Below, piece by piece: positions 1-64,000 of a DNA stretch of 64,000 nucleotides. A program made the position numbers and the translations under genes. Under the pieces are notes generated by a model. The model was not told the DNA's origin and searched no databases. It saw nothing but the letters and a program-made list of their open reading frames with translations. The DNA comes from Amycolatopsis viridis (lineage in GTDB: Bacteria; Actinomycetota; Actinomycetes; Mycobacteriales; Pseudonocardiaceae): assembly GCF_011758765.1 (NCBI RefSeq), contig NZ_JAANOU010000001.1:4216001-4280000 (forward strand), read 5' to 3'. Numbering within the stretch: position 1 is the stretch's first letter; every line of letters begins with the position of its first letter.

Positions 1-372
1 GAAGGTCATGCCGTTGGGGTGGACGGACAGGGACTTCCGGCGGTGCAGCACCACCTCGACACCGGTCTCGTGCACCCCGTTGAGCGTCAGGGCGCCCCGC
101 TCCCGCACCCGCGCGGCCCGGGCTTCGGCGGTGCGGGTGTCCACAGTGGCGGGATCTTCGCCCAGCAGACCGAGCAGGACCGCCTTCTCCGACCCGTGGC
201 CGTGCCCGGTCGCGCCCAGCGACCCGAACAGTTCGACCCGCACCAGCTCGGGCCGCAGCCCCTCCCCCGTCAGACCGTCGGCGAACCGCTTGGCCGCCCG
301 CATCGGTCCCACCGTGTGCGAGGAGGACGGGCCGATTCCGACGGTGTAGAGGTCGAACGCGCTCAGCGCCAC
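1..372 (-). CDS. sdaA: L-serine dehydratase, N-terminal part (runs off the window)
   Basis: The 124 visible residues begin at a GTG (372-370) and include the serine dehydratase beta-domain signature GIGPSSSHTVGPMRAA close to the N-terminus. Family knowledge: single-chain iron-sulfur SdaA deaminates L-serine to pyruvate and ammonia in the cytoplasm. The gene begins 10 nt after the glyA stop, so it is the third gene of the gcvH-glyA-sdaA operon, and the set would convert glycine to serine and then pyruvate. The cluster cysteines of the C-terminal domain lie outside the window and cannot be checked. The GTG start is chosen because it is the first in-frame start after glyA; the ribosome binding site is weak, so translational coupling is likely. 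Confidence 0.88.
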   Translation of the reverse strand, partial: MALSAFDLYTVGIGPSSSHTVGPMRAAKRFADGLTGEGLRPELVRVELFGSLGATGHGHGSEKAVLLGLLGEDPATVDTRTAEARAARVRERGALTLNGVHETGVEVVLHRRKSLSVHPNGMTF

Positions 373-382
373 TGCAGGGCCC

Positions 383-1654
383 TCACATCTCCGGGTAGAG
401 CGGGAACTTCGCTGCCAGCGCCGCCACGCGGGCACGCAACCCGGGCAGCACATCGTCCGGGGTGGTAGTGACGAGCGCCGTCGCGATGATGTCGGCGACC
501 TCGGCGAACTCCGGCGCGCCGAAACCGCGCGTGGCGAGCGCGGGCGTGCCGATCCGCACTCCCGACGACACCATCGGCGGGCGCGGGTCGAAGGGCACCG
601 CGTTGCGGTTCACGGTGATGCCCGCCGCGTGCAGCCGGTCCTCGGCCTGGCGCCCGTCGAGCGACGAGTGCCGCAGGTCCACCACGACGAGGTGGACCTG
701 CGTGCCGCCGGTGAGGACCGAGATCCCCGCCTGCCGGACGTCGTCGGCGAGCAGCCGGCGGGCGATGACGCGGGCACCCTCGAGGGTGCGGCGCTGCCGG
801 TCCCGGAACTCCTCGGTGGCGGCCAGGTTGAACGCCACCGCCTTCGCCGCGATCACGTGCTCCAGCGGACCGCCCTGCTGCCCGGGGAAGACCGCCGAGT
901 CGATGCGTTTGGCCAGCGCTGCGTCGTCGGTGAGGATCACACCGCCGCGCGGGCCGCCGAGGGTCTTGTGGGTCGTGGTGGTGACGACGTCGGCGTGGGG
1001 CACCGGGCTGGGGTGCAGGCCGGCCGCCACCAGCCCGGCGAAGTGCGCCATGTCCACCATCAGGCGCGCACCGACGCCATCGGCGATGCGGCGGAACGCG
1101 GCGAAGTCCAGGTGCAGCGGGTAGGCCGACCAGCCGGCCACGATGAGCTTCGGGCGGTGCTCGGCCGCCAGCCGCTCGACCTCGGCCAGGTCCAGCCGGA
1201 AATCGGTGTCCCGCACGTGGTAGGGCACGACGCGGTAGAGCCGGCCGCTGAAGTTCGCCCGCATCCCGTGCGTCAGGTGCCCGCCGTGCGCCAGGTCGAG
1301 GCCGAGCACGGTGTCACCGGGTTCGAGCATCGCGAACATGGCCGCAGCGTTGGCCTGCGCCCCGGAATGCGGCTGGACGTTGGCGAAACGGGATCCGAAC
1401 AGCCGCCGCACCCGGTCGATGGCGAGGCGTTCCACGGTGTCGACGTGCTCGCAGCCGCCGTAGTAGCGGCGACCGGGATAACCCTCGGCGTACTTGTTGG
1501 TCAGGACCGAGCCCTGCGCCTGCAGCACCGCCACCGGCGCGAAGTTCTCGCTGGCGATCAGCTCCAGGGTGTTCCGCTGACGGTCCAGTTCGGACGTCAG
1601 CGCGGCGTGCACTTCGGGGTCTACTTCGGACAGCGGGAGGTCGTGCGTGCCCAT
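383..1654 (-). CDS. glyA: serine hydroxymethyltransferase
   Basis: A 423-residue PLP enzyme of normal SHMT length that interconverts serine plus tetrahydrofolate with glycine plus 5,10-methylene-THF. Visible signatures are LELIASENF near residue 32, the [14 protein letters not shown] substrate region around residues 54-67, HSGAQANAA near 96, and the PLP-lysine motif [14 protein letters not shown] with Lys230. Its start codon overlaps the gcvH stop (TGATG), so the two genes are translationally coupled; sdaA follows after 10 nt. Being behind a glycine riboswitch, this copy probably serves glycine disposal; a second, housekeeping glyA elsewhere in the genome would be expected. That last point is inference. 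Confidence 0.96.
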
Positions 1655-2028
1655 CAGGCACCTCCGGTCCGGGCCAGGTAAGCGGCCGCGTCGAGCAGGT
1701 CGCCCGCCCCGGTGACCTTCATCCGGAACAGCCAGCCCTCGCCGAACGGGTCGGTGTTGAGCAGTCCGGGGTCGTCGGTGACCTTCGCGTTGACCTCGAC
1801 GACCTCGCCGTCCACCGGCGCGTAGAGCTCGCTGACCGACTTGGTGGACTCGATCTCACCGCACGGCTGCCCTGCCGCGACGGTGCTGCCGGCGGCGGGC
1901 AGGTCGAGGTACACCACATCGCCGAGGGCGTCCGCGGCGAAGGCGGTGATCCCGACGGTGGCGGTGTCCCCGTCGAGGTCGAGCCACTCGTGCTCGGCGG
2001 TGTACTTCAGCTCGGCCGGAACGGACAC
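1654..2028 (-). CDS. gcvH: glycine cleavage system H protein
   Basis: This 124-residue lipoyl carrier shuttles the aminomethyl group between the P, T and L proteins of the glycine cleavage complex. The lipoylation motif ESTKSVSE contains Lys63, and the N-terminus reads [14 protein letters not shown] as in actinobacterial GcvH. The start is placed at GTG 2028 because GAGGAG sits 6 nt upstream; an ATG at 2034 in the same frame directly abuts that ribosome binding site and is less likely. A still longer in-frame reading to 2208 has no family similarity. GcvT and GcvP are absent from this locus and must be encoded elsewhere if the complex works. Confidence 0.93.
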
Positions 2029-2224
2029 GGGCATCTCCTCGGGTGATCGGGCCGGCACGGCGGCGTGCGGCATCGGGTCCGGAGTGGACCGTGTGGTGAG
2101 CGGGCCGGACGGGCCGGCGGATCGCGCGGGCGTCCCGGCACGGGACGCGGAAACGGAGTTCACGGCAGGAGGCTCCCGGTGTCCGGCACCGCACCGACGC
2201 GGCACCACGGCTAGGTGGGCCTCC
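2029..2224 (-). other. leader between glycine riboswitch and gcvH
   Basis: About 190 nt of GC-rich leader separate the second aptamer from gcvH. No conserved coding sequence is visible; the in-frame extension of gcvH through this stretch is low-complexity. It would hold the expression platform of the riboswitch, but I see no hairpin clear enough to assign as terminator or sequestrator. In related actinobacteria gcvT often lies in this position, so the stretch could be a scar of gcvT loss (inference). Confidence 0.4.
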
Positions 2225-2403
2225 CCGCTCTGTCATCGATACCTGAGAGCTTCACCGCCGGAGCGGTTTGCACCGTGGGCGCAGGACCGGGTCCTGGCTT
2301 TCCAGAGTTCGCCTCGCCGGAGCGGTGGGGGTGCCTGAGAGATTCTGGGGAGTGTTGCTCCTTCGGCGTCCCGCCCGCGGCGGGAGCTCTCCCGCTCCGG
2401 TTC
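2225..2403 (-). promoter_or_regulatory. tandem glycine riboswitch
   Basis: Read on the minus strand, two glycine aptamers follow each other. The first (about 2402-2325) has GGGAGAG, GCCGAAGGAGCAA and CTCTCAGGCACC; the second (about 2307-2229) has CTCTGGAAAG, GCCCACGGTGCAAACC and GGTGAAGCTCTCAGGTA. These are the conserved blocks of the gcvT-motif RNA in correct order with the short linker typical of cooperative tandem aptamers. It lies between a good promoter and gcvH-glyA-sdaA, so glycine would induce glycine cleavage and serine deamination. Aptamer assignment is by motif recognition, not by a covariance search. Confidence 0.93.
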
Positions 2404-2435
2404 GAACGGCGCGATATGCAGTTTGACGGATGCCG

Positions 2436-2465
2436 AACCTAACGGGACCGGTCCATGCCGGTCAA
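2436..2465 (-). promoter_or_regulatory. promoter of the glycine operon
   Basis: On the minus strand TTGACC (2465-2460) is followed after 18 nt by TAGGTT (2441-2436), a good housekeeping-sigma match. Transcription would start near 2429, some 25 nt before the first glycine aptamer. It faces away from the hyuA promoter in the same intergenic region. Confidence 0.6.
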
Positions 2466-2503
2466 GAGGCCGGCACGGCGCATCAAAAACGCCAACTGAC
2501 TCT

Positions 2504-2538
2504 TGCTGATATCTCAACCCGAGTTTACTGTGATCCCA
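2504..2538 (+). promoter_or_regulatory. hyuA promoter with operator-like motif TGATATCTCA
   Basis: TTGCTG (2504-2509) and TACTGT (2526-2531), spaced 16 nt, form a plausible promoter. TGATATCTCA (2507-2516) overlaps the -35 element, and TGATCCCA follows at 2531-2538. The same two blocks recur in the gntR/aminotransferase intergenic region at 12657-12666 and 12678-12685. I infer an operator for the GntR regulator encoded at the far end of the operon. Confidence 0.5.
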
Positions 2539-2564
2539 CTTACTCGTTCAGCGAAGGAGATCCC

Positions 2565-4643
2565 GTGGCTTCCCGTCCCGATCCCCGACCGGCCGGCTGG
2601 CGAGTCGGCGCCGACATCGGCGGTACCTTCACCGACGTCATCGCGCTGGGTCCGGCCGGCGAGGTCGTCCCGATGAAGGTCCCCTCCACCCCGCCGGACT
2701 ACGGCGCGGGGGTGGTGTCGGCGACCACCGGTGTGCTGGCCACGGCCGGGGCGCGACCGGAAGCCGTCACCGCGATGCTGCACGGCACCACCGTGGCGAC
2801 CAACGCGATCCTGGAGATGACCGGTGTCCGCACCGCCGTCGTCACCACCCGCGGCTTCCGCGACGTGCTGGAGCTCGGCCGGCTGCGGCGGCCGGTGCTC
2901 TACGACCTGTCCTGGTCCAAGCCCGCGCCCCTCGCCCGGCGCCGGCACCGGTACGAACTCGACCAGCGCATCACCGCCGACGGGCAGCTCGATCCCCCGG
3001 CCGGCGAAGACGAGGTCCGCGCCCTGGCCGCCCGGCTGCGGGCGGACGAGATCCGGGCGGTGGCCGTCTGCCTGATCAACTCCTACGTCCGGCCCGACGA
3101 GGAACGCCGGGTCGCCGACCTGCTGCGGGCCGAGCTGCCCGGCGTCTACGTCACCGCGTCGGTCGACGTGTCGCCGCAGCCGCACGAGTTCGAGCGCACG
3201 AGCACCGCGACGGTCAACGCCTACGTCGGCCCCGCCGTGCACGGGTACCTCACCCGGCTGGAAGCCGGGCTGCGGGCGGCCGAGGTGACCGCACCGCTGC
3301 TGGTCATGCAGTCCAGCGGCGGGCTGCTGGACGCGGCTTCCGTCGCACAACGTCCGGTGCAGATCATCGAATCCGGTCCGGCGGCGGGCGTGACCGCGGT
3401 GCAGAAGCTGGCCCAGCTGATCGGACTGTCCACAGTGGTCGCCTTCGACATGGGCGGCACCACGGCGAAGGCCTCCCTGATCGAGGACGGCGAACCATTC
3501 GTCTCCGCCGACTACGAGGTCGGTGGCGGGATGAACGTCGCCCGCGGCCTCAGCTCCGGCGCCGGGTACCCGGTGCGCGCCCCCTCGATCGACATCGCCG
3601 AGGTCGGCTCCGGCGGCGGCAGCATCATCTCCGTCGACCCGGCCGGCGCGCTGCACGTGGGCCCCGCCAGCGCCGGATCCCGGCCCGGCCCGGCCTGCTA
3701 CGGGCAGGGCGGTGAGCTGCCGACCCTAACCGACGCCAACGTGACGCTCGGGTACCTCAGCCCGCACGCCCTGGCCGGTGGCCGCGTGCCGGTCCACCCC
3801 GACCTGGCCGTGAAGGCGCTGAGCCCGGTCGCCGAGCAGCTCGGCGACGACGTGGCGGGCACCGCGCGGGGCGCCTACCAGGTGGCGGTGTCGAGCATGA
3901 CGACCGCGGTCAAGGCGGTGACCAGCGAACGCGGCCGCGACCCGCGCGAGGCCACCCTGGTCGCCTTCGGCGGCGCCGGCCCGCTCTACGCCGCCGCGCT
4001 GGCCCGCGAACTGGGCATCTCCACCGTGATCGTGCCCCTGTACCCGGGCCTGTTCAGCAGCCTGGGCCTGCTCGTCGCCGACACCGAACGGCACGAGCTG
4101 ACCCCGTACCGCGACGAGTTCGCGCAGACCAGCGCGCTCGCCGCGGAGTTCGGCCGCCTCGCCGCGAAGGTGACCGGCGAGCTGGGGCCGGACGCCGTGG
4201 TGGACCGGCTGCTGGACATGCGCTACCGCGGGCAGCGGTTCGAACTGCGCATCCGGGTGCCCGACGGTGAGCTCACCGGCGACCTGCTCGCCGAGGTGCG
4301 GTCGCGGTTCCACGCCGAGCACAAGCGCACCTACGGCCGGGCCGGCACGGACGAGCTGGTGGAGCTGGTCAACCTCCGGGTCCGCGGCCGCGTGCCCACC
4401 CCGGTGTCCATCGCCGACGTGCTGAGCCTGCCCGCTGCCGCCGACCGCGAACCCACCACCCGCGACTGCCGGTTCGCCGAAACCGTGCCGACCCCGGTCG
4501 TGGGACGGTCCGCCCTCGGCACCGAACCGGTGGCGGGACCGGTGGTCATCGAGGACATGGACGCCACCACCCTCGTCCCGCCCGGTGCCCGGGTGCACCG
4601 CGACCGGTTCAACAACATCGTGATCACCTGGAGTGCCGCATGA
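2565..4643 (+). CDS. hyuA: hydantoinase/oxoprolinase family protein, subunit A
   Basis: A 692-residue HyuA-type protein: an actin-like ATPase subunit of ATP-dependent enzymes that open cyclic amides or carboxylate ketones (N-methylhydantoinase, 5-oxoprolinase, caprolactamase, acetophenone carboxylase). The N-terminal nucleotide motif GADIGGTFTD is at residues 15-24, FDMGGTTAK near 293 and FGGAGPLYA near 467. GTG 2565 is chosen because AAGGAGA lies 4 nt upstream; the frame stays open to 2430 but that part has no family similarity. hyuB overlaps by ATGA. It is the first gene of a seven-gene operon and lies 160 nt from the divergent glycine riboswitch. Substrate cannot be read from sequence. Confidence 0.9.
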   Translation: MASRPDPRPAGWRVGADIGGTFTDVIALGPAGEVVPMKVPSTPPDYGAGVVSATTGVLATAGARPEAVTAMLHGTTVATNAILEMTGVRTAVVTTRGFRDVLELGRLRRPVLYDLSWSKPAPLARRRHRYELDQRITADGQLDPPAGEDEVRALAARLRADEIRAVAVCLINSYVRPDEERRVADLLRAELPGVYVTASVDVSPQPHEFERTSTATVNAYVGPAVHGYLTRLEAGLRAAEVTAPLLVMQSSGGLLDAASVAQRPVQIIESGPAAGVTAVQKLAQLIGLSTVVAFDMGGTTAKASLIEDGEPFVSADYEVGGGMNVARGLSSGAGYPVRAPSIDIAEVGSGGGSIISVDPAGALHVGPASAGSRPGPACYGQGGELPTLTDANVTLGYLSPHALAGGRVPVHPDLAVKALSPVAEQLGDDVAGTARGAYQVAVSSMTTAVKAVTSERGRDPREATLVAFGGAGPLYAAALARELGISTVIVPLYPGLFSSLGLLVADTERHELTPYRDEFAQTSALAAEFGRLAAKVTGELGPDAVVDRLLDMRYRGQRFELRIRVPDGELTGDLLAEVRSRFHAEHKRTYGRAGTDELVELVNLRVRGRVPTPVSIADVLSLPAAADREPTTRDCRFAETVPTPVVGRSALGTEPVAGPVVIEDMDATTLVPPGARVHRDRFNNIVITWSAA

Positions 4644-6352
4644 TCCGCGACGCCGTGACCTTCGAGGTCTTCCGCAACGCCGTCACCGGGATCGCCGACG
4701 AAATGGCGATCACGATCCTGCGCACGGCGCACTCGCAGCTCGTGGCGTCCAGCATGGACTTCTCCGCCGCGCTGTGCGACGCCCACGGCCGCGTCATCGC
4801 CCAGGCCAACACCCTGCCGGTGCACCTGGGGTCCATCCCGGACGCGATGGAGGAGATCTTCGCCGAGTTCGGCGACCGGATCCAGCCCGGGGACGTCTAC
4901 CTGCTCAACGACCCGTCCCGCGGCGGCATGCACCTGCCCGACATCTTCGCGGTCGCCCCGGTGTTCGCCGGCGCCGCGCTGCTGGGGTTCGCGGTCACCG
5001 TCGTCAACCACACCGACGTGGGCGGCTGGGCCGCCGGTTCGATGGCCGTCCAGTCGACGAGCATCTTCGCCGAAGGCATCCAGATCCCGCCGTCGCGGCT
5101 GATCGAGGCCGGCACCACGAACGAGACGTTCCTGCAGCTCATCCTGCGCAACGTCCGCGAACCCGACCTGCTGCGCGGGGACCTCGAGTCCCAGCTGGCG
5201 GCCTGCCACACGGGCGCCGAGGGACTGCGTGCCCTCGCGGCGCGGCACGGTGTCGAACGGCTCGCCGCCCTCAACGGCGAACTGCTCGACTACTCCGAAA
5301 CCCTGCTGCGCGCCGCGCTCGCCGAAGCGGTGCCGGGGACCTACGAGTTCACCGACCACATCGACGACGACGGGCTCGGGTCCGGGCCGATCCCGATCGC
5401 GGTGAAGGCGACGCTGTCCGGGTCCGGGATCGAGCTCGACTTCACCGGTTCGGCGCCGCAGGTCGGCTCCGCGCTCAACGCGACCGCGTCGTTCACCCGC
5501 TCCGCCTCCTACGCGGCCCTGCAGGGTGTCCTCGCCGCCGACATCCCGGCCAACAGCGGCTTCTACCGGCCGTTCACCTTCGTCATCCCGGAGGCGTCGA
5601 TCCTCAACGGGCAACGCCCCGCCGCGCGCGGTGCCCGTGGTCTGGTGGGTTTCCGGATCATCGACGCGGTGCTCGGCGCGCTCGCCCCGGTGTTCCCCGC
5701 CCGGGTGCCCGCGGCCGGGGACGGCGGACCCGACGGGATCGCGATCGGGGTGGTCGGCGCGGACGGCGAATCCGCCGTGCTGTGGGATCCGCTGGCCGGC
5801 GCGTGGGGCGCCCGGCCGGACCGGGACGGGGTGGACGGGATCAGCTCGCTGGGCGCCAACCTGACCAACACCCCGGTCGAGGAACTGGAACGCTCCGGTC
5901 AGCTCCGCATCGACGGGTACGGCTACCTGCCGGACAGCGGTGGCGCGGGCCGGTGGCGCGGTGGTCTCGCGACCTTCCGCGACATGACGCTCCTGGCGCC
6001 CGAGGCCGCCGTACAGATCAGGTCCGACCGGCGGAAGTTCCTGCCCTACGGACTGGCCGGCGGCGCGCCGGGAACACCCTCGCTCAACGTGCTCGACCCC
6101 GGTGGCCCCGGCGAACGGGTACTGGAGTCCAAACCGCACTTCGTCATGACCGCGGGCACCCGCCACCGCCACGTCACCGCCGGCGGCGGCGGCCACGGCC
6201 ACCCCTTCGAACGCGCGCCGGAACGGGTCCTCGACGACGTCCTGGACGGCAAAGTGACCCGGGAGGGAGCCGAGCGGGACTACGGCGTCGTGATCACCGC
6301 GGACGGTGCGATCGACGCGGACGCCACCGCCCGGTTGCGCGGGCAGCGCTGA
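4640..6352 (+). CDS. hyuB: hydantoinase/oxoprolinase family protein, subunit B
   Basis: A 570-residue HyuB partner that forms the catalytic heteromer with HyuA. Typical family stretches are visible: HSQLVASSMDFSAALCD near residue 33, PVHLGSIPDAM near 60, NDPSRGGMHLPDIF near 93, and the glycine-rich TAGTRHRHVTAGGGGHG region near the C-terminus. Length fits the family. The start ATG overlaps the hyuA stop (ATGA), indicating coupled translation. Together with the downstream isochorismatase-fold hydrolase the pair recalls the N-methylhydantoin to N-carbamoylsarcosine to sarcosine route, but the hydrolase lacks the expected nucleophile, so the real substrate remains open. Confidence 0.9.
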   Translation: MIRDAVTFEVFRNAVTGIADEMAITILRTAHSQLVASSMDFSAALCDAHGRVIAQANTLPVHLGSIPDAMEEIFAEFGDRIQPGDVYLLNDPSRGGMHLPDIFAVAPVFAGAALLGFAVTVVNHTDVGGWAAGSMAVQSTSIFAEGIQIPPSRLIEAGTTNETFLQLILRNVREPDLLRGDLESQLAACHTGAEGLRALAARHGVERLAALNGELLDYSETLLRAALAEAVPGTYEFTDHIDDDGLGSGPIPIAVKATLSGSGIELDFTGSAPQVGSALNATASFTRSASYAALQGVLAADIPANSGFYRPFTFVIPEASILNGQRPAARGARGLVGFRIIDAVLGALAPVFPARVPAAGDGGPDGIAIGVVGADGESAVLWDPLAGAWGARPDRDGVDGISSLGANLTNTPVEELERSGQLRIDGYGYLPDSGGAGRWRGGLATFRDMTLLAPEAAVQIRSDRRKFLPYGLAGGAPGTPSLNVLDPGGPGERVLESKPHFVMTAGTRHRHVTAGGGGHGHPFERAPERVLDDVLDGKVTREGAERDYGVVITADGAIDADATARLRGQR

Positions 6353-6410
6353 AACCCATGTCCACCAACACCACGGAGACACCAGCCCTTCTCACCGATT
6401 GGACCTCCCG

Positions 6411-7739
6411 ATGGACTCCACCGCCGCTACCACCCAGGACGTCGTCGCGCCACGCACGTGGCGCAAGGTCGGCTTCCGGATCATCCCGCTGGTCGGCCTG
6501 GCCTACGTGGCGAGTTACATCGACCGCGCCAACGTCGGCTACATCGCCGCGCCCATGTCCCGGGACCTGCACCTGACGAGCGGCCAGATCGGGCTCGCCG
6601 CGGGTCTGTTCTTCATCGGCTACATCCTCGTGGAAGTGCCGAGCAACATGATGCTCAGGCGGTTCGGCGCGCGGAAGTGGATCGCCCGGATCATGATCAC
6701 CTGGGGTCTGGTCACCGCGGCGACCGCGGCGGTGAACTCGCCGGCGACGCTGTACCTCGCGCGGTTGCTGCTCGGGCTCGCCGAAGCCGGCCTGGCCGCC
6801 GGCATCCTGCTCTACCTGACGTTGTGGTTCCCGCGCCGCCAGCGCTCCTGGGCGTTGTCCGCGTTCTTCCTGATGACCCCGGTGTCCTCGGTCATCGGCT
6901 CCCCGCTGGCCGCCGCGCTGCTGGCGTGGGGTCAGAACGTGTTCGGCATCGCGGGCTGGCGGTCGCTGTTCCTCGTCGAAGGCGTCCTGACGATCGTGGT
7001 CAGCATCCTGATCCTCGCCTTCCTGCCGGACCGCCCGGCGAACGCGCGCTGGCTCGACGACCGGGAGAAGGCCGCCATCGAGGCCACGCTGGCCGCCGAA
7101 GCCGACGAGCACCGCGCCCGCGGGGCGCTCACCGGGCTGCGCCAGGCGCTGACCAGCGGCCGGGTCTGGCTGATGGCCGTGACGTGGTTCGCGATCGCGT
7201 TCGGGCTGTACCCGCTCCAGTTCTTCCTGCCCACGATGATCCGGTCCATCACGCACAGCATCGGCAAGTCCGGCGATGTCAGCAGCGTGCTGCTGTCCGC
7301 CATCCCGTACGCGGTGGCCGTGATCGCCCTGCTCCTCTGGGCCCGCTTCGCCGCGCGCCGGACGGCGGTCGCCGCGACGGCCGTCCCGATGACGGTCGGG
7401 GTGGCCGGCCTGCTGCTGGCCACCTTCACCAGCAGCGGCACCCTGTTCGTGGTCGCGGTCTGCGTGAGCGTCGCCGGGATCATGACCGCGATGCCGCAGT
7501 TCTGGCGGATCCCGGCGATCGGCCTGACCGGCGCGGCGGCCGCGTCCGGGATCGCACTGATCAACTCGGTCAGCAACGTCAGCGGGTTCGTCGGCCCCTA
7601 CTTCACCGGGGCCATCGCGTCCGCGACCGGCAGCTTCACCTGGGCACTGCTGGCCATCGCGATCATCATGACCGCCGGGCTGGCCGTCCTGCTCAGCGTG
7701 GGCCGCCGGATGGAGCGGCTGGACGGGAGCCTGTCGTGA
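6411..7739 (+). CDS. MFS transporter, anion:cation symporter (ACS) family
   Basis: A 442-residue 12-helix transporter of the ACS type (relatives: tartrate, phthalate, allantoate and glucarate permeases). Visible marks are the TM1 motif YVASYIDRANVGYIA near residue 30, the loop RRFGARKW between TM2 and TM3, and the central cytoplasmic loop around residues 205-235. It starts at ATG 6411, 58 nt after hyuB; the ribosome binding site is poor, so this start is moderately sure. Its stop overlaps the next start (GTGA). It probably imports the anionic or amide substrate that the operon degrades. Confidence 0.88.
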   Translation: MDSTAATTQDVVAPRTWRKVGFRIIPLVGLAYVASYIDRANVGYIAAPMSRDLHLTSGQIGLAAGLFFIGYILVEVPSNMMLRRFGARKWIARIMITWGLVTAATAAVNSPATLYLARLLLGLAEAGLAAGILLYLTLWFPRRQRSWALSAFFLMTPVSSVIGSPLAAALLAWGQNVFGIAGWRSLFLVEGVLTIVVSILILAFLPDRPANARWLDDREKAAIEATLAAEADEHRARGALTGLRQALTSGRVWLMAVTWFAIAFGLYPLQFFLPTMIRSITHSIGKSGDVSSVLLSAIPYAVAVIALLLWARFAARRTAVAATAVPMTVGVAGLLLATFTSSGTLFVVAVCVSVAGIMTAMPQFWRIPAIGLTGAAAASGIALINSVSNVSGFVGPYFTGAIASATGSFTWALLAIAIIMTAGLAVLLSVGRRMERLDGSLS

Positions 7740-8293
7740 CCACCGCACTGATCATCGGCGACATCCAGCGGGGCATCACCGACGGCTACCCGTTCGCCAG
7801 ACAGGTCGTGCCCCCGCTGACCGAACTGCTCCCCAGCGCCCGCGCGGCCGGTGTCCTCGTGGTGTTCGTCCACTTCGGATTCCGCGCCAACGGGGCCGAC
7901 GTGCCGCCGGACAACGCGATGTTCCGGACGTTCTTCGACGCCGGGGACGCCTTCCACGAGGGTTCGGATGGCACCGCGATCGCGCTGCCGGTGACCGGCG
8001 AGGACGTGGTCGTGCTCAAACGCCGCGCCAGCGCCTTCGCCGGCACCGACCTCGACCTCGTGCTGCGCGCCCGCGGTGTCCGCACGCTCGCGGTCGCCGG
8101 GGTTGCCACGAGCGCGATGGTGGCCGCGACCTGCTACGACGCCGCCGACCGCGGCTACGGGGTGACCGTGCTGCGGGACGGGTGCGCCGACGGGGACCCG
8201 GCGATGCACGACTTCTTCATGGACGCCGTCTTCCCCAGCCGGGGATTCGGCGTGGTGCCCTGCGCGGGCTGGACCCCGGGACGGGACGCGTGA
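7736..8293 (+). CDS. isochorismatase-fold cysteine hydrolase-like protein lacking the catalytic Cys
   Basis: A 185-residue protein of the isochorismatase/nicotinamidase superfamily. Asp9 (ALIIGDIQRG) and Lys95 (VVVLKRRASAF) match the catalytic Asp and Lys, but the nucleophile position in GVATSAMVAATCYDAADRGY is Met128 instead of Cys; the nearest Cys is four residues later. A subfamily carrying GxATSGVV-type motifs with the same loss is known to me, so this is probably not a sequencing error. It starts at GTG 7736, overlapping the transporter stop, with GGGAG 7 nt upstream. In the operon it could hydrolyse an amide by another residue or be non-hydrolytic; this is unresolved. Confidence 0.8.
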   Translation: MTTALIIGDIQRGITDGYPFARQVVPPLTELLPSARAAGVLVVFVHFGFRANGADVPPDNAMFRTFFDAGDAFHEGSDGTAIALPVTGEDVVVLKRRASAFAGTDLDLVLRARGVRTLAVAGVATSAMVAATCYDAADRGYGVTVLRDGCADGDPAMHDFFMDAVFPSRGFGVVPCAGWTPGRDA

Positions 8294-9474
8294 ACGCCGC
8301 ATTGCTGCAGCGGCTCCGGACGGAGCTGGACGATCGCCGGGCGAGGACCGGGTTGCGACGCGACCTGGTGGTCTCCGGTCCGCAGGGGCCGGTGCTCGGC
8401 GTGGACGGCGAGACGTTGGTGAACTTCGCCGCCAACGACTACCTCGGGCTCGCCGCGGACCCCGAGGTCCTCGACGCGGCCCAGCAGGCGCTGCGGGAGC
8501 TGGGACTCGGGGTCACCGCGGGACGGGTGCTGTGCGGCACGCGGGAGGTCCACGGCCGGCTCGAGGCCGCCATCGCCGAGCTGGTCGGCGCCGAAGACGC
8601 CGCGCTCCACGGTTCGTGCTTCGACGCGAACCTCGGCGTGTTCGACGCCCTGCTCGGCCCGGACGACGTCGTCTTCAGCGACGCGCTCAACCACGCCAGC
8701 CTGATCGACGGCATCCGGCTGGCACCGGCCCGGCGGCGCGTGTTCCCGCACGCCGACCTCGACGAGCTCGAACGCGGCCTCGCCGGGGCCGCGGACGCGC
8801 GCCACCGGGTCGTCGTCACCGACGGCGTGTTCAGCATGGACGGCGACATCGCCCCGCTGCCAGGACTGTGCGAGCTGGCGCGGCGCTACGACGCGGTGCT
8901 CGTGGTCGACGACTCGCACGCCACGGGCGTGCTGGGCGCGACCGGCGCCGGCACCGCCGAGCACTTCGGGCTCGCCGGTCGCGTCGACGTGCTGACCGGG
9001 ACGCTGGGCAAGGCGCTGGGCGGCGGCGCCGGCGGTTTCGTCGCCGGTTCCCGTGCGGTCGTTTCGACGGTGCGCCAGGTGTCGCGTCCCTACGTCTTCA
9101 CCAACGCGATGGCTCCGGCACTGGCCGTCGCGGCGCTGACCGCGATCGGCATCGCGCGGCGGCGGCCCGATCTGCGGGAGCGGCTGGCCGCCAACACCGC
9201 GTGGCTGCGCGGGGCGTTGCGCGACCTCGGGTACGAGGTGCTGCCGGGCGAGCACCCGATCATCCCGGTCATGCTGCGGGGCGGCTCGCTGGCCCGTGAC
9301 GTGTCGGCGGCGCTGCGGCGCGACGGTGTCCTCGCCTTCGCGCTGGCCCACCCGGTCGTCCCGGCCGGTGCGGAACGGATCCGGGTGCAGGTCTCGGCGG
9401 CGCACACGCCGGCCCAGCTCGAACTCGCGGCCGCCGCCTTCGCCCGCGCACGTGCCGTCCTGGCGGCCGCATGA
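8290..9474 (+). CDS. kbl: alpha-oxoamine synthase, glycine C-acetyltransferase-like
   Basis: A 394-residue PLP enzyme whose length and motifs are closest to 2-amino-3-ketobutyrate CoA ligase (Kbl). It has [10 protein letters not shown] near residue 45, [11 protein letters not shown] near 82, [15 protein letters not shown] near 130, VVDDSHATG near 206 and the PLP lysine Lys241 in [15 protein letters not shown]. Kbl cleaves 2-amino-3-ketobutyrate with CoA to glycine and acetyl-CoA, or runs the reverse condensation. It starts at GTG 8290, overlapping the previous stop (GTGA), and the SDR follows with an ATGA overlap. Possible pairing: the SDR oxidises a 3-hydroxy amino acid and this enzyme performs thiolysis. 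BioF-type activity is less likely because no biotin genes are near. Confidence 0.75.
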
Positions 9475-10265
9475 GCACCGCACCGGGGCTCGGCGCCCCC
9501 ACCAGCGCCGACAGCAGCGAACTCGCCGGCCGGGTCGCGGTCGTCACCGGCGGCGCGAGCGGCATGGGACTGGCCACCGCGCACGCCCTCGCCCGCCGCG
9601 GAGCGACCGTCGCCGTGTTCGACCTCGCCGCACCCGGCCGCGCCGACCTGGCGGCGACGCTGGAGGTGACGGCCGACCGGGTCTGCTCGACCGCCGTGGA
9701 CATCACCGACGCCGACGCGGTCCGCCACGCGTTCGACGCGCTGCTGGCCGGCTACTCGCGGCTCGACATCCTCGTCAACGCCGCGGGGGTCGCGCCGCCG
9801 ACCCCGTTCGACGACATCACCGAGAACGAGTGGAACCGGGTGCTCGCGGTGAACGTGCACGGCACGTTCCTGTGCTGCCGGCAAGCGCTGCCGGCGATGC
9901 GCGCCGGCCGGTGGGGGCGGATCGTCAACTTCTCCTCCACCGCGGGCAAGACGATCAGCACCGCGGGCGGCGCGCACTACACCACGGCCAAGCACGGGGT
10001 CCTCGGCCTGACCCGGCACCTGGCGAAGACCTGCGGACCCGACGGCGTCACCGTGAACGCCGTCTGCCCCGGCCTCATCGACACGCCGATGGCCCGCGGC
10101 CTGCTGCCCGACGAGACGCTGGAGCGCGTCACCCGGTCGTTCCCGGTGCCCCGCGTCGGGCAGGCGTGGGAAGTCGCGGAACTCGTGGCGTTCCTCGCCT
10201 CCGACCGGGCGGCCTACATCACCGGCGCGGCCGTGGACATCAACGGCGGCGACCTCATCATCTGA
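9471..10265 (+). CDS. short-chain dehydrogenase/reductase
   Basis: A 264-residue classical SDR that carries out NAD(P)-dependent oxidation or reduction of an alcohol or ketone. The cofactor motif TGGASGMG spans residues 26-33, NAAG is near 103, and the catalytic Ser156, Tyr170 and Lys174 (YTTAK) are present. The C-terminal INGGDLII ending is normal for the family. Its ATG overlaps the kbl stop. A stretch of 50 nt separates it from mmsA. Acidic Asp in VAVFDLA after strand 2 suggests NAD preference. The substrate is unknown; by context it may convert a hydroxy acid or amino alcohol into the substrate of the Kbl-like enzyme or of MmsA. Confidence 0.85.
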
Positions 10266-10315
10266 CGCCGTCCGACGCGACCGCGCGCGGACGACCCCAC
10301 CAGAAAGCGAGCACC

Positions 10316-11812
<1,497 letters not shown>

Positions 11813-11823
11813 GCGGAGCCCGT

Positions 11824-11852
11824 CGCTCCCGCCGGCTAGGCCGGCGGGAGCG
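11824..11852. terminator. bidirectional terminator between mmsA and gntR
   Basis: A perfect 13-bp stem, CGCTCCCGCCGGC (11824-11836) with its complement (11840-11852), closes a 3-nt loop TAG. It sits between convergent genes, and the gntR stop codon lies at the stem/loop edge. There is no U-tract, as is common in GC-rich actinobacteria. Confidence 0.7.
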
Positions 11853-12609
11853 CGGGGGCCGGCATCTCGATGTGCGCCCTGCTCACGGAGGCGCTCCCGG
11901 CGAGGACCTGGATGACGTCGTGCCGCACACGCTCGCACCGGTTGCGCATCGCCGTCTCGGCGCCGTCCGCGTCGCGTTCCCGCAGCCGCTCGAAGATGGC
12001 TTTCAGCTCGCCGGGCGGGCTCGCGGCGCCGGGCGCGATCAACGCCGCCATCCGCAGGACCCGTTCCAGCTCGTCGACCACGTCGACGATCGCCTTGGCG
12101 AGGCGGTTGTTGCCGGCACTGTTGGCGATGACGGCCTCGAACTCGACCGCGGCCCGCAGCGCCTCCTCCTGTTCCACCTCACCCGCCGCGAGTGCGAAGT
12201 GGACTTCGGACAGCGCTTCCAGCCGCGCGAGCGCCGGCGCGGGCACCCCGCGGCGCGCGGCCTGGGCGGCGGCCTCGCCGGACAGCAGTGTCCGCAAGGC
12301 GCAGAGGTCGTCGGTGTCCTGGAGCGTGATCGGGCTGACGACGTACCCCGCGCGCGGCAGCGCCGTCACCAGCCCGTCGCGCCGCAGCCGCGCGAGCGCC
12401 TCGCGCACCGGCGTCTTGCTGATGCCCCACTGCTGCGCCAGCGAGGCCTCGGTGAAGCTGCTGCCGGGCGGCAGCGTGAGGTCGATGATCTGGCGCCTGA
12501 TCGCCCGGTACGCCTGGCTGGTGCGATCGAGTCCGGCGTCCGCCCTGCCGACCAGCAGCAGAGCGGGGATGTGGGGCGTTCCCGTGATCACGGAATGGAT
12601 GTCAGCCAC
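11836..12609 (-). CDS. GntR-family regulator with FCD effector domain
   Basis: A 257-residue regulator with an N-terminal winged helix (about residues 30-95, including FTEASLAQQWGISKTPVREALARL) and a C-terminal helical FCD ligand domain (about 105-235). FCD regulators usually bind an organic acid and release repression of an adjacent catabolic operon. The gene is convergent with the hyuA-mmsA operon and divergent from the aminotransferase. Its GTG start at 12609 is only 6 nt after a TACACT -10 element, so the message is probably leaderless. The motif TGATATCTCA beside its own promoter and at hyuA suggests it controls both. Confidence 0.88.
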   Translation of the reverse strand: MADIHSVITGTPHIPALLLVGRADAGLDRTSQAYRAIRRQIIDLTLPPGSSFTEASLAQQWGISKTPVREALARLRRDGLVTALPRAGYVVSPITLQDTDDLCALRTLLSGEAAAQAARRGVPAPALARLEALSEVHFALAAGEVEQEEALRAAVEFEAVIANSAGNNRLAKAIVDVVDELERVLRMAALIAPGAASPPGELKAIFERLRERDADGAETAMRNRCERVRHDVIQVLAGSASVSRAHIEMPAPALPPA

Positions 12610-12615
12610 CCGGTC

Positions 12616-12685
12616 AGTGTATCACCAGCTCAAAGCAAGATATTTCCCCTTAATTTTGATATCTCACGATGGTAGGGTGATCCCA
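12616..12685. promoter_or_regulatory. divergent gntR / aminotransferase promoter region
   Basis: On the minus strand TACACT (12621-12616) precedes the gntR GTG by 6 nt. On the plus strand TAGGGT (12673-12678) precedes the aminotransferase ATG at 12685 by 6 nt. Both transcripts would be leaderless. The operator-like TGATATCTCA is at 12657-12666 and a related GATATT at 12639-12644; the stretch is unusually AT-rich for this genome. Confidence 0.55.
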
Positions 12686-13869
12686 TGCTGCGTTCCGCCT
12701 CGGAGTCCTGGTCCCTCCCCGCCGCGACGCTTCTCCCCACGATGGGGGCGATGGCCACGCGCGACCGGGCAGCCCGTGCCGCGCGCGACGGGGTGGCGGT
12801 CCTCCCGCTCGTGGGCGCCCCGGTCCTGCCGATGCCGGAGCACGTGCGGCAAGCGGTCCGGCAGGCGATGGACCAGCCCGACCCGCGCGACACCCGCGGC
12901 CTGCCCGAGCTCCGCGCCGCGATCGCCGCCGAACTCGCGCGCGAGCACGGTCTGCACGTCGATCCCGAGCGCCGCCTGCTGATCACGCACGGGGCGATGC
13001 AGGGCCTGTCCCTCGTGCTGCGCACGGTGCTCGCCCCGGGCGAGGAGGTGATCGTGCCGACCCCCACCTTCTTCTTCGACGGCCCGATCCGTGAGGCCGG
13101 TGCGACCGCCGTGCACGTCCCCGCGCACGAGCGCGACGGCTGGGCGCTCGACCTCGAAGCGCTGGAAGCCGCCGTGACACCCCGCAGCCGCGTTCTGCTG
13201 CTGTGCAACCCGAACAACCCGACGGGCTACCTCCCCGATGCCACCACCGTCGCGGCGGTCGCCGACCTCGCCGCCCGCCACGGGCTCCTCGTCGTCTCCG
13301 ACGACTCGTGGCAGCACTTCACCTTCGACGGCCGCCGCTACCAGCCGGTCGAGGCGTTCGCCGCCCGCTGGCCGCACCTGGTCACCGTCACCAGCTTCAG
13401 CAAGTACTACGCGCTCGCGAGCTGGCGGGTCGGCTACGTCCTGGCGCCACCGCCGGTCATCGAGGCGATCGAGCGCCGGTTCCAGTGGGAGGCGGTCTGT
13501 TGCGGCGCGGTCCCGCAGCACGCCGCGATCGCCACCCTCACCGGACCGCGCGACTGGCTCGACCAGGCGCTGTCCACCTACCAGGCCAAGCGCGACCGCG
13601 TGTGCGACGGCATCGCCGCGAGCGGCCTCCCCGAACCCGTGCGGCCGGCGGCGGGCGCGTTCCTCCTCGTCGACTGCGCGAGCCTCGGTGACACCCCGGA
13701 CGACATCGACCGCGTGCTCCTGCGGCACGGCATCACGAGCATCCGCGGCGGCGACCTGCAGGCGCCCGGCACGCACGTCCGCCTCACGTTCGGCTCGCCG
13801 GAGCCCGTGCTCGACGAGCTGGTCCGCCGCCTCGCCGCGGCGCGCCGCGACGCCGGCCGTCGCCGGTGA
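12685..13869 (+). CDS. class I/II PLP-dependent aminotransferase
   Basis: A 394-residue fold-type I aminotransferase moving an amino group from an amino acid to a 2-oxo acid. The substrate-side motif LLCNPNNPTGYLP near residue 173 and the PLP lysine Lys240 in SFSKYYALASWRVGY are clear, and the C-terminal region contains the expected Arg in GTHVRLTFG. ATG 12685 is chosen because a -10 element ends 6 nt upstream (leaderless). It is divergent from gntR and probably under the same control as hyuA, so it may supply the keto or semialdehyde intermediate for MmsA. Exact substrate is not readable. Confidence 0.85.
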   Translation: MLRSASESWSLPAATLLPTMGAMATRDRAARAARDGVAVLPLVGAPVLPMPEHVRQAVRQAMDQPDPRDTRGLPELRAAIAAELAREHGLHVDPERRLLITHGAMQGLSLVLRTVLAPGEEVIVPTPTFFFDGPIREAGATAVHVPAHERDGWALDLEALEAAVTPRSRVLLLCNPNNPTGYLPDATTVAAVADLAARHGLLVVSDDSWQHFTFDGRRYQPVEAFAARWPHLVTVTSFSKYYALASWRVGYVLAPPPVIEAIERRFQWEAVCCGAVPQHAAIATLTGPRDWLDQALSTYQAKRDRVCDGIAASGLPEPVRPAAGAFLLVDCASLGDTPDDIDRVLLRHGITSIRGGDLQAPGTHVRLTFGSPEPVLDELVRRLAAARRDAGRRR

Positions 13870-13873
13870 CCCG

Positions 13874-13891
13874 CCGCGCGGGCACGCGCGG
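13874..13891. terminator. weak hairpin between convergent genes
   Basis: CCGCGCG and CGCGCGG form a 7-bp stem around GGCA in the 40-nt gap between the convergent aminotransferase and iorAB stops. A termination role is only inferred from position. Confidence 0.35.
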
Positions 13892-13909
13892 CCGGCCCGG
13901 CGGATCGCG

Positions 13910-16900
13910 TCAGGCGCTGGGTTGCCGAATGCGGCCGGTCCCCGTCCGGGTGAGCGGCGCGGTGAGCTCGGCCTGCCGCCGCCGGTAGCCCGCGACGGCG
14001 GCGAGCTTGATGTCCTCGTAGCCGCGCACCATGTCGGGCAGCCCGGCGAGTTCGAGCAACGCCGCCTCGTCCATCCCGTCCGCCAGCGCGCTCGTGATCG
14101 CCTCGCGGTACTCGCCGATCAACTGCCGCTCGACGCGCCGCACCCCGGCGTAGCCGAAGACGTCCCAGCGGGTGCCCCGCAGTCGTCGCCCCGCCCGAAG
14201 CAGCCGCAGCGCGGGCCGGGCCCACCGGCCGAGCGCGATCTTGCGGTCGAGGCCGAGCGCGCGCAGCACGGGCGGGTGCAACTGGTGGGCGTAACGCGCG
14301 CCGGCACCGAACTGGGCCTCGATGTCCGCCTGGAGCGCGGGGTCGAGGGACAGCCGGGCGACCTCGTACTCGTCCTTGTAGGCCATCAGCTTGTACAGGT
14401 TGCGGGCGACGGCCTGGGTGACCGGACCGTCCCCGGCCCGCGCCCGCACCTGCTCGACGAACTCGGCGTAGGTGCGTGCGTAGTCCTCGTCCTGGTAGGC
14501 GACGAGGTCGGGCACCCGCACGTCGAGCAGCCGCGCCAGCTCACCACCCTCGGTGCGCACCAGGGACCGCACCCGGCGGACCGCCTCCGGATCGGTGACG
14601 GGTCCGGGCGCCGGGCGGGGCGGGGCGAGCTCGGCGGCCAGTGCGTCCGGATCGGCGACGAGCTGGCGGCCCCGGCGGAACGCCTGCAGGTTCGCCGGCA
14701 CGGCGGTGCCGTTGACCTCGATGGCCCGCTCGATCGCAGTCGCGCTCACGTTCAGCGCGCCGGTCTGGCAGGCGGCGCCGAGCTGGAGGATGTTGGCGAA
14801 CTGGTCGTCGCCGAACAGCGCCTCGGCCGCGGCCCGCGCGTCCAGGTAGTGGCCGCGGGCGGTCGCACCGTCCAGGACGGACCGGATGCTCGTCTCGTCG
14901 GGGAAGGACACGGCGGTGTCGACGATCATCCGGCCGGTGGGAACCTCCGAAGTGGACACCACGGCGACCGTGCGGTCCGCGTCGGCCACGCCCAGGTGCA
15001 CCGGATCGGCCGCCACCAGCGGGTCGCAGGCCAGGTACAGATCGCACTCCCCCGCGGCGAGCTTGGCCGCCTGCTCCACCGGTGCACGGGTGATCTTGAC
15101 GTCGGAGACCACGGCGCCGCCCTTCTGGGCGAGCCCGATCTGGTCGAGGGTGCGCACGTGACGCCCGTCGAGCACGGCGGCGGTGGCGAGGATCTGCGCC
15201 ACGGTCACCACGCCGGTTCCGCCGATGCCGGTGATCCGCACGGCGACGTCCCCGGCCGCCACCGCCGGCTCCGGCAGCGCGGTCGCCGCCAGCGGCGGAA
15301 CGCCCTTGCGCTGCTTGGCTTTGCCGGGCACCACGGTGAGGAAGGACGGGCAGTCGCCCTTCAGGCACGAGTAGTCCACATTGCACGACGCCTGGTGGAT
15401 GCGGGTCTTGCGGCCGAACTCGGTCTCCACCGGCTGCACGGACAGGCAGTTGGACTTCACCCCGCAGTCGCCGCAGCCTTCGCAGACCCGTTCGTTGATG
15501 AACACCTTGGTGGCCGGGGTCTCCAGCTTGCCGCGCCGCCGCTTGCGGCGCTTCTCGGCGGCGCACTCCTGGTCGTGGATGATCACGGTGACCCCCGGGA
15601 CCGCGGCCAGCTCCTCCTGCACCCGCAGCAGGTCGTCGCGCGAGCGGACCGCGACGCCGCGGGGGAACCGCAGGCGGCGCAGCCGGCGCGGCTGGTCGGA
15701 GGTGACCACGACCTTGGCGGCTCCCTCGGTGAGCAGCAGCGCGGCGAGCTTGTCCACCCGGAGCGCACCGACGGCGTCCTGACCGCCGGTCATCGCCACC
15801 GCCGAGTTGTGCAGCAGCTTGTAGGTGATGTTCACGCCCGCCGCGACCGCGGCCCGCACGGCGAGGCTGCCGGAGTGGGTGAAGGTGCCGTCGCCGATGT
15901 TCTGCACCAGGTGCCGGGATTCGACGAACGGGGCCATCCCGATCCACTGGGCACCCTCGCCGCCCATCTGCGTGATGCCGATGACGTCCCCGACCTGATC
16001 GGGTTCCATGAACAACGCCATCGTGTGGCAGCCGATCCCGGCGCCCACCAGCGTGCCGTCGGCCACCTTGGTGGAGGAGTTGTGCGGGCAGCCCGAACAG
16101 AAGTAGGGCGTGCGGGCCAGCAGCGGCACCGCGATCCGTTCCCGGCGTCGCCGTCCCCGCCACGCCTGCACCGGTTCGAGGTCCCCGAGCCGCCCGGCAA
16201 GACCCCTGGCGATGACGTCCGGATCGAGCTCGCCCAGTTCGGTGAACAGCACCCGGCCGTCCGGGCCGGTCTTGCCGTGCACCCGCGGCGCGGCGGTGCG
16301 GCCGTAGAGGATTTCCTTCACCGCCGGTTCCACGAGCGCCCGCTTCTCCTCGACCACCACGATCTCGTCGAGCCCGTCGGCGAACTCGGTGACGATCGAC
16401 GGTTCGACGGGGTGGATCACGCCCAGTTTGAGGATGCGGATGCCGTAGCGGGCGAGCGCGGCCTCGTCGAGCCCGAGCGTCCGCAGCGCCTGCCGCAGGT
16501 CCAGGTAGGACTTTCCGGCGGTGATGATCCCGATCCGGTCGGCCGGGCCGGATTGCACGATCCGGTTGACCCCGCTGACCCGCAGGTACTCCAGCGCGAG
16601 CGGCATCCGCACCCGGTGCAGGCTGTGCTCCATGGCGACCAGCTCCGCGCCCACGAGGCGGCTGTTCGGCCGGTGGCCGTAGGCGCCTTCGGACAGCACC
16701 GGCGCGGCCCACGACGGCTCGACCACGGCGGTACCGGCCGCGTCGGCGACGTTGGCGACGATCTTCAGCGCCGTCCACAGCCCGCTCGCCCGCGACAGCT
16801 CCACCGCGTGCCGCCCGTGCTCCAGGATGTCCTGGGAGTCCGCCGGGAAGAACACCGGCATCGCCAGATCGGCCAGCGCGTGCTCCGAGGCGCACGGCAC

Positions 16901-17356
16901 GGTCGACGACTTGGCGTTCGGGTCGTCCCCGACCAGCGCGACCGCACCGCCGCGGGGATGCGTGCCGGTCAGGTTGGCGTGCCGCAGCGCGTCGGTGGCC
17001 CGGTCCAGGCCCGGCGCCTTGCCGTACCACCAGCCGGTGACCCCGTCCCCGCGCAACGAGCCCACGCCCGCGGCCAGCTGACTGCCCATCACCGAGGTCG
17101 CGGCGAGCTCCTCGTTCAGGCCCGGCCGGTGCACCACCGCGTGCTCGTCCAGCAGCGCCGCGCGCCGCGCCAGCTCGAGGTCGAACCCGCCCAGTGGCGA
17201 ACCCTCGTAACCGGACACGAAGGCGGCGGTGTCGCTGCCGCCGCGGCGGTCGTGCCGGACGCGGTCCAGCACCACGCGGACCAGGGCCTGCACACCCGTG
17301 AGGTAGACCGTTCCCGCTTCGCGCACGTACCGCTCGTCCAGGGTGAAAGTGGTCAT
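13910..17356 (-). CDS. indolepyruvate ferredoxin oxidoreductase, fused alpha and beta parts
   Basis: A 1148-residue single-chain 2-oxoacid:ferredoxin oxidoreductase that decarboxylates aryl or branched 2-oxo acids to acyl-CoA, passing electrons to ferredoxin. An N-terminal pyrimidine/TPP region is followed by YFCSGCPHNSSTKV near residue 417, a [4Fe-4S] segment FINERVCEGCGDCGVKSNC near 620-640, further cysteines near 655-670, and the gamma-type domain beginning VRITGIGGTGVVTVAQI near 715. ATG 17356 is chosen for its AGGAAGGG site 6 nt upstream; an ATG at 17377 lacks one. It is divergent from an Lrp/AsnC gene, as expected for amino acid-responsive control. Its normal role would be degradation of aromatic or branched amino acids after transamination. 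Confidence 0.9.
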   Translation of the reverse strand: MTTFTLDERYVREAGTVYLTGVQALVRVVLDRVRHDRRGGSDTAAFVSGYEGSPLGGFDLELARRAALLDEHAVVHRPGLNEELAATSVMGSQLAAGVGSLRGDGVTGWWYGKAPGLDRATDALRHANLTGTHPRGGAVALVGDDPNAKSSTVPCASEHALADLAMPVFFPADSQDILEHGRHAVELSRASGLWTALKIVANVADAAGTAVVEPSWAAPVLSEGAYGHRPNSRLVGAELVAMEHSLHRVRMPLALEYLRVSGVNRIVQSGPADRIGIITAGKSYLDLRQALRTLGLDEAALARYGIRILKLGVIHPVEPSIVTEFADGLDEIVVVEEKRALVEPAVKEILYGRTAAPRVHGKTGPDGRVLFTELGELDPDVIARGLAGRLGDLEPVQAWRGRRRRERIAVPLLARTPYFCSGCPHNSSTKVADGTLVGAGIGCHTMALFMEPDQVGDVIGITQMGGEGAQWIGMAPFVESRHLVQNIGDGTFTHSGSLAVRAAVAAGVNITYKLLHNSAVAMTGGQDAVGALRVDKLAALLLTEGAAKVVVTSDQPRRLRRLRFPRGVAVRSRDDLLRVQEELAAVPGVTVIIHDQECAAEKRRKRRRGKLETPATKVFINERVCEGCGDCGVKSNCLSVQPVETEFGRKTRIHQASCNVDYSCLKGDCPSFLTVVPGKAKQRKGVPPLAATALPEPAVAAGDVAVRITGIGGTGVVTVAQILATAAVLDGRHVRTLDQIGLAQKGGAVVSDVKITRAPVEQAAKLAAGECDLYLACDPLVAADPVHLGVADADRTVAVVSTSEVPTGRMIVDTAVSFPDETSIRSVLDGATARGHYLDARAAAEALFGDDQFANILQLGAACQTGALNVSATAIERAIEVNGTAVPANLQAFRRGRQLVADPDALAAELAPPRPAPGPVTDPEAVRRVRSLVRTEGGELARLLDVRVPDLVAYQDEDYARTYAEFVEQVRARAGDGPVTQAVARNLYKLMAYKDEYEVARLSLDPALQADIEAQFGAGARYAHQLHPPVLRALGLDRKIALGRWARPALRLLRAGRRLRGTRWDVFGYAGVRRVERQLIGEYREAITSALADGMDEAALLELAGLPDMVRGYEDIKLAAVAGYRRRQAELTAPLTRTGTGRIRQPSA

Positions 17357-17536
17357 CGTCGACCCTTCCTGCGTCACTGCATCACTGCGTCACTGCACCG
17401 CCTCGGTGAGACGTGGACCACTTCAACCGACGGCGGCGGGCGCACACAACAATGCCGGGACAACTGCCGCTGATTGCGCAAAGATCAGAAGCGGACAGCC
17501 GCTTTCCCTGAGATCTGTTGCGTAGGATCCGGTGCC
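17357..17536. promoter_or_regulatory. iorAB / lrp divergent regulatory region
   Basis: Just upstream of the oxidoreductase lie three and a half tandem copies of the 8-mer CTGCRTCA (17369-17397). Closer to lrp is TGATTGCGCAAAGATCA (17471-17487), which contains the palindrome TTGCGCAA and flanking TGAT/ATCA arms, a candidate Lrp/AsnC operator. A -10 element TAGGAT (17523-17528) stands 8 nt before the lrp ATG. All assignments are by inspection. Confidence 0.45.
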
Positions 17537-18007
17537 ATGACCGCGGAGCCGCTCGACGCGACCGACCACGAGATCCTGGCCCTGTTGCGCGAGGACGCGC
17601 GCCGGACGCTGTCCGACATCGCCGGCCGGGTCACCCTGTCCACCGCCGCGGTGAAACGGCGCATCGACCGGCTGCAGGAGGCCGGGATCATCACCGGGTT
17701 CACCGTGCAGATCGACCACGCCAAGCTCGGCTGGGGCGTCGAAGCGTTCGCGCAGTTGCGGTTCTTCGGCACCACCAACGTCGACGAGATCGTCCAGAGC
17801 ACCACCCGGATGCCCGAGGCGCAGGCGGTGTTCACCATCGCCGGCGACCCGGACGCCCTGGTCTGGTTGCGGGTGCGCGACCTGCAGCACCTGCAGCGCA
17901 CGGTCGACGAGCTCCGCCGCAGTCACCGGATCACCAACACGAAGACGCTGATCGTGCTCGACTCCTGGACGCGGGGTCAGCAATGGCCGTCCGCCGAGGC
18001 CCCCTGA
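17537..18007 (+). CDS. Lrp/AsnC-family transcriptional regulator
   Basis: A 156-residue regulator with an N-terminal helix-turn-helix (TDHEILALLREDARRTLSDI and on to about residue 60) and a C-terminal RAM ligand-binding domain (about 70-145). Such proteins bind amino acids and control their catabolism. ATG 17537 is chosen because a TAGGAT -10 lies 8 nt upstream and the homologous region begins here. It is divergent from the indolepyruvate oxidoreductase, which is its likely target. An IclR gene converges on it 10 nt downstream. Confidence 0.9.
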   Translation: MTAEPLDATDHEILALLREDARRTLSDIAGRVTLSTAAVKRRIDRLQEAGIITGFTVQIDHAKLGWGVEAFAQLRFFGTTNVDEIVQSTTRMPEAQAVFTIAGDPDALVWLRVRDLQHLQRTVDELRRSHRITNTKTLIVLDSWTRGQQWPSAEAP

Positions 18008-18017
18008 CCCCAGCCCG

Positions 18018-18680
18018 TCAAGCCGTGAGCAGGTGCTCGATCCGGCGCGCGGCGGCCATCACCTCGGCGGCCGCCAGGCCGGTGTCCAGGCCGTCGATGG
18101 CGACCACGCCGATGCTGCGCTCCAGGGTGCCCGCCCGGATCCCGGAGGCGAGACCGACCGCGCCGCGCTCCAGTTGTCCCCGGGTCAGGCTGTAGCCGTC
18201 CCGACGCGCCTGCCGCACCGCCTCCGGCTCACCGGGTACTTCCGGCCGCGCGGCCAGGATCGCGATCCCGGCCGCGCCCCGCGTCAGCGGGTGCCTGCTG
18301 CCGACCCGGTAGCCGACCGTCAGCACGGTGCCTTCGGGTTCGGCAACCATCGCCACCACGCACTCGTTGCCTTCCACCGCCGACAGGTAGGCCGTTGCGC
18401 TGGTGCGGTTGGCCAGGTCCTGCAGCAACGGCAGCACGTCCTGGTTGAAGTGCGGCTCGAACTTCGACGCGAGGTTCGCCAGCCCGGAGGCCAGCCGGAC
18501 CCGGCCGTCGCCGGTGCGCGCCACGAGCCGATGGCTCTCCAGGGTGGCCACGATGCGGTAGCAGATGGCCCGGTGCACGTCGAGTTCGCGCGCCAGGTCG
18601 GCGACCGAGATCCCGGCGGGCGATTCCGCGACCACTTCCAACGCCCGCAGACCGCGGTCGAGCGTCTGCAAGGTGCTCAT
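18018..18680 (-). CDS. IclR-family transcriptional regulator
   Basis: A 220-residue regulator with an N-terminal winged helix (residues 1-65; LQTLDRGLRALEVVAESPAG, then VADLARELDVHRAICYRI) and a C-terminal GAF-like effector domain. IclR members commonly sense aromatic or short organic acids. The ATG start has GGAGGAG a few bases upstream. It is divergent from the P450-transporter pair across a 153-nt region and is the obvious candidate for their control. The C-terminus is slightly short compared with 240-260-residue IclR proteins but ends normally. Confidence 0.88.
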   Translation of the reverse strand: MSTLQTLDRGLRALEVVAESPAGISVADLARELDVHRAICYRIVATLESHRLVARTGDGRVRLASGLANLASKFEPHFNQDVLPLLQDLANRTSATAYLSAVEGNECVVAMVAEPEGTVLTVGYRVGSRHPLTRGAAGIAILAARPEVPGEPEAVRQARRDGYSLTRGQLERGAVGLASGIRAGTLERSIGVVAIDGLDTGLAAAEVMAAARRIEHLLTA

Positions 18681-18732
18681 GCCGCTCCTCCGCCTCTCGA
18701 TCTCGGCCGGACCCCGACTCTACCGACGGGCC

Positions 18733-18802
18733 TTGACGGTCCCCGCTCCCCCACTTACGCTCACTCCGGTTCGCTCAACGCTACACATTGTGCGTTATCA
18801 GT
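18733..18802 (+). promoter_or_regulatory. P450 operon promoter and candidate IclR site
   Basis: TTGACG (18733-18738) and TACGCT (18756-18761) are spaced exactly 17 nt. Downstream of the expected start lies CACATTGTG (18784-18792), with complementary CACA/TGTG arms, inside an AT-richer stretch; it could be an IclR operator acting as a roadblock. Inference from position only. Confidence 0.5.
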
Positions 18803-18833
18803 AAAAGAGCCGGTCACCGGGAGGCAGAACAGC

Positions 18834-21146
18834 ATGAGCACAGGGGCGTGCCCGATCGACCACGGAGCCTCGGCGGCCGGACGGTGCCCGGTCTCGCCCC
18901 GGGCGAGCGCCTTCGACCCGTTCGGCGCCGAGTACCAGGCCGACCCGCCGGCCGCGGTGCGCTGGTCCCGGGACGAGGAGCCGGTGTTCTTCAGCCCGTC
19001 CCTGGGCTACTGGGTCGTCACCCGGTACGACGACGTCAAGGCCGTCTTCCGCGACAACATCACGTTCTCGCCCTCGATCGCGCTCGAAAAGATCACGCCC
19101 GTCTCCGCGGAGGCCACCGCCACCCTCGCGAAGTACGGCTACGCCATGAACCGGACGCTGGTGAACGAGGACGAGCCCGAGCACATGCCGCGCCGCCGGG
19201 TCCTCATGGATCCGTTCACCCCGGAGCAGCTCGTCCACCACGAGCCGATGGTCCGGCGCCTCACGCGGGAGTACGTCGACCGCTTCATCGACGCCGGCAA
19301 GGCCGACCTCGTCGACGAGATGCTGTGGGAGGTCCCGCTCACCGTGGCGCTGCACTTCCTCGGCGTCCCCGAGGAGGACATGGCGACCCTGCGCAAGTAC
19401 TCCATCGCGCACACCGTCAACACCTGGGGCAGGCCCTCACCCGAGGAACAGGTCGCCGTCGCGGAGAACGTCGGCAAGTTCTGGCAGTACGCCGGCACGG
19501 TGCTGGACAAGCTGCGCAAGGACCCCTCCGGGCACGGCTGGATCCCGTACAGCATCCGCGCCCAGCGCGAGCACCCCGACGTCATCACCGACTCCTACCT
19601 GCACTCGATCATGATGGCCGGCATCGTCGCCGCCCACGAGACGACGGCCAACGCCGCCGCCAACGCCATCAAGCTCCTCCTGGAGAACCGCGAGGTGTGG
19701 GAGGAAATCTGCGCCGACCCGAGCCTGATCCCCAACGCCGTCGAGGAATGCCTGCGGCACTCGGGTTCGGTCGCCGCGTGGCGCAGGCTGGTCACCCGGG
19801 ACACCGTGATCGGCGGGGTGCCGGTCCCGCGCGGCGCGAAGCTGCTCATCGTGAACTCGTCGGCGAACCGCGACGAGCGGCACTTCGACAACGCCGACGA
19901 GGTCGATGTCCGCCGGGACAACGCCACCGACCACCTGACCTTCGGCTACGGCAGCCACCAGTGCATGGGCAAGAACCTGGCGCGCATGGAACTCCAGGTG
20001 TTCCTCGAAGAGCTGACCCGCCGGCTCCCCCACCTGGACCTGGTGCCCGACCAGGAGTTCACCTACGTCCCCAACACCTCCTTCCGCGGCCCGGAACACC
20101 TGTGGGTGCAATGGGATCCGGCCGCCAACCCGGAGCGGGCCGACCCCTCGATCCGCGAGGCGCAGCGGCCGGTGCGCATCGGCGAGCCGTCGAAGCGGGG
20201 CGCCGGCCGGAACGTGACCGTCGTGTCGGTCGAGCGCGCCGCCGACGAGGTCGTCGAGGTGACGCTGGCCGCGGCCAACGGCAAGCCCCTGCCGAAGTGG
20301 ACACCGGGCGCGCACGTGGACGTCGAACTCGGCGACGTGTCCCGGCAGTACTCGCTGTGCGGCGACCCGGCCGACTTGAGCACCTACCGCATCGCGGTGC
20401 TCAAGGACCCGGCCAGCCGCGGCGGTTCCCGGTACGTGCACGAGAACCTGCGGCCCGGCAGCACCCTGCGGCTGCGTGGCCCGCGCAACCACTTCCGGCT
20501 CGATCCCGCCGCCCGCCACTACGTGTTCGTGGCCGGCGGGATCGGCATCACGCCGATCATCGCGATGGCCGACCACGTCAAGGCGTCCGGCGGCAGCTAC
20601 GAACTGCACTACTGCGGCCGCGCCACCTCGGCGATGGCCCTGCTGGACCGGTGCCGGCGCGACCACGGCGACCGGCTGCACATCCACTGCACCGCGGCCG
20701 GGACCCGGCTCGACCTCGCGGCGCTGCTCGCGAACCCGGCCGAGGGCACCCAGATCTACGCCTGCGGCCCGGAACGGCTGCTCGACGCCCTGGCCGGGGC
20801 GAGCGCGCACTGGCCGGAGGACACGCTGCACGTCGAGCACTTCACCACCACGCAGCAGGCCCTCGATCCCGCCGTCGAGCACCCCTTCGACGTCGACCTC
20901 GCCGACTCCGGCCTCACCGTGCGCGTCGCCGCAGACCAGACGGTGCTCGCCGCGTTGCGCGCCGCGGGTATCGACGTCCCCAGCGACTGCGAGGAAGGCC
21001 TGTGCGGCACGTGCGAGGCCGCGGTCCTCGACGGCGAGGTCGACCACCGCGACGTGGTGCTGACCAGGACCGAGCGGGCGGCGAACAACAAGATGATGAC
21101 CTGCTGCTCGCGCGCCCGCGGCGACCGGATCAGCCTCCGGCTCTGA
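18834..21146 (+). CDS. self-sufficient cytochrome P450 with fused reductase (CYP116B-type)
   Basis: A 770-residue monooxygenase. The heme domain (about 1-430) has the I-helix AGIVAAHETTAN (Thr271), ExxR at 305-308 and heme ligand Cys377 in FGYGSHQCMGKNLA. The second half is a phthalate-dioxygenase-reductase-like module: flavin-binding RQYSLCG, NAD(P)-binding GGIGITPIIAMA, CGPERLL, and a C-terminal [2Fe-2S] ferredoxin with CEEGLCGTC plus a distal Cys. This domain order and length define CYP116B (P450RhF class), so it needs no separate redox partners. The ATG has GGGAGG 9 nt upstream. A transporter follows after 38 nt and an IclR gene is divergent. Aromatic hydroxylation or O-dealkylation is a reasonable guess for its role. 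Confidence 0.93.
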   Translation: MSTGACPIDHGASAAGRCPVSPRASAFDPFGAEYQADPPAAVRWSRDEEPVFFSPSLGYWVVTRYDDVKAVFRDNITFSPSIALEKITPVSAEATATLAKYGYAMNRTLVNEDEPEHMPRRRVLMDPFTPEQLVHHEPMVRRLTREYVDRFIDAGKADLVDEMLWEVPLTVALHFLGVPEEDMATLRKYSIAHTVNTWGRPSPEEQVAVAENVGKFWQYAGTVLDKLRKDPSGHGWIPYSIRAQREHPDVITDSYLHSIMMAGIVAAHETTANAAANAIKLLLENREVWEEICADPSLIPNAVEECLRHSGSVAAWRRLVTRDTVIGGVPVPRGAKLLIVNSSANRDERHFDNADEVDVRRDNATDHLTFGYGSHQCMGKNLARMELQVFLEELTRRLPHLDLVPDQEFTYVPNTSFRGPEHLWVQWDPAANPERADPSIREAQRPVRIGEPSKRGAGRNVTVVSVERAADEVVEVTLAAANGKPLPKWTPGAHVDVELGDVSRQYSLCGDPADLSTYRIAVLKDPASRGGSRYVHENLRPGSTLRLRGPRNHFRLDPAARHYVFVAGGIGITPIIAMADHVKASGGSYELHYCGRATSAMALLDRCRRDHGDRLHIHCTAAGTRLDLAALLANPAEGTQIYACGPERLLDALAGASAHWPEDTLHVEHFTTTQQALDPAVEHPFDVDLADSGLTVRVAADQTVLAALRAAGIDVPSDCEEGLCGTCEAAVLDGEVDHRDVVLTRTERAANNKMMTCCSRARGDRISLRL

Positions 21147-21184
21147 CTCAACTCTCCCGTGTGGACATTCGAAAGGAACTGACA

Positions 21185-22501
21185 ATGACGTCGACGGTGG
21201 ATCACCGAGTCCGGTCCGCCACCAGCTTCCGGCGCGTGCTCGCCGGCGGCATGGCCGGGTCGGTGCTGGAGTGGTACGACTTCGCCATCTACGGCGTGCT
21301 CGCCGCGACGGTGCTCGGCCCGCTGTTCTTCCCCGGCAAGAGCGGGGTCGTCCAGCTGCTCCTCGCCCTGGCCACCCAGGGTCTGGGGTTCGTCGCCCGC
21401 CCCCTCGGCGGCGTGGTGTTCGGGCACCTGGGCGACAAGTTCGGCCGCAAACCCATGCTGGTGGTGACGTTCCTCCTGCTCGGCACCTCGACCGCGGCGA
21501 TCGGCGTGCTGCCGACCTACCACCAGGCCGGGCTCTGGGCGACCGTGCTGCTGGTGGTGCTGCGCATGACGCAGGGTTTCGCGCTGGGCGGCGAGTTCGG
21601 TGCGGCCGTGCTGATGGTGAGCGAGTACGGCGAACCGAAGCGGCGCGGCTTCTGGGCCTCCTGGCCGCAGGCCGGTGCGCCGCTGGGCACGGTGCTGGCG
21701 ACCGTCGTGGTCACCATCATCGGGCTGGTCTTCCCGGGTGACGCCTTCGACACCTGGGGCTGGCGGGTGGCGTTCCTCGTCGCGATCCCGCTGCTGATCA
21801 TCGGGTTCTGGATCCGGCGCAGCGTCGAGGAGTCGCCGGTGTTCCAGGCCGCCAAGGCCGGCGCGGAGCAGAAGGCCGCCGGGAAGAAGAAGTCGAGCGT
21901 GCTCGAAGCGTTGGCCCGGCCCCGTGCGGTCCTGCAGGGCCTGGGCATGCGGCTCGGCGAGAACATCGCGTTCTACATCTACACCGTTTTCGTCATCGCC
22001 TACGCCACGAGGTACTTCGGCTACGCGCGCGGGGACGTGGTGCTGGCCGTGACGTTCGCGTCGGTGTGCCAGTTCGCCGGGATGATCGGCGGCGGCGCCT
22101 GGTCCGACCGCGTCGGCCGCAAGATCGCGATGCTCGTACCCGCCGTCGCGCTCGTGATCTGGGCGCCGGTCTTCTTCTGGATGGTGGGCACCTCCAGCGT
22201 GCCGATGCTGTGGCTCGGCGTCTGTCTGGGCGCGTTCTTCCACGGCATGCTCGCCGGTCCGGAAGCGGCCTGGATCACCGAGCTGTTCCCCACCCGCTAC
22301 CGCTACGCGGGCTCGTCCCTGGTGTTCCAGGGTTCGTCGATCATCGCCGGCGCGCCCGCGCCGCTCATCGCGGTGTGGCTCATCGACAGCTTCGGCGTCG
22401 GCGCGGTGGTGGGCTACCTCGTGATCACGATGGCGATCACGGTGATCGCCCTGGTGACCAGCCGGGAAACGAAGGCCGTCGACCTCGACCGCGTCAGCTG
22501 A
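21185..22501 (+). CDS. MFS transporter, metabolite:H+ symporter (MHS) family
   Basis: A 438-residue 12-helix permease of the MHS group (relatives: shikimate, citrate, alpha-ketoglutarate, proline/betaine carriers). The signature GSVLEWYDFAIYG is near residue 25, GHLGDKFGRKPML follows TM2, and QGFALGGEFGAA is in TM4. ATG 21185 has AAGGA 8 nt upstream. It follows the P450 by 38 nt and is ended by a strong hairpin, so both genes form one operon, and it probably imports the P450 substrate or a precursor acid. Confidence 0.9.
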   Translation: MTSTVDHRVRSATSFRRVLAGGMAGSVLEWYDFAIYGVLAATVLGPLFFPGKSGVVQLLLALATQGLGFVARPLGGVVFGHLGDKFGRKPMLVVTFLLLGTSTAAIGVLPTYHQAGLWATVLLVVLRMTQGFALGGEFGAAVLMVSEYGEPKRRGFWASWPQAGAPLGTVLATVVVTIIGLVFPGDAFDTWGWRVAFLVAIPLLIIGFWIRRSVEESPVFQAAKAGAEQKAAGKKKSSVLEALARPRAVLQGLGMRLGENIAFYIYTVFVIAYATRYFGYARGDVVLAVTFASVCQFAGMIGGGAWSDRVGRKIAMLVPAVALVIWAPVFFWMVGTSSVPMLWLGVCLGAFFHGMLAGPEAAWITELFPTRYRYAGSSLVFQGSSIIAGAPAPLIAVWLIDSFGVGAVVGYLVITMAITVIALVTSRETKAVDLDRVS

Positions 22502-22508
22502 GCGGACC

Positions 22509-22546
22509 GGTGATGCCCGCGCCCGTGCGCACGGCCGGGCATCACC
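22509..22546 (+). terminator. terminator after the P450/transporter operon
   Basis: GGTGATGCCCG (22509-22519) pairs with CGGGCATCACC (22536-22546), and the enclosed CCGTGCGCACGG is itself self-complementary, giving a long stem 7 nt after the stop codon. Confidence 0.75.
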
Positions 22547-22695
22547 TCCTGATCGGGCGGGCTCATCAATGCACACTCCTCGCCAGCACGTTGTGCCAGC
22601 CTGAGCACTTCCGCCCGCCACCCGGGGAGAACTCACCCGAGGAACGTTGACTGCTCATCCGCACATCCTCCAGCCGAAGGCACCGGACCAGGGCG

Positions 22696-23052
22696 GTGAT
22701 CGCCACCATCGGCCTGGCGTTCGCCGCCCTGATCGCCCCCTTCCGCATCCACGATTACCACTGCCAGACGGGGAAGCACGTTTCCGAACCGGGCCACACC
22801 GACAAGTGTGCCGAGGCGGAGGTCTACGTGAAAGACCGGAAGGCAGACAGCCGCGCCGCACTGGCAGCCATCCGGTCCTACGCCGCCGGCGACCCACCGA
22901 TCCGTTTCTGCCGCAACAATCACGGCAACGGAACCTGGGCCGTCTGCACGTTCAACTGGCCGGAAGGCCCCAAGAAAGAAGTGCACGTCGGCGCGCTGGT
23001 GAGCTACACCAACCTGCACACCGACTACAAGTGCTCCTTCTCGAACAACTGA
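22696..23052 (+). CDS. small secreted or membrane-anchored cysteine-containing protein
   Basis: A 118-residue protein of unknown function. The N-terminus is one hydrophobic segment (IATIGLAFAALIAPF) that could be a signal sequence or anchor without a preceding basic stretch, so the true start may lie a little upstream. The rest is soluble and has four cysteines (in DYHCQTG, DKCAEA, RFCRNN and YKCSFSNN) plus one in AVCTFNW, suggesting disulfides outside the cell. The GTG start lacks a strong ribosome binding site. A clear terminator follows, which supports a real transcript. I do not recognise the family. Confidence 0.55.
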   Translation: MIATIGLAFAALIAPFRIHDYHCQTGKHVSEPGHTDKCAEAEVYVKDRKADSRAALAAIRSYAAGDPPIRFCRNNHGNGTWAVCTFNWPEGPKKEVHVGALVSYTNLHTDYKCSFSNN

Positions 23053-23070
23053 CATCGGATGCCGATGAAC

Positions 23071-23106
23071 AAGACCCCTTGAGTCGCCCGGCGATTCAGG
23101 GGTCTT
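23071..23106 (+). terminator. terminator after the small cysteine protein gene
   Basis: AAGACCCCT (23071-23079) pairs with AGGGGTCTT (23098-23106), and inner GAGTCGCC/GGCGATTC extends the stem with one mismatch. It begins 18 nt after the stop codon. Confidence 0.75.
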
Positions 23107-23167
23107 CGCTACGCGGGCCCAACCAGCCGCCCGCTCTGTGGGGCCGCTATGAGCAATGGTCCCGCAC

Positions 23168-23264
23168 ACGCCGACGGCCTGCCGGCGAAGATCGCCGGCA
23201 GGCCGTCTGAACAGCGAAAAAAAACCGGTGGGCGATACTGGGATCGAACCAGTGATCTCTTCGG
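23168..23264. repeat. displaced copy of tRNA-Val 3' half plus hairpin (attachment-site repeat)
   Basis: These 97 nt repeat 24971-25066 in direct orientation. The part 23224-23264 is identical, apart from one base, to the 3' half of the tRNA-Val gene up to the anticodon stem and is cut off there. The adjoining part holds a perfect 16-bp hairpin (23173-23188 with 23192-23207). The remaining tRNA is missing, so no functional tRNA is made here. It reads as the displaced end left when an element inserted in the tRNA. Confidence 0.75.
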
Positions 23265-23435
23265 GCTGAACTACGTGCGTGATACCGCGCTGACCTGTAG
23301 GAATATGACTCTTGCAGCTCAGCGCTGGTCGATTAGGACTGTTGAGCCTTGTTGTGGCCCATCCAGCCCGTAGCCCTGCTCGCAGCTTGCTCCCCACGCT
23401 GCTCCCCGACGGCGTAATGGCGCTTCACCGGGTGC

Positions 23436-23951
23436 TCAAGTATACGTGACCTGGGTGGTGTTGTTGGCGCTGGTCCAGGTGATGTAGCCGTGTTGGAAGT
23501 CGCTGCGGCGGCCGCCGGGGATGCTGTACTCGTCACTGGACGGGTAGCCGAGGCGGCTTTTTTCCCAGCCGAGGGACGCCCAAGTGTCGCGAATTGTTCC
23601 GACGACTGCGTGCGGGCCGGTCGCGGGGCTCCAGTAGATGGAGGTGTGGTTGGTGAAGTGGTTGTAGCGCCCGATGCCATCGGGTGGGGTGGATTCGTCG
23701 GTGGTGGGGTATCCGGCGCCGGTTTCCCAGCCCAGCTCGACCCACTTGGTGCGGATGCCACCCTGGATTTCGTGTGCGCCGGAACCGGGTGACCAGTACA
23801 TGGAAGCTCCGTCGCGGCCAATTCCAGCGATAATTGGCGAACTGGACCCTAGGGCACACCGGTTAGCGACCACCGGGTTACCGGACCTGGCCAGTCCGAT
23901 ACTGTCCAGCGATGGCATTCCACTCCCGCTCGACGTCGTGTCCCTCCGCAA
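23436..23951 (-). CDS. LGFP-repeat protein, probably 5'-truncated
   Basis: The product (171 residues from 23951, or 160 from the internal ATG at 23918) carries about three LGFP-type units, seen as [17 protein letters not shown] and [18 protein letters not shown] separated by [19 protein letters not shown] repeats occur in secreted or cell-wall-associated proteins of actinomycetes, usually attached to an enzymatic domain. Here there is no signal peptide and no other domain, and the start overlaps the neighbouring gene by 74 nt, so this is likely the C-terminal remnant of a larger exported protein. Whether it is expressed is uncertain. Confidence 0.6.
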
Positions 23952-24405
23952 ACCCGAGGTCCTGATTGATGAGAGTCAGCACTTCTCTGGCACGCGCAAG
24001 CGGAATACCGACCTCCTGAGTAAGCACCCTGAGAAGATTGAAGGGTGTAGCCGCGAACGGCGCCGACCTCATGTACGAGGTCAGTTCGGTGAGTGAACCG
24101 CCGGCTACGACTAGTCGCCCGGCCTCAGCGAATGCCTCGTCCACGCCACTCGTATCTGGTGAAGATGACTTCGACATCAGTGCAGCTTCCCCGCAGTCCT
24201 GCCTCCTTGACAACCTGAGCCTTACAAGCTCGAGATGCTCCTGCAGGCCATCGAGTACCGCAAGATCGGCGTCCAGCGAGTTCAGGGCTGGATCGACAGC
24301 GCTCAAGGGCCTGTCTACCGAATCCGCCCGGCTCGTCGCCGAAGCAGCGGTCTCCGTGTCACCCCTCGCCTGGCGAGACCGGTAAGCCCGGTCGAACCAC
24401 TTCAA
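23878..24405 (-). CDS. hypothetical protein
   Basis: The frame encodes up to 175 residues, of which the C-terminal 99 (from ATG 24177, [16 protein letters not shown]) look most protein-like, with a helical segment [20 protein letters not shown] and an acidic tail region. The upstream part would start at a TTG (24405). No ribosome binding site settles the start. It overlaps the LGFP fragment by 74 nt on the same strand. I recognise no family; the fold looks soluble and mainly helical. It lies inside the tRNA-bounded insert. Confidence 0.45.
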
Positions 24406-24970
24406 TCGCGAATAGGCAGTGGAGAATCAGCGGAATAACACCACGGGTCCCGAAAGGAACGCGTACACGTTGCCAACACGGAATTATTCCCATTCGCTTA
24501 CGGGGCGAGACCGCAGAGGATCGTCACGGCGGCACCGAGCAGCAGATAGGGCGCAGAGGCCTCGGGACACCACGAGGAAGCCGCCGGGCGACGCGCAACA
24601 GCGTGCGCGCGATTCCGCCGACACGTCTGGCCACCCGCCCTGGCTGGCGACAAGAGCCGCGGCTGGGCACCACTCAATCAGGGCATGCACTTCCATGACC
24701 TACATACACGCATGAGACGTGGTTGATCGAGGACGGCGTCCCGCGCATCCTCCGGCTGGTACGCCCGGGACACAGGCGCAGGGACACCGACGACCTCTAC
24801 TCCGACGTGACTGACGTCATGGTCGAGTCGATGCTGACCGCTCTGCAGCGACGCTGGGAGCAGGACGGCGGATGCAACTGGGACGAAACCCCAGGTCAGG
24901 AGCAGGATGCGGCGTGACCTCTTCGGATTCGCGAAGAGGTCAGGACGCGGTGCTCCCCACCTGGTCGCAA
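24406..24970. other. non-coding or decayed stretch in the tRNA-bounded insert
   Basis: I see no convincing gene here. A 64-codon frame from TTG 24723 to 24917 on the plus strand (product begins MIEDGVPRILRLVRPG) is open but has no good start signal; it could be the tail of a lost gene. Confidence 0.4.
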
Positions 24971-25066
24971 ACGCCGACGGCCCGCCGACGATGGTCGTCG
25001 ACAGGCCGTCTGAACAGCGAAAACAACCGGTGGGCGATACTGGGATCGAACCAGTGACCTCTTCGG
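24971..25066. repeat. tRNA-Val-proximal copy of the attachment-site repeat
   Basis: This partner of the 23168-23264 repeat contains the tRNA-Val 3' half and an imperfect hairpin (24976-24991 with 24995-25010) downstream of the tRNA. The hairpin differs from the other copy at several paired positions, and a one-base indel lies in the A-tract. The differences suggest the insert brought its own tRNA 3' end and terminator. Confidence 0.7.
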
Positions 25067-25102
25067 TGTGAACGAAGCGCTCTCCCCCTGAGCTAATCGC
25101 CC
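25031..25102 (-). tRNA. tRNA-Val (anticodon CAC)
   Basis: Read on the minus strand, the acceptor arms GGGCGAT and ATCGCCC pair, the D arm is GCTC-AGGGGGA-GAGC, the anticodon stem CTTCG/CGAAG encloses TTCACAC (anticodon CAC), and the T arm is ACTGG-TTCGATC-CCAGT. The discriminator is A; a full CCA is not encoded. It decodes GUG. Its 3' half is duplicated at 23.2 kb, which marks it as an integration target. Confidence 0.93.
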
Positions 25103-25146
25103 GGTGTAACCAGAATCCTAGCGGATGCCGTCCGCGCGATGTGCAC

Positions 25147-26199
25147 CTACCCCAGCCGCCGGTGCACGCGGTCGTGCGCGGCCTTCGCCTCCATGGCGAG
25201 CCGGGCCACTATCTCGGCCGCCGGGCCGGCCGTGGCGACCGAGTACGTCTGCCCGCCCCACAGGTTCACGCCCTCGGGGTCGCCGGCCCGGTGCGCGGCC
25301 GCCCGCACCGGTTTGGTCAGGTGGTGCACCTCCGGGTAGGCCGACGGCGCATACGGCGAATGCTCGGTGAGGAACCGGTTGACCAGGCCCCGCGCGGGGC
25401 GGCCGCTGAAGGCGCGGGTGATCGCCGTGACGCGCCCGCCCTCAGCCAGGGCGCGGCGGTGCGCGGGCTGCGTGCCGGCTTCGTCGGCGCGCAGGAACGC
25501 GGTGCCCAGCTGCGCCGCGTCGGCGCCGGCGGCCAGCACCGCGGCCACGTCCGCCCCGTGCACGATCCCGCCGGCCGCGATCAACGGCAGGTCCACCGCG
25601 GACCCCACCAGCCGCAGCAGCGCCAGCAGGCCGTACACCTCTCCCCCGGCCGGGTTCCCCGGGTCGTCCAGGAACAGACCCCGGTGCGCGCCCGCCTCGA
25701 AGCCCTGCACGCACAGGGCGTCGGCGCCGATCTCGGCCGCCCGCACCGCCTCCTCCGGGGTGGTGACGGTGGCGATCACCCGTGACCCGGCGTCGTGCAG
25801 CCGCCGGATGTCCGCTGTGGACGGCAGTCCGAAGGTGAACGACACGAACGGGATGTCCTGCTGCGCCACCAACTCGACCTTCGCCGGGTAGTCGTCGTCC
25901 TCCCAGCGCGGCTCACCCGGCTCGGACTCGTAGTGCCGGGCCTCCTCCTCGATCCGCCGCACGTAGGGCGCGAGATCCGCCTCGGACTGCCGCCCCGGCA
26001 CGAACAGGTTGACCCCGAACGGCCGGCCGGTCAGCTCCCGGGTCTTCGCGATCCGGTCGCCGAGCGCCTGCGCGCTCAGGTACCCGGCGGCGAGGAAGCC
26101 GGATCCGCCGGCATCGGCCACCGCGGCGACGAGTTCGGGCGTGGTGGGGCCACCGGCCATCGGCGCCACGAGGACGGGGACACGCAGCTCTTCGAACAT
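25147..26199 (-). CDS. nitronate monooxygenase (2-nitropropane dioxygenase family)
   Basis: A 350-residue FMN-dependent TIM-barrel protein; family members oxidise propionate-3-nitronate and alkyl nitronates, protecting against nitro toxins. The N-terminus VPVLVAPMAGGPTTPELVAAV, the VCVQGFEAGAHRG-like stretch (LCVQGFEAGAHRGLF near residue 162), the LIAAGGIVHGADVAAVLAAGA FMN-phosphate region and GTAFLRADEAG all fit. It ends 45 nt from the tRNA-Val gene and is divergent from the PPOX gene. Monocistronic by position. Confidence 0.88.
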   Translation of the reverse strand: MFEELRVPVLVAPMAGGPTTPELVAAVADAGGSGFLAAGYLSAQALGDRIAKTRELTGRPFGVNLFVPGRQSEADLAPYVRRIEEEARHYESEPGEPRWEDDDYPAKVELVAQQDIPFVSFTFGLPSTADIRRLHDAGSRVIATVTTPEEAVRAAEIGADALCVQGFEAGAHRGLFLDDPGNPAGGEVYGLLALLRLVGSAVDLPLIAAGGIVHGADVAAVLAAGADAAQLGTAFLRADEAGTQPAHRRALAEGGRVTAITRAFSGRPARGLVNRFLTEHSPYAPSAYPEVHHLTKPVRAAAHRAGDPEGVNLWGGQTYSVATAGPAAEIVARLAMEAKAAHDRVHRRLG

Positions 26200-26256
26200 G
26201 ACCCCACTCTAGGTTTTCCGGCGGCGCGTGACCTGGAGGGCAGCTAGGTTGGCCCC

Positions 26257-26700
26257 ATGACGAACCTCGACGCCGCCCGCTCGCTCGCCGCCCAGGAGAC
26301 CGGCCTGGCCACGGTGGCGGTCGCCCGCCCGGACGGGACGGTGCACGCCTCGGTGGTCAACGCCGGCTTCCTCGACGATCCGGTGTCCGGGCGTCCCGCC
26401 GTCGCCTTCGTGACCCCGGGCGGGACGAAGAAGCTGGAGCTGCTGCGTGCCCGCGGCACCGCGACCGTGCTGTTCCGGCGCGGCTGGAGCTGGGCGGCGG
26501 TGCAGGGCCCGGTCCGGCTCCTCGGCCCGGACGATGCGGACCCGGACTTCGATCCGGCCGGGCTGCCGAAGCTGCTGCGCGACATCTTCACCGCGGCCGG
26601 CGGCACCCACAACGACTGGGACACCTACGACCGCGTGATGGCGCAGGAGCGGCGGTGCGCGGTGCTCGTCGAGGCGAAGCGGATCACCGGCAGCGCCTGA
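26257..26700 (+). CDS. PPOX-class (pyridoxamine oxidase-fold) oxidoreductase
   Basis: A 147-residue split-barrel flavin or F420-binding protein. The pattern GLATVAVARPDGTVHASVV at the N-terminus, FVTPGGTKKLELLRARG in the middle (KxxxLRxxG cofactor phosphate region) and the strand TATVLFRRGWSWAAVQG are typical of the F420-dependent Rv1155-like group. Substrate is unknown. It is divergent from the nitronate monooxygenase across 57 nt and convergent with lepA, with only 6 nt between stops. Confidence 0.8.
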   Translation: MTNLDAARSLAAQETGLATVAVARPDGTVHASVVNAGFLDDPVSGRPAVAFVTPGGTKKLELLRARGTATVLFRRGWSWAAVQGPVRLLGPDDADPDFDPAGLPKLLRDIFTAAGGTHNDWDTYDRVMAQERRCAVLVEAKRITGSA

Positions 26701-26706
26701 GCGCCG

Positions 26707-28557
26707 CTACTTCTTCTTGCCCTTGTCACCCGACGGCTCGTCGGTGGACAACGCGGCCACGAAGGCTTCCTGCGGAACCTCGACCCGGCCGATGTTCTTC
26801 ATCCGCTTCTTGCCTTCCTTCTGCTTCTCCAGCAGTTTCCGCTTGCGCGAGATGTCCCCGCCGTAGCACTTGGACAGCACGTCCTTGCGCATCGCCCGGA
26901 TCGTTTCGCGGGCGATGATCCGCGAGCCGACGGCCGCCTGGATGGGCACCTCGAACTGCTGCCGCGGGATCAGCTCACGCAGCCGCCCGGCCATCTTGTT
27001 GCCGTAGGTGTAGGCCGCGTCCTTGTGCACGATCGCGGAGAAGGCGTCCACCGGCTCGCCCTGCAGGAGGATGTCGACCTTGACCAGGTCGGCGACCTGC
27101 GTGCCGGCCTCCTCGTAGTCCAGCGAGGCGTAGCCGCGGGTGCGGGACTTCAGCGAGTCGAAGAAGTCGAAGATGATCTCGGCGAGCGGGATGTGGTAGC
27201 GCAGCTCGACGCGCTCCTCGGACAGGTAGTCCATGCCGAGCAGGTTGCCCCGCTTGCTCTGGCACAGCTCCATGATCGCGCCGATGAACTCCGACGGCGC
27301 GATCACCGTGACCTTCGACAGCGGCTCGTGCACCTCGGCGATCTTCACGCCGGTCGGCCAGTCGGACGGGTTGGTGACGTGCACGTCGGTGCCGTCGTCC
27401 TGCACCACCCGGTACTCCACGTTCGGCGCGGTCGCGATCAGGTCCAGGCCGAACTCGCGCTCGAGCCGGTCGCGGGTGATCTCCAGGTGCAGCAGGCCGA
27501 GGAAGCCGCAGCGGAACCCGAAGCCGAGCGCGACCGACGTCTCCGGCTCGAAGGTCAGCGCGGCGTCGTTGAGCTGCAACTTTTCCAGGGCCTCACGCAG
27601 CTCGGGGTAGTCCGAGCCGTCGACCGGGTAGAGGCCGGAGAAGACCATCGGCTTCGGGTCGCGGTACCCGGCCAGCGGCTCGGTGGCGCCCTTGCGCTCG
27701 GAGGTGACGGTGTCCCCGACCCTCGACTGGCGGACGTCCTTCACGCCGGTGATCAGGTAGCCCACCTCGCCCACGCCGAGGCCGGCGCTCGGCTTGGGCT
27801 CGGGCGAGATGATGCCGACCTCGAGCAGCTCGTGCGTCGCGCCGGTGGACATCATCCGGATCCGCTCGCGCGGGGTGATCCGGCCGTCCACGACGCGGAT
27901 GTAGGTGACGACACCGCGGTAGGTGTCGTACACCGAGTCGAAGATCATCGCGCGGGCCGGGGCGTCCGCGTCACCCACCGGCGGCGGCACCTGGCGGACC
28001 ACTTCGTCGAGCAGCTCCGTCACGCCGGCGCCCGTCTTCGCGGAGACGCGCAGCACCTCCGACGGGTCGCAGCCGATGATGTGCGCCAGCTCGGCGGCGT
28101 ACTTGTCGGGGTCGGCCGCGGGCAGGTCGATCTTGTTCAGGACCGGGATGATGTGCAGGTCCTTCTCGAGCGCCAGGTACAGGTTGGCCAGGGTCTGGGC
28201 CTCGATGCCCTGGGCCGCGTCGACCAGCAGGATCGCGCCCTCGCACGCCTCCAGGGCCCGGGAGACCTCGTAGGTGAAGTCCACGTGCCCGGGCGTGTCG
28301 ATGAGGTGCAGGACGTGGTCGCGGCCGTCGAGGCGCCACGGCAGCCGCACGTTCTGGGCCTTGATCGTGATGCCGCGCTCGCGCTCGATGTCCATCCGGT
28401 CGAGGTACTGCGCGCGCATGGCCCGCTCCTCGACCACGCCGGTGAGCTGCAGCATCCGGTCGGCCAGGGTGGACTTGCCGTGGTCGATGTGCGCGATGAT
28501 GCAGAAGTTCCGGATCTGCTCCGGCGGCGTGAAGGTCTGGTCGGCGAACGTGCTCAC
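26707..28557 (-). CDS. lepA: elongation factor 4 (LepA)
   Basis: A 616-residue ribosome-associated GTPase that back-translocates or remodels stalled ribosomes and helps 30S assembly. The G domain is complete: AHIDHGKST near residue 22, switch region [15 protein letters not shown] near 88 and NKID near 142; the C-terminal LepA-specific domain ends with the basic stretch [16 protein letters not shown]. Length is normal. It is monocistronic here and lies in the same general neighbourhood as rpsT and holA, as in mycobacteria. Confidence 0.97.
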
Positions 28558-28659
28558 TCGGGTCCTCGGCTCGTCGTGGGGTACGCCTCCATGTTCCCAT
28601 GCCCGATTTCCGGGTCATCCCCGATGCCGGTGAGCGGTGCCGAGTGCTGACCTGGAGGT

Positions 28660-29259
28660 ATGAGCACAACGATCGAGGAGATCCGCGACCGGGCCTTCGG
28701 CCACCCGCGGGGGCTGCTGGGCCGCCTGGGCGGGATCGTGATGGCGTACGGCAACGGCGCGACGGAACGCCACGTGGTGGATGTGGCCAGGCTCACGCCG
28801 GCGGAGACGGTGCTGGTGGTGGGGCCGGGGCCGGGGGTCGGGCTGCAGCTGGCCGGACAGCGTGCCCGCAGCGCGATCGGGGTGGACCCGTCGCCGGAGA
28901 TGCGAGCGCTCGCCGAGGCCCGCTGCGCGGCCGAGGTGTCCGCGGGGCGCGTGCGGCTGGCGGCCGGGTCGGCGGGGCGGACCGGCCTGGCCCCGGCCGC
29001 GGTGGACGTCGTGCTGAGCGTGAACAACGTCGAGTTGTGGCCCGACCGCGCCGAGGGGTTCGCCGAGCTGCTGCGGGTGCTGCGCCCCGGTGGCCGGCTG
29101 GTGCTCTCCGCGCACGAGAAGTGGCTGCCCGTGCCGCGGCACGCGCTCGCGGCGGAACTCACCGAGGCGGGCTTCACGGACCTGCAAACCTGGGTGTGGC
29201 AGCCCCCCGGCCTCACCGCGCCACTGGCCGCGCAGTTCCGCGCCCGCCGCCCGGAATAG
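28660..29259 (+). CDS. class I SAM-dependent methyltransferase
   Basis: A 199-residue Rossmann methyltransferase. Motif I is VLVVGPGPGVGLQL near residue 44, the acidic motif II IGVDPSPEM near 69, and the post-motif LRVLRPGGRLVLSAHEKW near 140. Substrate cannot be inferred; small free-standing proteins like this act on diverse metabolites. Divergent from lepA with about 100 nt between; the ATG has GGAGG upstream (ACCTGGAGGT). Confidence 0.85.
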   Translation: MSTTIEEIRDRAFGHPRGLLGRLGGIVMAYGNGATERHVVDVARLTPAETVLVVGPGPGVGLQLAGQRARSAIGVDPSPEMRALAEARCAAEVSAGRVRLAAGSAGRTGLAPAAVDVVLSVNNVELWPDRAEGFAELLRVLRPGGRLVLSAHEKWLPVPRHALAAELTEAGFTDLQTWVWQPPGLTAPLAAQFRARRPE

Positions 29260-29420
29260 CGCCGGCGCCGCACTCCGCCGCCGCGGACCCACGCCCAGCG
29301 GCCCCCAGCGCGACAACCACGGCCCCACCGCTCACGTCCTGCCGCCCTTGACCCCGCGGTCACCGCCGCACACCACGCTCAGCGCCTTCAGGAGTGCCGC
29401 CTCAGGTGCGGCGGAGCGGG

Positions 29421-29801
29421 TCACTGCGCACGGATGTCCGTCCGTAGTGGATGGTCCGGCGGGATCTCCACCAGCACGATCGTCGTCCCGTCCGGGTCGG
29501 AGATGTGGGCCTCGTCCAGGCCCCACGGCTCGCGGCGAGCTTCCCGGTCGGGCCGCACGCCCCGCTCGGCCAGCTCGGCCAGCGTGGCTTCGAGGTCGCG
29601 AACCTGGAACCACAGCTCGACGTCGGGACTGGCGCCCTTCTCGCCGCGGCCGACGACCTCCAGGTACCCCTGACCGGTGAAGAAGACGGTGCCTCCGGGG
29701 AACGTGCGGTAGATCGCCAGGCCGAGCACATCCCGGTAGAACGCCGTGGTCTTCTCCGGGTCGCGGGGGTGGATCAGCACCCGGCTGCTCAGCACGTCCA
29801 T
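29421..29801 (-). CDS. VOC-family (glyoxalase/bleomycin-resistance fold) protein
   Basis: A 126-residue metal-binding VOC protein with two beta-alpha-beta-beta-beta repeats. RVLIHPRDPEKTTAFYRDVLGL starts the first (His and Tyr as in family), and WGLDEAHISDPDGTTIVLVEIP closes the second with the usual Glu ligand. Activity is unknown. It lies 22 nt before the EamA transporter gene in the antisense-running group and may be co-transcribed with it. Confidence 0.85.
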   Translation of the reverse strand: MDVLSSRVLIHPRDPEKTTAFYRDVLGLAIYRTFPGGTVFFTGQGYLEVVGRGEKGASPDVELWFQVRDLEATLAELAERGVRPDREARREPWGLDEAHISDPDGTTIVLVEIPPDHPLRTDIRAQ

Positions 29802-29823
29802 GTCTCCTGCCTACCCCAGCCGC

Positions 29824-30687
29824 TCAGGACGCCGCAATCGCGGCGATCCCGGCCAGGACGACCACGGAGCCGATCAGCCGGCGCGCCGGGTGCGGCTCGC
29901 GCAGCACGAGCCACCCGGCGAGGCCGCCCAGGACGATGCTGACCTCCCGGGCCGGCGCGACCAGGCTGACCGGGGCCATGCGCATGGCGTAGAGCACGAG
30001 CACGTAGGCGACCGGCGACAGCACCCCGACGAGCACGACCTCCCGCCGGTGCGACCGCCACAGCACGCCGGTCTCGCCGCGGGAACGCAGGGCGGTGGGC
30101 GTGAGCAGCACGCTCTGCAGCACCGCGCCGGACGCGAAGTAGATCAGCGGCGGGACGGCGAGGGCGGTCACGGCGTGGTCGTCCCAGAGCGTGTAGGCGG
30201 CGATGGTGACGCCGGTGAGCAGCCCGTAGAGGACGCCCGCGCGCCGGGCCCGCGCATCGGCCGCCGAACGTGACCCCAGCCCGATCACCAGCACCCCGGC
30301 CACGACCAGGAACGCCCCGGCGAGCCCGAGCCACCCCGGCCGCTCCCCGAGCAGGATGACGGCGGAGAGCACCGACAGCAGCGGTCCGCTCCCCCGGGCC
30401 AGCGGGTAGACGACGGACAGGTCACCCACGCGGTAACCGCGCTGCAGCACGACGCCGTAGGCGATGTGGAAGATCGCGGTGAGCAGCGCAGCCGGCAACC
30501 ATGTCCAATGTGGACGTTCGCCGCCCACCAGGAGCGCGAGGATGGCGAGTGGGGCGCACACGACCGCGGAGACCGTGTAGTAGAGGAAGACGAACGGGGC
30601 GCCGGCATCGACCCGCTTGGCCGCGAGGTTCCACCCGGCGTGCACGACGGCGGCGGTGAGGACGAACCCCAGCGCGGTGCCGTTCAC
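29824..30687 (-). CDS. EamA/DMT-family transporter
   Basis: A 287-residue membrane protein with ten predicted helices in two EamA repeats; AAVVHAGWNLAAKR opens the first, and GERPGWLGLAGAFLVVAGV ends it. Such proteins export metabolites or amino acids. GTG 30687 is chosen because GGAGG stands 4 nt upstream; the frame is open far beyond but without similarity. It is divergent from rpsT. Confidence 0.85.
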   Translation of the reverse strand: MNGTALGFVLTAAVVHAGWNLAAKRVDAGAPFVFLYYTVSAVVCAPLAILALLVGGERPHWTWLPAALLTAIFHIAYGVVLQRGYRVGDLSVVYPLARGSGPLLSVLSAVILLGERPGWLGLAGAFLVVAGVLVIGLGSRSAADARARRAGVLYGLLTGVTIAAYTLWDDHAVTALAVPPLIYFASGAVLQSVLLTPTALRSRGETGVLWRSHRREVVLVGVLSPVAYVLVLYAMRMAPVSLVAPAREVSIVLGGLAGWLVLREPHPARRLIGSVVVLAGIAAIAAS

Positions 30688-30840
30688 GCGCCTCCCTCCC
30701 GGCCGGTGCGAATGCCACCCTAACGCCCTGCTAACCTTGACGGTCGTTGCCGTGTGGCATTCCGCCAGGGAGGAAACCCGCACGCCGGGGCCGGTACAGC
30801 GCGGCAGCGACACCCACCGACAGATCGAAGGAGCGCCTTC

Positions 30841-31101
30841 ATGGCCAACATCAAGTCCCAGATCAAGCGCATCAAGACCAATGAGAAGGCGCGCCAGCGC
30901 AACCAGTCGGTCAAGTCCTCGGTGAAGACCGCGATCCGCAAGTTCCGCGAGGCCGCCGAGTCGGGCGACAAGGCCAAGGCCATCGAGCTGCAGCAGGTCG
31001 CGGCTCGCGCCCTGGACAAGGCCGCCGGCAAGGGCGTCATCCACGCGAACCAGGCCGCGAACAAGAAGTCGGCCATGGCCAAGCGCGTCAACCAGCTCTG
31101 A
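30841..31101 (+). CDS. rpsT: 30S ribosomal protein S20
   Basis: An 86-residue basic helical protein that binds the 5' domain of 16S rRNA in the 30S subunit. [21 protein letters not shown] is the conserved N-terminus, and the C-terminal [19 protein letters not shown] matches actinobacterial S20. AAGGAG lies upstream of ATG 30841. Position opposite holA is conserved in mycobacteria. Confidence 0.97.
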
Positions 31102-31758
31102 GCTTGATCTTCGTGTAACGCGGCGTGCATCCGGCAGGGTGCCCGCCCCGCTCACGTTTCCCCTCGCACCGGCACCCCGCCGCCCAGTTCCCGGAGCCGG
31201 CGTCCCACGCCTCGCCCGGGGCCATCCGCCGGCCTGCGCGACGTGCCCTGCATCAGCCGGCGCCCCGCCCAGCTCCAACGCCATCCCGGGCGGCCGCCAG
31301 GACCAATCACAGCGACCACCGGCGCCGGTCCGGAGCGGCTCTCCCGCGAGGCTGCCGGTAAACCTCCAGATCACCGCGTGTGCAGCGCGCCCGGGGCCGC
31401 CTCACGGCGCAAGCGCCGCCCGCCGAGACGCACCACAGCGCCACCCCCGGCGCACGTCGCGAGCGGATGCCCGCAAGACCTACCCCGGGCGTACGGCACG
31501 AGCAGCTCCGCACGAGGCCCGCCCCAAATACCCGCCCCAGCACGACCCGAGCGGCTCCCGCCACGGCCAGCCACAGTGCCCGCCGCAAGCGCCGGCGCTC
31601 AGGACGCATCGCAGCGCCAACCTCGCAGGTCACCAGCGCGGAGCCCCACGGCCGCACGACAGCGCCAGGCGCAAGCGCCGCCGCGTGAGGCCCACCCCAG
31701 CGCACGCCGCAGCGGACGCCGCAAGCACGGCCGGCCCCAGGCGCCACTGATCGTCCGG
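31102..31758. repeat. GC-rich degenerate repeat island between rpsT and holA
   Basis: No convincing gene is seen in this 0.65 kb. The sequence is very GC-rich and contains degenerate repeats: blocks around GCAAGCGCCG followed by a GACGCA...CAGCGCC-like tail occur near 31408, 31583 and 31671, with further partial copies between. All frames stay open for long stretches only because stops are rare at this composition. The function is unknown. Confidence 0.5.
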
Positions 31759-32739
31759 TCAGCGCTTGTCGCGGGCCGAGGCGAGTTCCAGGACGGCCCG
31801 TTCGAGGGCGTACGAGGGGTCCGCGGCCTGGCCCTTGACCTCGGCGTTGACCCGGGCCACCACGGCCATCGCCTCGGCGAGGCCGGCCTGCGTCCAGCCG
31901 CGGGACTGCCCCTGGGCCTTGCGGATCTTCCACGGCGGCATGCCCAGCTCGCCCGCCATCTGGTTCGGGTTGCCGCGGCCTGCCGCCGATACTCGCGCGA
32001 TGGTGCGCACCGCGTCGGCGAGGGCGTCGGCGATCAGGACGTGCGCGACGCCGATCTGCAGCGCCCACCGCATCGCTTCCAGCGCCGCGCCGCGCTCCCC
32101 CGCAACGGCTTTCTCGGCGACGGCGAAGCCGGTCACGTCCGCCCGGCCCCGGTGGTACCGGCGCACCGCCTCCTCGTCGACCCGGCCCCCGGAATCGGCC
32201 ACCAGCTGCGACGCGGCCGCGGCCAGCTCGCGCAGGTCCGACCCGACGGCATCGATCAGGGCCGCGACACCCGCGGGGTCGATCTTGCCGCCGGCCTGCC
32301 GGACCTCGTTGCGGACGAACGACTCCCGCTCCGCCGGTCGGGTGATCTTCGGGCACTCGGTGACCCCGGCTCCCGCCTTGCGCAGGGCCGCCGGCAGGGC
32401 CTTGGCGGCCTTGCTGCGGCCGCCGCCGGTGTGGACGACGACGAGGACGACCCCCTCGGCCGGCATCTTCGCGTACGCGAGCACCGCGTCGGCCAGTTCC
32501 TGCCCGATGTCCTGCGCACCGTCGAGGACGATCACCCGGCCTTCGCTGAACAGGGACGGGCTGACCAGCTCGGCCAGGGCCGGTGGCGTGAGGTCGGGCA
32601 CGCGGACCTTCGTGAGCTCGGCCGTCGGGTCGTCCCGGCGGGCCTGCTCCAGAGCGTTCCGGACGGCGCGCTCGACGAGCAACTCCTCTTCGCCGAGCAC
32701 GAGCTGCAAGGGGGTGGACGTGGTTGCCGACGCGGTCAC
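31759..32739 (-). CDS. holA: DNA polymerase III subunit delta
   Basis: A 326-residue clamp-loader subunit that opens the beta clamp. LQLVLGEEELLVERAV at the N-terminus, PSLFSEGRVIVLDGAQDIG near residue 68 and the C-terminal helical domain with MPPWKIRKAQGQSRGW fit actinobacterial HolA. GTG 32739 is chosen because it begins the homologous region and a plausible -10 (GGATTC) stands just upstream, suggesting a leaderless message; upstream in-frame codons are not similar to the family. comEC would be the expected neighbour in mycobacteria; here thrC lies in between. Confidence 0.92.
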   Translation of the reverse strand: MTASATTSTPLQLVLGEEELLVERAVRNALEQARRDDPTAELTKVRVPDLTPPALAELVSPSLFSEGRVIVLDGAQDIGQELADAVLAYAKMPAEGVVLVVVHTGGGRSKAAKALPAALRKAGAGVTECPKITRPAERESFVRNEVRQAGGKIDPAGVAALIDAVGSDLRELAAAASQLVADSGGRVDEEAVRRYHRGRADVTGFAVAEKAVAGERGAALEAMRWALQIGVAHVLIADALADAVRTIARVSAAGRGNPNQMAGELGMPPWKIRKAQGQSRGWTQAGLAEAMAVVARVNAEVKGQAADPSYALERAVLELASARDKR

Positions 32740-32877
32740 GTCCCGAATCCTGCCACGAGCCACCGACAGCTCCGGAGCGTGATGAAACCCGCAGGGGCAT
32801 GGCGTGGCCCGAGCGGTGTGCCGTATGTTGTCACACAGGCATCGCCCGAGGGCGATCACCACCACAACCGAATACCG

Positions 32878-33006
32878 CTCATCCAGAGGGGCAGAGGGAA
32901 CGGCCCGACGAAGCCCCGGCAACCGGCGTCAGCCTGTCATCTCGAGTCCGCGAGGTAGCTGGCGATCACGGTGCCAATTCCGGCCCGCGTCAGCGGGACA
33001 GATGAG
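32878..33006 (+). promoter_or_regulatory. SAM-I (S-box) riboswitch upstream of thrC
   Basis: The conserved S-box blocks are present in order: CTCATCCAGAG (P1/P2 start), GCAGAGGGAACGGCCCGACGA (kink-turn and P2/P3), CCCCGGCAACC, GGTGCCAATTCC, and the closing P1 strand AGATGAG. Only 14 nt separate P1 from the thrC start, and GAGGAAGGAACCTC folds into a small hairpin with the ribosome binding site in its loop, so control is probably translational. Assigned by motif, not by covariance search. Confidence 0.93.
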
Positions 33007-33020
33007 GAAGGAACCTCGCG

Positions 33021-34286
33021 ATGACCGCAGCCCTCGATTCGACCACCACCCGCCGCACCGTCGACCTCGGACCGGCCGTGGAACTGGTCTCCAAGGAAGA
33101 GGGCCACCGCCAGCCGCTCGCTCCGGAGTTCGTCTCCGCCGAGGACTTCTCACCGCTCGAGGTCGCCTACGACTTCGGCCGGGTGCGCCGCGAGGACATC
33201 CAGGCCGGCCCGCGCAACATCTGGCGCTACAAGAAGCTGCTCCCGGTGCCCTCGAACGTCGAGGAGATCCCGAACACCGAACCGGGCTGTACCAGGCTGG
33301 TGAAGGCCGATCGGCTCGCGAAGGCTCTCGGCGTGAAGAGCCTCTGGGTCAAGGACGACACCGGCAACCCCACCCACTCGTTCAAGGACCGCGTCGTCGC
33401 CGTCGCCCTCGCCGCCGCCCGCGAGTTCGGGTTCGACACCCTGGCCTGCCCGTCCACCGGCAACCTGGCCAACGCTGTCGCCGCGGCGGCGGCCCGCGCC
33501 GGCTGGCAGTCCGTCGTGCTGATCCCGTCGTCGCTCGAGCGCGCGAAGGTCCTGACCACCGCGGTCTACGACGGCAACCTCGTCGCGGTCGACGGCAACT
33601 ACGACGACGTCAACCGCCTGGCCACCGAGCTGGCCGCCGAGCACGAGAACTGGGCGTTCGTGAACGTCAACGTGCGCCCCTACTACTCCGAGGGCTCGAA
33701 GACGCTGGCCTACGAGGTCGCCGAGCAGCTCGGCTGGCGGATCCCGCAGCAGATCGTCGTGCCGATCGCCTCGGGCTCGCAGCTGACCAAGGTGGACAAG
33801 GGCTTCCGTGAGTTCGCCAAGCTCGGCCTGGTCGAGGACACCCCGTACAAGGTTTTCGGCGCCCAGGCGGCCGGCTGCTCGCCGGTCTCCACGGCCTTCC
33901 GCAACGGTCACGACGTGGTCCAGCCGGTCAAGCCGGACACCATCGCCCGCTCTCTGGCGATCGGCAATCCGGCCGACGGCCCCTACGTGCTCGACACGGT
34001 CCGCCGCACCGGTGGCGCGATCGAGGACGTGACCGACGCGGAGGTCGTCGAGGGCATTCGCCTGCTGGCCCGCACCGAGGGCATCTTCACCGAGACCGCC
34101 GGCGGGGTCACCGTCGCGACGGCGAAGAAGCTCATCGAGGCCGGCAAGATCGACCCGGACGCCGAGACCGTCCTGCTGATCACCGGCGACGGCCTGAAGA
34201 CCCTGGATGCGATCGAGAACGAGGTCGGGCCGAAGGCGACGGTCCCGCCGTCGGCGGCAGCCGTGCACGAGGCTCTCGGTCTCTGA
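33021..34286 (+). CDS. thrC: threonine synthase
   Basis: A 421-residue PLP enzyme converting O-phospho-L-homoserine to L-threonine. The PLP lysine motif PTHSFKDRVVAVAL is near residue 113, the phosphate loop PSTGNLANAVA near 148, and SGSQLTKVDKGFREF near 252; the long N-terminal arm resembles plant-type threonine synthases. ATG 33021 has AGGAAGGA upstream. No hom or thrB neighbours are present, so it stands alone behind a SAM-I riboswitch. It converges on comEC with 12 nt between. Confidence 0.94.
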   Translation: MTAALDSTTTRRTVDLGPAVELVSKEEGHRQPLAPEFVSAEDFSPLEVAYDFGRVRREDIQAGPRNIWRYKKLLPVPSNVEEIPNTEPGCTRLVKADRLAKALGVKSLWVKDDTGNPTHSFKDRVVAVALAAAREFGFDTLACPSTGNLANAVAAAAARAGWQSVVLIPSSLERAKVLTTAVYDGNLVAVDGNYDDVNRLATELAAEHENWAFVNVNVRPYYSEGSKTLAYEVAEQLGWRIPQQIVVPIASGSQLTKVDKGFREFAKLGLVEDTPYKVFGAQAAGCSPVSTAFRNGHDVVQPVKPDTIARSLAIGNPADGPYVLDTVRRTGGAIEDVTDAEVVEGIRLLARTEGIFTETAGGVTVATAKKLIEAGKIDPDAETVLLITGDGLKTLDAIENEVGPKATVPPSAAAVHEALGL

Positions 34287-34298
34287 TCACGCTGCAGC

Positions 34299-35624
34299 TC
34301 ACTTTCCCCGGCGCACCACGGCGGGGCCGGACTGATCGGGGATCACCGCGGTGTCGCCGTCGGTGTCCGTGCGGGCGACGAGCGCACCGTCCGCGGTCAG
34401 GGTGTCGAGTGTCGTGCGGTTCGGGTGACCGTAGCGGTTGCCCGAACCGACGCTGACCAGCGCCAGCCGTGCGGACACCGCGGCGAGGAACTGTGGCAGT
34501 GAGAACCTGCTGCCGTGGTGCGGGACCTTGATGACGTCGGCGCGCACGTCTGCGCCCGAGGCGAGCAGGTCGGCCTGTGCGGCCAGCTCCACATCACCGG
34601 TCAGCAGCACACGGCCCGCCGGTGTAGCCGCGCGCAGCACGACCGAGCCGTTGTTGATCTGTGTTCCGTCGTCGTCCTCCTCTTCGGACACGTATCCGGG
34701 GCCCAGCACCTCCAGGGTCAGCGCGGGCCACTCGAGCCGCCGTCCCGGTTCCAGTTCGAGCAGGGGGACACCGTGGCGCGCCGCGATCTGGCCGACTTGC
34801 CGCCAGGCCCAGTCCGGCTGCCGGCCGGGCCCGACCGCGACCGCCCCGACCGTCCGACCCTCGAACACCGAGGCCAACCCGCCGATGTGGTCGGCGTGCA
34901 GGTGGCTCAACACCACCAGCGGCACCCGCTCGACCCCGAGCCGGTCCAGGCACCGGTCCACCGGGCCCGGCTCCGGGCCGGTGTCCACCACGATCGCTCG
35001 TCCCGGTTCCCCGGTGGCCAGCGCGAGGGCGTCCCCCTGACCGACGTCGCACGCCACGACCGTCCAGCGCGCCGGCGGCCACCCGGGCGCGATGACCTTG
35101 CCCGGCACGACGATCAGCAGCCCGCCGACCAGGATCAGCGCCAGCAGCACCCGCAGGCCCCGCCTCCGCAGGGCCAGCACCACGGCGGTCGCGACCACCA
35201 AGGCGAGGAAGCCGCCCCACCAGCCGCCGGGCCACGGCAGCACCGCTCCGGGCACCGCCGACGCCCGTCGAGCGACGACGATCAGCCACCCCGCCTCCGG
35301 ACCAGCCAGACGCGCAACCACCTCACCACCCGACGGCCACACGACGGCGACGAGCGTCGCGAGCACCCCGAACACCGTCGCGGAAGCGACCACGGGCGCG
35401 GCGAGCACGTTCGCCGCCACACTGACCACGCTCAGCTGCCCGGCCATGCCGGCCACCACCGGCGCGGTCACCACGAACGCCGCCGCCGGGACCGCGAGCC
35501 CTTCGGCGACACCCGCCGGAACTCCCCGGTGCTGGAGGACTTCCGCCCACCGCGGCGCCAGCAGCACCAGCCCAGCGGTCGCGATCACCGACAACGCGAA
35601 CCCGAAGCTCACGGCCATCGCCGG
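34299..35624 (-). pseudogene. comEC: comEC, 3' part (split by the prophage)
   Basis: This fragment encodes the C-terminal 442 codons of ComEC: the rear of the membrane competence domain (SFGFALSVIATAGLVLLAPRW onward) and the metallo-beta-lactamase-like domain with VLSHLHADHIGG and KVPHHGSRFS. It continues in frame, across the 15-bp core at 35610-35624, from the 5' part at 60651-61691. Joined, the protein is 783 residues, a normal ComEC size. An ATG inside the core (35618) could in principle start a separate protein lacking the first helices. ComEC is the inner-membrane channel for DNA uptake. Confidence 0.92.
35610..35624. other. attL core
   Basis: CACGGCCATCGCCGG here is identical to 60651-60665. 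Both copies lie at the point where comEC homology stops, and the bases beyond differ on each side, so this is the crossover core of the integrated element. Confidence 0.9.
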
Positions 35625-35728
35625 GGAAAGGTTCGCCTACCTGCGCGAATAGGGTCGATCACGGCCCTGAACAGGGCATTCGACGTTTACTGACGTTGGT
35701 CGGAGTTGAACGCTTTCGACTGTCGAAC

Positions 35729-35747
35729 GGAACAGAGACGGAACGGA
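35729..35747 (+). repeat. left integrase arm-type site candidate
   Basis: GGAACAGAGACGGAACGGA matches 60558-60576 at 18 of 19 positions in the same orientation. The copies are 105 nt and 75 nt inside attL and attR. Paired repeats just inside the cores are the usual layout of arm-binding sites for tyrosine integrases. Confidence 0.6.
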
Positions 35748-35881
35748 CCCAGCCCGCGATCACCCCGTCGCGGGTCCTGTACCTCCCATGCTGGCCGGCC
35801 TCGTTCCCGGATCCGGCCCACGAGCGGTGTGTAAATCCCGGCCACGCCCGAACGACCGTGGTGGAGTGCGAGTGGCCAGCC

Positions 35882-37099
35882 CTAACGGTCAGATGAGACG
35901 ACCCCGAAGTGCGCGGCGAGTCTCGCGAACTCCGGCCCGAGGCGGCGTGGTGCCCGCTCCAGCAAGCGGCGCATGACGGCCTCGCCCAGCGGCTGGGAGC
36001 GGGCCCAGTCGGGGGCGAGGTCGCGAGCTTCGGCTAGGTAGCGCAGCGCCTGCCTGTCCTGCCGTAGCTGGAGTGAGGCGGCGGCCAGCCGGAGCCGGTG
36101 GCCGGCCTCCCAGAACGCGGGGACCTCGCCGCGCGCCTCGGGCACGGACAGGGCCAGCTGGAGTGCCTTCTCTGGGTCCCCCGCCCGTGCGGTGCTGTCG
36201 ACGAGCTGGAGCGCGGCGACGCGGGGCCCGAAGATCGCGGCTTCACTAGCACTGTCGCTGCGCGCTCGCACTGCGGCTGCCTGCGCCTCGGCCAACAGGT
36301 CGTCCGCGCGCTCGGCCCGTCCGGCGGTGACGGCGGCGGTGGCCGCGTTGAATAGCAGGTTGCCGAAGATCCCGGCGCGTGTAGCGTCCCGGTCGAGCAT
36401 TGTGGGTTGGATCTGTTCCGCGGCCTTGACCGCGACCCGCTCGGCGTCGTCGAGCCGCCCCTGCCGGACCAGGGTCCACACGAGGTACCGCATGGAAATC
36501 GCCGTTTCCACGTGGGGCGCATCGGAGTGCCGGGCCGCGTCCAGTGCGCGCTCGGCCGAGGACCATGCCAGGTCGTCGAAGCCCATCCGTCCGGCCATCC
36601 CCGCGCCGAGTCGGTAGGCGGTGGAAAGCACGCGGTGCGCCCCAGCTTTCTCGTCGCCGTGTGCGGTGCGGGCCAGGCGGCGGGCGTCGACCAGCACCGT
36701 GGGCAGTGCGTGCAGCAGCTCGACATGCCGTCCATCGACGTAGGCCCGCCAGGTGCCGTGGGTGGTCTTCACGAGCTCGTCGAGCGGGACCACGTCCTGC
36801 GCCTCGGCGAAGTCCAGGCCGGGCAGGTCGTCGATTGCGGTGATCGCGTGCCGCAGCGGGGTCACAGCGAGGTCGGCGGCCCGGTGTGCGGGCGCGGTGC
36901 CGAGCAGGTCGGCGACGGTGACGCCCAGGGCGTGCGCGAGCTTGCGCAGGGTGTCCGGGCGCGTGGTGGTGCGACTGCCCTGCTCGATACGGGACACGGT
37001 GTCGACGCTGACCCCGGCGGCTTCGGCGAGCCGTTCCTGGGACAGGTCGCGGGCCTTGCGGTAGCGGGCCAGGTTCTCCGGCAGAGCGTGCCCGGTCAT
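35882..37099 (-). CDS. XRE-family helix-turn-helix protein with TPR-like domain
   Basis: A 405-residue regulator. The HTH (residues about 7-62: NLARYRKARDLSQERLAEAA, then VSVDTVSRIEQGSRTTTRPD) is followed by a helical repeat region of TPR character up to the end. Such HTH-TPR proteins in actinomycetes often respond to small signals. ATG 37099 has GGGGAGG 6 nt upstream. It follows the Nudix gene by 34 nt on the same strand, so the two form an operon at the left end of the prophage, separate from the lytic genes. A cargo (lysogenic-conversion) role is inferred. Confidence 0.82.
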   Translation of the reverse strand: MTGHALPENLARYRKARDLSQERLAEAAGVSVDTVSRIEQGSRTTTRPDTLRKLAHALGVTVADLLGTAPAHRAADLAVTPLRHAITAIDDLPGLDFAEAQDVVPLDELVKTTHGTWRAYVDGRHVELLHALPTVLVDARRLARTAHGDEKAGAHRVLSTAYRLGAGMAGRMGFDDLAWSSAERALDAARHSDAPHVETAISMRYLVWTLVRQGRLDDAERVAVKAAEQIQPTMLDRDATRAGIFGNLLFNAATAAVTAGRAERADDLLAEAQAAAVRARSDSASEAAIFGPRVAALQLVDSTARAGDPEKALQLALSVPEARGEVPAFWEAGHRLRLAAASLQLRQDRQALRYLAEARDLAPDWARSQPLGEAVMRRLLERAPRRLGPEFARLAAHFGVVSSDR

Positions 37100-37133
37100 G
37101 GTCGGCCTCCCCAAGCGGCGCGATGTCGGCTGA

Positions 37134-37628
37134 TCAGCCTAGGCCGTTGACGGGCTTGCCGCCCTCGCACAGCGCGAGACCACCCGAATGGACGGCTTCC
37201 AGTGCGACGGCGAGCCGGGCCAGCAGCGATGGCTTCAGCATCACCGTCGCCTCATCCAGCGAGTAGAGCCCGGCGAACAGGACCTCCGGATCGGTCAGCT
37301 CCAGGTCGGCCACTTGAGGCTCGCTTATCAGCCCGCCGTCGAAGATGAAGGCCAGGCCCTCGGGGAACCGGCCGTCGTCGCGCAGGTAGTCGATGACGAG
37401 TGGTCGGCCAATCGGTCGGGTCAGGCCAATCTCCTCCCGGACCTCTCGTGCGGCTGTGGTCCAGGGTGCTTCGTCGGCGTCGACCGCGCCGCCGGGAATG
37501 TCCCAGTGCGGCTTGTAGGACGGCTGGACGAGCAGCACCCGGTCTTCGCGGTCGTAGAACAGGACCCCGGCCGACATCCGCTTGCGGTTCAGGGAGCGCA
37601 CGTACTCGTCGAAGGGCACCAGGTCCAC
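37134..37628 (-). CDS. Nudix hydrolase
   Basis: A 164-residue protein with an intact Nudix box GX5EX7REUXEEXGU (GGAVDADEAPWTTAAREVRE, then EIGL) around residues 46-69, which binds Mg2+ and hydrolyses a nucleoside diphosphate linked to another moiety. The GTG start at 37628 lies 6 nt after a TAGCCT -10 element (37640-37635), implying a leaderless transcript. It precedes the XRE-TPR gene. In the Streptomyces element pSAM2 a Nudix protein (Pif) limits transfer, so a role in element control or exclusion is possible but unproven here. Confidence 0.85.
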   Translation of the reverse strand: MDLVPFDEYVRSLNRKRMSAGVLFYDREDRVLLVQPSYKPHWDIPGGAVDADEAPWTTAAREVREEIGLTRPIGRPLVIDYLRDDGRFPEGLAFIFDGGLISEPQVADLELTDPEVLFAGLYSLDEATVMLKPSLLARLAVALEAVHSGGLALCEGGKPVNGLG

Positions 37629-37760
37629 GCGCCGAGGCTACCGGGTGACCGCATCCGGGCGCCTGATCTAGGCGCGAGAGGCATAGATCGGCGGCCGACC
37701 AGCGCGAATACCGCTCTTGATGCTGTGTTCCACCCGGCTACGCGGAGTGATCATTTCCGC

Positions 37761-37928
37761 ATGGTCTTCGACGTGGGACAGCACTCGCAGCAAAAGCCTC
37801 GTGTCAACGAGGACGAGACCGTGCCCCAGCCGAGGCCCACGCCGCAGTACGGGCCGCCATTGGTCTGCTCGGTCTATGACCACCTGGCCCACCGGTGCAA
37901 CTGCTACCGGCCGGAGCGACGACGGTGA
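37761..37928 (+). CDS. small hypothetical protein
   Basis: A 55-residue frame starting at ATG 37761 (MVFDVGQHSQQKPR) and ending in a Cys-rich basic tail (SVYDHLAHRCNCYRPERRR). The next frame overlaps its stop by GTGA, a layout typical of real operons here. No recognisable family; moderate support only. Confidence 0.4.
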   Translation: MVFDVGQHSQQKPRVNEDETVPQPRPTPQYGPPLVCSVYDHLAHRCNCYRPERRR

Positions 37929-38038
37929 GCGTGAACATCTCGGCGTCCGGCCGCATAGACCGGCTGGACGATCAGCCAATCCCGAGCTGGATCGTTCGCC
38001 CACCGCGCCGCCGGAGTCAACGCCAGTGCGAGGACACC

Positions 38039-38215
38039 ATGAACCTCTCGTACACGGAATTCCAGCGCGATCCGCTGGTCAAGGACGTGAACCGCGCACG
38101 CCGCACGTCGTACTTCGAAGCACATGACGGCACGATCACGCTGCTGAACACCGGCGAGACCCTGCCGCCGGAGCCGGGCGAGGGCTCCGCCGCCGAAGAC
38201 GTGCGCCGTTCCTGA
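38039..38215 (+). CDS. small hypothetical protein
   Basis: A 58-residue protein (MNLSYTEFQRDPLVKDVNRA at the start) from ATG 38039 with GAGGA 5 nt upstream. An in-frame GTG at 37925 overlapping the previous stop would lengthen it to 96 residues. It is polar and probably cytoplasmic. The gene ends 24 nt before a strong hairpin shared with the convergent lysis genes. Confidence 0.45.
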   Translation: MNLSYTEFQRDPLVKDVNRARRTSYFEAHDGTITLLNTGETLPPEPGEGSAAEDVRRS

Positions 38216-38239
38216 TCAGGGACAGTCCAGGCGCACTGA

Positions 38240-38287
38240 GGAACCCCCGGTCCCCGTACACCTCCCATGTCTCGGGCCGGGGGTTCC
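38240..38287. terminator. bidirectional terminator between cargo and lysis genes
   Basis: GGAACCCCCGG (38240-38250) pairs perfectly with CCGGGGGTTCC (38277-38287) around a 26-nt loop, between convergent gene ends. On the minus strand it would end the long late transcript after the holin gene. Confidence 0.75.
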
Positions 38288-38289
38288 GC

Positions 38290-38475
38290 CTATTCGATGT
38301 GCTTGTTCGGCACGCGCCAGACGCCGTAGATCGTGGCGCCGGCGGCGACGAGCGCGGACAGGGCGGCCGGGAGTTCGCCGGCACCGATGACGTTGTCGGC
38401 GACGATCGGGGCGAGTGCGGTGCACAGGCCGCCGACCGCGGCGACGATCGCCTTCGCGGCGTTGCCGAGGTTCAC
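38290..38475 (-). CDS. small membrane protein, putative holin
   Basis: A 61-residue protein with two hydrophobic segments (KAIVAAVGGLCTALAPIVA and AALSALVAAGATIYGVWRV) and a short charged tail. It starts at GTG 38475, overlapping the endolysin stop (GTGA), as the last gene of the late operon. Size, topology and position fit an actinophage holin, which would let the endolysin reach the cell wall. No motif proves it. Confidence 0.65.
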   Translation of the reverse strand: MNLGNAAKAIVAAVGGLCTALAPIVADNVIGAGELPAALSALVAAGATIYGVWRVPNKHIE

Positions 38476-39254
38476 GCCGCATCACCCAGCTTCGCCAGCA
38501 CCTGGTCGACCTTGTTTCGCAGCTCGGTGAGCGCTGCCCGGTCCTCGAAGGTCCACTTCGCGGAGTCAAACACAATGTCGGCCAGGTTGGTCCGGTTCTT
38601 GTCCCCGTCGATGCGGGACGGCTTGTTGGCCAGCACCGCGTCGAGCAGGGTGCGGACCATGTCGACGAGGGTCTTGCTGCCGGCCGCGGTGGGCCAGCCG
38701 GGGTACTCGCCGTTCTTGAACGAGCCGGTGAGCTGGTTGTAGATGGCGTCGAGCTTGGCGCTCTGGTCGGGGGTCAAGTCGTCCTCCTCGGTGCCGGTGG
38801 TCAGGGCTGCGAGGACGGCGGCGCAGAACGCCTCGCCCTCGACGATCTCGAAATGCATGCCGTCCTTGCGGCCCGTGTAGTCCCCGCCCCACCGCACCGC
38901 GCCACGTGTCGCGGCGACGATCTCGCGGATGGTGCGGATCTGCGCCGCGCTGAAGTTCGCAGCCGGGTCGGTGCCGAGCGGGTGCCGGGTGGCGTTGGCG
39001 TCCGCCGCTGTGCCGCTGGCGTGGTTGGACAGCGTGGTGCTGCTGCCGCGGATGGTGCGTTCCGCATAGCCCCAGTCGTCCAGCTGCCCGTCGTCGAGAT
39101 CCTCGACCCGAGCGTGAAACTGGGCGAGCACCCACACCAGCAGCTCCCCGGCCGGCCCCTTGCGGAGCCGGATGGTCCGCGTCGTGCCGGGAACGGTGTA
39201 GACCTTGGTCAAGCTGATGTCGTTGGCGGTGTAGCCGTTCTGCGACTTCGCCAT
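38472..39254 (-). CDS. endolysin, M15 (D-Ala-D-Ala carboxypeptidase-like) peptidase
   Basis: A 260-residue lysin. The zinc motif SNHASGTAAD (SxHxxGxAxD) near residue 76 and the second histidine in GMHFEI near 140 identify a M15 peptidase, which cuts peptide cross-links of peptidoglycan. The C-terminal 100 residues are helical (TPDQSAKLDAIYNQL, then ALTELRNKVDQVLAKLG) and may anchor it to the wall. ATG has AGGAGGG 4 nt upstream. It lies between a coiled-coil membrane protein gene and the holin gene. Confidence 0.88.
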   Translation of the reverse strand: MAKSQNGYTANDISLTKVYTVPGTTRTIRLRKGPAGELLVWVLAQFHARVEDLDDGQLDDWGYAERTIRGSSTTLSNHASGTAADANATRHPLGTDPAANFSAAQIRTIREIVAATRGAVRWGGDYTGRKDGMHFEIVEGEAFCAAVLAALTTGTEEDDLTPDQSAKLDAIYNQLTGSFKNGEYPGWPTAAGSKTLVDMVRTLLDAVLANKPSRIDGDKNRTNLADIVFDSAKWTFEDRAALTELRNKVDQVLAKLGDAA

Positions 39255-39255
39255 G

Positions 39256-39501
39256 TCACCCTCCTGTGAACGCGGTGATCAGGGCGCCGGCGATCGCGCC
39301 GAGCGCGCCACCGCCCCCGGTGGCGACCCACACGCGGCGCTCCAGGGCGCGGATGCGGGTCTCGTGGTCCGCGCTCTGCGCCTTGACCTCTTCGCGCAGG
39401 GTCTTCATCTCGCCGCGAATCTCCTTCACGGCGTCGTGCGTGGCGCGCACCTCGTCGTACATCTCCTTCGTGGTGATCACCACGTCGCCGGGCTGAGCCA
39501 T
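39256..39501 (-). CDS. phage coiled-coil protein with C-terminal membrane helix
   Basis: An 81-residue protein: a soluble coiled-coil (EMYDEVRATHDAVKEIRGEM and on to about residue 55) followed by one hydrophobic segment (GGGGALGAIAGALITAF). This layout recalls XhlA-like or DUF2746 phage proteins placed beside lysis genes. GGGAGGAG stands just upstream of the ATG. A role in membrane disruption together with the holin is inferred from position. Confidence 0.65.
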   Translation of the reverse strand: MAQPGDVVITTKEMYDEVRATHDAVKEIRGEMKTLREEVKAQSADHETRIRALERRVWVATGGGGALGAIAGALITAFTGG

Positions 39502-39512
39502 GACTCCTCCCC

Positions 39513-40220
39513 TCAGTCCCTGATCTTGATCGCCCAGAAGGTGGTCAGGCCGCCGCCGTTGTTGCCGGTCGTGCCGCCTTCCAACCACCTGGTGGCGCCG
39601 GAGGTCTGGCCAGCGTTCACGCGAAGCACGTCGCCCACCACGAACCGGCGCCGGTTCGTGGCTTCCTGGCCGTTGCCCTCCGGGGCGTTGGTGGAGCTGG
39701 GCATGAGGTTGAAGGCGACCGTGTTGGCGTAGGCGAACCCGCCTGATGCCTTGTTCTTCGTGATGCCCAGGACCCGGTAGCCGGTGGTGTCGGCCGACCA
39801 CTGCCCGCGCACGCCGATGTCGTACAGGCCATTTTCGCGGATCACGATCGAGTAGGGGTCTCCGGCAAGAGACCACATCGGGTTGCCGCCGACGCTGTCG
39901 TTCTGCTCGGACCCGGTCATGGGAACGGTCTGCGGGGTGCCGGTGGTGATGCCACGGGCCGTGTCGTTATAGAGCACGCAGGCGGGCATGCCGGGGTTGA
40001 GCGGCACCCAGGCGCTGCCCGTCCACCGGTAGGTTCGCCAGTCCAAAGAGGACACAAGTAGCTGGTTGGTTGCGCCGGAGGCGGGCAACGAGGGCACCAC
40101 GCGCAGCGTCCGAAGGAACTGGTTTTCGACACCCTCGGCGAGCGCCTGCATGTCCGCCGGAACGTTCGGCGGATCAGTGAGCGCCGGGTATGGGAGGGCG
40201 AATTGCGGTGTGCTGGGCAA
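39513..40220 (-). CDS. tail fibre / receptor-binding-like protein
   Basis: A 235-residue protein of beta-rich composition with an N-terminal PQFALPYPALTDPPNVPADM motif common at the tail-proximal end of actinophage fibre proteins and a C-terminal half resembling C1q-like trimeric heads (GLYDIGVRGQWSADTTGYR). It begins at TTG 40220 behind a strong GGGAGGA 6 nt upstream. It would sit at the tail tip and meet the host surface. Function is inferred from position and composition. Confidence 0.65.
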   Translation of the reverse strand: MPSTPQFALPYPALTDPPNVPADMQALAEGVENQFLRTLRVVPSLPASGATNQLLVSSLDWRTYRWTGSAWVPLNPGMPACVLYNDTARGITTGTPQTVPMTGSEQNDSVGGNPMWSLAGDPYSIVIRENGLYDIGVRGQWSADTTGYRVLGITKNKASGGFAYANTVAFNLMPSSTNAPEGNGQEATNRRRFVVGDVLRVNAGQTSGATRWLEGGTTGNNGGGLTTFWAIKIRD

Positions 40221-40232
40221 AATTTTCCTCCC

Positions 40233-40901
40233 CTAGTACGGCATGACCGTGAGTCGCCGGGACTGAAACTGAATGTTGTTGCCGTTGGCGCTGATGTACT
40301 TCAACCGGAACCGGTATTGACCGGGCGGAAGTTCGATCGTGTCGGTAACCATCACCGACGCTGCCGAGTAGACGTTCACCGCTGCTAGCTGTGCCGGGTC
40401 GAACGCGGTCGGGCCGACGCTGGTGGGGCCGGTGACCTCGACGCTGATTCCCCCGGTTTTCGACTGCGCGCCGCTGGCGTCGCACAAGATCATTCCGCCG
40501 TACGTCATCTGGACGCGGCCGTTGCAGTAGGTCGTCACGTCCGGCCCCACAGTGGCCAGGTCGGTCCACGAAGTCGACGAGGTGCTCTCGCTAGTGCCGA
40601 CGCGGGCCGTGGCTAGGCGAAGCCCGGCGCCCCGCCCGGCCGCGCGGACGGCGCCGAGCACGAAATACTGGGTGCCGACACGGATGATGCCGACCACTTC
40701 GCCTTCTTCGATCCGCACCGTGTTGTTCGACGCGAGCAACGGCAGGTTCGAGAAGATGTTGCCGTTGATCCGCACCGAGTTGAGCCCGGTGAGATCGTCC
40801 CAGGATTCGATAACACCCGTGTGCCAACCGATGTTGCTGTTACCGTTGGCCTGTTGCTGCATTCCCGCAACCATCAAAGCCGCGATCTCATCGGCTCTCA
40901 C
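40233..40901 (-). CDS. minor tail / baseplate protein
   Basis: A 222-residue protein starting at GTG 40901, which overlaps the previous stop (GTGA). The N-terminal half is OB-like (VRINGNIFSNLPLLAS, VRIEEGEVVGIIRVGTQYFV) as in tail-hub spike adaptors, and the C-terminal half is a beta-sandwich. It lies between the DUF5047-like tail protein and the fibre gene. Exact role unknown. Confidence 0.6.
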   Translation of the reverse strand: MRADEIAALMVAGMQQQANGNSNIGWHTGVIESWDDLTGLNSVRINGNIFSNLPLLASNNTVRIEEGEVVGIIRVGTQYFVLGAVRAAGRGAGLRLATARVGTSESTSSTSWTDLATVGPDVTTYCNGRVQMTYGGMILCDASGAQSKTGGISVEVTGPTSVGPTAFDPAQLAAVNVYSAASVMVTDTIELPPGQYRFRLKYISANGNNIQFQSRRLTVMPY

Positions 40902-42010
40902 AACGCACCTCCGAGGATCTGTTCGCGGGTAGTGGCCTGCATGACTCCGCCGGCATCGAGTGGCACGGTCAGCGTCTGGATCACGTGCCGCTCGGCGGTG
41001 AGCCGGTTCGCGTAGGACAGCTCGATGGGGTCGAGCGGCTCGAGCGCGACGTTGGGCACCATCGAGAAGTCGACGTTGTACGGGAGACCGAGCTGCCGCG
41101 CGAGCATCGCGTCGGCTGCGGCCTGGGCCTGCTCGGTGGTGGTGATGAACGTCGAGCTGTAGAACTTCGGGACCTTGCCGAACGGGCCGTTCCAGTAGGT
41201 CGGGCTGTTCGGGTTGAGGTCGTAGGCCACAGCCCGCACGGGCGGGGTTTCCCCAGCCTGCTCGCCGGTAGCGACGACCGCGTTGTAGACCCCGTCCCGC
41301 TTCAGCCGGCGCGCGACGCTGGCGACGACCCCGTCGCGGCCGTGGTTGACGGTGAACACCGGCACGGTCGGGTCCGGCGCGGTCTCCACCCGCAAGCGCC
41401 CGGCGTAGTCCCAGTACATGACCTTGCCGAGGCTGTCGGCGATGTCCTTGAGGAAGCTGTACCGGTCGTCCTCCAGCACGTGGCTGGACGGGAACGTGGT
41501 GGCGCCGGCGTCGAAGTCGAACAGGATGATCGCGCCGGGGTAGACCTCGCCGACAAGGAAGTTGAAGATCGCCGCGACGGATGTGCCGGCGCCGAACTCC
41601 ATCGGCGCCAGGGGGCGGGCGTCGATAATCCCGGACATCCGGTCGCGCCCGTCGAGCTGGATTTGCCCGTCTGGCGCGTTGGGCTGGTCAGTCTCGTACA
41701 TGCGGAAGTAGCCCTGCGAGACCCACTCGGTGCCGCCGTCGCCGTACACGATGCCGCGCTCCACGAACAGCTCGTTGCCGTAGGGCGTGAGCAGCCCGCT
41801 CGCGCTGGTGGGGAACTCCCACTCCGTGGTGAGGTCAAGGGTCGCGCGGATCTCGGCGGTGGCGTCGAGCTTCACGTCCCCGGCCACGATCGGGATCTCC
41901 ACCCCGACGGGGTCGACGCCGGTCTGTCCGGGCGCGCACACGCGGGCGCGGGAGGCCATCGCGTGCGAGCCGCGGACGGTGGCGAGGAAGCGATCGGACA
42001 CGGGCCTCAT
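40898..42010 (-). CDS. tail protein, DUF5047-like
   Basis: A 370-residue tail-hub protein. Its N-terminus MRPVSDRFLATVRGSHAMAS and the stretch VPVFTVNHGRDGVVASVARR are typical of actinophage proteins grouped as DUF5047, encoded after the tape measure. Its ATG overlaps the upstream stop (ATGA). It would form part of the distal tail or baseplate. Confidence 0.7.
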   Translation of the reverse strand: MRPVSDRFLATVRGSHAMASRARVCAPGQTGVDPVGVEIPIVAGDVKLDATAEIRATLDLTTEWEFPTSASGLLTPYGNELFVERGIVYGDGGTEWVSQGYFRMYETDQPNAPDGQIQLDGRDRMSGIIDARPLAPMEFGAGTSVAAIFNFLVGEVYPGAIILFDFDAGATTFPSSHVLEDDRYSFLKDIADSLGKVMYWDYAGRLRVETAPDPTVPVFTVNHGRDGVVASVARRLKRDGVYNAVVATGEQAGETPPVRAVAYDLNPNSPTYWNGPFGKVPKFYSSTFITTTEQAQAAADAMLARQLGLPYNVDFSMVPNVALEPLDPIELSYANRLTAERHVIQTLTVPLDAGGVMQATTREQILGGAL

Positions 42011-43404
42011 GGCACGATCACGTCCGTGGGGTCGGCGATCCGGTCGAGCACGTCGGCGTAGGTCGGCTCGGCCGCGATCAGCGCGGTGTAGCTGGTGAAC
42101 GCAGTGAGCAGGTCGGCGTAGAGCACGGTCTGGCCGACGATCGTTCCGGCCGGCGCGGCGACCTCGGTCAGGGGCAGGTCGAAGAACCGGCGCTTGGTGC
42201 GCTTGGAGTGCCGGTCCATCGTGATGTCGCCGATAACGTAGTAGCCGCCCGGGAACGGGGCGCCGGCCGGGACGTGCAGCAGCACCGGTTCCCCGGTGGA
42301 GAGGCACAGGTCCAGATCCGCGGCCGCATCGAGGTCCACGGCGGTGATGGTGAGTGTGTATCGCCGCGACCCGCGCAGGTCTGTCACGGCGACCGGGAGC
42401 GAGCGGGAGATCACGTCGATGACCCCGGCGCGGGCCGGGCGCGTGATCGCCGACCAGTCGGTGACCGTGACCGCCCGGTTCAGGTAGGGCCGCTGCAGGT
42501 TTTTGATCCACGCCACCTGAATGTTCGGGGTGGTGCTGGCCGTGTCGCGGGTGACGTAGGCAGCTTTCTGGAAGGTCAGCAGCGTGGCCTTGGACACCGC
42601 GGCTGCGCCGCCGGTGACGATGACGTTTCCGGCGGGGACCGAGGTGGGGTAGGCGGCCAGGAACACGAACGTGCTGTCGCCGGAGCCCTGCGCGTTGCTG
42701 ACCCGGGTCACGTCGACGAACCCGGCGGGGGTGCCCCATCCGGTGTGTTGCGCCTGCTTCCAGGCGAACAGCACGGTCAGCCGATCGTTGCTGCCGCCCG
42801 CGGTGATGGCCGGATAGGCGACGTTCTGCGCCGAGGCGTTGTTCTGCCACACCGACACCGCCGGCAGCAGCTCCGCGTTGCGCAGCGCCCACACCACCGC
42901 GGTAGTCGAGTCGCCGGCAGCGCCGCCGGTGAACGTGACCGTCGGCGCCGCGTCGCCGGGCAGGTAGCGGCGGCCGAACACGGCCGTGCTGCCGGTGGTG
43001 TGCACCGCGGTCCAGCCGGCCGGAGCGACCGGCGCCGCCGCGGTGTTGCGGATCGTGGCGAAGGCCAGCAGCAGATCGCCGGCGGTGATGCCGCTCGGCA
43101 GCGCGGGCGTCAGGGCCGTGTTGTTCCCGGTGACCGGGCCGCCCGGGGTGAGCCCGACGGACGTGACCGCCCCGCTGTCCACGTAGGAGGCGCGGTAGTA
43201 GTTCGGCACGCCGGCCGCAAACTCGTAGTCATCCAGCTGGCCGGCGCCGCTGGACAGCGGCACCGTGTCGCCGCCGCGGACCGTGGCCCAGGTGATCTGG
43301 TCGGTGCTGCGCTCGATGAGCGCGTAGTCGGCCTGCGCCGGGGCGCCGGTGATGGCGAGCCGGACGCGGGACAGGTCGTCGGCGTAGGTCGCGGTCAGGG
43401 TCAT
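42007..43404 (-). CDS. minor tail protein
   Basis: A 465-residue beta-rich protein directly after the tape measure gene, with fibronectin/Ig-like sections (GVPNYYRASYVDSGAVTSVG near residue 65; AGWTAVHTTGSTAVFGRRYL near 125) and a C-terminal domain like distal tail proteins (VTVTDWSAITRPARAGVIDV near 315). Its ATG overlaps the tape measure stop (ATGA). The position suggests the distal tail (Dit-like) component. Confidence 0.65.
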   Translation of the reverse strand: MTLTATYADDLSRVRLAITGAPAQADYALIERSTDQITWATVRGGDTVPLSSGAGQLDDYEFAAGVPNYYRASYVDSGAVTSVGLTPGGPVTGNNTALTPALPSGITAGDLLLAFATIRNTAAAPVAPAGWTAVHTTGSTAVFGRRYLPGDAAPTVTFTGGAAGDSTTAVVWALRNAELLPAVSVWQNNASAQNVAYPAITAGGSNDRLTVLFAWKQAQHTGWGTPAGFVDVTRVSNAQGSGDSTFVFLAAYPTSVPAGNVIVTGGAAAVSKATLLTFQKAAYVTRDTASTTPNIQVAWIKNLQRPYLNRAVTVTDWSAITRPARAGVIDVISRSLPVAVTDLRGSRRYTLTITAVDLDAAADLDLCLSTGEPVLLHVPAGAPFPGGYYVIGDITMDRHSKRTKRRFFDLPLTEVAAPAGTIVGQTVLYADLLTAFTSYTALIAAEPTYADVLDRIADPTDVIVP

Positions 43405-45416
43405 CTTGCGGCTCCCACTCCGGCCGTCAGCGCTCGGCGCATCTGCCGGTTGTCCCGGTCGGTCTTGATCCGGAACACCTCGGTGATGCCCTCGCTGAGG
43501 TCCAGGTGCAGCTTGATCACCTGCGCCTCGGCGCCGCCGCCGATCGCCTCGGCGGTGGTGTTCGCGTTCGTCACCCGCCCGGTCCGGCCCGGCGTGAACA
43601 GCTCCGGCCCGCGCTCACCGACGAGATAGGACTGGCCGGCCCGGGCGGTGCCGCCCTTGGCCAGCATCGGAATGTGCGGGATCGCCGGGATCCCGACGAC
43701 TCCGGTCACCGCGTTGACCCCGCTGATCGCGCCGTTGACCACGCGGATCACGGCGTTGATCGCCGACTTGGCCGCGCCGGAGATTCCGGACCACACCGAC
43801 CCGGCGAAGTCGGCCAGCCCGGAGAAGAACCCGCGCACCGCGTTGACCGAGTTGTTCCAGGCGTTGCGGAAGAAGTCCGCCACGCTCGACACCGCGCCGC
43901 GAATGCCGTTGAACACGCTGCCGAAGAACGAGCCGACGCCGCTGATCGCGCCCTGGATCCACGAGAAGACCGCGGCCCACACCCCGCGGAACCAGTTCAC
44001 CACCGCGGTGATCACGTCGGAGACGAACTTCCACACGGCGGCCCACACGCCGCGGAAGAAGTCCAGGTTCTGAACGATCAGCACGATGATCGCGATCAGC
44101 GCCGCGATGCCGGCGATGATCAGCCCGATGGGGCTGGCGGCCATGGCGGCGTTGAGCGCCCACTGCACGACGGTGTAGGCGGCGACCGCGGCCTTCCACA
44201 GATTCACCGCAGCGGTGACCGCCTGGATCCCCAGCGCGAGCCCGCCGACGGCGATGGCCAGTGGGCCGATCCAGGTCATGTTCTGCGCCAGGAACGTCGC
44301 CAGCCCCTGCAGCAGCGGCCCCAGCAGCTGGATCGCCGGCACGAGGAAGGACGCAACCTGCGTAGCCAGCTGCGCGAAGGCATCGAGCAACGCCGGCAGC
44401 GCCGGGGCGATCGCCGTCAGCGCCGCACCCAGCACGCCCGACACCGCATGCCCCACGGCGGCGACCGCCTGGGCCAGGGCGACGATCGCGTCGTGCCCCT
44501 GTGCGGACTCCAGGAAGGCGCGCACCTGCTTGGCGAGCGGGCCGAGCACCCCACCCAGCCCCACACCGGCGTCGGACAGCGCGTCGAACACCGCGCCGAC
44601 GATGCCGCCGATGTCGCCGAGGATCGCGAACAGCTCACGGAACGCCTCGATGGCGGTCCGGATCCACTGCTCGATGTTGCCGGTGTCGGCCATCCGCTGC
44701 ACCCAGGCGTTGAACCGCTCGCCCGCGGCGCCCAGCCCGGCAGTCAGCTCGACCAGGATCGGCGCCGCCACCGCGCCCACGCGCGAGAACCCGGCGACCA
44801 CCGGCGCCAGGAACGCGCCGATGTTCTGGATCAGCCGCGCCGTGGCGGACAGGATCGTGTTCACCTGCCCGACCGCGGCCGGCGTCTTCAACCACGCGGT
44901 GACCTTGGTGAGCACCCCGCCCATCGCGGTCGCGATCTGCTGGAAACCCGAGGTCAGCTGCGGCAGCGTCACGCGCAGGTTGTTCACCGCCGGCGCCAGC
45001 GACTTCTCGAACGACGCCGACACCTTGGACTTCAGCGTGTCCAGGGTCGGCGTCAGCTGGTCGAACGCGCGCTTGATCCCGTCCGCGCCGAGCTTCACCG
45101 CGACCATGGCGGCGGCCGCGCCCAGCATCACCGCGGGTACCAGCCCGGCCGCGCCCGACATCGCGACGAACGCCGACGCCAGCGCCAGCACCACGCCGAT
45201 ACCGCCCGACAGCTGCGAGAGCACCAGCGCGCCGCGGCCGGCCGCGGCCCACGCCGCCCCGACCGCCGAGGTGAACTTGCCGAGGTTCTTCCGGTTGGTC
45301 TCCGTCTGCTTCTCCAGCGCGCGCAGCTCGGCCATCGCAACACCGGTCGCCGCGACGAGCCCCTTCGCGGAGCCGTCGAACTTGATCCTGATCGTGCGCG
45401 TGCCCGTGGCCGCCAT
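43401..45416 (-). CDS. tail tape measure protein
   Basis: A 671-residue protein that sets tail length and travels with the DNA. The N-terminus is helical, the middle has strongly hydrophobic segments (IGLIIAGIAALIAIIVLIV near 450) followed by tryptophan-rich repeats (FRGVWAAVWKFV, then FRGVWAAVFSWI), and the C-terminus holds the family stretch LAKGGTARAGQSYLVGERGP. Its start overlaps the preceding stop (TGATG). At 671 residues it implies a short tail of roughly 100 nm by the usual 1.5 A per residue rule. Confidence 0.9.
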   Translation of the reverse strand: MAATGTRTIRIKFDGSAKGLVAATGVAMAELRALEKQTETNRKNLGKFTSAVGAAWAAAGRGALVLSQLSGGIGVVLALASAFVAMSGAAGLVPAVMLGAAAAMVAVKLGADGIKRAFDQLTPTLDTLKSKVSASFEKSLAPAVNNLRVTLPQLTSGFQQIATAMGGVLTKVTAWLKTPAAVGQVNTILSATARLIQNIGAFLAPVVAGFSRVGAVAAPILVELTAGLGAAGERFNAWVQRMADTGNIEQWIRTAIEAFRELFAILGDIGGIVGAVFDALSDAGVGLGGVLGPLAKQVRAFLESAQGHDAIVALAQAVAAVGHAVSGVLGAALTAIAPALPALLDAFAQLATQVASFLVPAIQLLGPLLQGLATFLAQNMTWIGPLAIAVGGLALGIQAVTAAVNLWKAAVAAYTVVQWALNAAMAASPIGLIIAGIAALIAIIVLIVQNLDFFRGVWAAVWKFVSDVITAVVNWFRGVWAAVFSWIQGAISGVGSFFGSVFNGIRGAVSSVADFFRNAWNNSVNAVRGFFSGLADFAGSVWSGISGAAKSAINAVIRVVNGAISGVNAVTGVVGIPAIPHIPMLAKGGTARAGQSYLVGERGPELFTPGRTGRVTNANTTAEAIGGGAEAQVIKLHLDLSEGITEVFRIKTDRDNRQMRRALTAGVGAAR

Positions 45417-45871
45417 CAGCCGTCCTCGCTGAACTCGGCGATGATCGCGTCAGCCGCCGCCGACCACTTCGCAGCGATCTCGGCCTGGCTGTTCTCCACC
45501 ACGGGGAAGAACCAGTAGGCGTCACGCCCCCGGTGTGGGCGGCCGAACTGGCTGTAGAAGTTCGAGCCGAACACCGAGCCGAACAGCAGCTTGTAGGCCG
45601 GCGCCCGGTTGCGCCCCAACCGCTTCGTGCCGCCGGCCTGGATCGCCGGGACCCGGTCCCGCACCGCCTTCACCGTTGACGCGACGAGCGGGGACTGCGG
45701 CGCCTCGTCGCTCATGCCGTCGGCCTTGACCTTCTCGGCCAGGGCGCGGGACAGCTCCAGCGTGGCGTCCTTGAGCCGCGTGGTCGCGTCCTTGGGCAGA
45801 TCCGCGAACGCGCGCAGCGTCGGGCGCAGACCAACGATGCTCATCTTCACCGTGAGCGAGGTCTTGGCCAC
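45416..45871 (-). CDS. HK97 gp10-like tail component
   Basis: A 151-residue protein starting at GTG 45871 with a perfect GGAGGTGA 5 nt upstream. The pattern of an N-terminal helix (LRAFADLPKDATTRLKDATL), a central basic segment and a tyrosine/phenylalanine-rich end (YSQFGRPHRGRDAYWFFPVV) fits gp10-like minor tail or head-tail proteins. Unusually, it is between the tail chaperone and the tape measure gene instead of before the major tail protein. The frame is open further upstream (to 46036) but without similarity. Confidence 0.65.
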   Translation of the reverse strand: MAKTSLTVKMSIVGLRPTLRAFADLPKDATTRLKDATLELSRALAEKVKADGMSDEAPQSPLVASTVKAVRDRVPAIQAGGTKRLGRNRAPAYKLLFGSVFGSNFYSQFGRPHRGRDAYWFFPVVENSQAEIAAKWSAAADAIIAEFSEDG

Positions 45872-45896
45872 GAGAATCACCTCCGGGGACGGCCGG

Positions 45897-46112
45897 TCAG
45901 CCTGAGTACTGCGGGCCCCCGGCCCCGGGCTCACGGTGGGCGGTTGTGCCCTTGCCCCGTGAGGCGGCTTTCTCGCGCTCCTCCAAGATGGCCAGTGCGG
46001 TGACGACGGTCGCCTGGTGCTGGTCGTCCTCGGCAACCCAGACGCTGGGCGGGATCCCGGTCTCGATCGCGAGGGCGACCAGGGTCCGGCGCAGGCTGCC
46101 TACTGGGTAGGG
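45897..46112 (-). CDS. frameshifted extension of the tail assembly chaperone
   Basis: This frame is -1 relative to the chaperone gene and overlaps its end. It encodes about 68 residues (GSLRRTLVALAIETGIPPSV, then WVAEDDQHQATVVTALAILE) and has no ATG, GTG or TTG start in its first third. The sequence looks like the C-terminal part of siphoviral chaperone fusions, so it is probably made by programmed -1 frameshifting as in lambda G/GT. I see no textbook slippery heptamer; the region GGACCCTACCC near 46104-46114 is the best location. Confidence 0.65.
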   Translation of the reverse strand, partial: PYPVGSLRRTLVALAIETGIPPSVWVAEDDQHQATVVTALAILEEREKAASRGKGTTAHREPGAGGPQYSG

Positions 46113-46369
46113 TCCGGCTCCTTCACCGTCTCCTCCAGCTCGAACTCGAGGTCACAGCTGGCCTCGAACTCCTGCAGGGTGCCGGTGAACTGCTGGGTGC
46201 GGCGGGCCGCGAAGTGCGCGACCTTGTACAGGTCCGCAGTGTGCAACTCGTCCATCAGCTTCTTCAGCGACGCGCCCCTCGTGGTGCGCTCCCAGTTCAG
46301 AATGTCCCGCGTGGTGGCGGTGACCTCGAACTTTCCGCCACCGTCAGGTGCGATCTTGAAGTCGATCAC
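46100..46369 (-). CDS. tail assembly chaperone
   Basis: An 89-residue acidic protein encoded between the major tail protein region and the tape measure, the standard place of the tail assembly chaperone that coats the tape measure during assembly. GTG 46369 overlaps the preceding stop (GTGA). The stretch NWERTTRGASLKKLMDEL is typical. Its end overlaps a -1 frame extension. Confidence 0.75.
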   Translation of the reverse strand: MIDFKIAPDGGGKFEVTATTRDILNWERTTRGASLKKLMDELHTADLYKVAHFAARRTQQFTGTLQEFEASCDLEFELEETVKEPDPTQ

Positions 46370-46716
46370 AGCGCAAACACTCCCCTCGTCACACCGGCGA
46401 GCGTTCCGGTGTAGTCCACATACGCACGGCCCGCGTCCGGGGTGCCGACCAGCCGACCGAACGTCGACGGCTTCAACGGCCCGATGTAGCGCCTCGTCCC
46501 GGACGGGATCGTGACGGCCAGCTCCTCCAGGTCCAAACCGTCCACGGTGACCGGCGTCTGCACAGACACCGTCAGCGACGCGCCGGAGGCGTTGTCGACG
46601 ACGAGGAACACCCGGCCGGTGTCGATCACGTCGCCGTCGCTGTTCGGCGGCCCGGTCAGGGCCGGGGTGATGCCCTCCTTGACGATCTGCTGCGTCGTCA
46701 GCGAAGTGCGCGCCAT
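46366..46716 (-). CDS. phage structural protein
   Basis: A 116-residue beta-rich protein (MARTSLTTQQIVKEGITPAL at the start; VQTPVTVDGLDLEELAVTIP in the middle) of a type found repeatedly in actinophage virion operons. It may decorate tail or head. It lies directly after the major tail protein gene (1 nt gap to its stop) and overlaps the chaperone start. Exact role is not known. Confidence 0.6.
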   Translation of the reverse strand: MARTSLTTQQIVKEGITPALTGPPNSDGDVIDTGRVFLVVDNASGASLTVSVQTPVTVDGLDLEELAVTIPSGTRRYIGPLKPSTFGRLVGTPDAGRAYVDYTGTLAGVTRGVFAL

Positions 46717-46717
46717 G

Positions 46718-47149
46718 TCAGGCCACCCTCTCGTAGGTCAGGCCGTCACCGAGGGTGCCGATGATCTGCAGCGTGACCTCGCTCGTCTCGGTCGCGCGCG
46801 CGTCCCCACCGACCGGCGGCGGCTTGAGCAGCACCTGCCCGGCCCACCGGACGTGCTCGCCGGCGATGTCCGGGTGGTGGTCCAGCACGAAGTCGGCGAC
46901 CTGGTTGGCGTGCGCCCACAGGTAGTCCGACAGCCCGTTCGAGCGCCAGTCTGAGAAGAAGGTGAGCTCGAGCGTGGGCTCGTCGTCGGTCTCCTCGACG
47001 AAGCTGTTCGCGCCGCTGCTGCAGAACGTGTACTGCCGGTCCCCGTCCTGCACCCCGGGGTCCAGGTTCCACGTCTGGATCTGGCATTCGAACGCCTGGC
47101 CATCGATGGTGAAGTTGATGATCTTGAGTCGCCGCTGATGGATCGCCAT
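46718..47149 (-). CDS. major tail tube protein
   Basis: A 143-residue beta-barrel protein; the pattern LDPGVQDGDRQYTFCSSGAN near residue 29, LELTFFSDWRSNGLSDYLWA near 60 and VTLQIIGTLGDG near the end matches siphovirus tail-tube subunits. Its ATG overlaps the previous stop (TGATG). It follows the head-tail connector genes, as expected. Confidence 0.8.
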   Translation of the reverse strand: MAIHQRRLKIINFTIDGQAFECQIQTWNLDPGVQDGDRQYTFCSSGANSFVEETDDEPTLELTFFSDWRSNGLSDYLWAHANQVADFVLDHHPDIAGEHVRWAGQVLLKPPPVGGDARATETSEVTLQIIGTLGDGLTYERVA

Positions 47150-47502
47150 CAGAGACTCACCTCCACGGAAAACGAGTAGCAGGGAAGGTTCTGGCTGCCG
47201 GCGGGGAACGTGCCGGGGTCGGCGCTCTGCACGACCGCGTCCTGCACTGTGTCAAGTGCGGCCGTGACCGGGGTGACGAGCTGCCACAGCAGTTCCAGGG
47301 CCCGCTCGTCCATCGCGACGATCAGGAACACTGGGAAGGTCGCTGTGGTGGGCGCGGACCCGTATCCGTCCCAGGTCAGCTGCGGCGCACCGATCAACAG
47401 CCCAGGCGGGTCGATGTCGTCGCCGAGCGGGTAGACGCGCAGCTTGTCGACGGTCTTGAGTGCCGTCTCGATCTGCTGCGCGGCCTCGGACACGGTCCTC
47501 AT
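47149..47502 (-). CDS. tail terminator / minor head-tail protein
   Basis: A 117-residue protein starting at ATG 47502, which overlaps the stop of the connector gene (ATGA). Alternation of a helix (VSEAAQQIETALKTVDKLRV) with strands (ATFPVFLIVAMDERALELLW) resembles tail terminator proteins that cap the tail tube at the head. The longer in-frame reading to 47637 overlaps the neighbour and is rejected. Confidence 0.6.
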   Translation of the reverse strand: MRTVSEAAQQIETALKTVDKLRVYPLGDDIDPPGLLIGAPQLTWDGYGSAPTTATFPVFLIVAMDERALELLWQLVTPVTAALDTVQDAVVQSADPGTFPAGSQNLPCYSFSVEVSL

Positions 47503-47855
47503 GCGAACACCGGTCCCCGGTACTTGCCGATGCCCAGCAGCCGCTCGATGTCCGGATCGAACGAAGGCACCCGGGCGGAACCGAGCTCGGGCCCCATCGT
47601 GACGAGCGCGTCCGGCGACCGGCGGCGGGTGTACCACCGCTCGGCCAGCCGGATCGTGCCCAGCACGAGGTCGGGCCCCGGCTTGGGCCGCGGGTCCAGC
47701 ACGTCCTCGGTGTAGTCGATGTCCGACCGCACACGCTCGACGAACGCCACCGCGGCGTCGAGCTGCGTCTGCAAGAGCTCGTCGTCGCGGTCGTCGGTCG
47801 GCTCGAGCTTCTTGTCGAGCTTCAGCTCCACGAGCGTGGGCGGCCAGGACATCAT
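47499..47855 (-). CDS. head-tail connector protein
   Basis: A 118-residue mostly helical protein (LVELKLDKKLEPTDDRDDEL, then LLQTQLDAAVAFVERVRSDI) of the gp6-like DNA-packaging/adaptor type that fills the ring below the portal. It overlaps both capsid stop and next gene start, and follows the major capsid gene directly. Confidence 0.7.
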   Translation of the reverse strand: MMSWPPTLVELKLDKKLEPTDDRDDELLQTQLDAAVAFVERVRSDIDYTEDVLDPRPKPGPDLVLGTIRLAERWYTRRRSPDALVTMGPELGSARVPSFDPDIERLLGIGKYRGPVFA

Positions 47856-49165
47856 CAGCTCGCAGCCGTGACCGTCAGGACCGCCACCGAGTTCGGGTGG
47901 CGAACCAGAGTGCCGACGTAACCCCAGATGCCCATGCGGACAAACGAGGGGCCACCGACCTGGTCGTAGCTGAAGTCCTGGACATCGGACTCGGCCAGGA
48001 TCACCGCGTTCCTGCGGAGGACCGCGAACTTCTCGGCGTAGGCGGTGGGCAAGCCAGCAGAGGCCAGCACGTCCACGCCTTCGATATCACCGACCAGGAC
48101 GTTGCCCAGGGCGCCGCGGGCGTTCTGCGGGCCGTAGCGAGACACCGGCATGAGCGGCCGGTTGTTGCCGTCCTTGAGCTTGCGGAACGCACCGAACCGG
48201 CGGAAGTTCATGACCGCCAGATCGGCCGGGCCACGCTGGTCACCAGCAACCGCGGTCTGCGCGTCGATCACCGCGTCGATCGCAGCGGCGTTGGTCGAGA
48301 ACGCGGCCTCGGTGGCGAACGTGGTGCCCGCCGCGGTGCCGCCAGCGAGGATCGCCGAGCACACCAGGCCCTCGACAACGGTGTCCCACGCGGAACGCAG
48401 ATCGCCCATAATGAGGCTGTCCACCGCCGGGGTGGAGGCATCGAGGAGCTGCCGCGAGACATCCTGGTAGGCGGCCTTCATGACCGGGGTCAGGGTGTCA
48501 GTGTTGCTGGTGTACCGGTCGGTGCCCCAGCCCGCGGTGTTCGTGCCCTCGGCGGCCTGCGTGAGGATGTTCGCGTCAGCGCCGGCGGTCTGCTTCGGCA
48601 AGACCAACGGGCGCGGATCACGGCCCAGCGGCAGGTGCCGGACAGCGTCGGCGACGACACGGTTCTGGCGGGCCAGAGCGTCGTACTCGTCGGTCAGCCA
48701 CTTCGGCGGAATGATGCCGGTGCCGCCGGTTGCCTGAGTGACAGCGCGCATGTGCTCGTCAAGCCGCCGCTGCGCCTCGGGATCCCGCAGCGCCTTCGCC
48801 CGGTAGTGGTCGGCGAAGAACGAGTGCTGGCCGCCCTCCTTCTCCGACCGGTAGTGACCCGGGTCGCGGTCACGAGTGGTGGCGCGCCCGCGATGCTGGT
48901 CACCGCCGAGGTTCTGCTGCTCGCCGGCGTCACCGTCCAGCGAGGCCGCGAGCTCGCCGACGCGGCGGCTGCGGGTCTCGACCTCGGCTAGCTGCTCGAT
49001 CTGCTCGGACAGGGTGCGCAGCTGGGTCGCCTGCTCAGTGACGCTGCGCAGCTCGTCTTCGGTGAGGTCGCGGTTGCCCTCGGCGGCGCGCGTCTGCAGG
49101 CCCTCGATCGAGGACCGCAGCGCGTCATGCTGCTCACGCAACCGGACCAGGTACGGGTTCGGCAT
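47855..49165 (-). CDS. HK97-type major capsid protein with scaffolding delta domain
   Basis: A 436-residue capsid precursor. The N-terminal 100 residues are a coiled-coil delta domain (LVRLREQHDALRSSIEGLQT; TEQATQLRTLSEQIEQLAEV), the part cut off by the prohead protease. The rest has the HK97 fold features, including MKAAYQDVSRQLLDASTPAV near 240, GPADLAVMNFRRFGAFRKLK near 318 and the C-terminal TLVRHPNSVAVLTV. ATG has GGGAGGA 7 nt upstream. Confidence 0.9.
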   Translation of the reverse strand: MPNPYLVRLREQHDALRSSIEGLQTRAAEGNRDLTEDELRSVTEQATQLRTLSEQIEQLAEVETRSRRVGELAASLDGDAGEQQNLGGDQHRGRATTRDRDPGHYRSEKEGGQHSFFADHYRAKALRDPEAQRRLDEHMRAVTQATGGTGIIPPKWLTDEYDALARQNRVVADAVRHLPLGRDPRPLVLPKQTAGADANILTQAAEGTNTAGWGTDRYTSNTDTLTPVMKAAYQDVSRQLLDASTPAVDSLIMGDLRSAWDTVVEGLVCSAILAGGTAAGTTFATEAAFSTNAAAIDAVIDAQTAVAGDQRGPADLAVMNFRRFGAFRKLKDGNNRPLMPVSRYGPQNARGALGNVLVGDIEGVDVLASAGLPTAYAEKFAVLRRNAVILAESDVQDFSYDQVGGPSFVRMGIWGYVGTLVRHPNSVAVLTVTAAS

Positions 49166-49304
49166 GGCGCCGTCCTCCCGGTGTCGAAACGAATGGGGTC
49201 ATTCGCACCGATTGGCCGGGGTGCTCGCTTCTGTGAGCGGCGAGGGTGTCGGCGTCCTGCGTTACTGCTCGTGTCCAGTGTAACCGATGACAGCGGTTAG
49301 CCGG

Positions 49305-50129
49305 TTAGGCCGCGTGTCCGCCGTGGTGCTTGGCGAACAGCGCCCGCCCGGCCGGGGTCGCCTGCATGATGTTGGTGGCCAGCCCGTCGGCCATGCTCGT
49401 CGGCACACCCTCGGAGATCAGCGCGTCGCGCAGCGCGGTCCAGGGGTGGGGGGACGTGGCGTAGCGGGCAAGCCCTTCCGGTCCTGTCCAGTACTCCCAG
49501 AGGGGCGAGCCGGGCCCGTACTTGAGGTTCGAGCCGCCGTGCGCGCTCGCGCGGGTCAGCGCCTCGGCGTCGGCGGACAGCACCGGCAGCGTCGCCACGA
49601 TCTGGTCCAGCTGTGTTCGCCGGTCGACGGTGGCCGTGCTGCGGACGGCGGTAACGGTGGCTGCTTCGCCGTAGGCGCCGGCCATGACGATCGCGACCTC
49701 GGTCAGGGTGGCCGAGCGCCGCTCGACCACGCCGCCGGGGAGCTTCCGGTTTTGGCCCTCCCGGAACCCGATCGACAGCTCCGACAGTGCGCCGTCCTTG
49801 ATCAGCTCTAGGGTTTCGTCGCCCTTCTCGGTCCGGGAAACCCGGAACCGGGTGAACAGGCCGGCCGCGTCGTCGCGCAGCTCGATCGCGCGGCCGATCA
49901 GCGTGCCGCCCATCTCGCCGTTGCGGCCGAAGTGGTCACGGAAGAACGGGACTCGGTGCGCGGCGCGGATCTGCGCGCTGAAGGCACCGCGGGCGAACTG
50001 CTCGGTCAGTCGGCTGTCGATGACCTGAGGCTTTCCGTAGGGCACGGCGATGCCCTCCACGGTCCGGCCATCGCCCGCCGAGCGGACCTCGAGTTCTGGC
50101 AGCCACTGGCGGGTGAAGGTCTCAGTCAT
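49305..50129 (-). CDS. HK97-family prohead protease
   Basis: A 274-residue maturation protease. EGIAVPYGKPQVIDSRLTEQ near residue 25, VPFFRDHFGRNGEMGGTLIG with the catalytic His, and LSELSIGFREGQNRKLPGGV with the catalytic Ser follow the U35 pattern. It cleaves the delta domain of the capsid protein. The C-terminal 100 residues exceed the core protease and may have another role. AGGAG stands 7 nt before ATG 50129. A 139-nt gap precedes the capsid gene. Confidence 0.85.
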   Translation of the reverse strand: MTETFTRQWLPELEVRSAGDGRTVEGIAVPYGKPQVIDSRLTEQFARGAFSAQIRAAHRVPFFRDHFGRNGEMGGTLIGRAIELRDDAAGLFTRFRVSRTEKGDETLELIKDGALSELSIGFREGQNRKLPGGVVERRSATLTEVAIVMAGAYGEAATVTAVRSTATVDRRTQLDQIVATLPVLSADAEALTRASAHGGSNLKYGPGSPLWEYWTGPEGLARYATSPHPWTALRDALISEGVPTSMADGLATNIMQATPAGRALFAKHHGGHAA

Positions 50130-50280
50130 GGTCGGGCTCCTTCACGTACCGCCACCCTGCCTCGTGGTGGACCTGGCACACGCCAAGATCCTCCAGTTCA
50201 CGTTCTGTGCACCCGTCCACGATGCACTCCGCGTGCACGGTCCTGGGCTTGCCGGCCGGTTTGCGTGGCTTGCTGGTCAT
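50122..50280 (-). CDS. small Cys/His protein between portal and protease
   Basis: A 52-residue basic protein with a possible zinc site (ECIVDGCTERELEDLGVCQV then HHEAG). ATG 50280 overlaps the portal stop (ATGA), and its own end overlaps the protease start. Similar tiny zinc-ribbon-like genes occur in actinophage head operons; role unknown. Confidence 0.6.
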   Translation of the reverse strand: MTSKPRKPAGKPRTVHAECIVDGCTERELEDLGVCQVHHEAGWRYVKEPDHD

Positions 50281-51518
50281 GCGGTCGCTCCCTGCGGTTC
50301 CGGGTTCTGGTTGGGCAGCGGCACCGCGGGCGCGGGCTGCTGCTCCGGTTCGGGATCGTCGTCGATGCCGGGCACGGGCGGCAGGTCCTCGATCTCGCGC
50401 ACCTCGGACTTGAGCAGCCAGCCGTTGCGCACGGCGATCTCGTGCGCCTGGTAGCGGGTGAGGGTGTCGGCGCGCAGCACGGCGTCGAGGTTCGCCTGGA
50501 CCCAGGTGCCGCGGGGGAAGTGCAGCGACAGAGTCTGCTCGAAGCGGCCCACGTGCCCGCCAAGGGAGAACTTCAACAGGTCGATGCTCTCGGCCTCGGC
50601 GTTGGTGTAGTCCATCGACCCGCCCGACGGGGCGCCGAGGAACCGTGGCGGCAGGCCGAAGATGTTGGCGACCTCGAGCAGCGACAGCTTGCGCGCCTCG
50701 ATCAACTGCAACTCCTCGGGGTTCCAGGCCAGCGCCTCGAACTCGGTTCCCGGTCCCAGCGCGGCCACCGTGCGGTCTCGCTGCGCAACCAGCCACGCGG
50801 CCTTGGCATCGGACAGCTGATCGCGCGTCACATCGGGCGAGATCGCTTTCAGCACGCCGGTGGGGATGCCGGTGTTACCCAGGTTGCGCGCCTGCCGCGC
50901 CAGCTCCTCAGCGAGGTCGAGCGACCCGCTGCCATTGAGGTGCTTCTCCAGCACACCGACGCCGCGCAGTGCGCCCGGCTCACATGGGCCTTTCACGTGG
51001 ATCACCTCGTCGGCGGCGAAAGACGAACCGCCGATGCTGTACTCGATCGCCCCGGTCGGCACGGCGGAGTACGTGGTGCCGACCGCCCGCCGCACGCCGA
51101 CGTTGCGCGCCGGGACCGGGACGACCGCGGTCGGCAGGCCGGCGGCGTTCCGGTCGGCGATCACGCCGACGGCGTTGCCGTTGAGCACGAGGTCAGCCGC
51201 CCACGCCGACATGGTCGCGATGCGCGCTTCCTCTGGGTTGGGCTGCTCGAGCAGGATCGGCCGCGGGGTGATCTTCTCCGCGTAGTTGCGGCCGCGGTCG
51301 GTGTAGGCGTCCCACGGGAGCCCACCCAGCACGTCGGCGATCAGCATCACGGCCCGATCCACGCCGGGGATGCCCAGCGCCCGCACGTACCCGCCGCCAC
51401 CCCACCCGGTGTCGCCGGTGATGAGGGCGGACGGGCCGATGCGCCAGCCATCCGACACGATCGTGCGGGAGTGCTGCAGCGGCCCGGTGGCGCGGGTGAA
51501 CAGGCGTCCGAGTCCCAT
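50277..51518 (-). CDS. portal protein
   Basis: A 413-residue protein of the HK97 portal family that forms the dodecameric ring for DNA entry and exit. MGLGRLFTRATG at the start, LPWDAYTDRGRNYAEKITPR near residue 63, EVIHVKGPCEPGALRGVGVL near 170, and FGLPPRFLGAPSGGSMDYTN near 290 are typical. Its ATG overlaps the preceding stop (TGATG). Confidence 0.9.
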   Translation of the reverse strand: MGLGRLFTRATGPLQHSRTIVSDGWRIGPSALITGDTGWGGGGYVRALGIPGVDRAVMLIADVLGGLPWDAYTDRGRNYAEKITPRPILLEQPNPEEARIATMSAWAADLVLNGNAVGVIADRNAAGLPTAVVPVPARNVGVRRAVGTTYSAVPTGAIEYSIGGSSFAADEVIHVKGPCEPGALRGVGVLEKHLNGSGSLDLAEELARQARNLGNTGIPTGVLKAISPDVTRDQLSDAKAAWLVAQRDRTVAALGPGTEFEALAWNPEELQLIEARKLSLLEVANIFGLPPRFLGAPSGGSMDYTNAEAESIDLLKFSLGGHVGRFEQTLSLHFPRGTWVQANLDAVLRADTLTRYQAHEIAVRNGWLLKSEVREIEDLPPVPGIDDDPEPEQQPAPAVPLPNQNPEPQGATA

Positions 51519-51700
51519 CAGGCACCCCTGACGATCTCGGCCAGCACCGCGACGGCGAAAACCAGCACGCCGATGACGAGCAGTCCCCAGGCGAGCCCGG
51601 CCACCATGAACAACCCAGCCCCGGCCGCGATCCCGCCGGTGGCCTGCGCGACGGACAGCAGCACGCCCCGGGCGCTGGTCGTGGTCCTCGTGTCGGTCAT
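51518..51700 (-). CDS. small membrane protein upstream of portal
   Basis: A 60-residue protein with two closely spaced hydrophobic segments (LLSVAQATGGIAAGAGLFMV and AWGLLVIGVLVFAVAVL). ATG 51700 has GGAG 5 nt upstream, and the stop overlaps the portal start. Its place between terminase and portal is unusual for a membrane protein; it might act in lysis or superinfection but nothing in the sequence decides this. Confidence 0.6.
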   Translation of the reverse strand: MTDTRTTTSARGVLLSVAQATGGIAAGAGLFMVAGLAWGLLVIGVLVFAVAVLAEIVRGA

Positions 51701-51711
51701 CTCATCTCCGT

Positions 51712-53241
51712 TCACACCACGCCGAACCACGGCGCGGGTTGCTCCTCGGGCAGGGTCAGGACGGTGTGCACCGCGCCCGCGGCGGCGTAGGCGGCGTCCA
51801 CGTGGCCGGCACCACGACGGACGAAGCGCCACCCGTCGCCCTGGTAGTACTTCGACGCCCCGGCGATGTGGGCGTCCAGCAGCGGGTCGCCGGGGTGGAT
51901 CACCCGGCGGGCGCGGACGAGGTCGGCTAGGCCCTGGCAGGCCTCGGCCACCGCGGCGCCCTTGATCTCGACCCACTCCGGCCAGGACCGCAGCAGCGGC
52001 GCCAGCGCGGCCGCAGGGCCGGACGGGAACCAGGCGCCGGCCTTGGGCTGGTACTCCTCGCGCAGCGCGGGCAGCTCGGCGCGCGCGGCCTCGGTGGAGT
52101 CCCACGCCTCGACGACCTCGACGCGCACCACCCCGGCGACCTCGCCCGCGGCGAGCAGCGCGACGTGTTTGCCATCCGGGGCCACGTCCAGGCACAGCAC
52201 GATCCGGTCCTGCACGGCGTCGAGGGTCATGCTCGCGTCCCGGCACGCTTTCCAGGCGGCGAGGTCTACCGCGCCGTCGAGCTGGTCGACCTTCTGGGAC
52301 AGCACCTCGGTGCGGAACACCTCGGGCGGGTCGGTCGCCAGTGCCGACCGGATCGCGGTGTGGGAGAGCGTGCGGCCCAGCGCCGGGTTCGCCTGCGCCC
52401 ACGCCTGCTCGTCGTCCAGCTCGCACCCCTCCGGGGCCGACCACTCGAACAGGGCGATCGACTCGTCGCGCGCATCGCCCATGACGGCCACCCCGTCGCC
52501 GCCGTCGCCGACGCCGGCTGCGGCCCGCAGGTGGTTGAGGACCACCGACTGATCGTCACCGGCGTTGCTCAGCGCCCAGATCTGCCCGTTCGCCCGGGCC
52601 ATGATGGTCTTCGACAGCGACGACCAGGCCGCCCAGTCACGCTGCTCGCGCACCTCGTCCAGCGTGAGGTGATCCACCGACAGCCCGCGGCCGGCCGACC
52701 GGTTCGACGCCTTGATCAGGTAGCGGCGGCCGCCGTCGAGGTTCAGCGACTCCTTGCCGTTCGCGGTGAGGTAGCTCAGCTTCTCGTCGGCCAGCTCGGG
52801 CACCTCGTCGACCGACTCGTTCGCCTTGTCCAGCACCTCGCGCGCGATGCCGAGGTCCTGCGCGGCGCCGAGCACCAGGCGCGCGCCGTCAATGAACAGG
52901 CGCCAGAGCGCCAGCACCTTCGACAGGTGGGTCTTGCCGTTCTGCCGCGCCACGATCGCCAGCACCGTCCGGAAGCGGAAGGTGCCCTCCGGCAGCAGCT
53001 CCAGGCCGTGGATCACCGCGAACTCCTGCCACGGCAGCAGCGGCTCACCGAGCACCTCGCGGGCGAAGTCGATGACCTCGTACCCGCGGGTCGTCTTGCG
53101 GGTCAGCGGGCGCAGCGGCGGCGTCCATAGCCGCGGCTCGGTGCGGCCGAGGAGCTTCTTACACGGCGCGGCTTTCCCGGATCGCCGCGAGCTTGCCGCC
53201 GCGCTGGCCACGTACCCCACCACCCTTCGCGGCAGCAGCAC
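51712..53241 (-). CDS. terL: terminase large subunit
   Basis: A protein of up to 509 residues that pumps DNA into the prohead and cuts it. The ATPase has a deviant Walker A VARQNGKT near residues 97-104 and Walker B LTLDE near 192; the C-terminal nuclease region includes VLCLDVAPDGKHVALLAAG near 355. The start is uncertain: the reading shown begins at GTG 53241, with other in-frame GTG codons down to 53211, all inside the small terminase gene; no start exists after the overlap. The 50-80-nt overlap implies coupled translation. Confidence 0.88.
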   Translation of the reverse strand: MLLPRRVVGYVASAAASSRRSGKAAPCKKLLGRTEPRLWTPPLRPLTRKTTRGYEVIDFAREVLGEPLLPWQEFAVIHGLELLPEGTFRFRTVLAIVARQNGKTHLSKVLALWRLFIDGARLVLGAAQDLGIAREVLDKANESVDEVPELADEKLSYLTANGKESLNLDGGRRYLIKASNRSAGRGLSVDHLTLDEVREQRDWAAWSSLSKTIMARANGQIWALSNAGDDQSVVLNHLRAAAGVGDGGDGVAVMGDARDESIALFEWSAPEGCELDDEQAWAQANPALGRTLSHTAIRSALATDPPEVFRTEVLSQKVDQLDGAVDLAAWKACRDASMTLDAVQDRIVLCLDVAPDGKHVALLAAGEVAGVVRVEVVEAWDSTEAARAELPALREEYQPKAGAWFPSGPAAALAPLLRSWPEWVEIKGAAVAEACQGLADLVRARRVIHPGDPLLDAHIAGASKYYQGDGWRFVRRGAGHVDAAYAAAGAVHTVLTLPEEQPAPWFGVV

Positions 53242-53566
53242 GCGCCTTCGGCGAGGCGCCCAACGCGTCGAGCGCGGCCAGCAGCTTCGGCCCCAGGTCG
53301 GACACCGCCGTCCGCTCGGCCAGCTTCGCCTTCAGCGCGGCGACCTGCTCGTACAGGTCCGGGTCCTCGGCCTGGTCGACGGCGCGCAGCACGCGGTCAG
53401 CGTGCGCCGCGGCGCCGGCCGCCTGGTCGATCTGCCGGGCGTAGGTCTCGGCCAGCCGCGAAAGCGCCTGATCCTCCTCGGACAGCTCCAGTTTCCCCAG
53501 AGACGCCGTGATCGCGGGCAGAAGCAGCCGATCCGCGGACCGAAGCCCCGCCGACTCACTCGCCAC
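53159..53566 (-). CDS. putative terminase small subunit
   Basis: A 135-residue mainly helical protein (LLLPAITASLGKLELSEEDQ; LSRLAETYARQIDQAAGAAA) with a basic C-terminus (GGGVRGQRGGKLAAIRESRA). It is immediately upstream of and overlapping terL, and its size and helical content suit a small terminase subunit that recognises the packaging site. GTG 53566 is chosen for GGAGG 6 nt upstream. No clear HTH motif, so the call rests on position. Confidence 0.65.
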   Translation of the reverse strand: MASESAGLRSADRLLLPAITASLGKLELSEEDQALSRLAETYARQIDQAAGAAAHADRVLRAVDQAEDPDLYEQVAALKAKLAERTAVSDLGPKLLAALDALGASPKARAAAAKGGGVRGQRGGKLAAIRESRAV

Positions 53567-53579
53567 CCGCCACCTCCGA

Positions 53580-53611
53580 CCGGTATAGAAATACCGGTTA
53601 CAAGAATACCG
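53580..53611. promoter_or_regulatory. palindrome upstream of the packaging genes
   Basis: CCGGTAT (53580-53586) and ATACCGG (53591-53597) form an inverted repeat around AGAA, and a third partial copy AATACCG lies at 53605-53611. The AT-rich patch lies just upstream of the terS ribosome binding site. It is a good candidate for a regulator site at the late operon promoter. Confidence 0.5.
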
Positions 53612-53800
53612 CACGCCACCGACAGAACCCGCCCATCCGCTGCTCACACGCCGCGCCCGGCACGCCCCACGCACTCCCGGGGAGAGAGGAAGACAAGGGC
53701 ATGGATCACCGGCGCGCCCCGACCACCTAAAAAGCGCAGGTCAGAGGCACCGTCCACTGTGGCGCAGCGTTTGCTCAGGTCAAGGTCTTGCGTTGCGTGA

Positions 53801-54091
53801 TCACTGCACTGGCCTTGCTCGTCGTCGGCGTGGGCGTGGTCGCGGGTCTGCTGCCTGCCTGGCCTGCACCCCTGCTGCCCTGTTGCAGGACCTGTGCTCG
53901 GGCCCCTGGTACTCAGCCTTGCCGCTGCCGTCCACGTGTCCGAGGTCCCACGGTTGGCCCGGTTGGATGGTGTGGCCGCACCGTGCGCAGTCGACACCAC
54001 CAGCAGCCACCCGCTCGGCCCACGCCCTGCGCAGGCGCTGGTGCGCGGAGCCGTAGCCCTGGCTGCTGGTGGTGCCGTACCGCCGGTCCAT
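53801..54091 (-). CDS. HNH endonuclease
   Basis: A 96-residue nuclease. The motif runs as CARCGHTIQPGQPWDLGHVD (zinc Cys pair and catalytic His) and then HRSCNRAAG (HNH Asn/His). ATG 54091 overlaps the stop of the previous gene. HNH proteins next to terminase genes help the terminase cut concatemers. The gap of about 230 nt to terS carries the palindrome and no other gene. Confidence 0.88.
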   Translation of the reverse strand: MDRRYGTTSSQGYGSAHQRLRRAWAERVAAGGVDCARCGHTIQPGQPWDLGHVDGSGKAEYQGPEHRSCNRAAGVQARQAADPRPRPRRRRARPVQ

Positions 54092-54372
54092 TAGTCGTCG
54101 CTCTCCCACCAGATCTCGCGGCGATCCCAACGAAGGAACTCCTCCGCGGTCCCGGCGGCAAGAACCAATTCGAACCGATCGCCGTGGCGTTCAGCGAGCC
54201 TCACCGCAGGCCCGACGATACGGCTGCATCCGAGACGGTGTCTCGTGACAGAGCAGAGGCGGTCGGCTAGCTGGCAGATGGCCGCGGTCCACCAGGGCTC
54301 CCGCAGGATGACGAGCTTCGTGAGGCGATCACCGTCGCGGAAGGTGGCCGCCACCTGGATCTCGTAGTGCAT
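54091..54372 (-). CDS. hypothetical prophage protein
   Basis: A 93-residue protein (MHYEIQVAATFRDGDRLTKL at the start, EEFLRWDRREIWWESDD at the end) with alternating strands and a tryptophan-rich acidic tail. ATG has GGGAG about 7 nt upstream, and the stop overlaps the HNH start, supporting a real gene. No family recognised. Confidence 0.6.
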   Translation of the reverse strand: MHYEIQVAATFRDGDRLTKLVILREPWWTAAICQLADRLCSVTRHRLGCSRIVGPAVRLAERHGDRFELVLAAGTAEEFLRWDRREIWWESDD

Positions 54373-54500
54373 GACTTGCTCCCGGAACTCGTCCCCGCCC
54401 GGGTGGGCAGGATGGGTACCGGCGGGATCTCGTCATGGCAGCACCTCCGCAAGTGTCACGAGTTTAGCCGGGGGCCGCCCCGTGCGAGCGAGCAAGCGCT

Positions 54501-54779
54501 TCAGGCTTTTCGGCGGTTCACGTGGTTTCCTTCTTTCTTGCGGGCGCGGACTTGAGCCGACCGCATAGCCATGCGCAGGAAGTGGGCCTTCCGTGCGTGC
54601 TCAGCCCGGATGGCTCGTTCGCGCGGATCCAGGGTGCCGTCGGGGTCGACTTCGCGTTCGAACTTGGTCTGCAGACCACGTCGGCCAGGTTCCGTTGCAG
54701 CTGTCCGATCATCGGTCTTGGCCCATCGACTGTGTGCGGCGAGGCGGGCGCGGAGGGCGCGTTGTTCAGGCGTCATCAT
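54501..54779 (-). CDS. hypothetical helical protein common in actinomycete elements
   Basis: A 92-residue charged helical protein (MMTPEQRALRARLAAHSRWA; FEREVDPDGTLDPRERAIRA; HARKAHFLRMAMRSAQVRAR). Similar sequences occur often in actinomycete phages and genomes; function unknown. ATG 54779 has GGAAG 5 nt upstream. The 128-nt gap to the following gene shows nothing. Confidence 0.65.
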   Translation of the reverse strand: MMTPEQRALRARLAAHSRWAKTDDRTAATEPGRRGLQTKFEREVDPDGTLDPRERAIRAEHARKAHFLRMAMRSAQVRARKKEGNHVNRRKA

Positions 54780-54895
54780 TGACTTCCAGGTCGTCGACAT
54801 TGACTGGCCCGTCAAGTTGTACTACTGAGGTGTCCTCGTCGCCCAACGAGAGCCCTGTGCCGCTCGGTTCGGGAGCGAGGGCCGCAGCAGAGCCT

Positions 54896-55033
54896 CTACG
54901 ACGACGAGAAGGGGACGGAGACTATCCGTACCCCTGGCGGGCCGCAGTCCGTCACCATCGTGTCGGAGCCGGGCCTGGGTGGCGGCCAGGTCGCCACGAG
55001 ATCGCGCGCAGCCTTACGCAGCTCGGGGTTCAT
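54896..55033 (-). CDS. very small hypothetical protein
   Basis: A 45-residue frame (MNPELRKAARDLVATWPPPR at the start) whose ATG overlaps the stop of the upstream gene (ATGA). Support comes from that coupling and the helical N-terminus only. Confidence 0.45.
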   Translation of the reverse strand: MNPELRKAARDLVATWPPPRPGSDTMVTDCGPPGVRIVSVPFSSS

Positions 55034-55422
55034 GCTGCTCCTTCCAGTTCGGGTAGTCGCTTGCCGCCGGCCCACGCCTCGAGGGCGCGGTCCGTAGCTT
55101 CGCGAATGTGGGTGCGGCGCCATTCAATCTCCGCGCGCGGGTCGTCGCCCAGTTCGCGTGGCGGGACGAGGTCGACGCTGAACAGCTTGGACGAGATCTC
55201 GCGCCGGAGCTGTTCGAGGGTGTCGGTGATGTGCGCGGGCTTGATCCGGGGCCGGTCGCCACCGCGCTTGTGGTACTCGATCACGGCGCGGCGGGCGAGC
55301 GGGAAGGTCCAGCCCTCCTCGACGGCGACCGTGCGCCAGGCGACCACGTCGGCCTCGCCGACGGTGCGCTGGTCGTAGGCGGCGATGAGGGTGAGCAGGT
55401 CGATGGTCTCGTCCGGGGTCAT
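55030..55422 (-). CDS. phage replication-associated hypothetical protein
   Basis: A 130-residue helical protein (MTPDETIDLLTLIAAYDQRT; VAVEEGWTFPLARRAVIEYH; IKPAHITDTLEQLRREISSK). Its ATG overlaps the stop of the replication initiator (ATGA). Proteins of this kind following an initiator with a winged helix are often helicase loaders or DnaT-like partners; that role is inferred from position. Confidence 0.6.
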   Translation of the reverse strand: MTPDETIDLLTLIAAYDQRTVGEADVVAWRTVAVEEGWTFPLARRAVIEYHKRGGDRPRIKPAHITDTLEQLRREISSKLFSVDLVPPRELGDDPRAEIEWRRTHIREATDRALEAWAGGKRLPELEGAA

Positions 55423-56366
55423 CTGAGGTCTCCTGTCGGGAGCTGCAGCACGTTCGCGCCGTTGCTGGCGAGCCGGGCCTTGAGCGCCTGAGCGGCGGCG
55501 ACGCGCTGATCTGTTGTGGACGGCCGGTCGCCGGCCGATGCATGGCCTTCGAGCTGCTCGATGGCGTTGAGCAGGGTCTGGCGGGTGAGCGGCTTGTTGC
55601 GCTGGTGGGTGGCCATGTGCCGGAGCGCGTCGAACACCTGCTGCTCGGTGAAGGTGTTGAGCGCGTGCCGGACCACCTCGCGGACGGCCATGAACTTGAC
55701 CTGCTTGCGCATGGCCTCGTAGTAGCGCGTGGCGAGGTCGTTGGCGGCCTTGTCCTTGGCCGGGTCCTTGCCGCCGCGCTTGGTGGCGGGCAGGGGCTTC
55801 ACGACGGCGAGTTCGACCCCGGGGCTGTCCGGCGCAGGCGCCTCGGCGCCTGCCCTCTCCAGAGGTACCGGTTCATTACCGGTTCCCTTACCGGTTCTCG
55901 GCGGTTCTGAGTGCGTGACGTTGGCACTTAAAGTGCGTGACTCGGGATTTTGAGTGCGTGACATGGTGTCCTCGTGCGGATTTTGAGTGCGTGACGCCCT
56001 GGACTTGCGTTGCCGCTCGGCTGCCTTCGCGCGGGACTCCTCGACCTCGCGATCGATGGCCTCCCGATCGCTGTCCGGCCGCCGCAGCGCGGTGTTGAGC
56101 CGGTAGATGGTCACGTCGCCGCGCGTGCCGACGGCGGTGATCACCCGGGCTGCGGCGAGCCGGTCGAGGACGCGCTGGATCACCCTCCGGTCCAGGCCGG
56201 TCTTGTAGCGGATGGTGGCCAGCGCGAGGAACGCCTGCGGCGGCGTCCCTCGCGCGGCCTCAGCGAGGGCGACCAGGACAAGCCGGGCGGTGGTGTCGTG
56301 CTTCCCGGCGGGCGTCTGCAGCATCGGTGCCTGGTTCAGCGCCCACTCCACGGCCTGCCAGCTCAT
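55419..56366 (-). CDS. phage replication initiator-like protein (winged helix)
   Basis: A 315-residue protein with an N-terminal winged helix (residues about 1-95: HDTTARLVLVALAEAARGTP, then YKTGLDRRVIQRVLDRLAAA), a charged linker and a C-terminal DnaD/RepA-like helical region (ATRYYEAMRKQVKFMAVREV). The linker, around residues 120-180, is encoded by iteron-like DNA repeats, which gives repeated SRTQNP peptides. This is the layout of lambda O, where the origin lies inside the initiator gene. ATG has AAGGAAA 7 nt upstream. Confidence 0.72.
   Translation of the reverse strand: MSWQAVEWALNQAPMLQTPAGKHDTTARLVLVALAEAARGTPPQAFLALATIRYKTGLDRRVIQRVLDRLAAARVITAVGTRGDVTIYRLNTALRRPDSDREAIDREVEESRAKAAERQRKSRASRTQNPHEDTMSRTQNPESRTLSANVTHSEPPRTGKGTGNEPVPLERAGAEAPAPDSPGVELAVVKPLPATKRGGKDPAKDKAANDLATRYYEAMRKQVKFMAVREVVRHALNTFTEQQVFDALRHMATHQRNKPLTRQTLLNAIEQLEGHASAGDRPSTTDQRVAAAQALKARLASNGANVLQLPTGDLR
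55866..55995. repeat. iterons: candidate prophage replication origin
   Basis: TGAGTGCGTGAC occurs at 55908-55919, 55951-55962 and 55984-55995, and AAAGTGCGTGAC at 55930-55941, all direct (starts 22, 21 and 33 nt apart). Beside them TACCGGTTC repeats at 55866-55874, 55877-55885 and 55889-55897. The repeats are inside the initiator gene and coincide with less GC-rich DNA. Confidence 0.65.
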
Positions 56367-56448
56367 GCGGTGTTTCCTTCGCCTCCGCGGCTGCGGAGCC
56401 TCAGGGCCAGCGCCCGCCGCACGGCGAAGGGCAGGCGCTGGCCGACGA

Positions 56449-56799
56449 TCAGAGGGCGAACTGGGCGTGGCTGTGCAGGAACTGCTTGCGCGCCTCGGTC
56501 ATCGGCCCCAGGTGGCTGTCGAAGCGGTCGTAGACCAGGACCTGGTGCGGGCCTTCGGTGGCGACGGGGTCGTCCATCTCAGCGGCCAGCTTCTCGATGG
56601 TGACCAGCCCATTCGTTCCGGACAGGAACAGCGGCTTGCCACCGCCGGTGAAGGCGACGACCGGCAGGAACTCGGCGATCCGCTCGAGCTGTTCGAGGTG
56701 GTCGGCCGCGTCGATCGACGGCATTCCGGGAGCGGATTCCGGGTCTTCCCACATTACGCGGGCGTAGAAGCGGTTGGTGGGGGCGAAGGTGACGCTCAT
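56449..56799 (-). CDS. hypothetical prophage protein
   Basis: A 116-residue acidic protein (MSVTFAPTNRFYARVMWEDP; LPVVAFTGGGKPLFLSGTNG). ATG 56799 has GGGAG 7 nt upstream. It lies in the early operon between two DNA-binding proteins. No family recognised. Confidence 0.55.
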   Translation of the reverse strand: MSVTFAPTNRFYARVMWEDPESAPGMPSIDAADHLEQLERIAEFLPVVAFTGGGKPLFLSGTNGLVTIEKLAAEMDDPVATEGPHQVLVYDRFDSHLGPMTEARKQFLHSHAQFAL

Positions 56800-56816
56800 G
56801 GTCGGTCTCCCAGTAG

Positions 56817-57338
56817 TCAGGCGGCGTCGGCGGAGTGGTCGCGGTACCAGTCGATCCCGGCGGGCGTGGGCTCCCAGATCACCCACTGCGAGCCGCGGTG
56901 CTCTCGGATCCGGCCGGAGTCCCGCACGTACCCGCCCTCGACGAGTTCGGCGCGGCGAGGGCGCACGGAGTTGTCGAGCAGGCCGACCCGCTCGCAGATC
57001 TCGAAGTCGGTCGCCCCGGCGTGCTCGACGATGTCGGTGAGCACGCGGGCCCGCTGGGTGCCGGTCCGGGGCGCGATGTTGCGCGCGGTGCGGGCGGACG
57101 TGGCCGGCGCATCAGCGTGCACCTTGCCCTCGGTGGCGGCGCGCACCTCGCCGTCGCGAGCGATGGCCTGGCGGCGCAGGTACTCGCTCACCTCGGCCTC
57201 GGCGCGGCGCAGCGCCTCCAGCGCATCAAGGCGCCCCTGGTGGGCCTGCTCGGCGAAGTGCCCGACCCGGCCGAGTGCGCCGGTCGGCTCGAACGGCGGC
57301 TCGTCGGCGGCGGCGAAGAAGTCGAACGGCTCCGTCAT
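56817..57338 (-). CDS. winged-helix DNA-binding prophage protein
   Basis: A 173-residue protein with a coiled-coil part (RLDALEALRRAEAEVSEYLR) and a C-terminal winged helix (ARVLTDIVEHAGATDFEICE, then RRAELVEGGYVRDSGRI). The C-terminal half resembles phage HTH proteins that read as helicase or regulator accessory factors. Start overlaps the previous gene context: the next gene upstream ends within its start (ATGA at 57335-57338). Confidence 0.6.
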   Translation of the reverse strand: MTEPFDFFAAADEPPFEPTGALGRVGHFAEQAHQGRLDALEALRRAEAEVSEYLRRQAIARDGEVRAATEGKVHADAPATSARTARNIAPRTGTQRARVLTDIVEHAGATDFEICERVGLLDNSVRPRRAELVEGGYVRDSGRIREHRGSQWVIWEPTPAGIDWYRDHSADAA

Positions 57339-57523
57339 CGCACCTCACCCCCGGATCGCCGGCCAGCCTCGGCGCCCTCGGCGACCTTCAACCAGTACTC
57401 GGCGCGAGCACGCGCACGGCGACGGTCCACAGCGCGCTCCAGCAGCGCGCCAGCGAACCCGCCGAGCGCGAACATCGCCAGCGCGAGCGCGGTGATCGCG
57501 AGGATCAAAGCGGTCAGGTTCAC
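57335..57523 (-). CDS. small membrane protein
   Basis: A 62-residue protein with one hydrophobic helix (LTALILAITALALAMFALGG) followed by a basic helical tail (RAVDRRRARARAEYWLKVAE). GTG 57523 overlaps the previous stop (GTGA), and its end overlaps the winged-helix gene start. Role unknown. Confidence 0.6.
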   Translation of the reverse strand: MNLTALILAITALALAMFALGGFAGALLERAVDRRRARARAEYWLKVAEGAEAGRRSGGEVR

Positions 57524-58005
57524 CGGGCACCGCCAACAAGCGCGCATGCCTCAGCCGCGGCGGCGGCGAAACCGTCGTCGTCGCCCATCAACCGGGCGGC
57601 CTCGGCGAACAGGTCGCGGGCCTTGCGGATGCCGTCGAGGTCGAGTTCGACGACCTCGGCCCAGCCCTCGATGGCCAACACCGCGTGGGTCGTCGGCTCC
57701 GGGTCCGTCGCGGACACCTCGAGCACCAACGGCGCGTCCGGGCGCGGGTCCTCGTCGATCAGGTCGTTCGCCAGCACCGGAATGATCCCCAGCTGGCGGG
57801 AGTGCCACACGCCTTGATCAGTAGGCGCGTGACGGCTGGCGTCGTCACACCACGCGGGGTGTGAGCAGGTCACGGCAGGTGTTAACGTGCGTTCGGGCAT
57901 CTGGATTTCCTTCCGGGTGTTCGCAGCGACGGACGGCCCGACCTGTGCCGGCAAGCTGTGGATCGGGTCGTTCGTCGACGTGTTGATGGTGATCGTGTCG
58001 TTCAT
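57520..58005 (-). CDS. hypothetical prophage protein
   Basis: A 161-residue acidic protein starting at ATG 58005, which overlaps the excisionase stop (ATGA). An internal ATG at 57900 (MPERTLTPAVTCSHPAWCDD) has a much better ribosome binding site (AAGGA, 6 nt), so a 126-residue form is likely made. It contains HPAWCDD and HAVLAIEGWAEVVELDLDGI, typical of small actinomycete proteins often annotated as hypothetical. Function unknown. Confidence 0.6.
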   Translation of the reverse strand: MNDTITINTSTNDPIHSLPAQVGPSVAANTRKEIQMPERTLTPAVTCSHPAWCDDASRHAPTDQGVWHSRQLGIIPVLANDLIDEDPRPDAPLVLEVSATDPEPTTHAVLAIEGWAEVVELDLDGIRKARDLFAEAARLMGDDDGFAAAAAEACALVGGAR

Positions 58006-58217
58006 GCGGCGCCGTTCTGGGCGGCAAGCTCCTGGTCGAAACGCTCGACCTCGGCGAGTGGGTAGAGGACCTTGCGGCCCACCTTCACACCCTTGGGCCC
58101 GTAGCCGATCATGCGCCAATAGCGCACGGTCGACTCAGCGGTCCGGTACCGCTCCGCCAGCTCGGCGGTGACGAGGTACTCGGCCTGCTGCCCGCGAGCC
58201 CCATGCTGTTGGGTCAT
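58002..58217 (-). CDS. xis: excisionase-like MerR-type HTH protein
   Basis: A 71-residue protein with the AlpA/excisionase-type winged helix: VTAELAERYRTAESTVRYWR, then GYGPKGVKVGRKVLYPLAEV. Such proteins bend attachment-site DNA and steer the integrase to excision, and some also regulate transcription. ATG has GGAGATGAAGG upstream. It is the first gene of the minus-strand early operon, divergent from the repressor. Confidence 0.82.
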   Translation of the reverse strand: MTQQHGARGQQAEYLVTAELAERYRTAESTVRYWRMIGYGPKGVKVGRKVLYPLAEVERFDQELAAQNGAA

Positions 58218-58234
58218 CCTTCATCTCCATCAGG

Positions 58235-58308
58235 ACGCTGTTGAAAGTGAAGTTACAGCGTTGGGATTCACCATAGGCGTTGCCCCCTTCAAGTCAAGCA
58301 GGTACCTT
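58235..58308. promoter_or_regulatory. lysogeny switch: overlapping divergent promoters with inverted repeat
   Basis: Minus strand: TTGACT (58297-58292), 16-nt spacer, TATGGT (58275-58270), driving the excisionase operon. Plus strand: TTGCCC (58280-58285), 17-nt spacer, TACCTT (58303-58308), with transcription expected at the repressor GTG 58315. The promoters overlap. ACGCTGT (58235-58241) and ACAGCGT (58255-58261) form an inverted repeat downstream of the excisionase promoter, a candidate repressor operator. Confidence 0.6.
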
Positions 58309-58314
58309 CGTGTC

Positions 58315-59316
58315 GTGAAGGACCAACGCGAGCCAACGCCAGTGGAGCGGGTAGAGCGGATCTTCGCGCAGCGCCTCCGGGAACTTCGAGCAGAACGTGA
58401 CCTCTCGCAGGCCGCCCTCGCGAAGCAGCTGCAGGAGCACGGGCTACAGCTTGACGATCTGGCAATCCTGCGCATCGAGAAGAACGAGGAGGACCCCCTG
58501 AAGGGCCGCCGGGTCCGGCTCGGGGAAGCCACTGTCATCGCGCAGGCACTCGGGGTGCGTCTCGACGAAATGCTGCAAGAAACGAAGTCGCCCGAGCTGA
58601 GGCGAGCAATGATCGAGGCTGAACTGGCCCACGCTCGAGCCTCCTGGAGGTCGGCGATCGACCAAGAGCAATCTGCTCACGAAAGGCGCCTGGAGTGGCA
58701 CCGGAAGGTTCTGGAACTTGAAAGCCTATCGGCGAAATTGCAGCCTGGTGAAAAGATTCCTGAACTGCCGGGCGAGATTTACGTAGACCGGGCAACTGGC
58801 CTCAACATTCCCGTAGGGAATCTTCGCAGCGGAAACTCGATCACAATTCCAATGAAGAATGTTCTGAAAAAGACGCTTACCGAGGTGGCCGACGGCCTAA
58901 TAAAGGATCCATTCTGGATCGAGGTGCACTACAGCGGTCGCGTCGGAACGCACATCGACCTCGGCGCGGCGGAACTCCGCCGTCGTGCAGTGCTACGACT
59001 CCCAGCCAGCGCATACCGTCGACGCCGCAACATCGACAAGAACATCGCTTCGAAGATTGCAAGTCATGCGTCGTCAATGAACGTCCCTCGGCTGGACATT
59101 CCGAATCTGGACGCGCTCCAGAAGCGGCTGATCGCCACGTCAAAGAACTTTCTGGAAATTAAGCTTGAGATCGCCAAGATTTCCGACAATGATCCAGCCT
59201 TCCCCGATGCGTCAGACGCATTTCGAGAATTATTCCGACAGTTCCTCTCGGCCGTCGAATCGTACGCTTATCAGCTATTCCTTCACGTGGACAAAGTAAA
59301 GCAGGCACAGGTATAG
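58315..59316 (+). CDS. prophage repressor-like XRE protein
   Basis: A 333-residue protein whose N-terminus is an XRE helix-turn-helix (RLRELRAERDLSQAALAKQL near residue 18, continuing to about 80). The rest is a long helical middle part (RSAIDQEQSAHERRLEWHRK) and a C-terminal region I do not recognise; no LexA-type protease site is evident. GTG 58315 is chosen because the -10 lies 6 nt upstream (leaderless); a longer frame begins at 58168. From about 58.7 kb the gene is clearly less GC-rich than its surroundings, which suggests distant acquisition. The integrase follows after 2 nt. Confidence 0.75.
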   Translation: MKDQREPTPVERVERIFAQRLRELRAERDLSQAALAKQLQEHGLQLDDLAILRIEKNEEDPLKGRRVRLGEATVIAQALGVRLDEMLQETKSPELRRAMIEAELAHARASWRSAIDQEQSAHERRLEWHRKVLELESLSAKLQPGEKIPELPGEIYVDRATGLNIPVGNLRSGNSITIPMKNVLKKTLTEVADGLIKDPFWIEVHYSGRVGTHIDLGAAELRRRAVLRLPASAYRRRRNIDKNIASKIASHASSMNVPRLDIPNLDALQKRLIATSKNFLEIKLEIAKISDNDPAFPDASDAFRELFRQFLSAVESYAYQLFLHVDKVKQAQV

Positions 59317-59318
59317 AC

Positions 59319-60566
59319 GTGGGTTACACAAAAGATCTGTGGACGCGCCCGGAGGAGCAGCCCGACGGCAAGGTCAAGCGGGTGCCGAACGCGCGCTGGG
59401 GCAAGGGCAAGCGGTGGTTGGCGTGCTGGCTGGACCCGGACGGGAACGAGCGCACGAAGGCGTTCGCCACGAAGACACCGGCGGACAAGTACTGGCGGGA
59501 CATGGAGTCCGCACGTGACCGTGGCGAGTACCACGATCCGAAGGCCGGCCGGAAGCTGTTCGGCGACCTCGCGCAGGCATGGTTCGAGGCTCTCGCCGTG
59601 GATCCCGCGACTCGGATCCGCACCGAGCAGGTGCTGCGCCTGCACGTCCTGCCGACCTTCGGTAAGCGGCAGCTCAAGGCGATCCAACCCTCGGAGATCA
59701 ACACGTTCCTGGCCAAGCTCAGCGAGACCCACGAGTGGGCCACCAGGGCGAAGGCCCTCGGGATCCTGCAGGGCGTGCTCGACCTGGCCGAGGCGGACAA
59801 CCTGGTCAAGAAGAACGTAGCGAAGTCAAAGGTGATCCAGCGGGTCAAGCCGACGTTCGAGAAGGTTGAGGCGTGGAGCGACGAGCGCGTGTTCGCCCTG
59901 ATCGATGCCCACCCCGACGAGTACCGGCTGTTCCCGATCATCGCGGCGACGTGCGGGCTGCGCGCCGGCGAGCTGTTCGGGCTCGCCCTCGAAGACATCG
60001 ACTTCGAGGACCAGGTGATCCACGTCCGCCGGCAGCTCAAGCGCATCGGCAAGCACCACGTGTTCGCGCTGCCCAAGAACGACCAGGAGCGCGATGTGCC
60101 GCTGGCCAACTGGACGGCAGAGAACATCCGCCTGCACGTCGAGAAGTACCGGCCGCGGCCCTGCTCGCTGCCCTGGGAGAAGCCGGACGGCCCGCTGCGG
60201 GCGCACAACATCCTCTTCCGGTGGCATGACGGCGGGTTCGTGAAGGACCGCAACTTCTCTGAGGAGGTGTGGAAGCCAGCAGCGCACGCCGCCGGCATCA
60301 TCGGGCCGCCGGTGCCCAAGCAGCGCGGGCAGCTTCGCTACAACACGACCGGCAAGGAGGGCCCGCACCAGCTGCGGCACTACTACGCTTCGGTGACGCT
60401 CGCGGACGGCGTGAACATCAAGGAGCTGGCCGAGTACCTCGGGCACCACGACCCGAGCTTCACGCTCAAGCAGTACGCCCACATGCTGCCCGACTCCCAT
60501 GATCGGGCTCGCGAGGCAGTCGACCGGAGGATGTTCCGGCCGCGCCTGGTTGCTGGCGGAACATAG
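59319..60566 (+). CDS. int: tyrosine recombinase integrase
   Basis: A 415-residue phage integrase. An N-terminal arm-binding region (about 1-60), a SAM-like core-binding domain (about 65-150) and the catalytic domain with Arg215 (CGLRAGELFG), His350 and Arg353 (HQLRHYYAS), His376 (GHHDPSFTLKQYAH) and nucleophile Tyr386 are all intact. It starts at GTG 59319, 2 nt after the repressor, so both are co-transcribed. It lies 84 nt from the attR core. The antisense comEC reading frame runs through it and is a shadow created by the insertion. Confidence 0.95.
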   Translation: MGYTKDLWTRPEEQPDGKVKRVPNARWGKGKRWLACWLDPDGNERTKAFATKTPADKYWRDMESARDRGEYHDPKAGRKLFGDLAQAWFEALAVDPATRIRTEQVLRLHVLPTFGKRQLKAIQPSEINTFLAKLSETHEWATRAKALGILQGVLDLAEADNLVKKNVAKSKVIQRVKPTFEKVEAWSDERVFALIDAHPDEYRLFPIIAATCGLRAGELFGLALEDIDFEDQVIHVRRQLKRIGKHHVFALPKNDQERDVPLANWTAENIRLHVEKYRPRPCSLPWEKPDGPLRAHNILFRWHDGGFVKDRNFSEEVWKPAAHAAGIIGPPVPKQRGQLRYNTTGKEGPHQLRHYYASVTLADGVNIKELAEYLGHHDPSFTLKQYAHMLPDSHDRAREAVDRRMFRPRLVAGGT

Positions 60567-60576
60567 ACGGAACGGA
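60558..60576 (+). repeat. right integrase arm-type site candidate
   Basis: GGAACATAGACGGAACGGA overlaps the integrase stop region and matches 35729-35747 at 18 of 19 bases in direct orientation. Confidence 0.6.
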
Positions 60577-60650
60577 GCCTCCCGTGGCAAGGACCGCGAA
60601 GGGTCGGAATGCAGGTCAAAACCGCTTCGAGCGGGCTGGAACCCGTAGAC

Positions 60651-60665
60651 CACGGCCATCGCCGG
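60651..60665. other. attR core
   Basis: CACGGCCATCGCCGG, identical to 35610-35624. In comEC it encodes the conserved D-P-A-M-A-V stretch, where Pro-Ala-Met-Ala-Val are specified by the core on both sides. Confidence 0.9.
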
Positions 60666-61691
60666 ATCCCAGGCCACGAGCACCCCCGTGGCCGCGGCCA
60701 GCCCCGGCACGACCGATCGCTCCCGCCCCAGCGCCAGCGCCAGGAGTGCGATCGCGCCCATCACCGCGGCTCGCAGGACGCTCGGCTCCCCACCCGCCAG
60801 GACGACGAACCCCGCAAGAGCCACTCCGGCCAATCCGGCCGAGAGCCGTGGCCCGGCCCGCAGCAGCCGCAACAGCAGCAGGACAGCGCCACAGACGATC
60901 GCGACATTCGACCCGCTGACCGCCATCAGGTGGGTGAGCCCGGCGTCGGTGAACTCCCGGTCGAGTCGTTCGGACAACCCGCTCGTGTCGCCGACGACCA
61001 GACCCGGCACCAACCCCGCCTGCTCCTCCGGCAGCACGTGGCAGGCTCGCCGGAGAGCTTCCCGCATCGCCTCCGCCCCCCGCTGCCACCACGGTGCCTC
61101 CGTCGGGCCGGACGGCGGTCCGCGGACGTAGACCGCGGCGACCGTCAGGTCTGTGCCGAGCGGCGGGGCGAGTTCCCCACGGGCGGTGATCTCCTGGCCG
61201 GGGAGGACCTGACGCCAGGAGTCGAACGGCGCGAGAAGCGCCACCCGGCCCGACGACACCACCGGTTCAGCACCGCGTTCCGCGGACAGAACTTCGGCCG
61301 CGACGACCGCTGATCGTGGTCCCGCCTGCTGGTCGGCGTACCCGGCCGAGCGGATCGGTGCGGGACGTTCTCTGATCAGCACCCGCAGGGTCACCTGGGT
61401 CCCGTGCTCCGCGAGGCCGCGCAACGGATCGTGCTCCGCCCGGTTCAGGCGCAGGCTCAGCGGCCCCACCAGCAGGAGACCGGCTACGAGCAACGCCGCG
61501 CCGCCCGACCACCAGGAGGAGGCGGCCGGGCGCAGCTTGGCCAGGAGCACCCCGGAGACCAGCACGGCCGCGGCACCGCACCCGAGGGCTGCCCACCACG
61601 TCCACAACAGCCCGAGCAACGCTCCGAGCCACAGCGCCACCGCCGCCGGTACCAGCCGGAAGTCGTGCCGGACCGCGGATTCGTCGATCAC
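60651..61691 (-). pseudogene. comEC: comEC, 5' part (split by the prophage)
   Basis: This part encodes the first 347 codons of ComEC: N-terminal membrane helices, the OB-like extracellular region, and the competence-domain motif THLMAVSGSNVAIVCGAVLL near residue 245. Its ATG overlaps the comEA stop (ATGA). Homology ends at the attR core. On the integrated chromosome the frame continues into prophage DNA to a stop at 59826, which would give a 621-residue chimera with an unrelated tail. Without the C-terminal half the DNA channel cannot be complete, so competence by ComEC should be off in the lysogen. Confidence 0.92.
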
Positions 61692-62443
61692 GAGACCGTC
61701 ACCTGGTCCCGCAAGCGGGACAGCCGTGTCTCGCCGATGCCTTCGACTTCACGCAACTGGTCCACGGACCGGAACGCCCCGTGCTTGGTGCGCCAATCGA
61801 TGATGCGCTGCGCGGTGACCTCGCCGACGCCGGGCAGTGCGTCGAGTTGCTCCGCGGTCGCCGTGTTCAGGTCGACGAGAGCCGGCGGGCCTCCCGCCGC
61901 GGCCGGCTGCTGCGCACCGGGCGGCGGCGGGACTCCGACGTAGATCTGCTCGCCGTCGGCGAGTTTGCGGGCGAGGTTCAGCGCCGAGACGTCGGCACCG
62001 TCGATCGCACCCCCGGCGGCCCGGACGGCGTCCGCGACGCGTGCACCGCCGGGCACGGTGACCAGACCGGGAGTGCGCACCTTGCCGACCACACTGATCA
62101 CCAACGAGCTGTCGGCCACCCGGCTGGCAGACGCCGAGACGGGTGCGGGCCGGTCCGGCGCCGCGGGCAACACCGGCGCGCGTTCGACAGGCGGGCTACC
62201 GCCGAGGAACACGATCGAGGTGCCGACGAGGACGAGGACACCGACCACGGCCAGGAGGATCGTGGTGACGCGACGGCGATGCGGGCTTCCGGTCAGCGCG
62301 GCCGGCGCCCAGCGTTCGACCAGCCGCCCGACCGCGCCTGGCGGCCCGGTGTCATGGTCGGCCGCGGCGGCCTGACCGGCGAGCTGCTTGAGCCGGCGGT
62401 TGACGGGAACGCCCGGCGATTCCGGGCCTGATCGTTCGAACAC
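61688..62443 (-). CDS. comEA: ComEA, helix-hairpin-helix DNA receptor
   Basis: A 251-residue membrane-anchored DNA-binding protein. It has a cytoplasmic N-terminus, one transmembrane helix (VTTILLAVVGVLVLVGTSIV near residue 58), a SLBB domain (VISVVGKVRTPGLVTVPGGA) and C-terminal helix-hairpin-helix motifs (LNTATAEQLDALPGVGEVTA; REVEGIGETRLSRLRD). It binds incoming DNA for transfer to ComEC. GTG 62443 stands 7 nt after a TAGCGT -10, so the message is probably leaderless. comEC overlaps its stop. Confidence 0.92.
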   Translation of the reverse strand: MFERSGPESPGVPVNRRLKQLAGQAAAADHDTGPPGAVGRLVERWAPAALTGSPHRRRVTTILLAVVGVLVLVGTSIVFLGGSPPVERAPVLPAAPDRPAPVSASASRVADSSLVISVVGKVRTPGLVTVPGGARVADAVRAAGGAIDGADVSALNLARKLADGEQIYVGVPPPPGAQQPAAAGGPPALVDLNTATAEQLDALPGVGEVTAQRIIDWRTKHGAFRSVDQLREVEGIGETRLSRLRDQVTVS

Positions 62444-62622
62444 GCATTCGACGCTAGGGGGAGCGGGGAGGCGGGAGAAGCGGGAATCGCGGGGGCTGTG
62501 GACAAGTGGGGGTCTGTGGACAAGTGCCGCGTTCTGCCGCGACGGCACCGGATTCTGTCGGTGCGCTGTGGCAGGGTGGACGGTTTGGGTGCGGCTGCGC
62601 GAAACCCGTACTGCCAGGGAAT

Positions 62623-63477
62623 TCAGCGGCCGAGCGGGTTCCGTTGCACCACGACACCGAGGACACCAGGGCCGGTGTGCGCACCGACGACCGCGCCGAG
62701 TTCGGACACCACGCAGCCGTCGACGACGTTCAGCCGTTCCTCCAGGCGGTTGGCCAGTTCCACCGCGCGCTGCGGGGACGCGAGGTGGTGCACAGCCACC
62801 TCCACCGGCTCCCCGCTGGCCGCCTGTTCGGCCAGTTCCACCAGGCGCGCCATGGCGCGGTTCATCGTCCGCACCTTCTCCAGCGGCTTGATCCGCCCGT
62901 CGTCCAGGTGCAGCACCGGTTTCATGGCCAGCGCGGTACCCAGCAGGGCTGCCGCGGCGCCGATGCGCCCCCCGCGACGCAGGTACTCCAGCGTCTCGAC
63001 CACGAAGAGCGTCTCCGAGCAGTGCACCGCCGCCGTCGCCGCCGCTTCGACCTCCGCTGCCGACGCCCCGGCCGACGCCGCACGCGCCGCGTGCAGCGCC
63101 GCGAACCCCAGGCCCATCGCCGTCCCGCGGGAATCAACCACGCGGACCAGGTCCGGCCCCACCTCCTGCGCTGCCAGGACAGCCGATTCCCAGGTTCCCG
63201 AGATTTCGCTCGACAGGTGGATCGACACAACCGAGTCCGCGCCCGCCTCCAGCGCTTCCCGGAACACCGCGGCGAACGCGCTCGGTGTCGGCCGGGACGT
63301 CGTGACGATCCGGCGCTGGCTGAGCGCCTCCGCGAGCGCCGCCGGCCCCACCTCCACGCCGTCCAGGGCCGCGACACCGTCGATCAGCACGTGCAGCGGA
63401 ACGACGCGCAGCGCGTAGCGGTCGGCGAAGCCCTCGGGCAGATGGGCGGTGGAATCCGTGATGACGGCGACCGGCAC
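62623..63477 (-). CDS. DegV-family fatty-acid-binding protein
   Basis: A 284-residue protein of the DegV/FakB fold. AVITDSTAHLPEGFADRYAL at the start, TTSRPTPSAFAAVFREALEA near residue 60, IHLSSEISGTWESAVLAAQE near 85 and the RRGGRIGAAAALLG stretch near 166 are classical. FakB proteins hand fatty acids to a kinase; a similar role is possible here. The neighbourhood with comEA and an OctT-like gene matches the mycobacterial order. Confidence 0.92.
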   Translation of the reverse strand: MPVAVITDSTAHLPEGFADRYALRVVPLHVLIDGVAALDGVEVGPAALAEALSQRRIVTTSRPTPSAFAAVFREALEAGADSVVSIHLSSEISGTWESAVLAAQEVGPDLVRVVDSRGTAMGLGFAALHAARAASAGASAAEVEAAATAAVHCSETLFVVETLEYLRRGGRIGAAAALLGTALAMKPVLHLDDGRIKPLEKVRTMNRAMARLVELAEQAASGEPVEVAVHHLASPQRAVELANRLEERLNVVDGCVVSELGAVVGAHTGPGVLGVVVQRNPLGR

Positions 63478-63487
63478 GACCGTCAGC

Positions 63488-64000
63488 CTACGTGCCGGCC
63501 GGCGGTTCGACGGGAGCCAGCAGCGGTGCGACCAGCGCGGCCATCGCCTTGCCCACCAGCGCGTGACCCTCCCAACCCCAGTGCATGCCGTCCGGGTTCC
63601 CGCGACCGCTCAGGACGTGCTCCCCCACCACTTCGGCGAGGTTCAGCACCGGCACGTCCACCCGCCGTGACCAGGACGCGATGGCGGCAGCGGTCTCCGC
63701 GCGCCCGGTGTGCACGTTGCCGTAGGACGACGCCCGGTGCACGCTCGGCAGAACGGCGACGATCGGCAGTTCCGGTCGCAGGATCCGCAACGCGTACACC
63801 GCCCGATCGAGGTAGTGCACGGTCAGCTTCGCCGGTAGTACCCGCGGCCGTCCGCGCAACGCGACCGCCAGCCGCGGCTGGGCCGCCAGATACGCGCTCC
63901 GGACCGCGCGACGGAGACCGGCCGGCCGCAGGTACCGCAGCCCGCCGCGCAGATAGGTCGGCAGCGGCGACGGCAGCGTGTCCATGCTCCCGACGGCCAG
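63488..64000 (-). CDS. SGNH-fold protein, OctT-like (start outside window)
   Basis: The 170 C-terminal residues of a SGNH-hydrolase-type protein; an internal Met lies at 63985 but the frame is open to the window edge with LAVGSMDTLPSPLPTYLRGG. The C-terminal block NPDGMHWGWEGHALVG holds the Asp-x-x-His catalytic motif. By position next to degV it corresponds to mycobacterial Rv2418c, described as OctT, an octanoyltransferase in methylglucose lipopolysaccharide synthesis. The Ser-containing block I is outside the window. It lies 10 nt upstream of degV, likely in one operon. Confidence 0.7.
   Translation of the reverse strand: MAVGSMDTLPSPLPTYLRGGLRYLRPAGLRRAVRSAYLAAQPRLAVALRGRPRVLPAKLTVHYLDRAVYALRILRPELPIVAVLPSVHRASSYGNVHTGRAETAAAIASWSRRVDVPVLNLAEVVGEHVLSGRGNPDGMHWGWEGHALVGKAMAALVAPLLAPVEPPAGT

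Follow-up and report, generated by a model that had tools for sequence, protein, structure and literature searches.

We consider it very probable that a temperate siphovirus has integrated through its tyrosine integrase into the competence gene comEC of Amycolatopsis viridis, that its precise excision would regenerate the gene, and that comEC is split recurrently across the actinobacterial order of the host. Within that order a tyrosine integrase and large serine recombinases of several lineages interrupt the gene, at four motifs in all. The gene is a recurrent multi-site target in this order, a pattern that is new here. The stretch analysed, hereafter the window, comprises 64,000 nt of a complete 5.68-Mb genome that forms one contig.

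An earlier note on this DNA had claimed that a prophage splits comEC through a 15-bp in-frame core, and this proves exact. The same 15-mer lies at 35610..35624 (left copy, + strand) and 60651..60665 (right copy, + strand), with a distance of 25,041 bases from copy to copy. A third exact copy is absent from the 64,000-nt window, which holds four more places at two mismatches (chance expectation for up to two mismatches, mean 1.28), and random pairs of 100-base window stretches had a 15-mer in common in 1 of 2000 trials. The core encodes PAMAV, corresponding to comEC codons 343-347. Deletion of the insert together with one core copy yields comEC as a single 783-aa frame, and the reconstruction given in the earlier note holds as well: 60666-61691 (342 codons) joined to 34299-35624 (442 codons including the stop) give a stop-free ComEC of 783 aa in frame. 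Judged from the sequence, restoration of comEC by precise excision of the prophage is thus possible.

The 5' part of comEC (60651..61691, - strand) comprises 347 codons with the core included, and in the lysogen its frame reads on into the insert, crossing the integrase gene in antisense for 274 codons until it stops at 59826. The 3' part (34299..35624, - strand; 441 codons and the stop) encodes the remainder of the Competence domain as well as the metallo-beta-lactamase domain, and an ATG at 35618-35616 falls within the left core copy. Matches to PF03772, the Competence family, are confined to these two pieces across the complete genome. Directly upstream of comEC lies a comEA-like gene (61688..62548, - strand), which scores below the TIGR01259 and above the TIGR00426 cut-off. 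A simple scan of 35500-36000 revealed no promoter or terminator. A tRNA gene was considered as attachment site and rejected, the only one in the window being located at 25029-25102. Since comEC is intact in relatives and here carries the insert within its coding sequence, the insert agrees in its position with the mobile elements disrupting competence genes in the sense of PMC4774983.

By its genes, identified with PHROGs and Pfam, the 25-kb insert looks like a complete prophage of a siphovirus and encodes a tyrosine integrase; genes for head, portal, terminase, tail and tape measure, for lysis and for integration all lie within this one element. On the - strand it encodes a replication initiation-like protein (55419..56366), the terminase large subunit (51712..53241), the portal protein (50277..51518), a head maturation protease (49305..50129), the major capsid protein (47855..49165), a head-tail connector (47499..47855), the major tail protein (46718..47149), a tape measure protein of 671 aa (43401..45416) and a tail protein (40898..42892, the match covering residues 289-659 of the frame). 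The endolysin (38472..39254, - strand, Peptidase_M15_4) is adjoined by a candidate holin of 61 aa (38290..38475, - strand), so named for its single hydrophobic stretch and its position. Closest to the left end are a NUDIX hydrolase (37134..37628, - strand) and an HTH-type transcriptional regulator with a weak TPR match (35882..37114, - strand), which reads toward the 3' part of comEC. The NUDIX gene and the 25-kb size led us to consider an integrative conjugative element, which we rejected because the insert carries virion genes.

The earlier note had called integrase and excisionase intact; this stands for the integrase, while the excisionase is a reasonable name. The 415-aa integrase (59319..60566, + strand) contains a Phage_integrase domain and retains R215, K253, H350, R353, H376/H377 and Y386, which we take to be its catalytic residues; domain, residues and direct-repeat core together are those of site-specific integration by a tyrosine integrase. 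Directly upstream of int, a putative lysogeny regulator (58315..59316, + strand; weak repressor match for a longer frame from 58168) has partial matches adjoining the related integrases of genomes G231 and G144. Divergent from this pair is a 71-aa protein (58002..58217, - strand), the probable excisionase, whose HTH_17 match of 25.7 bits is below the Pfam cut-off of 27. Its relatives adjoin related integrases in G119 and G144 (63% identity over 60 aa and 55% over 62 aa) and weakly also in G097, which makes the name excisionase reasonable, if not proven. Putative integrase arm sites form a 23-base direct repeat with 21 identical bases (35728..35750 and 60557..60579, both + strand, the latter overlapping the end of int); towards the interior of the insert they lie 103 bp from the left core and 71 bp from the right one. 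An exact 12-mer common to both insert ends occurred in 7 of 2000 shuffles, and by eye GACGGAA repeats resembling the putative arm sites are present just downstream of four related integrases. The prophage is probably able to excise.

The same integrase was not found in comEC elsewhere among its relatives and their flanking stretches. Its full-length relatives share 54-56% identity (G231, G097, G119, G144) and the partial ones 65% (G352) and 49% (G207); comEC is absent from the 16-19.5 kb around the integrase in these six genomes. Scans of genome contigs and viral contigs returned integrases at 21-25% identity, and among the best matches listed from phage records the identity is 24-28%, all 461 records being below 60%. 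The surroundings of 29 related integrases, 35 stretches in which the flank mostly measured only 1.5 kb, contained no tRNA gene.

In the mechanism that we propose, the temperate siphovirus would integrate through its tyrosine integrase at the 15-bp comEC stretch encoding PAMAV, and ComEC in the lysogen would be cut into a 347-residue front part and a back part, almost certainly non-functional, until precise excision regenerated comEC. The actinobacterial transformation machinery was first studied in Micrococcus luteus, where deletion of ComEC abolishes transformation (PMC4322843). In the lysogen, loss of DNA uptake would be expected.

The earlier note had suggested a search of relatives for an intact comEC. 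In the genus, the gene is in one piece in all 18 other genomes (in G011 the match starts at residue 62, at a contig end), and thus the decayed comEC in relatives that the note had named as contrary evidence is not seen within the genus. The sister genome G008 shows the exact empty site, with the identical 15 bases in an unbroken comEC whose protein is 96% identical. The core is identical also in G003 and G001; of the remaining genomes, eight differ from it at one position, five at two, one at three and one at five. The split halves contain no stop and no frameshift. The split gene has a dN/dS of 0.165 in the comparison with G008 (0.173 and 0.158 for the halves) and of 0.151-0.250 with five other relatives; seven pairs that exclude the host give 0.096-0.169, with the host-G008 value at the upper end of this range. 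The host branch has 17 ComEC amino-acid changes versus 8 on the sister branch, with 10 ambiguous (two-sided p about 0.11). The position at the top of the range and the excess of changes are a hint at a possible mild relaxation of selection on the split gene, which shows no decay.

ComEC is matched in 383 of 390 family genomes. We re-searched 29 of the 390 for splits, namely all 23 with two matches, five with weak ones and one (G225) of the seven matchless genomes; full coverage was checked in only some of the one-match genomes and the split counts are at least the figures given. Besides the host, at least four of the 390 carry comEC in two pieces on one contig (G155, G160, G204, G270), separated by 14-40 kb. 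These genes are split around codons 253-264, at the motif THLxAVSGxN, which differs from the site in the window. A large serine recombinase with Resolvase and Recombinase domains adjoins the 5' piece in G155, G204 and G270; in G160 such a recombinase, 61% identical to that of G155, adjoins the 3' piece. Two further genomes, G388 and G193, have comEC broken between contigs at THLxAVSGxN with a recombinase adjoining the 5' piece. Both also carry another recombinase frame, at KVPHHGS in the 3' part, the remaining 3' fragment being 9.4 kb further on in G388 and on another contig in G193. Based on their coordinates we discounted G028, G197, G239, G259, G297, G299, G300, G310, G315, G335, G345 and G386 (gaps, frameshifts, contig breaks or separate short fragments), and G287, G198 and G313 were left out of the count. 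Fragments of the comEC 3' end were also seen in G190, G192 and G318, and weak partial matches in G305, G334 and G337.

An order-wide sample (n=363, family members included) contains 23 genomes outside the family with comEC in at least two pieces, of which nine were examined, giving a lower bound for insertions there. Single inserts of 7-14 kb with a large serine recombinase are present in G614, G664, G516 and G618, and an insert with no recognised recombinase in G605. G432, G444 and G459 were rejected as neighbouring pieces, and G661 as a decayed gene. Among the ten serine recombinases at the 5' motif, pairwise identity is 27-67%; the break is slightly upstream, at THL, in G193, G614 and G618, and after AVSG in the other seven genomes. 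A quick tree, unrooted and built from 13 sequences (local supports 0.70-0.97), places serine recombinases from three capsid relatives located outside comEC (G329, G283, G120) among those within the gene. At least four rows of this tree (G155, G160, G270, G614) carried extra leading open-frame residues, and it therefore gives only a hint that serine recombinases may have gained comEC targeting independently.

Relatives of the prophage capsid (E <= 1e-40) occur in 17 of 390 family genomes, including that of the window, i.e. in 16 others. The prophage of G160 resembles that of the window in capsid (80%), protease (78%), portal (69%), tail (65%), tape measure (56%) and terminase (46%), and splits comEC at a different site through a recombinase unrelated to the integrase of the window. 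Among the seven nearest capsid relatives (51-81%) comEC is split in G160 alone; it is in one piece in G124, G158, G015, G156, G120 and G329.

The earlier note had held a prophage in the DNA-channel gene itself to be notable. As such it is already in print (PMC4288039, PMC9658991); what the present analysis adds is the repeated use of several motifs in an actinobacterial order, and this multi-site pattern is absent from the literature searched. That literature, mostly titles and abstract openings with many journals outside its coverage, contained no site-specific element in an actinobacterial comEC, and a term search of a survey of actinobacterial prophages (PMC10023795) gave no word beginning with comE. 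Likened by description, prophage VAI-C_pp_2 in the ComEC/Rec2 gene of Variovorax paradoxus VAI-C is also a siphovirus with a tyrosine integrase and a short core (16 letters) in comEC, but its host is a proteobacterium, its core is another one and it is a table entry without study of the gene (PMC9658991). The S. pyogenes phages Phi1207.3 and Phi10394.4, again likened by description, are integrated in comEC as well, but in a Firmicute, and are larger and carry resistance (PMC4288039). Prophages and other elements are described to split comYC, comFA, comM and comK, with convergent insertion by divergent integrases into comFA (PMC4774983; PMC12637031); as here, competence genes are split at fixed sites, but in other genes and lineages, whereas we find the channel gene of an actinobacterial order split at four motifs by tyrosine and serine recombinases. 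SpST71A of Staphylococcus pseudintermedius is likewise a site-specific prophage in a competence gene, in this case comG (PMC7029219). The same gene, comEC, is interrupted in pneumococcus (cited in PMC12637031, PMC4774983) and in Piscirickettsia (PMC12955456), but by transposons, transposable elements or a cassette, compared to a site-specific integrase and an in-frame core here.

That the insert is an assembly artefact or a dead remnant is hardly credible, given one contig, an exact core, a full gene set and capsid relatives in the 16 other family genomes. The earlier note had also raised a phage-controlled competence switch, which for this prophage is conjecture. In that scenario of active lysogeny, the prophage would leave the chromosome under some condition with the cell unlysed, restore comEC and turn competence on, and then reintegrate. 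The Listeria comK prophage reportedly excises without lysis. It is named for active lysogeny in PMC4774983 and, as here, lies within a competence gene that would become whole again upon excision, but comK is a regulator gene for which regulated excision is reported, and comEC encodes the channel. The exact in-frame core, the integrase with a probable excisionase and the stop-free halves would agree with such a switch, but these features are common to all intact prophages that lie in a gene; we found no signal, excised form or competence phenotype, and detected no feature in the sequence that ties excision to competence. Pneumococcal phiBM6001.3, a site-specific prophage in another competence gene, excises precisely and restores comGC in about 3% of cells, with nil transformants (PMC10383233); excision was measured there and transformation was not regained. 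In addition, a prophage very near to that of the window in G015 (TerL 98%, endolysin 92%) has no match to the integrase of the window at E 1e-5, and comEC of G015 is intact; this type of phage is therefore not bound to comEC. We regard active lysogeny as improbable.

How the recurrent splitting of comEC arose is a separate matter. There is about an even chance that it is neutral, recombinases choosing conserved coding DNA and comEC being dispensable and offering several conserved motifs, so that insertions survive. In conservation, the core ranks above 95.9% of comEC windows of 15 bp; AVSG exceeds 88-90% and PHHGS 84% of 30-bp windows, falling to 76-79% and only 53% at 45 bp. Because conserved DNA holds the core and, though this is less clear, the other motifs, target conservation may explain part of the pattern, in line with the absence of tRNA genes around the related integrases and with most capsid relatives residing outside comEC. 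Against this, four motifs are struck by divergent recombinases, two genomes have two recombinases in one comEC, and the more conserved lepA (616 aa), matched in 388 of 390 family genomes, is in one piece in each (0 of 388 in two). This control is one gene, whose loss is possibly costly, and was searched at 1e-60 versus 1e-10 for comEC; the stricter threshold would have shown three of the five single-contig comEC splits as two pieces, those in the window's genome, G155 and G160 (second pieces 2.0e-60 in G204, 7.1e-39 in G270). We tentatively entertain, as possible though short of likely, that elements disabling DNA uptake are favoured since transformation would otherwise delete them, for which a model and precedents are given in PMC4774983 and PMC12637031. 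Recurrent multi-site targeting by unrelated recombinases agrees with this, as do the structurally related phages of the window and G160 that entered comEC by different recombinase families, but G160 is the only one of the seven nearest capsid relatives with a split comEC, and the conservation of the target windows keeps neutral targeting viable. A broader version, in which comEC is an order-wide battleground where unrelated phages and elements repeatedly evolved recombinases for its conserved motifs as silencing DNA uptake protects them, is possible but less likely than not. If true, natural transformation would be widespread, and costly to mobile elements, in actinomycetes that are mostly thought non-competent; if mobile elements aim repeatedly at comEC, this would indirectly indicate that these bacteria take up DNA to the detriment of such elements. 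The recombinases that cut comEC at four motifs also constitute a natural set of site-specific integration systems.

The viral contig L156 is very near to the prophage of the window (TerL 98%, a tail protein 92%, capsid 74%), and the part of it examined has neither the integrase of the window, nor the queried serine recombinases, nor comEC. An excised phage was considered for contig C2 (39,949 bases) of G156 and rejected: C2 and the chromosome contig align at 100% identity across 39,948 bases as a single, unpermuted block, and C2 is therefore no proof of a circle. In the G015 prophage, a 418-aa frame resembles an integrase by eye.

In the lysogen, the front frame of comEC (window 59826-61691, minus strand) remains open for 274 codons antisense across the gene of the prophage's tyrosine integrase (int, 59319..60566, plus strand). 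Because this frame stays open through the integrase gene, transcription of comEC and of the comEA-like gene directly upstream of it could run antisense to int. Open frames of this kind are common in GC-rich DNA.

In two family genomes, G388 and G193, comEC has a first break at AVSG or THL, both parts of the 5' motif THLxAVSGxN (around codons 253-264), and KVPHHGS, a motif in the 3' part of the gene, is the site of another large serine recombinase, the second in each case (fetched stretch L148, 11929-13443 in reverse-complement coordinates, in G388; L146, ~1697-3145, in G193). The family genome G270 harbours a tRNA-Pro gene between both comEC pieces (L143, 9314-9406). Outside the family, serine-recombinase inserts of 7-14 kb are located within comEC of four genomes (G614, L198; G664, L200; G516, L201; G618, L202). 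Another non-family genome, the one-contig G661 (L203), has an apparently decayed comEC, with matches restricted to residues ~9-207 and 711-781 and no large insert in the gene.

A relative of the window's phage is present twice in the family genome G156 (contigs C1 and C2; L185, L186, L193-L197): one copy lies in the chromosome, and the other, identical to it, makes up a contig of its own of 39.9 kb, which may be an excised form or a redundant contig. In G124, also of the family and made up of one or two contigs, a capsid relative lies ~17 kb in from an end of the genome (L181, L182), and its prophage might adjoin comEC across the contig ends; comEC begins at base 79 of the contig bearing this capsid relative.
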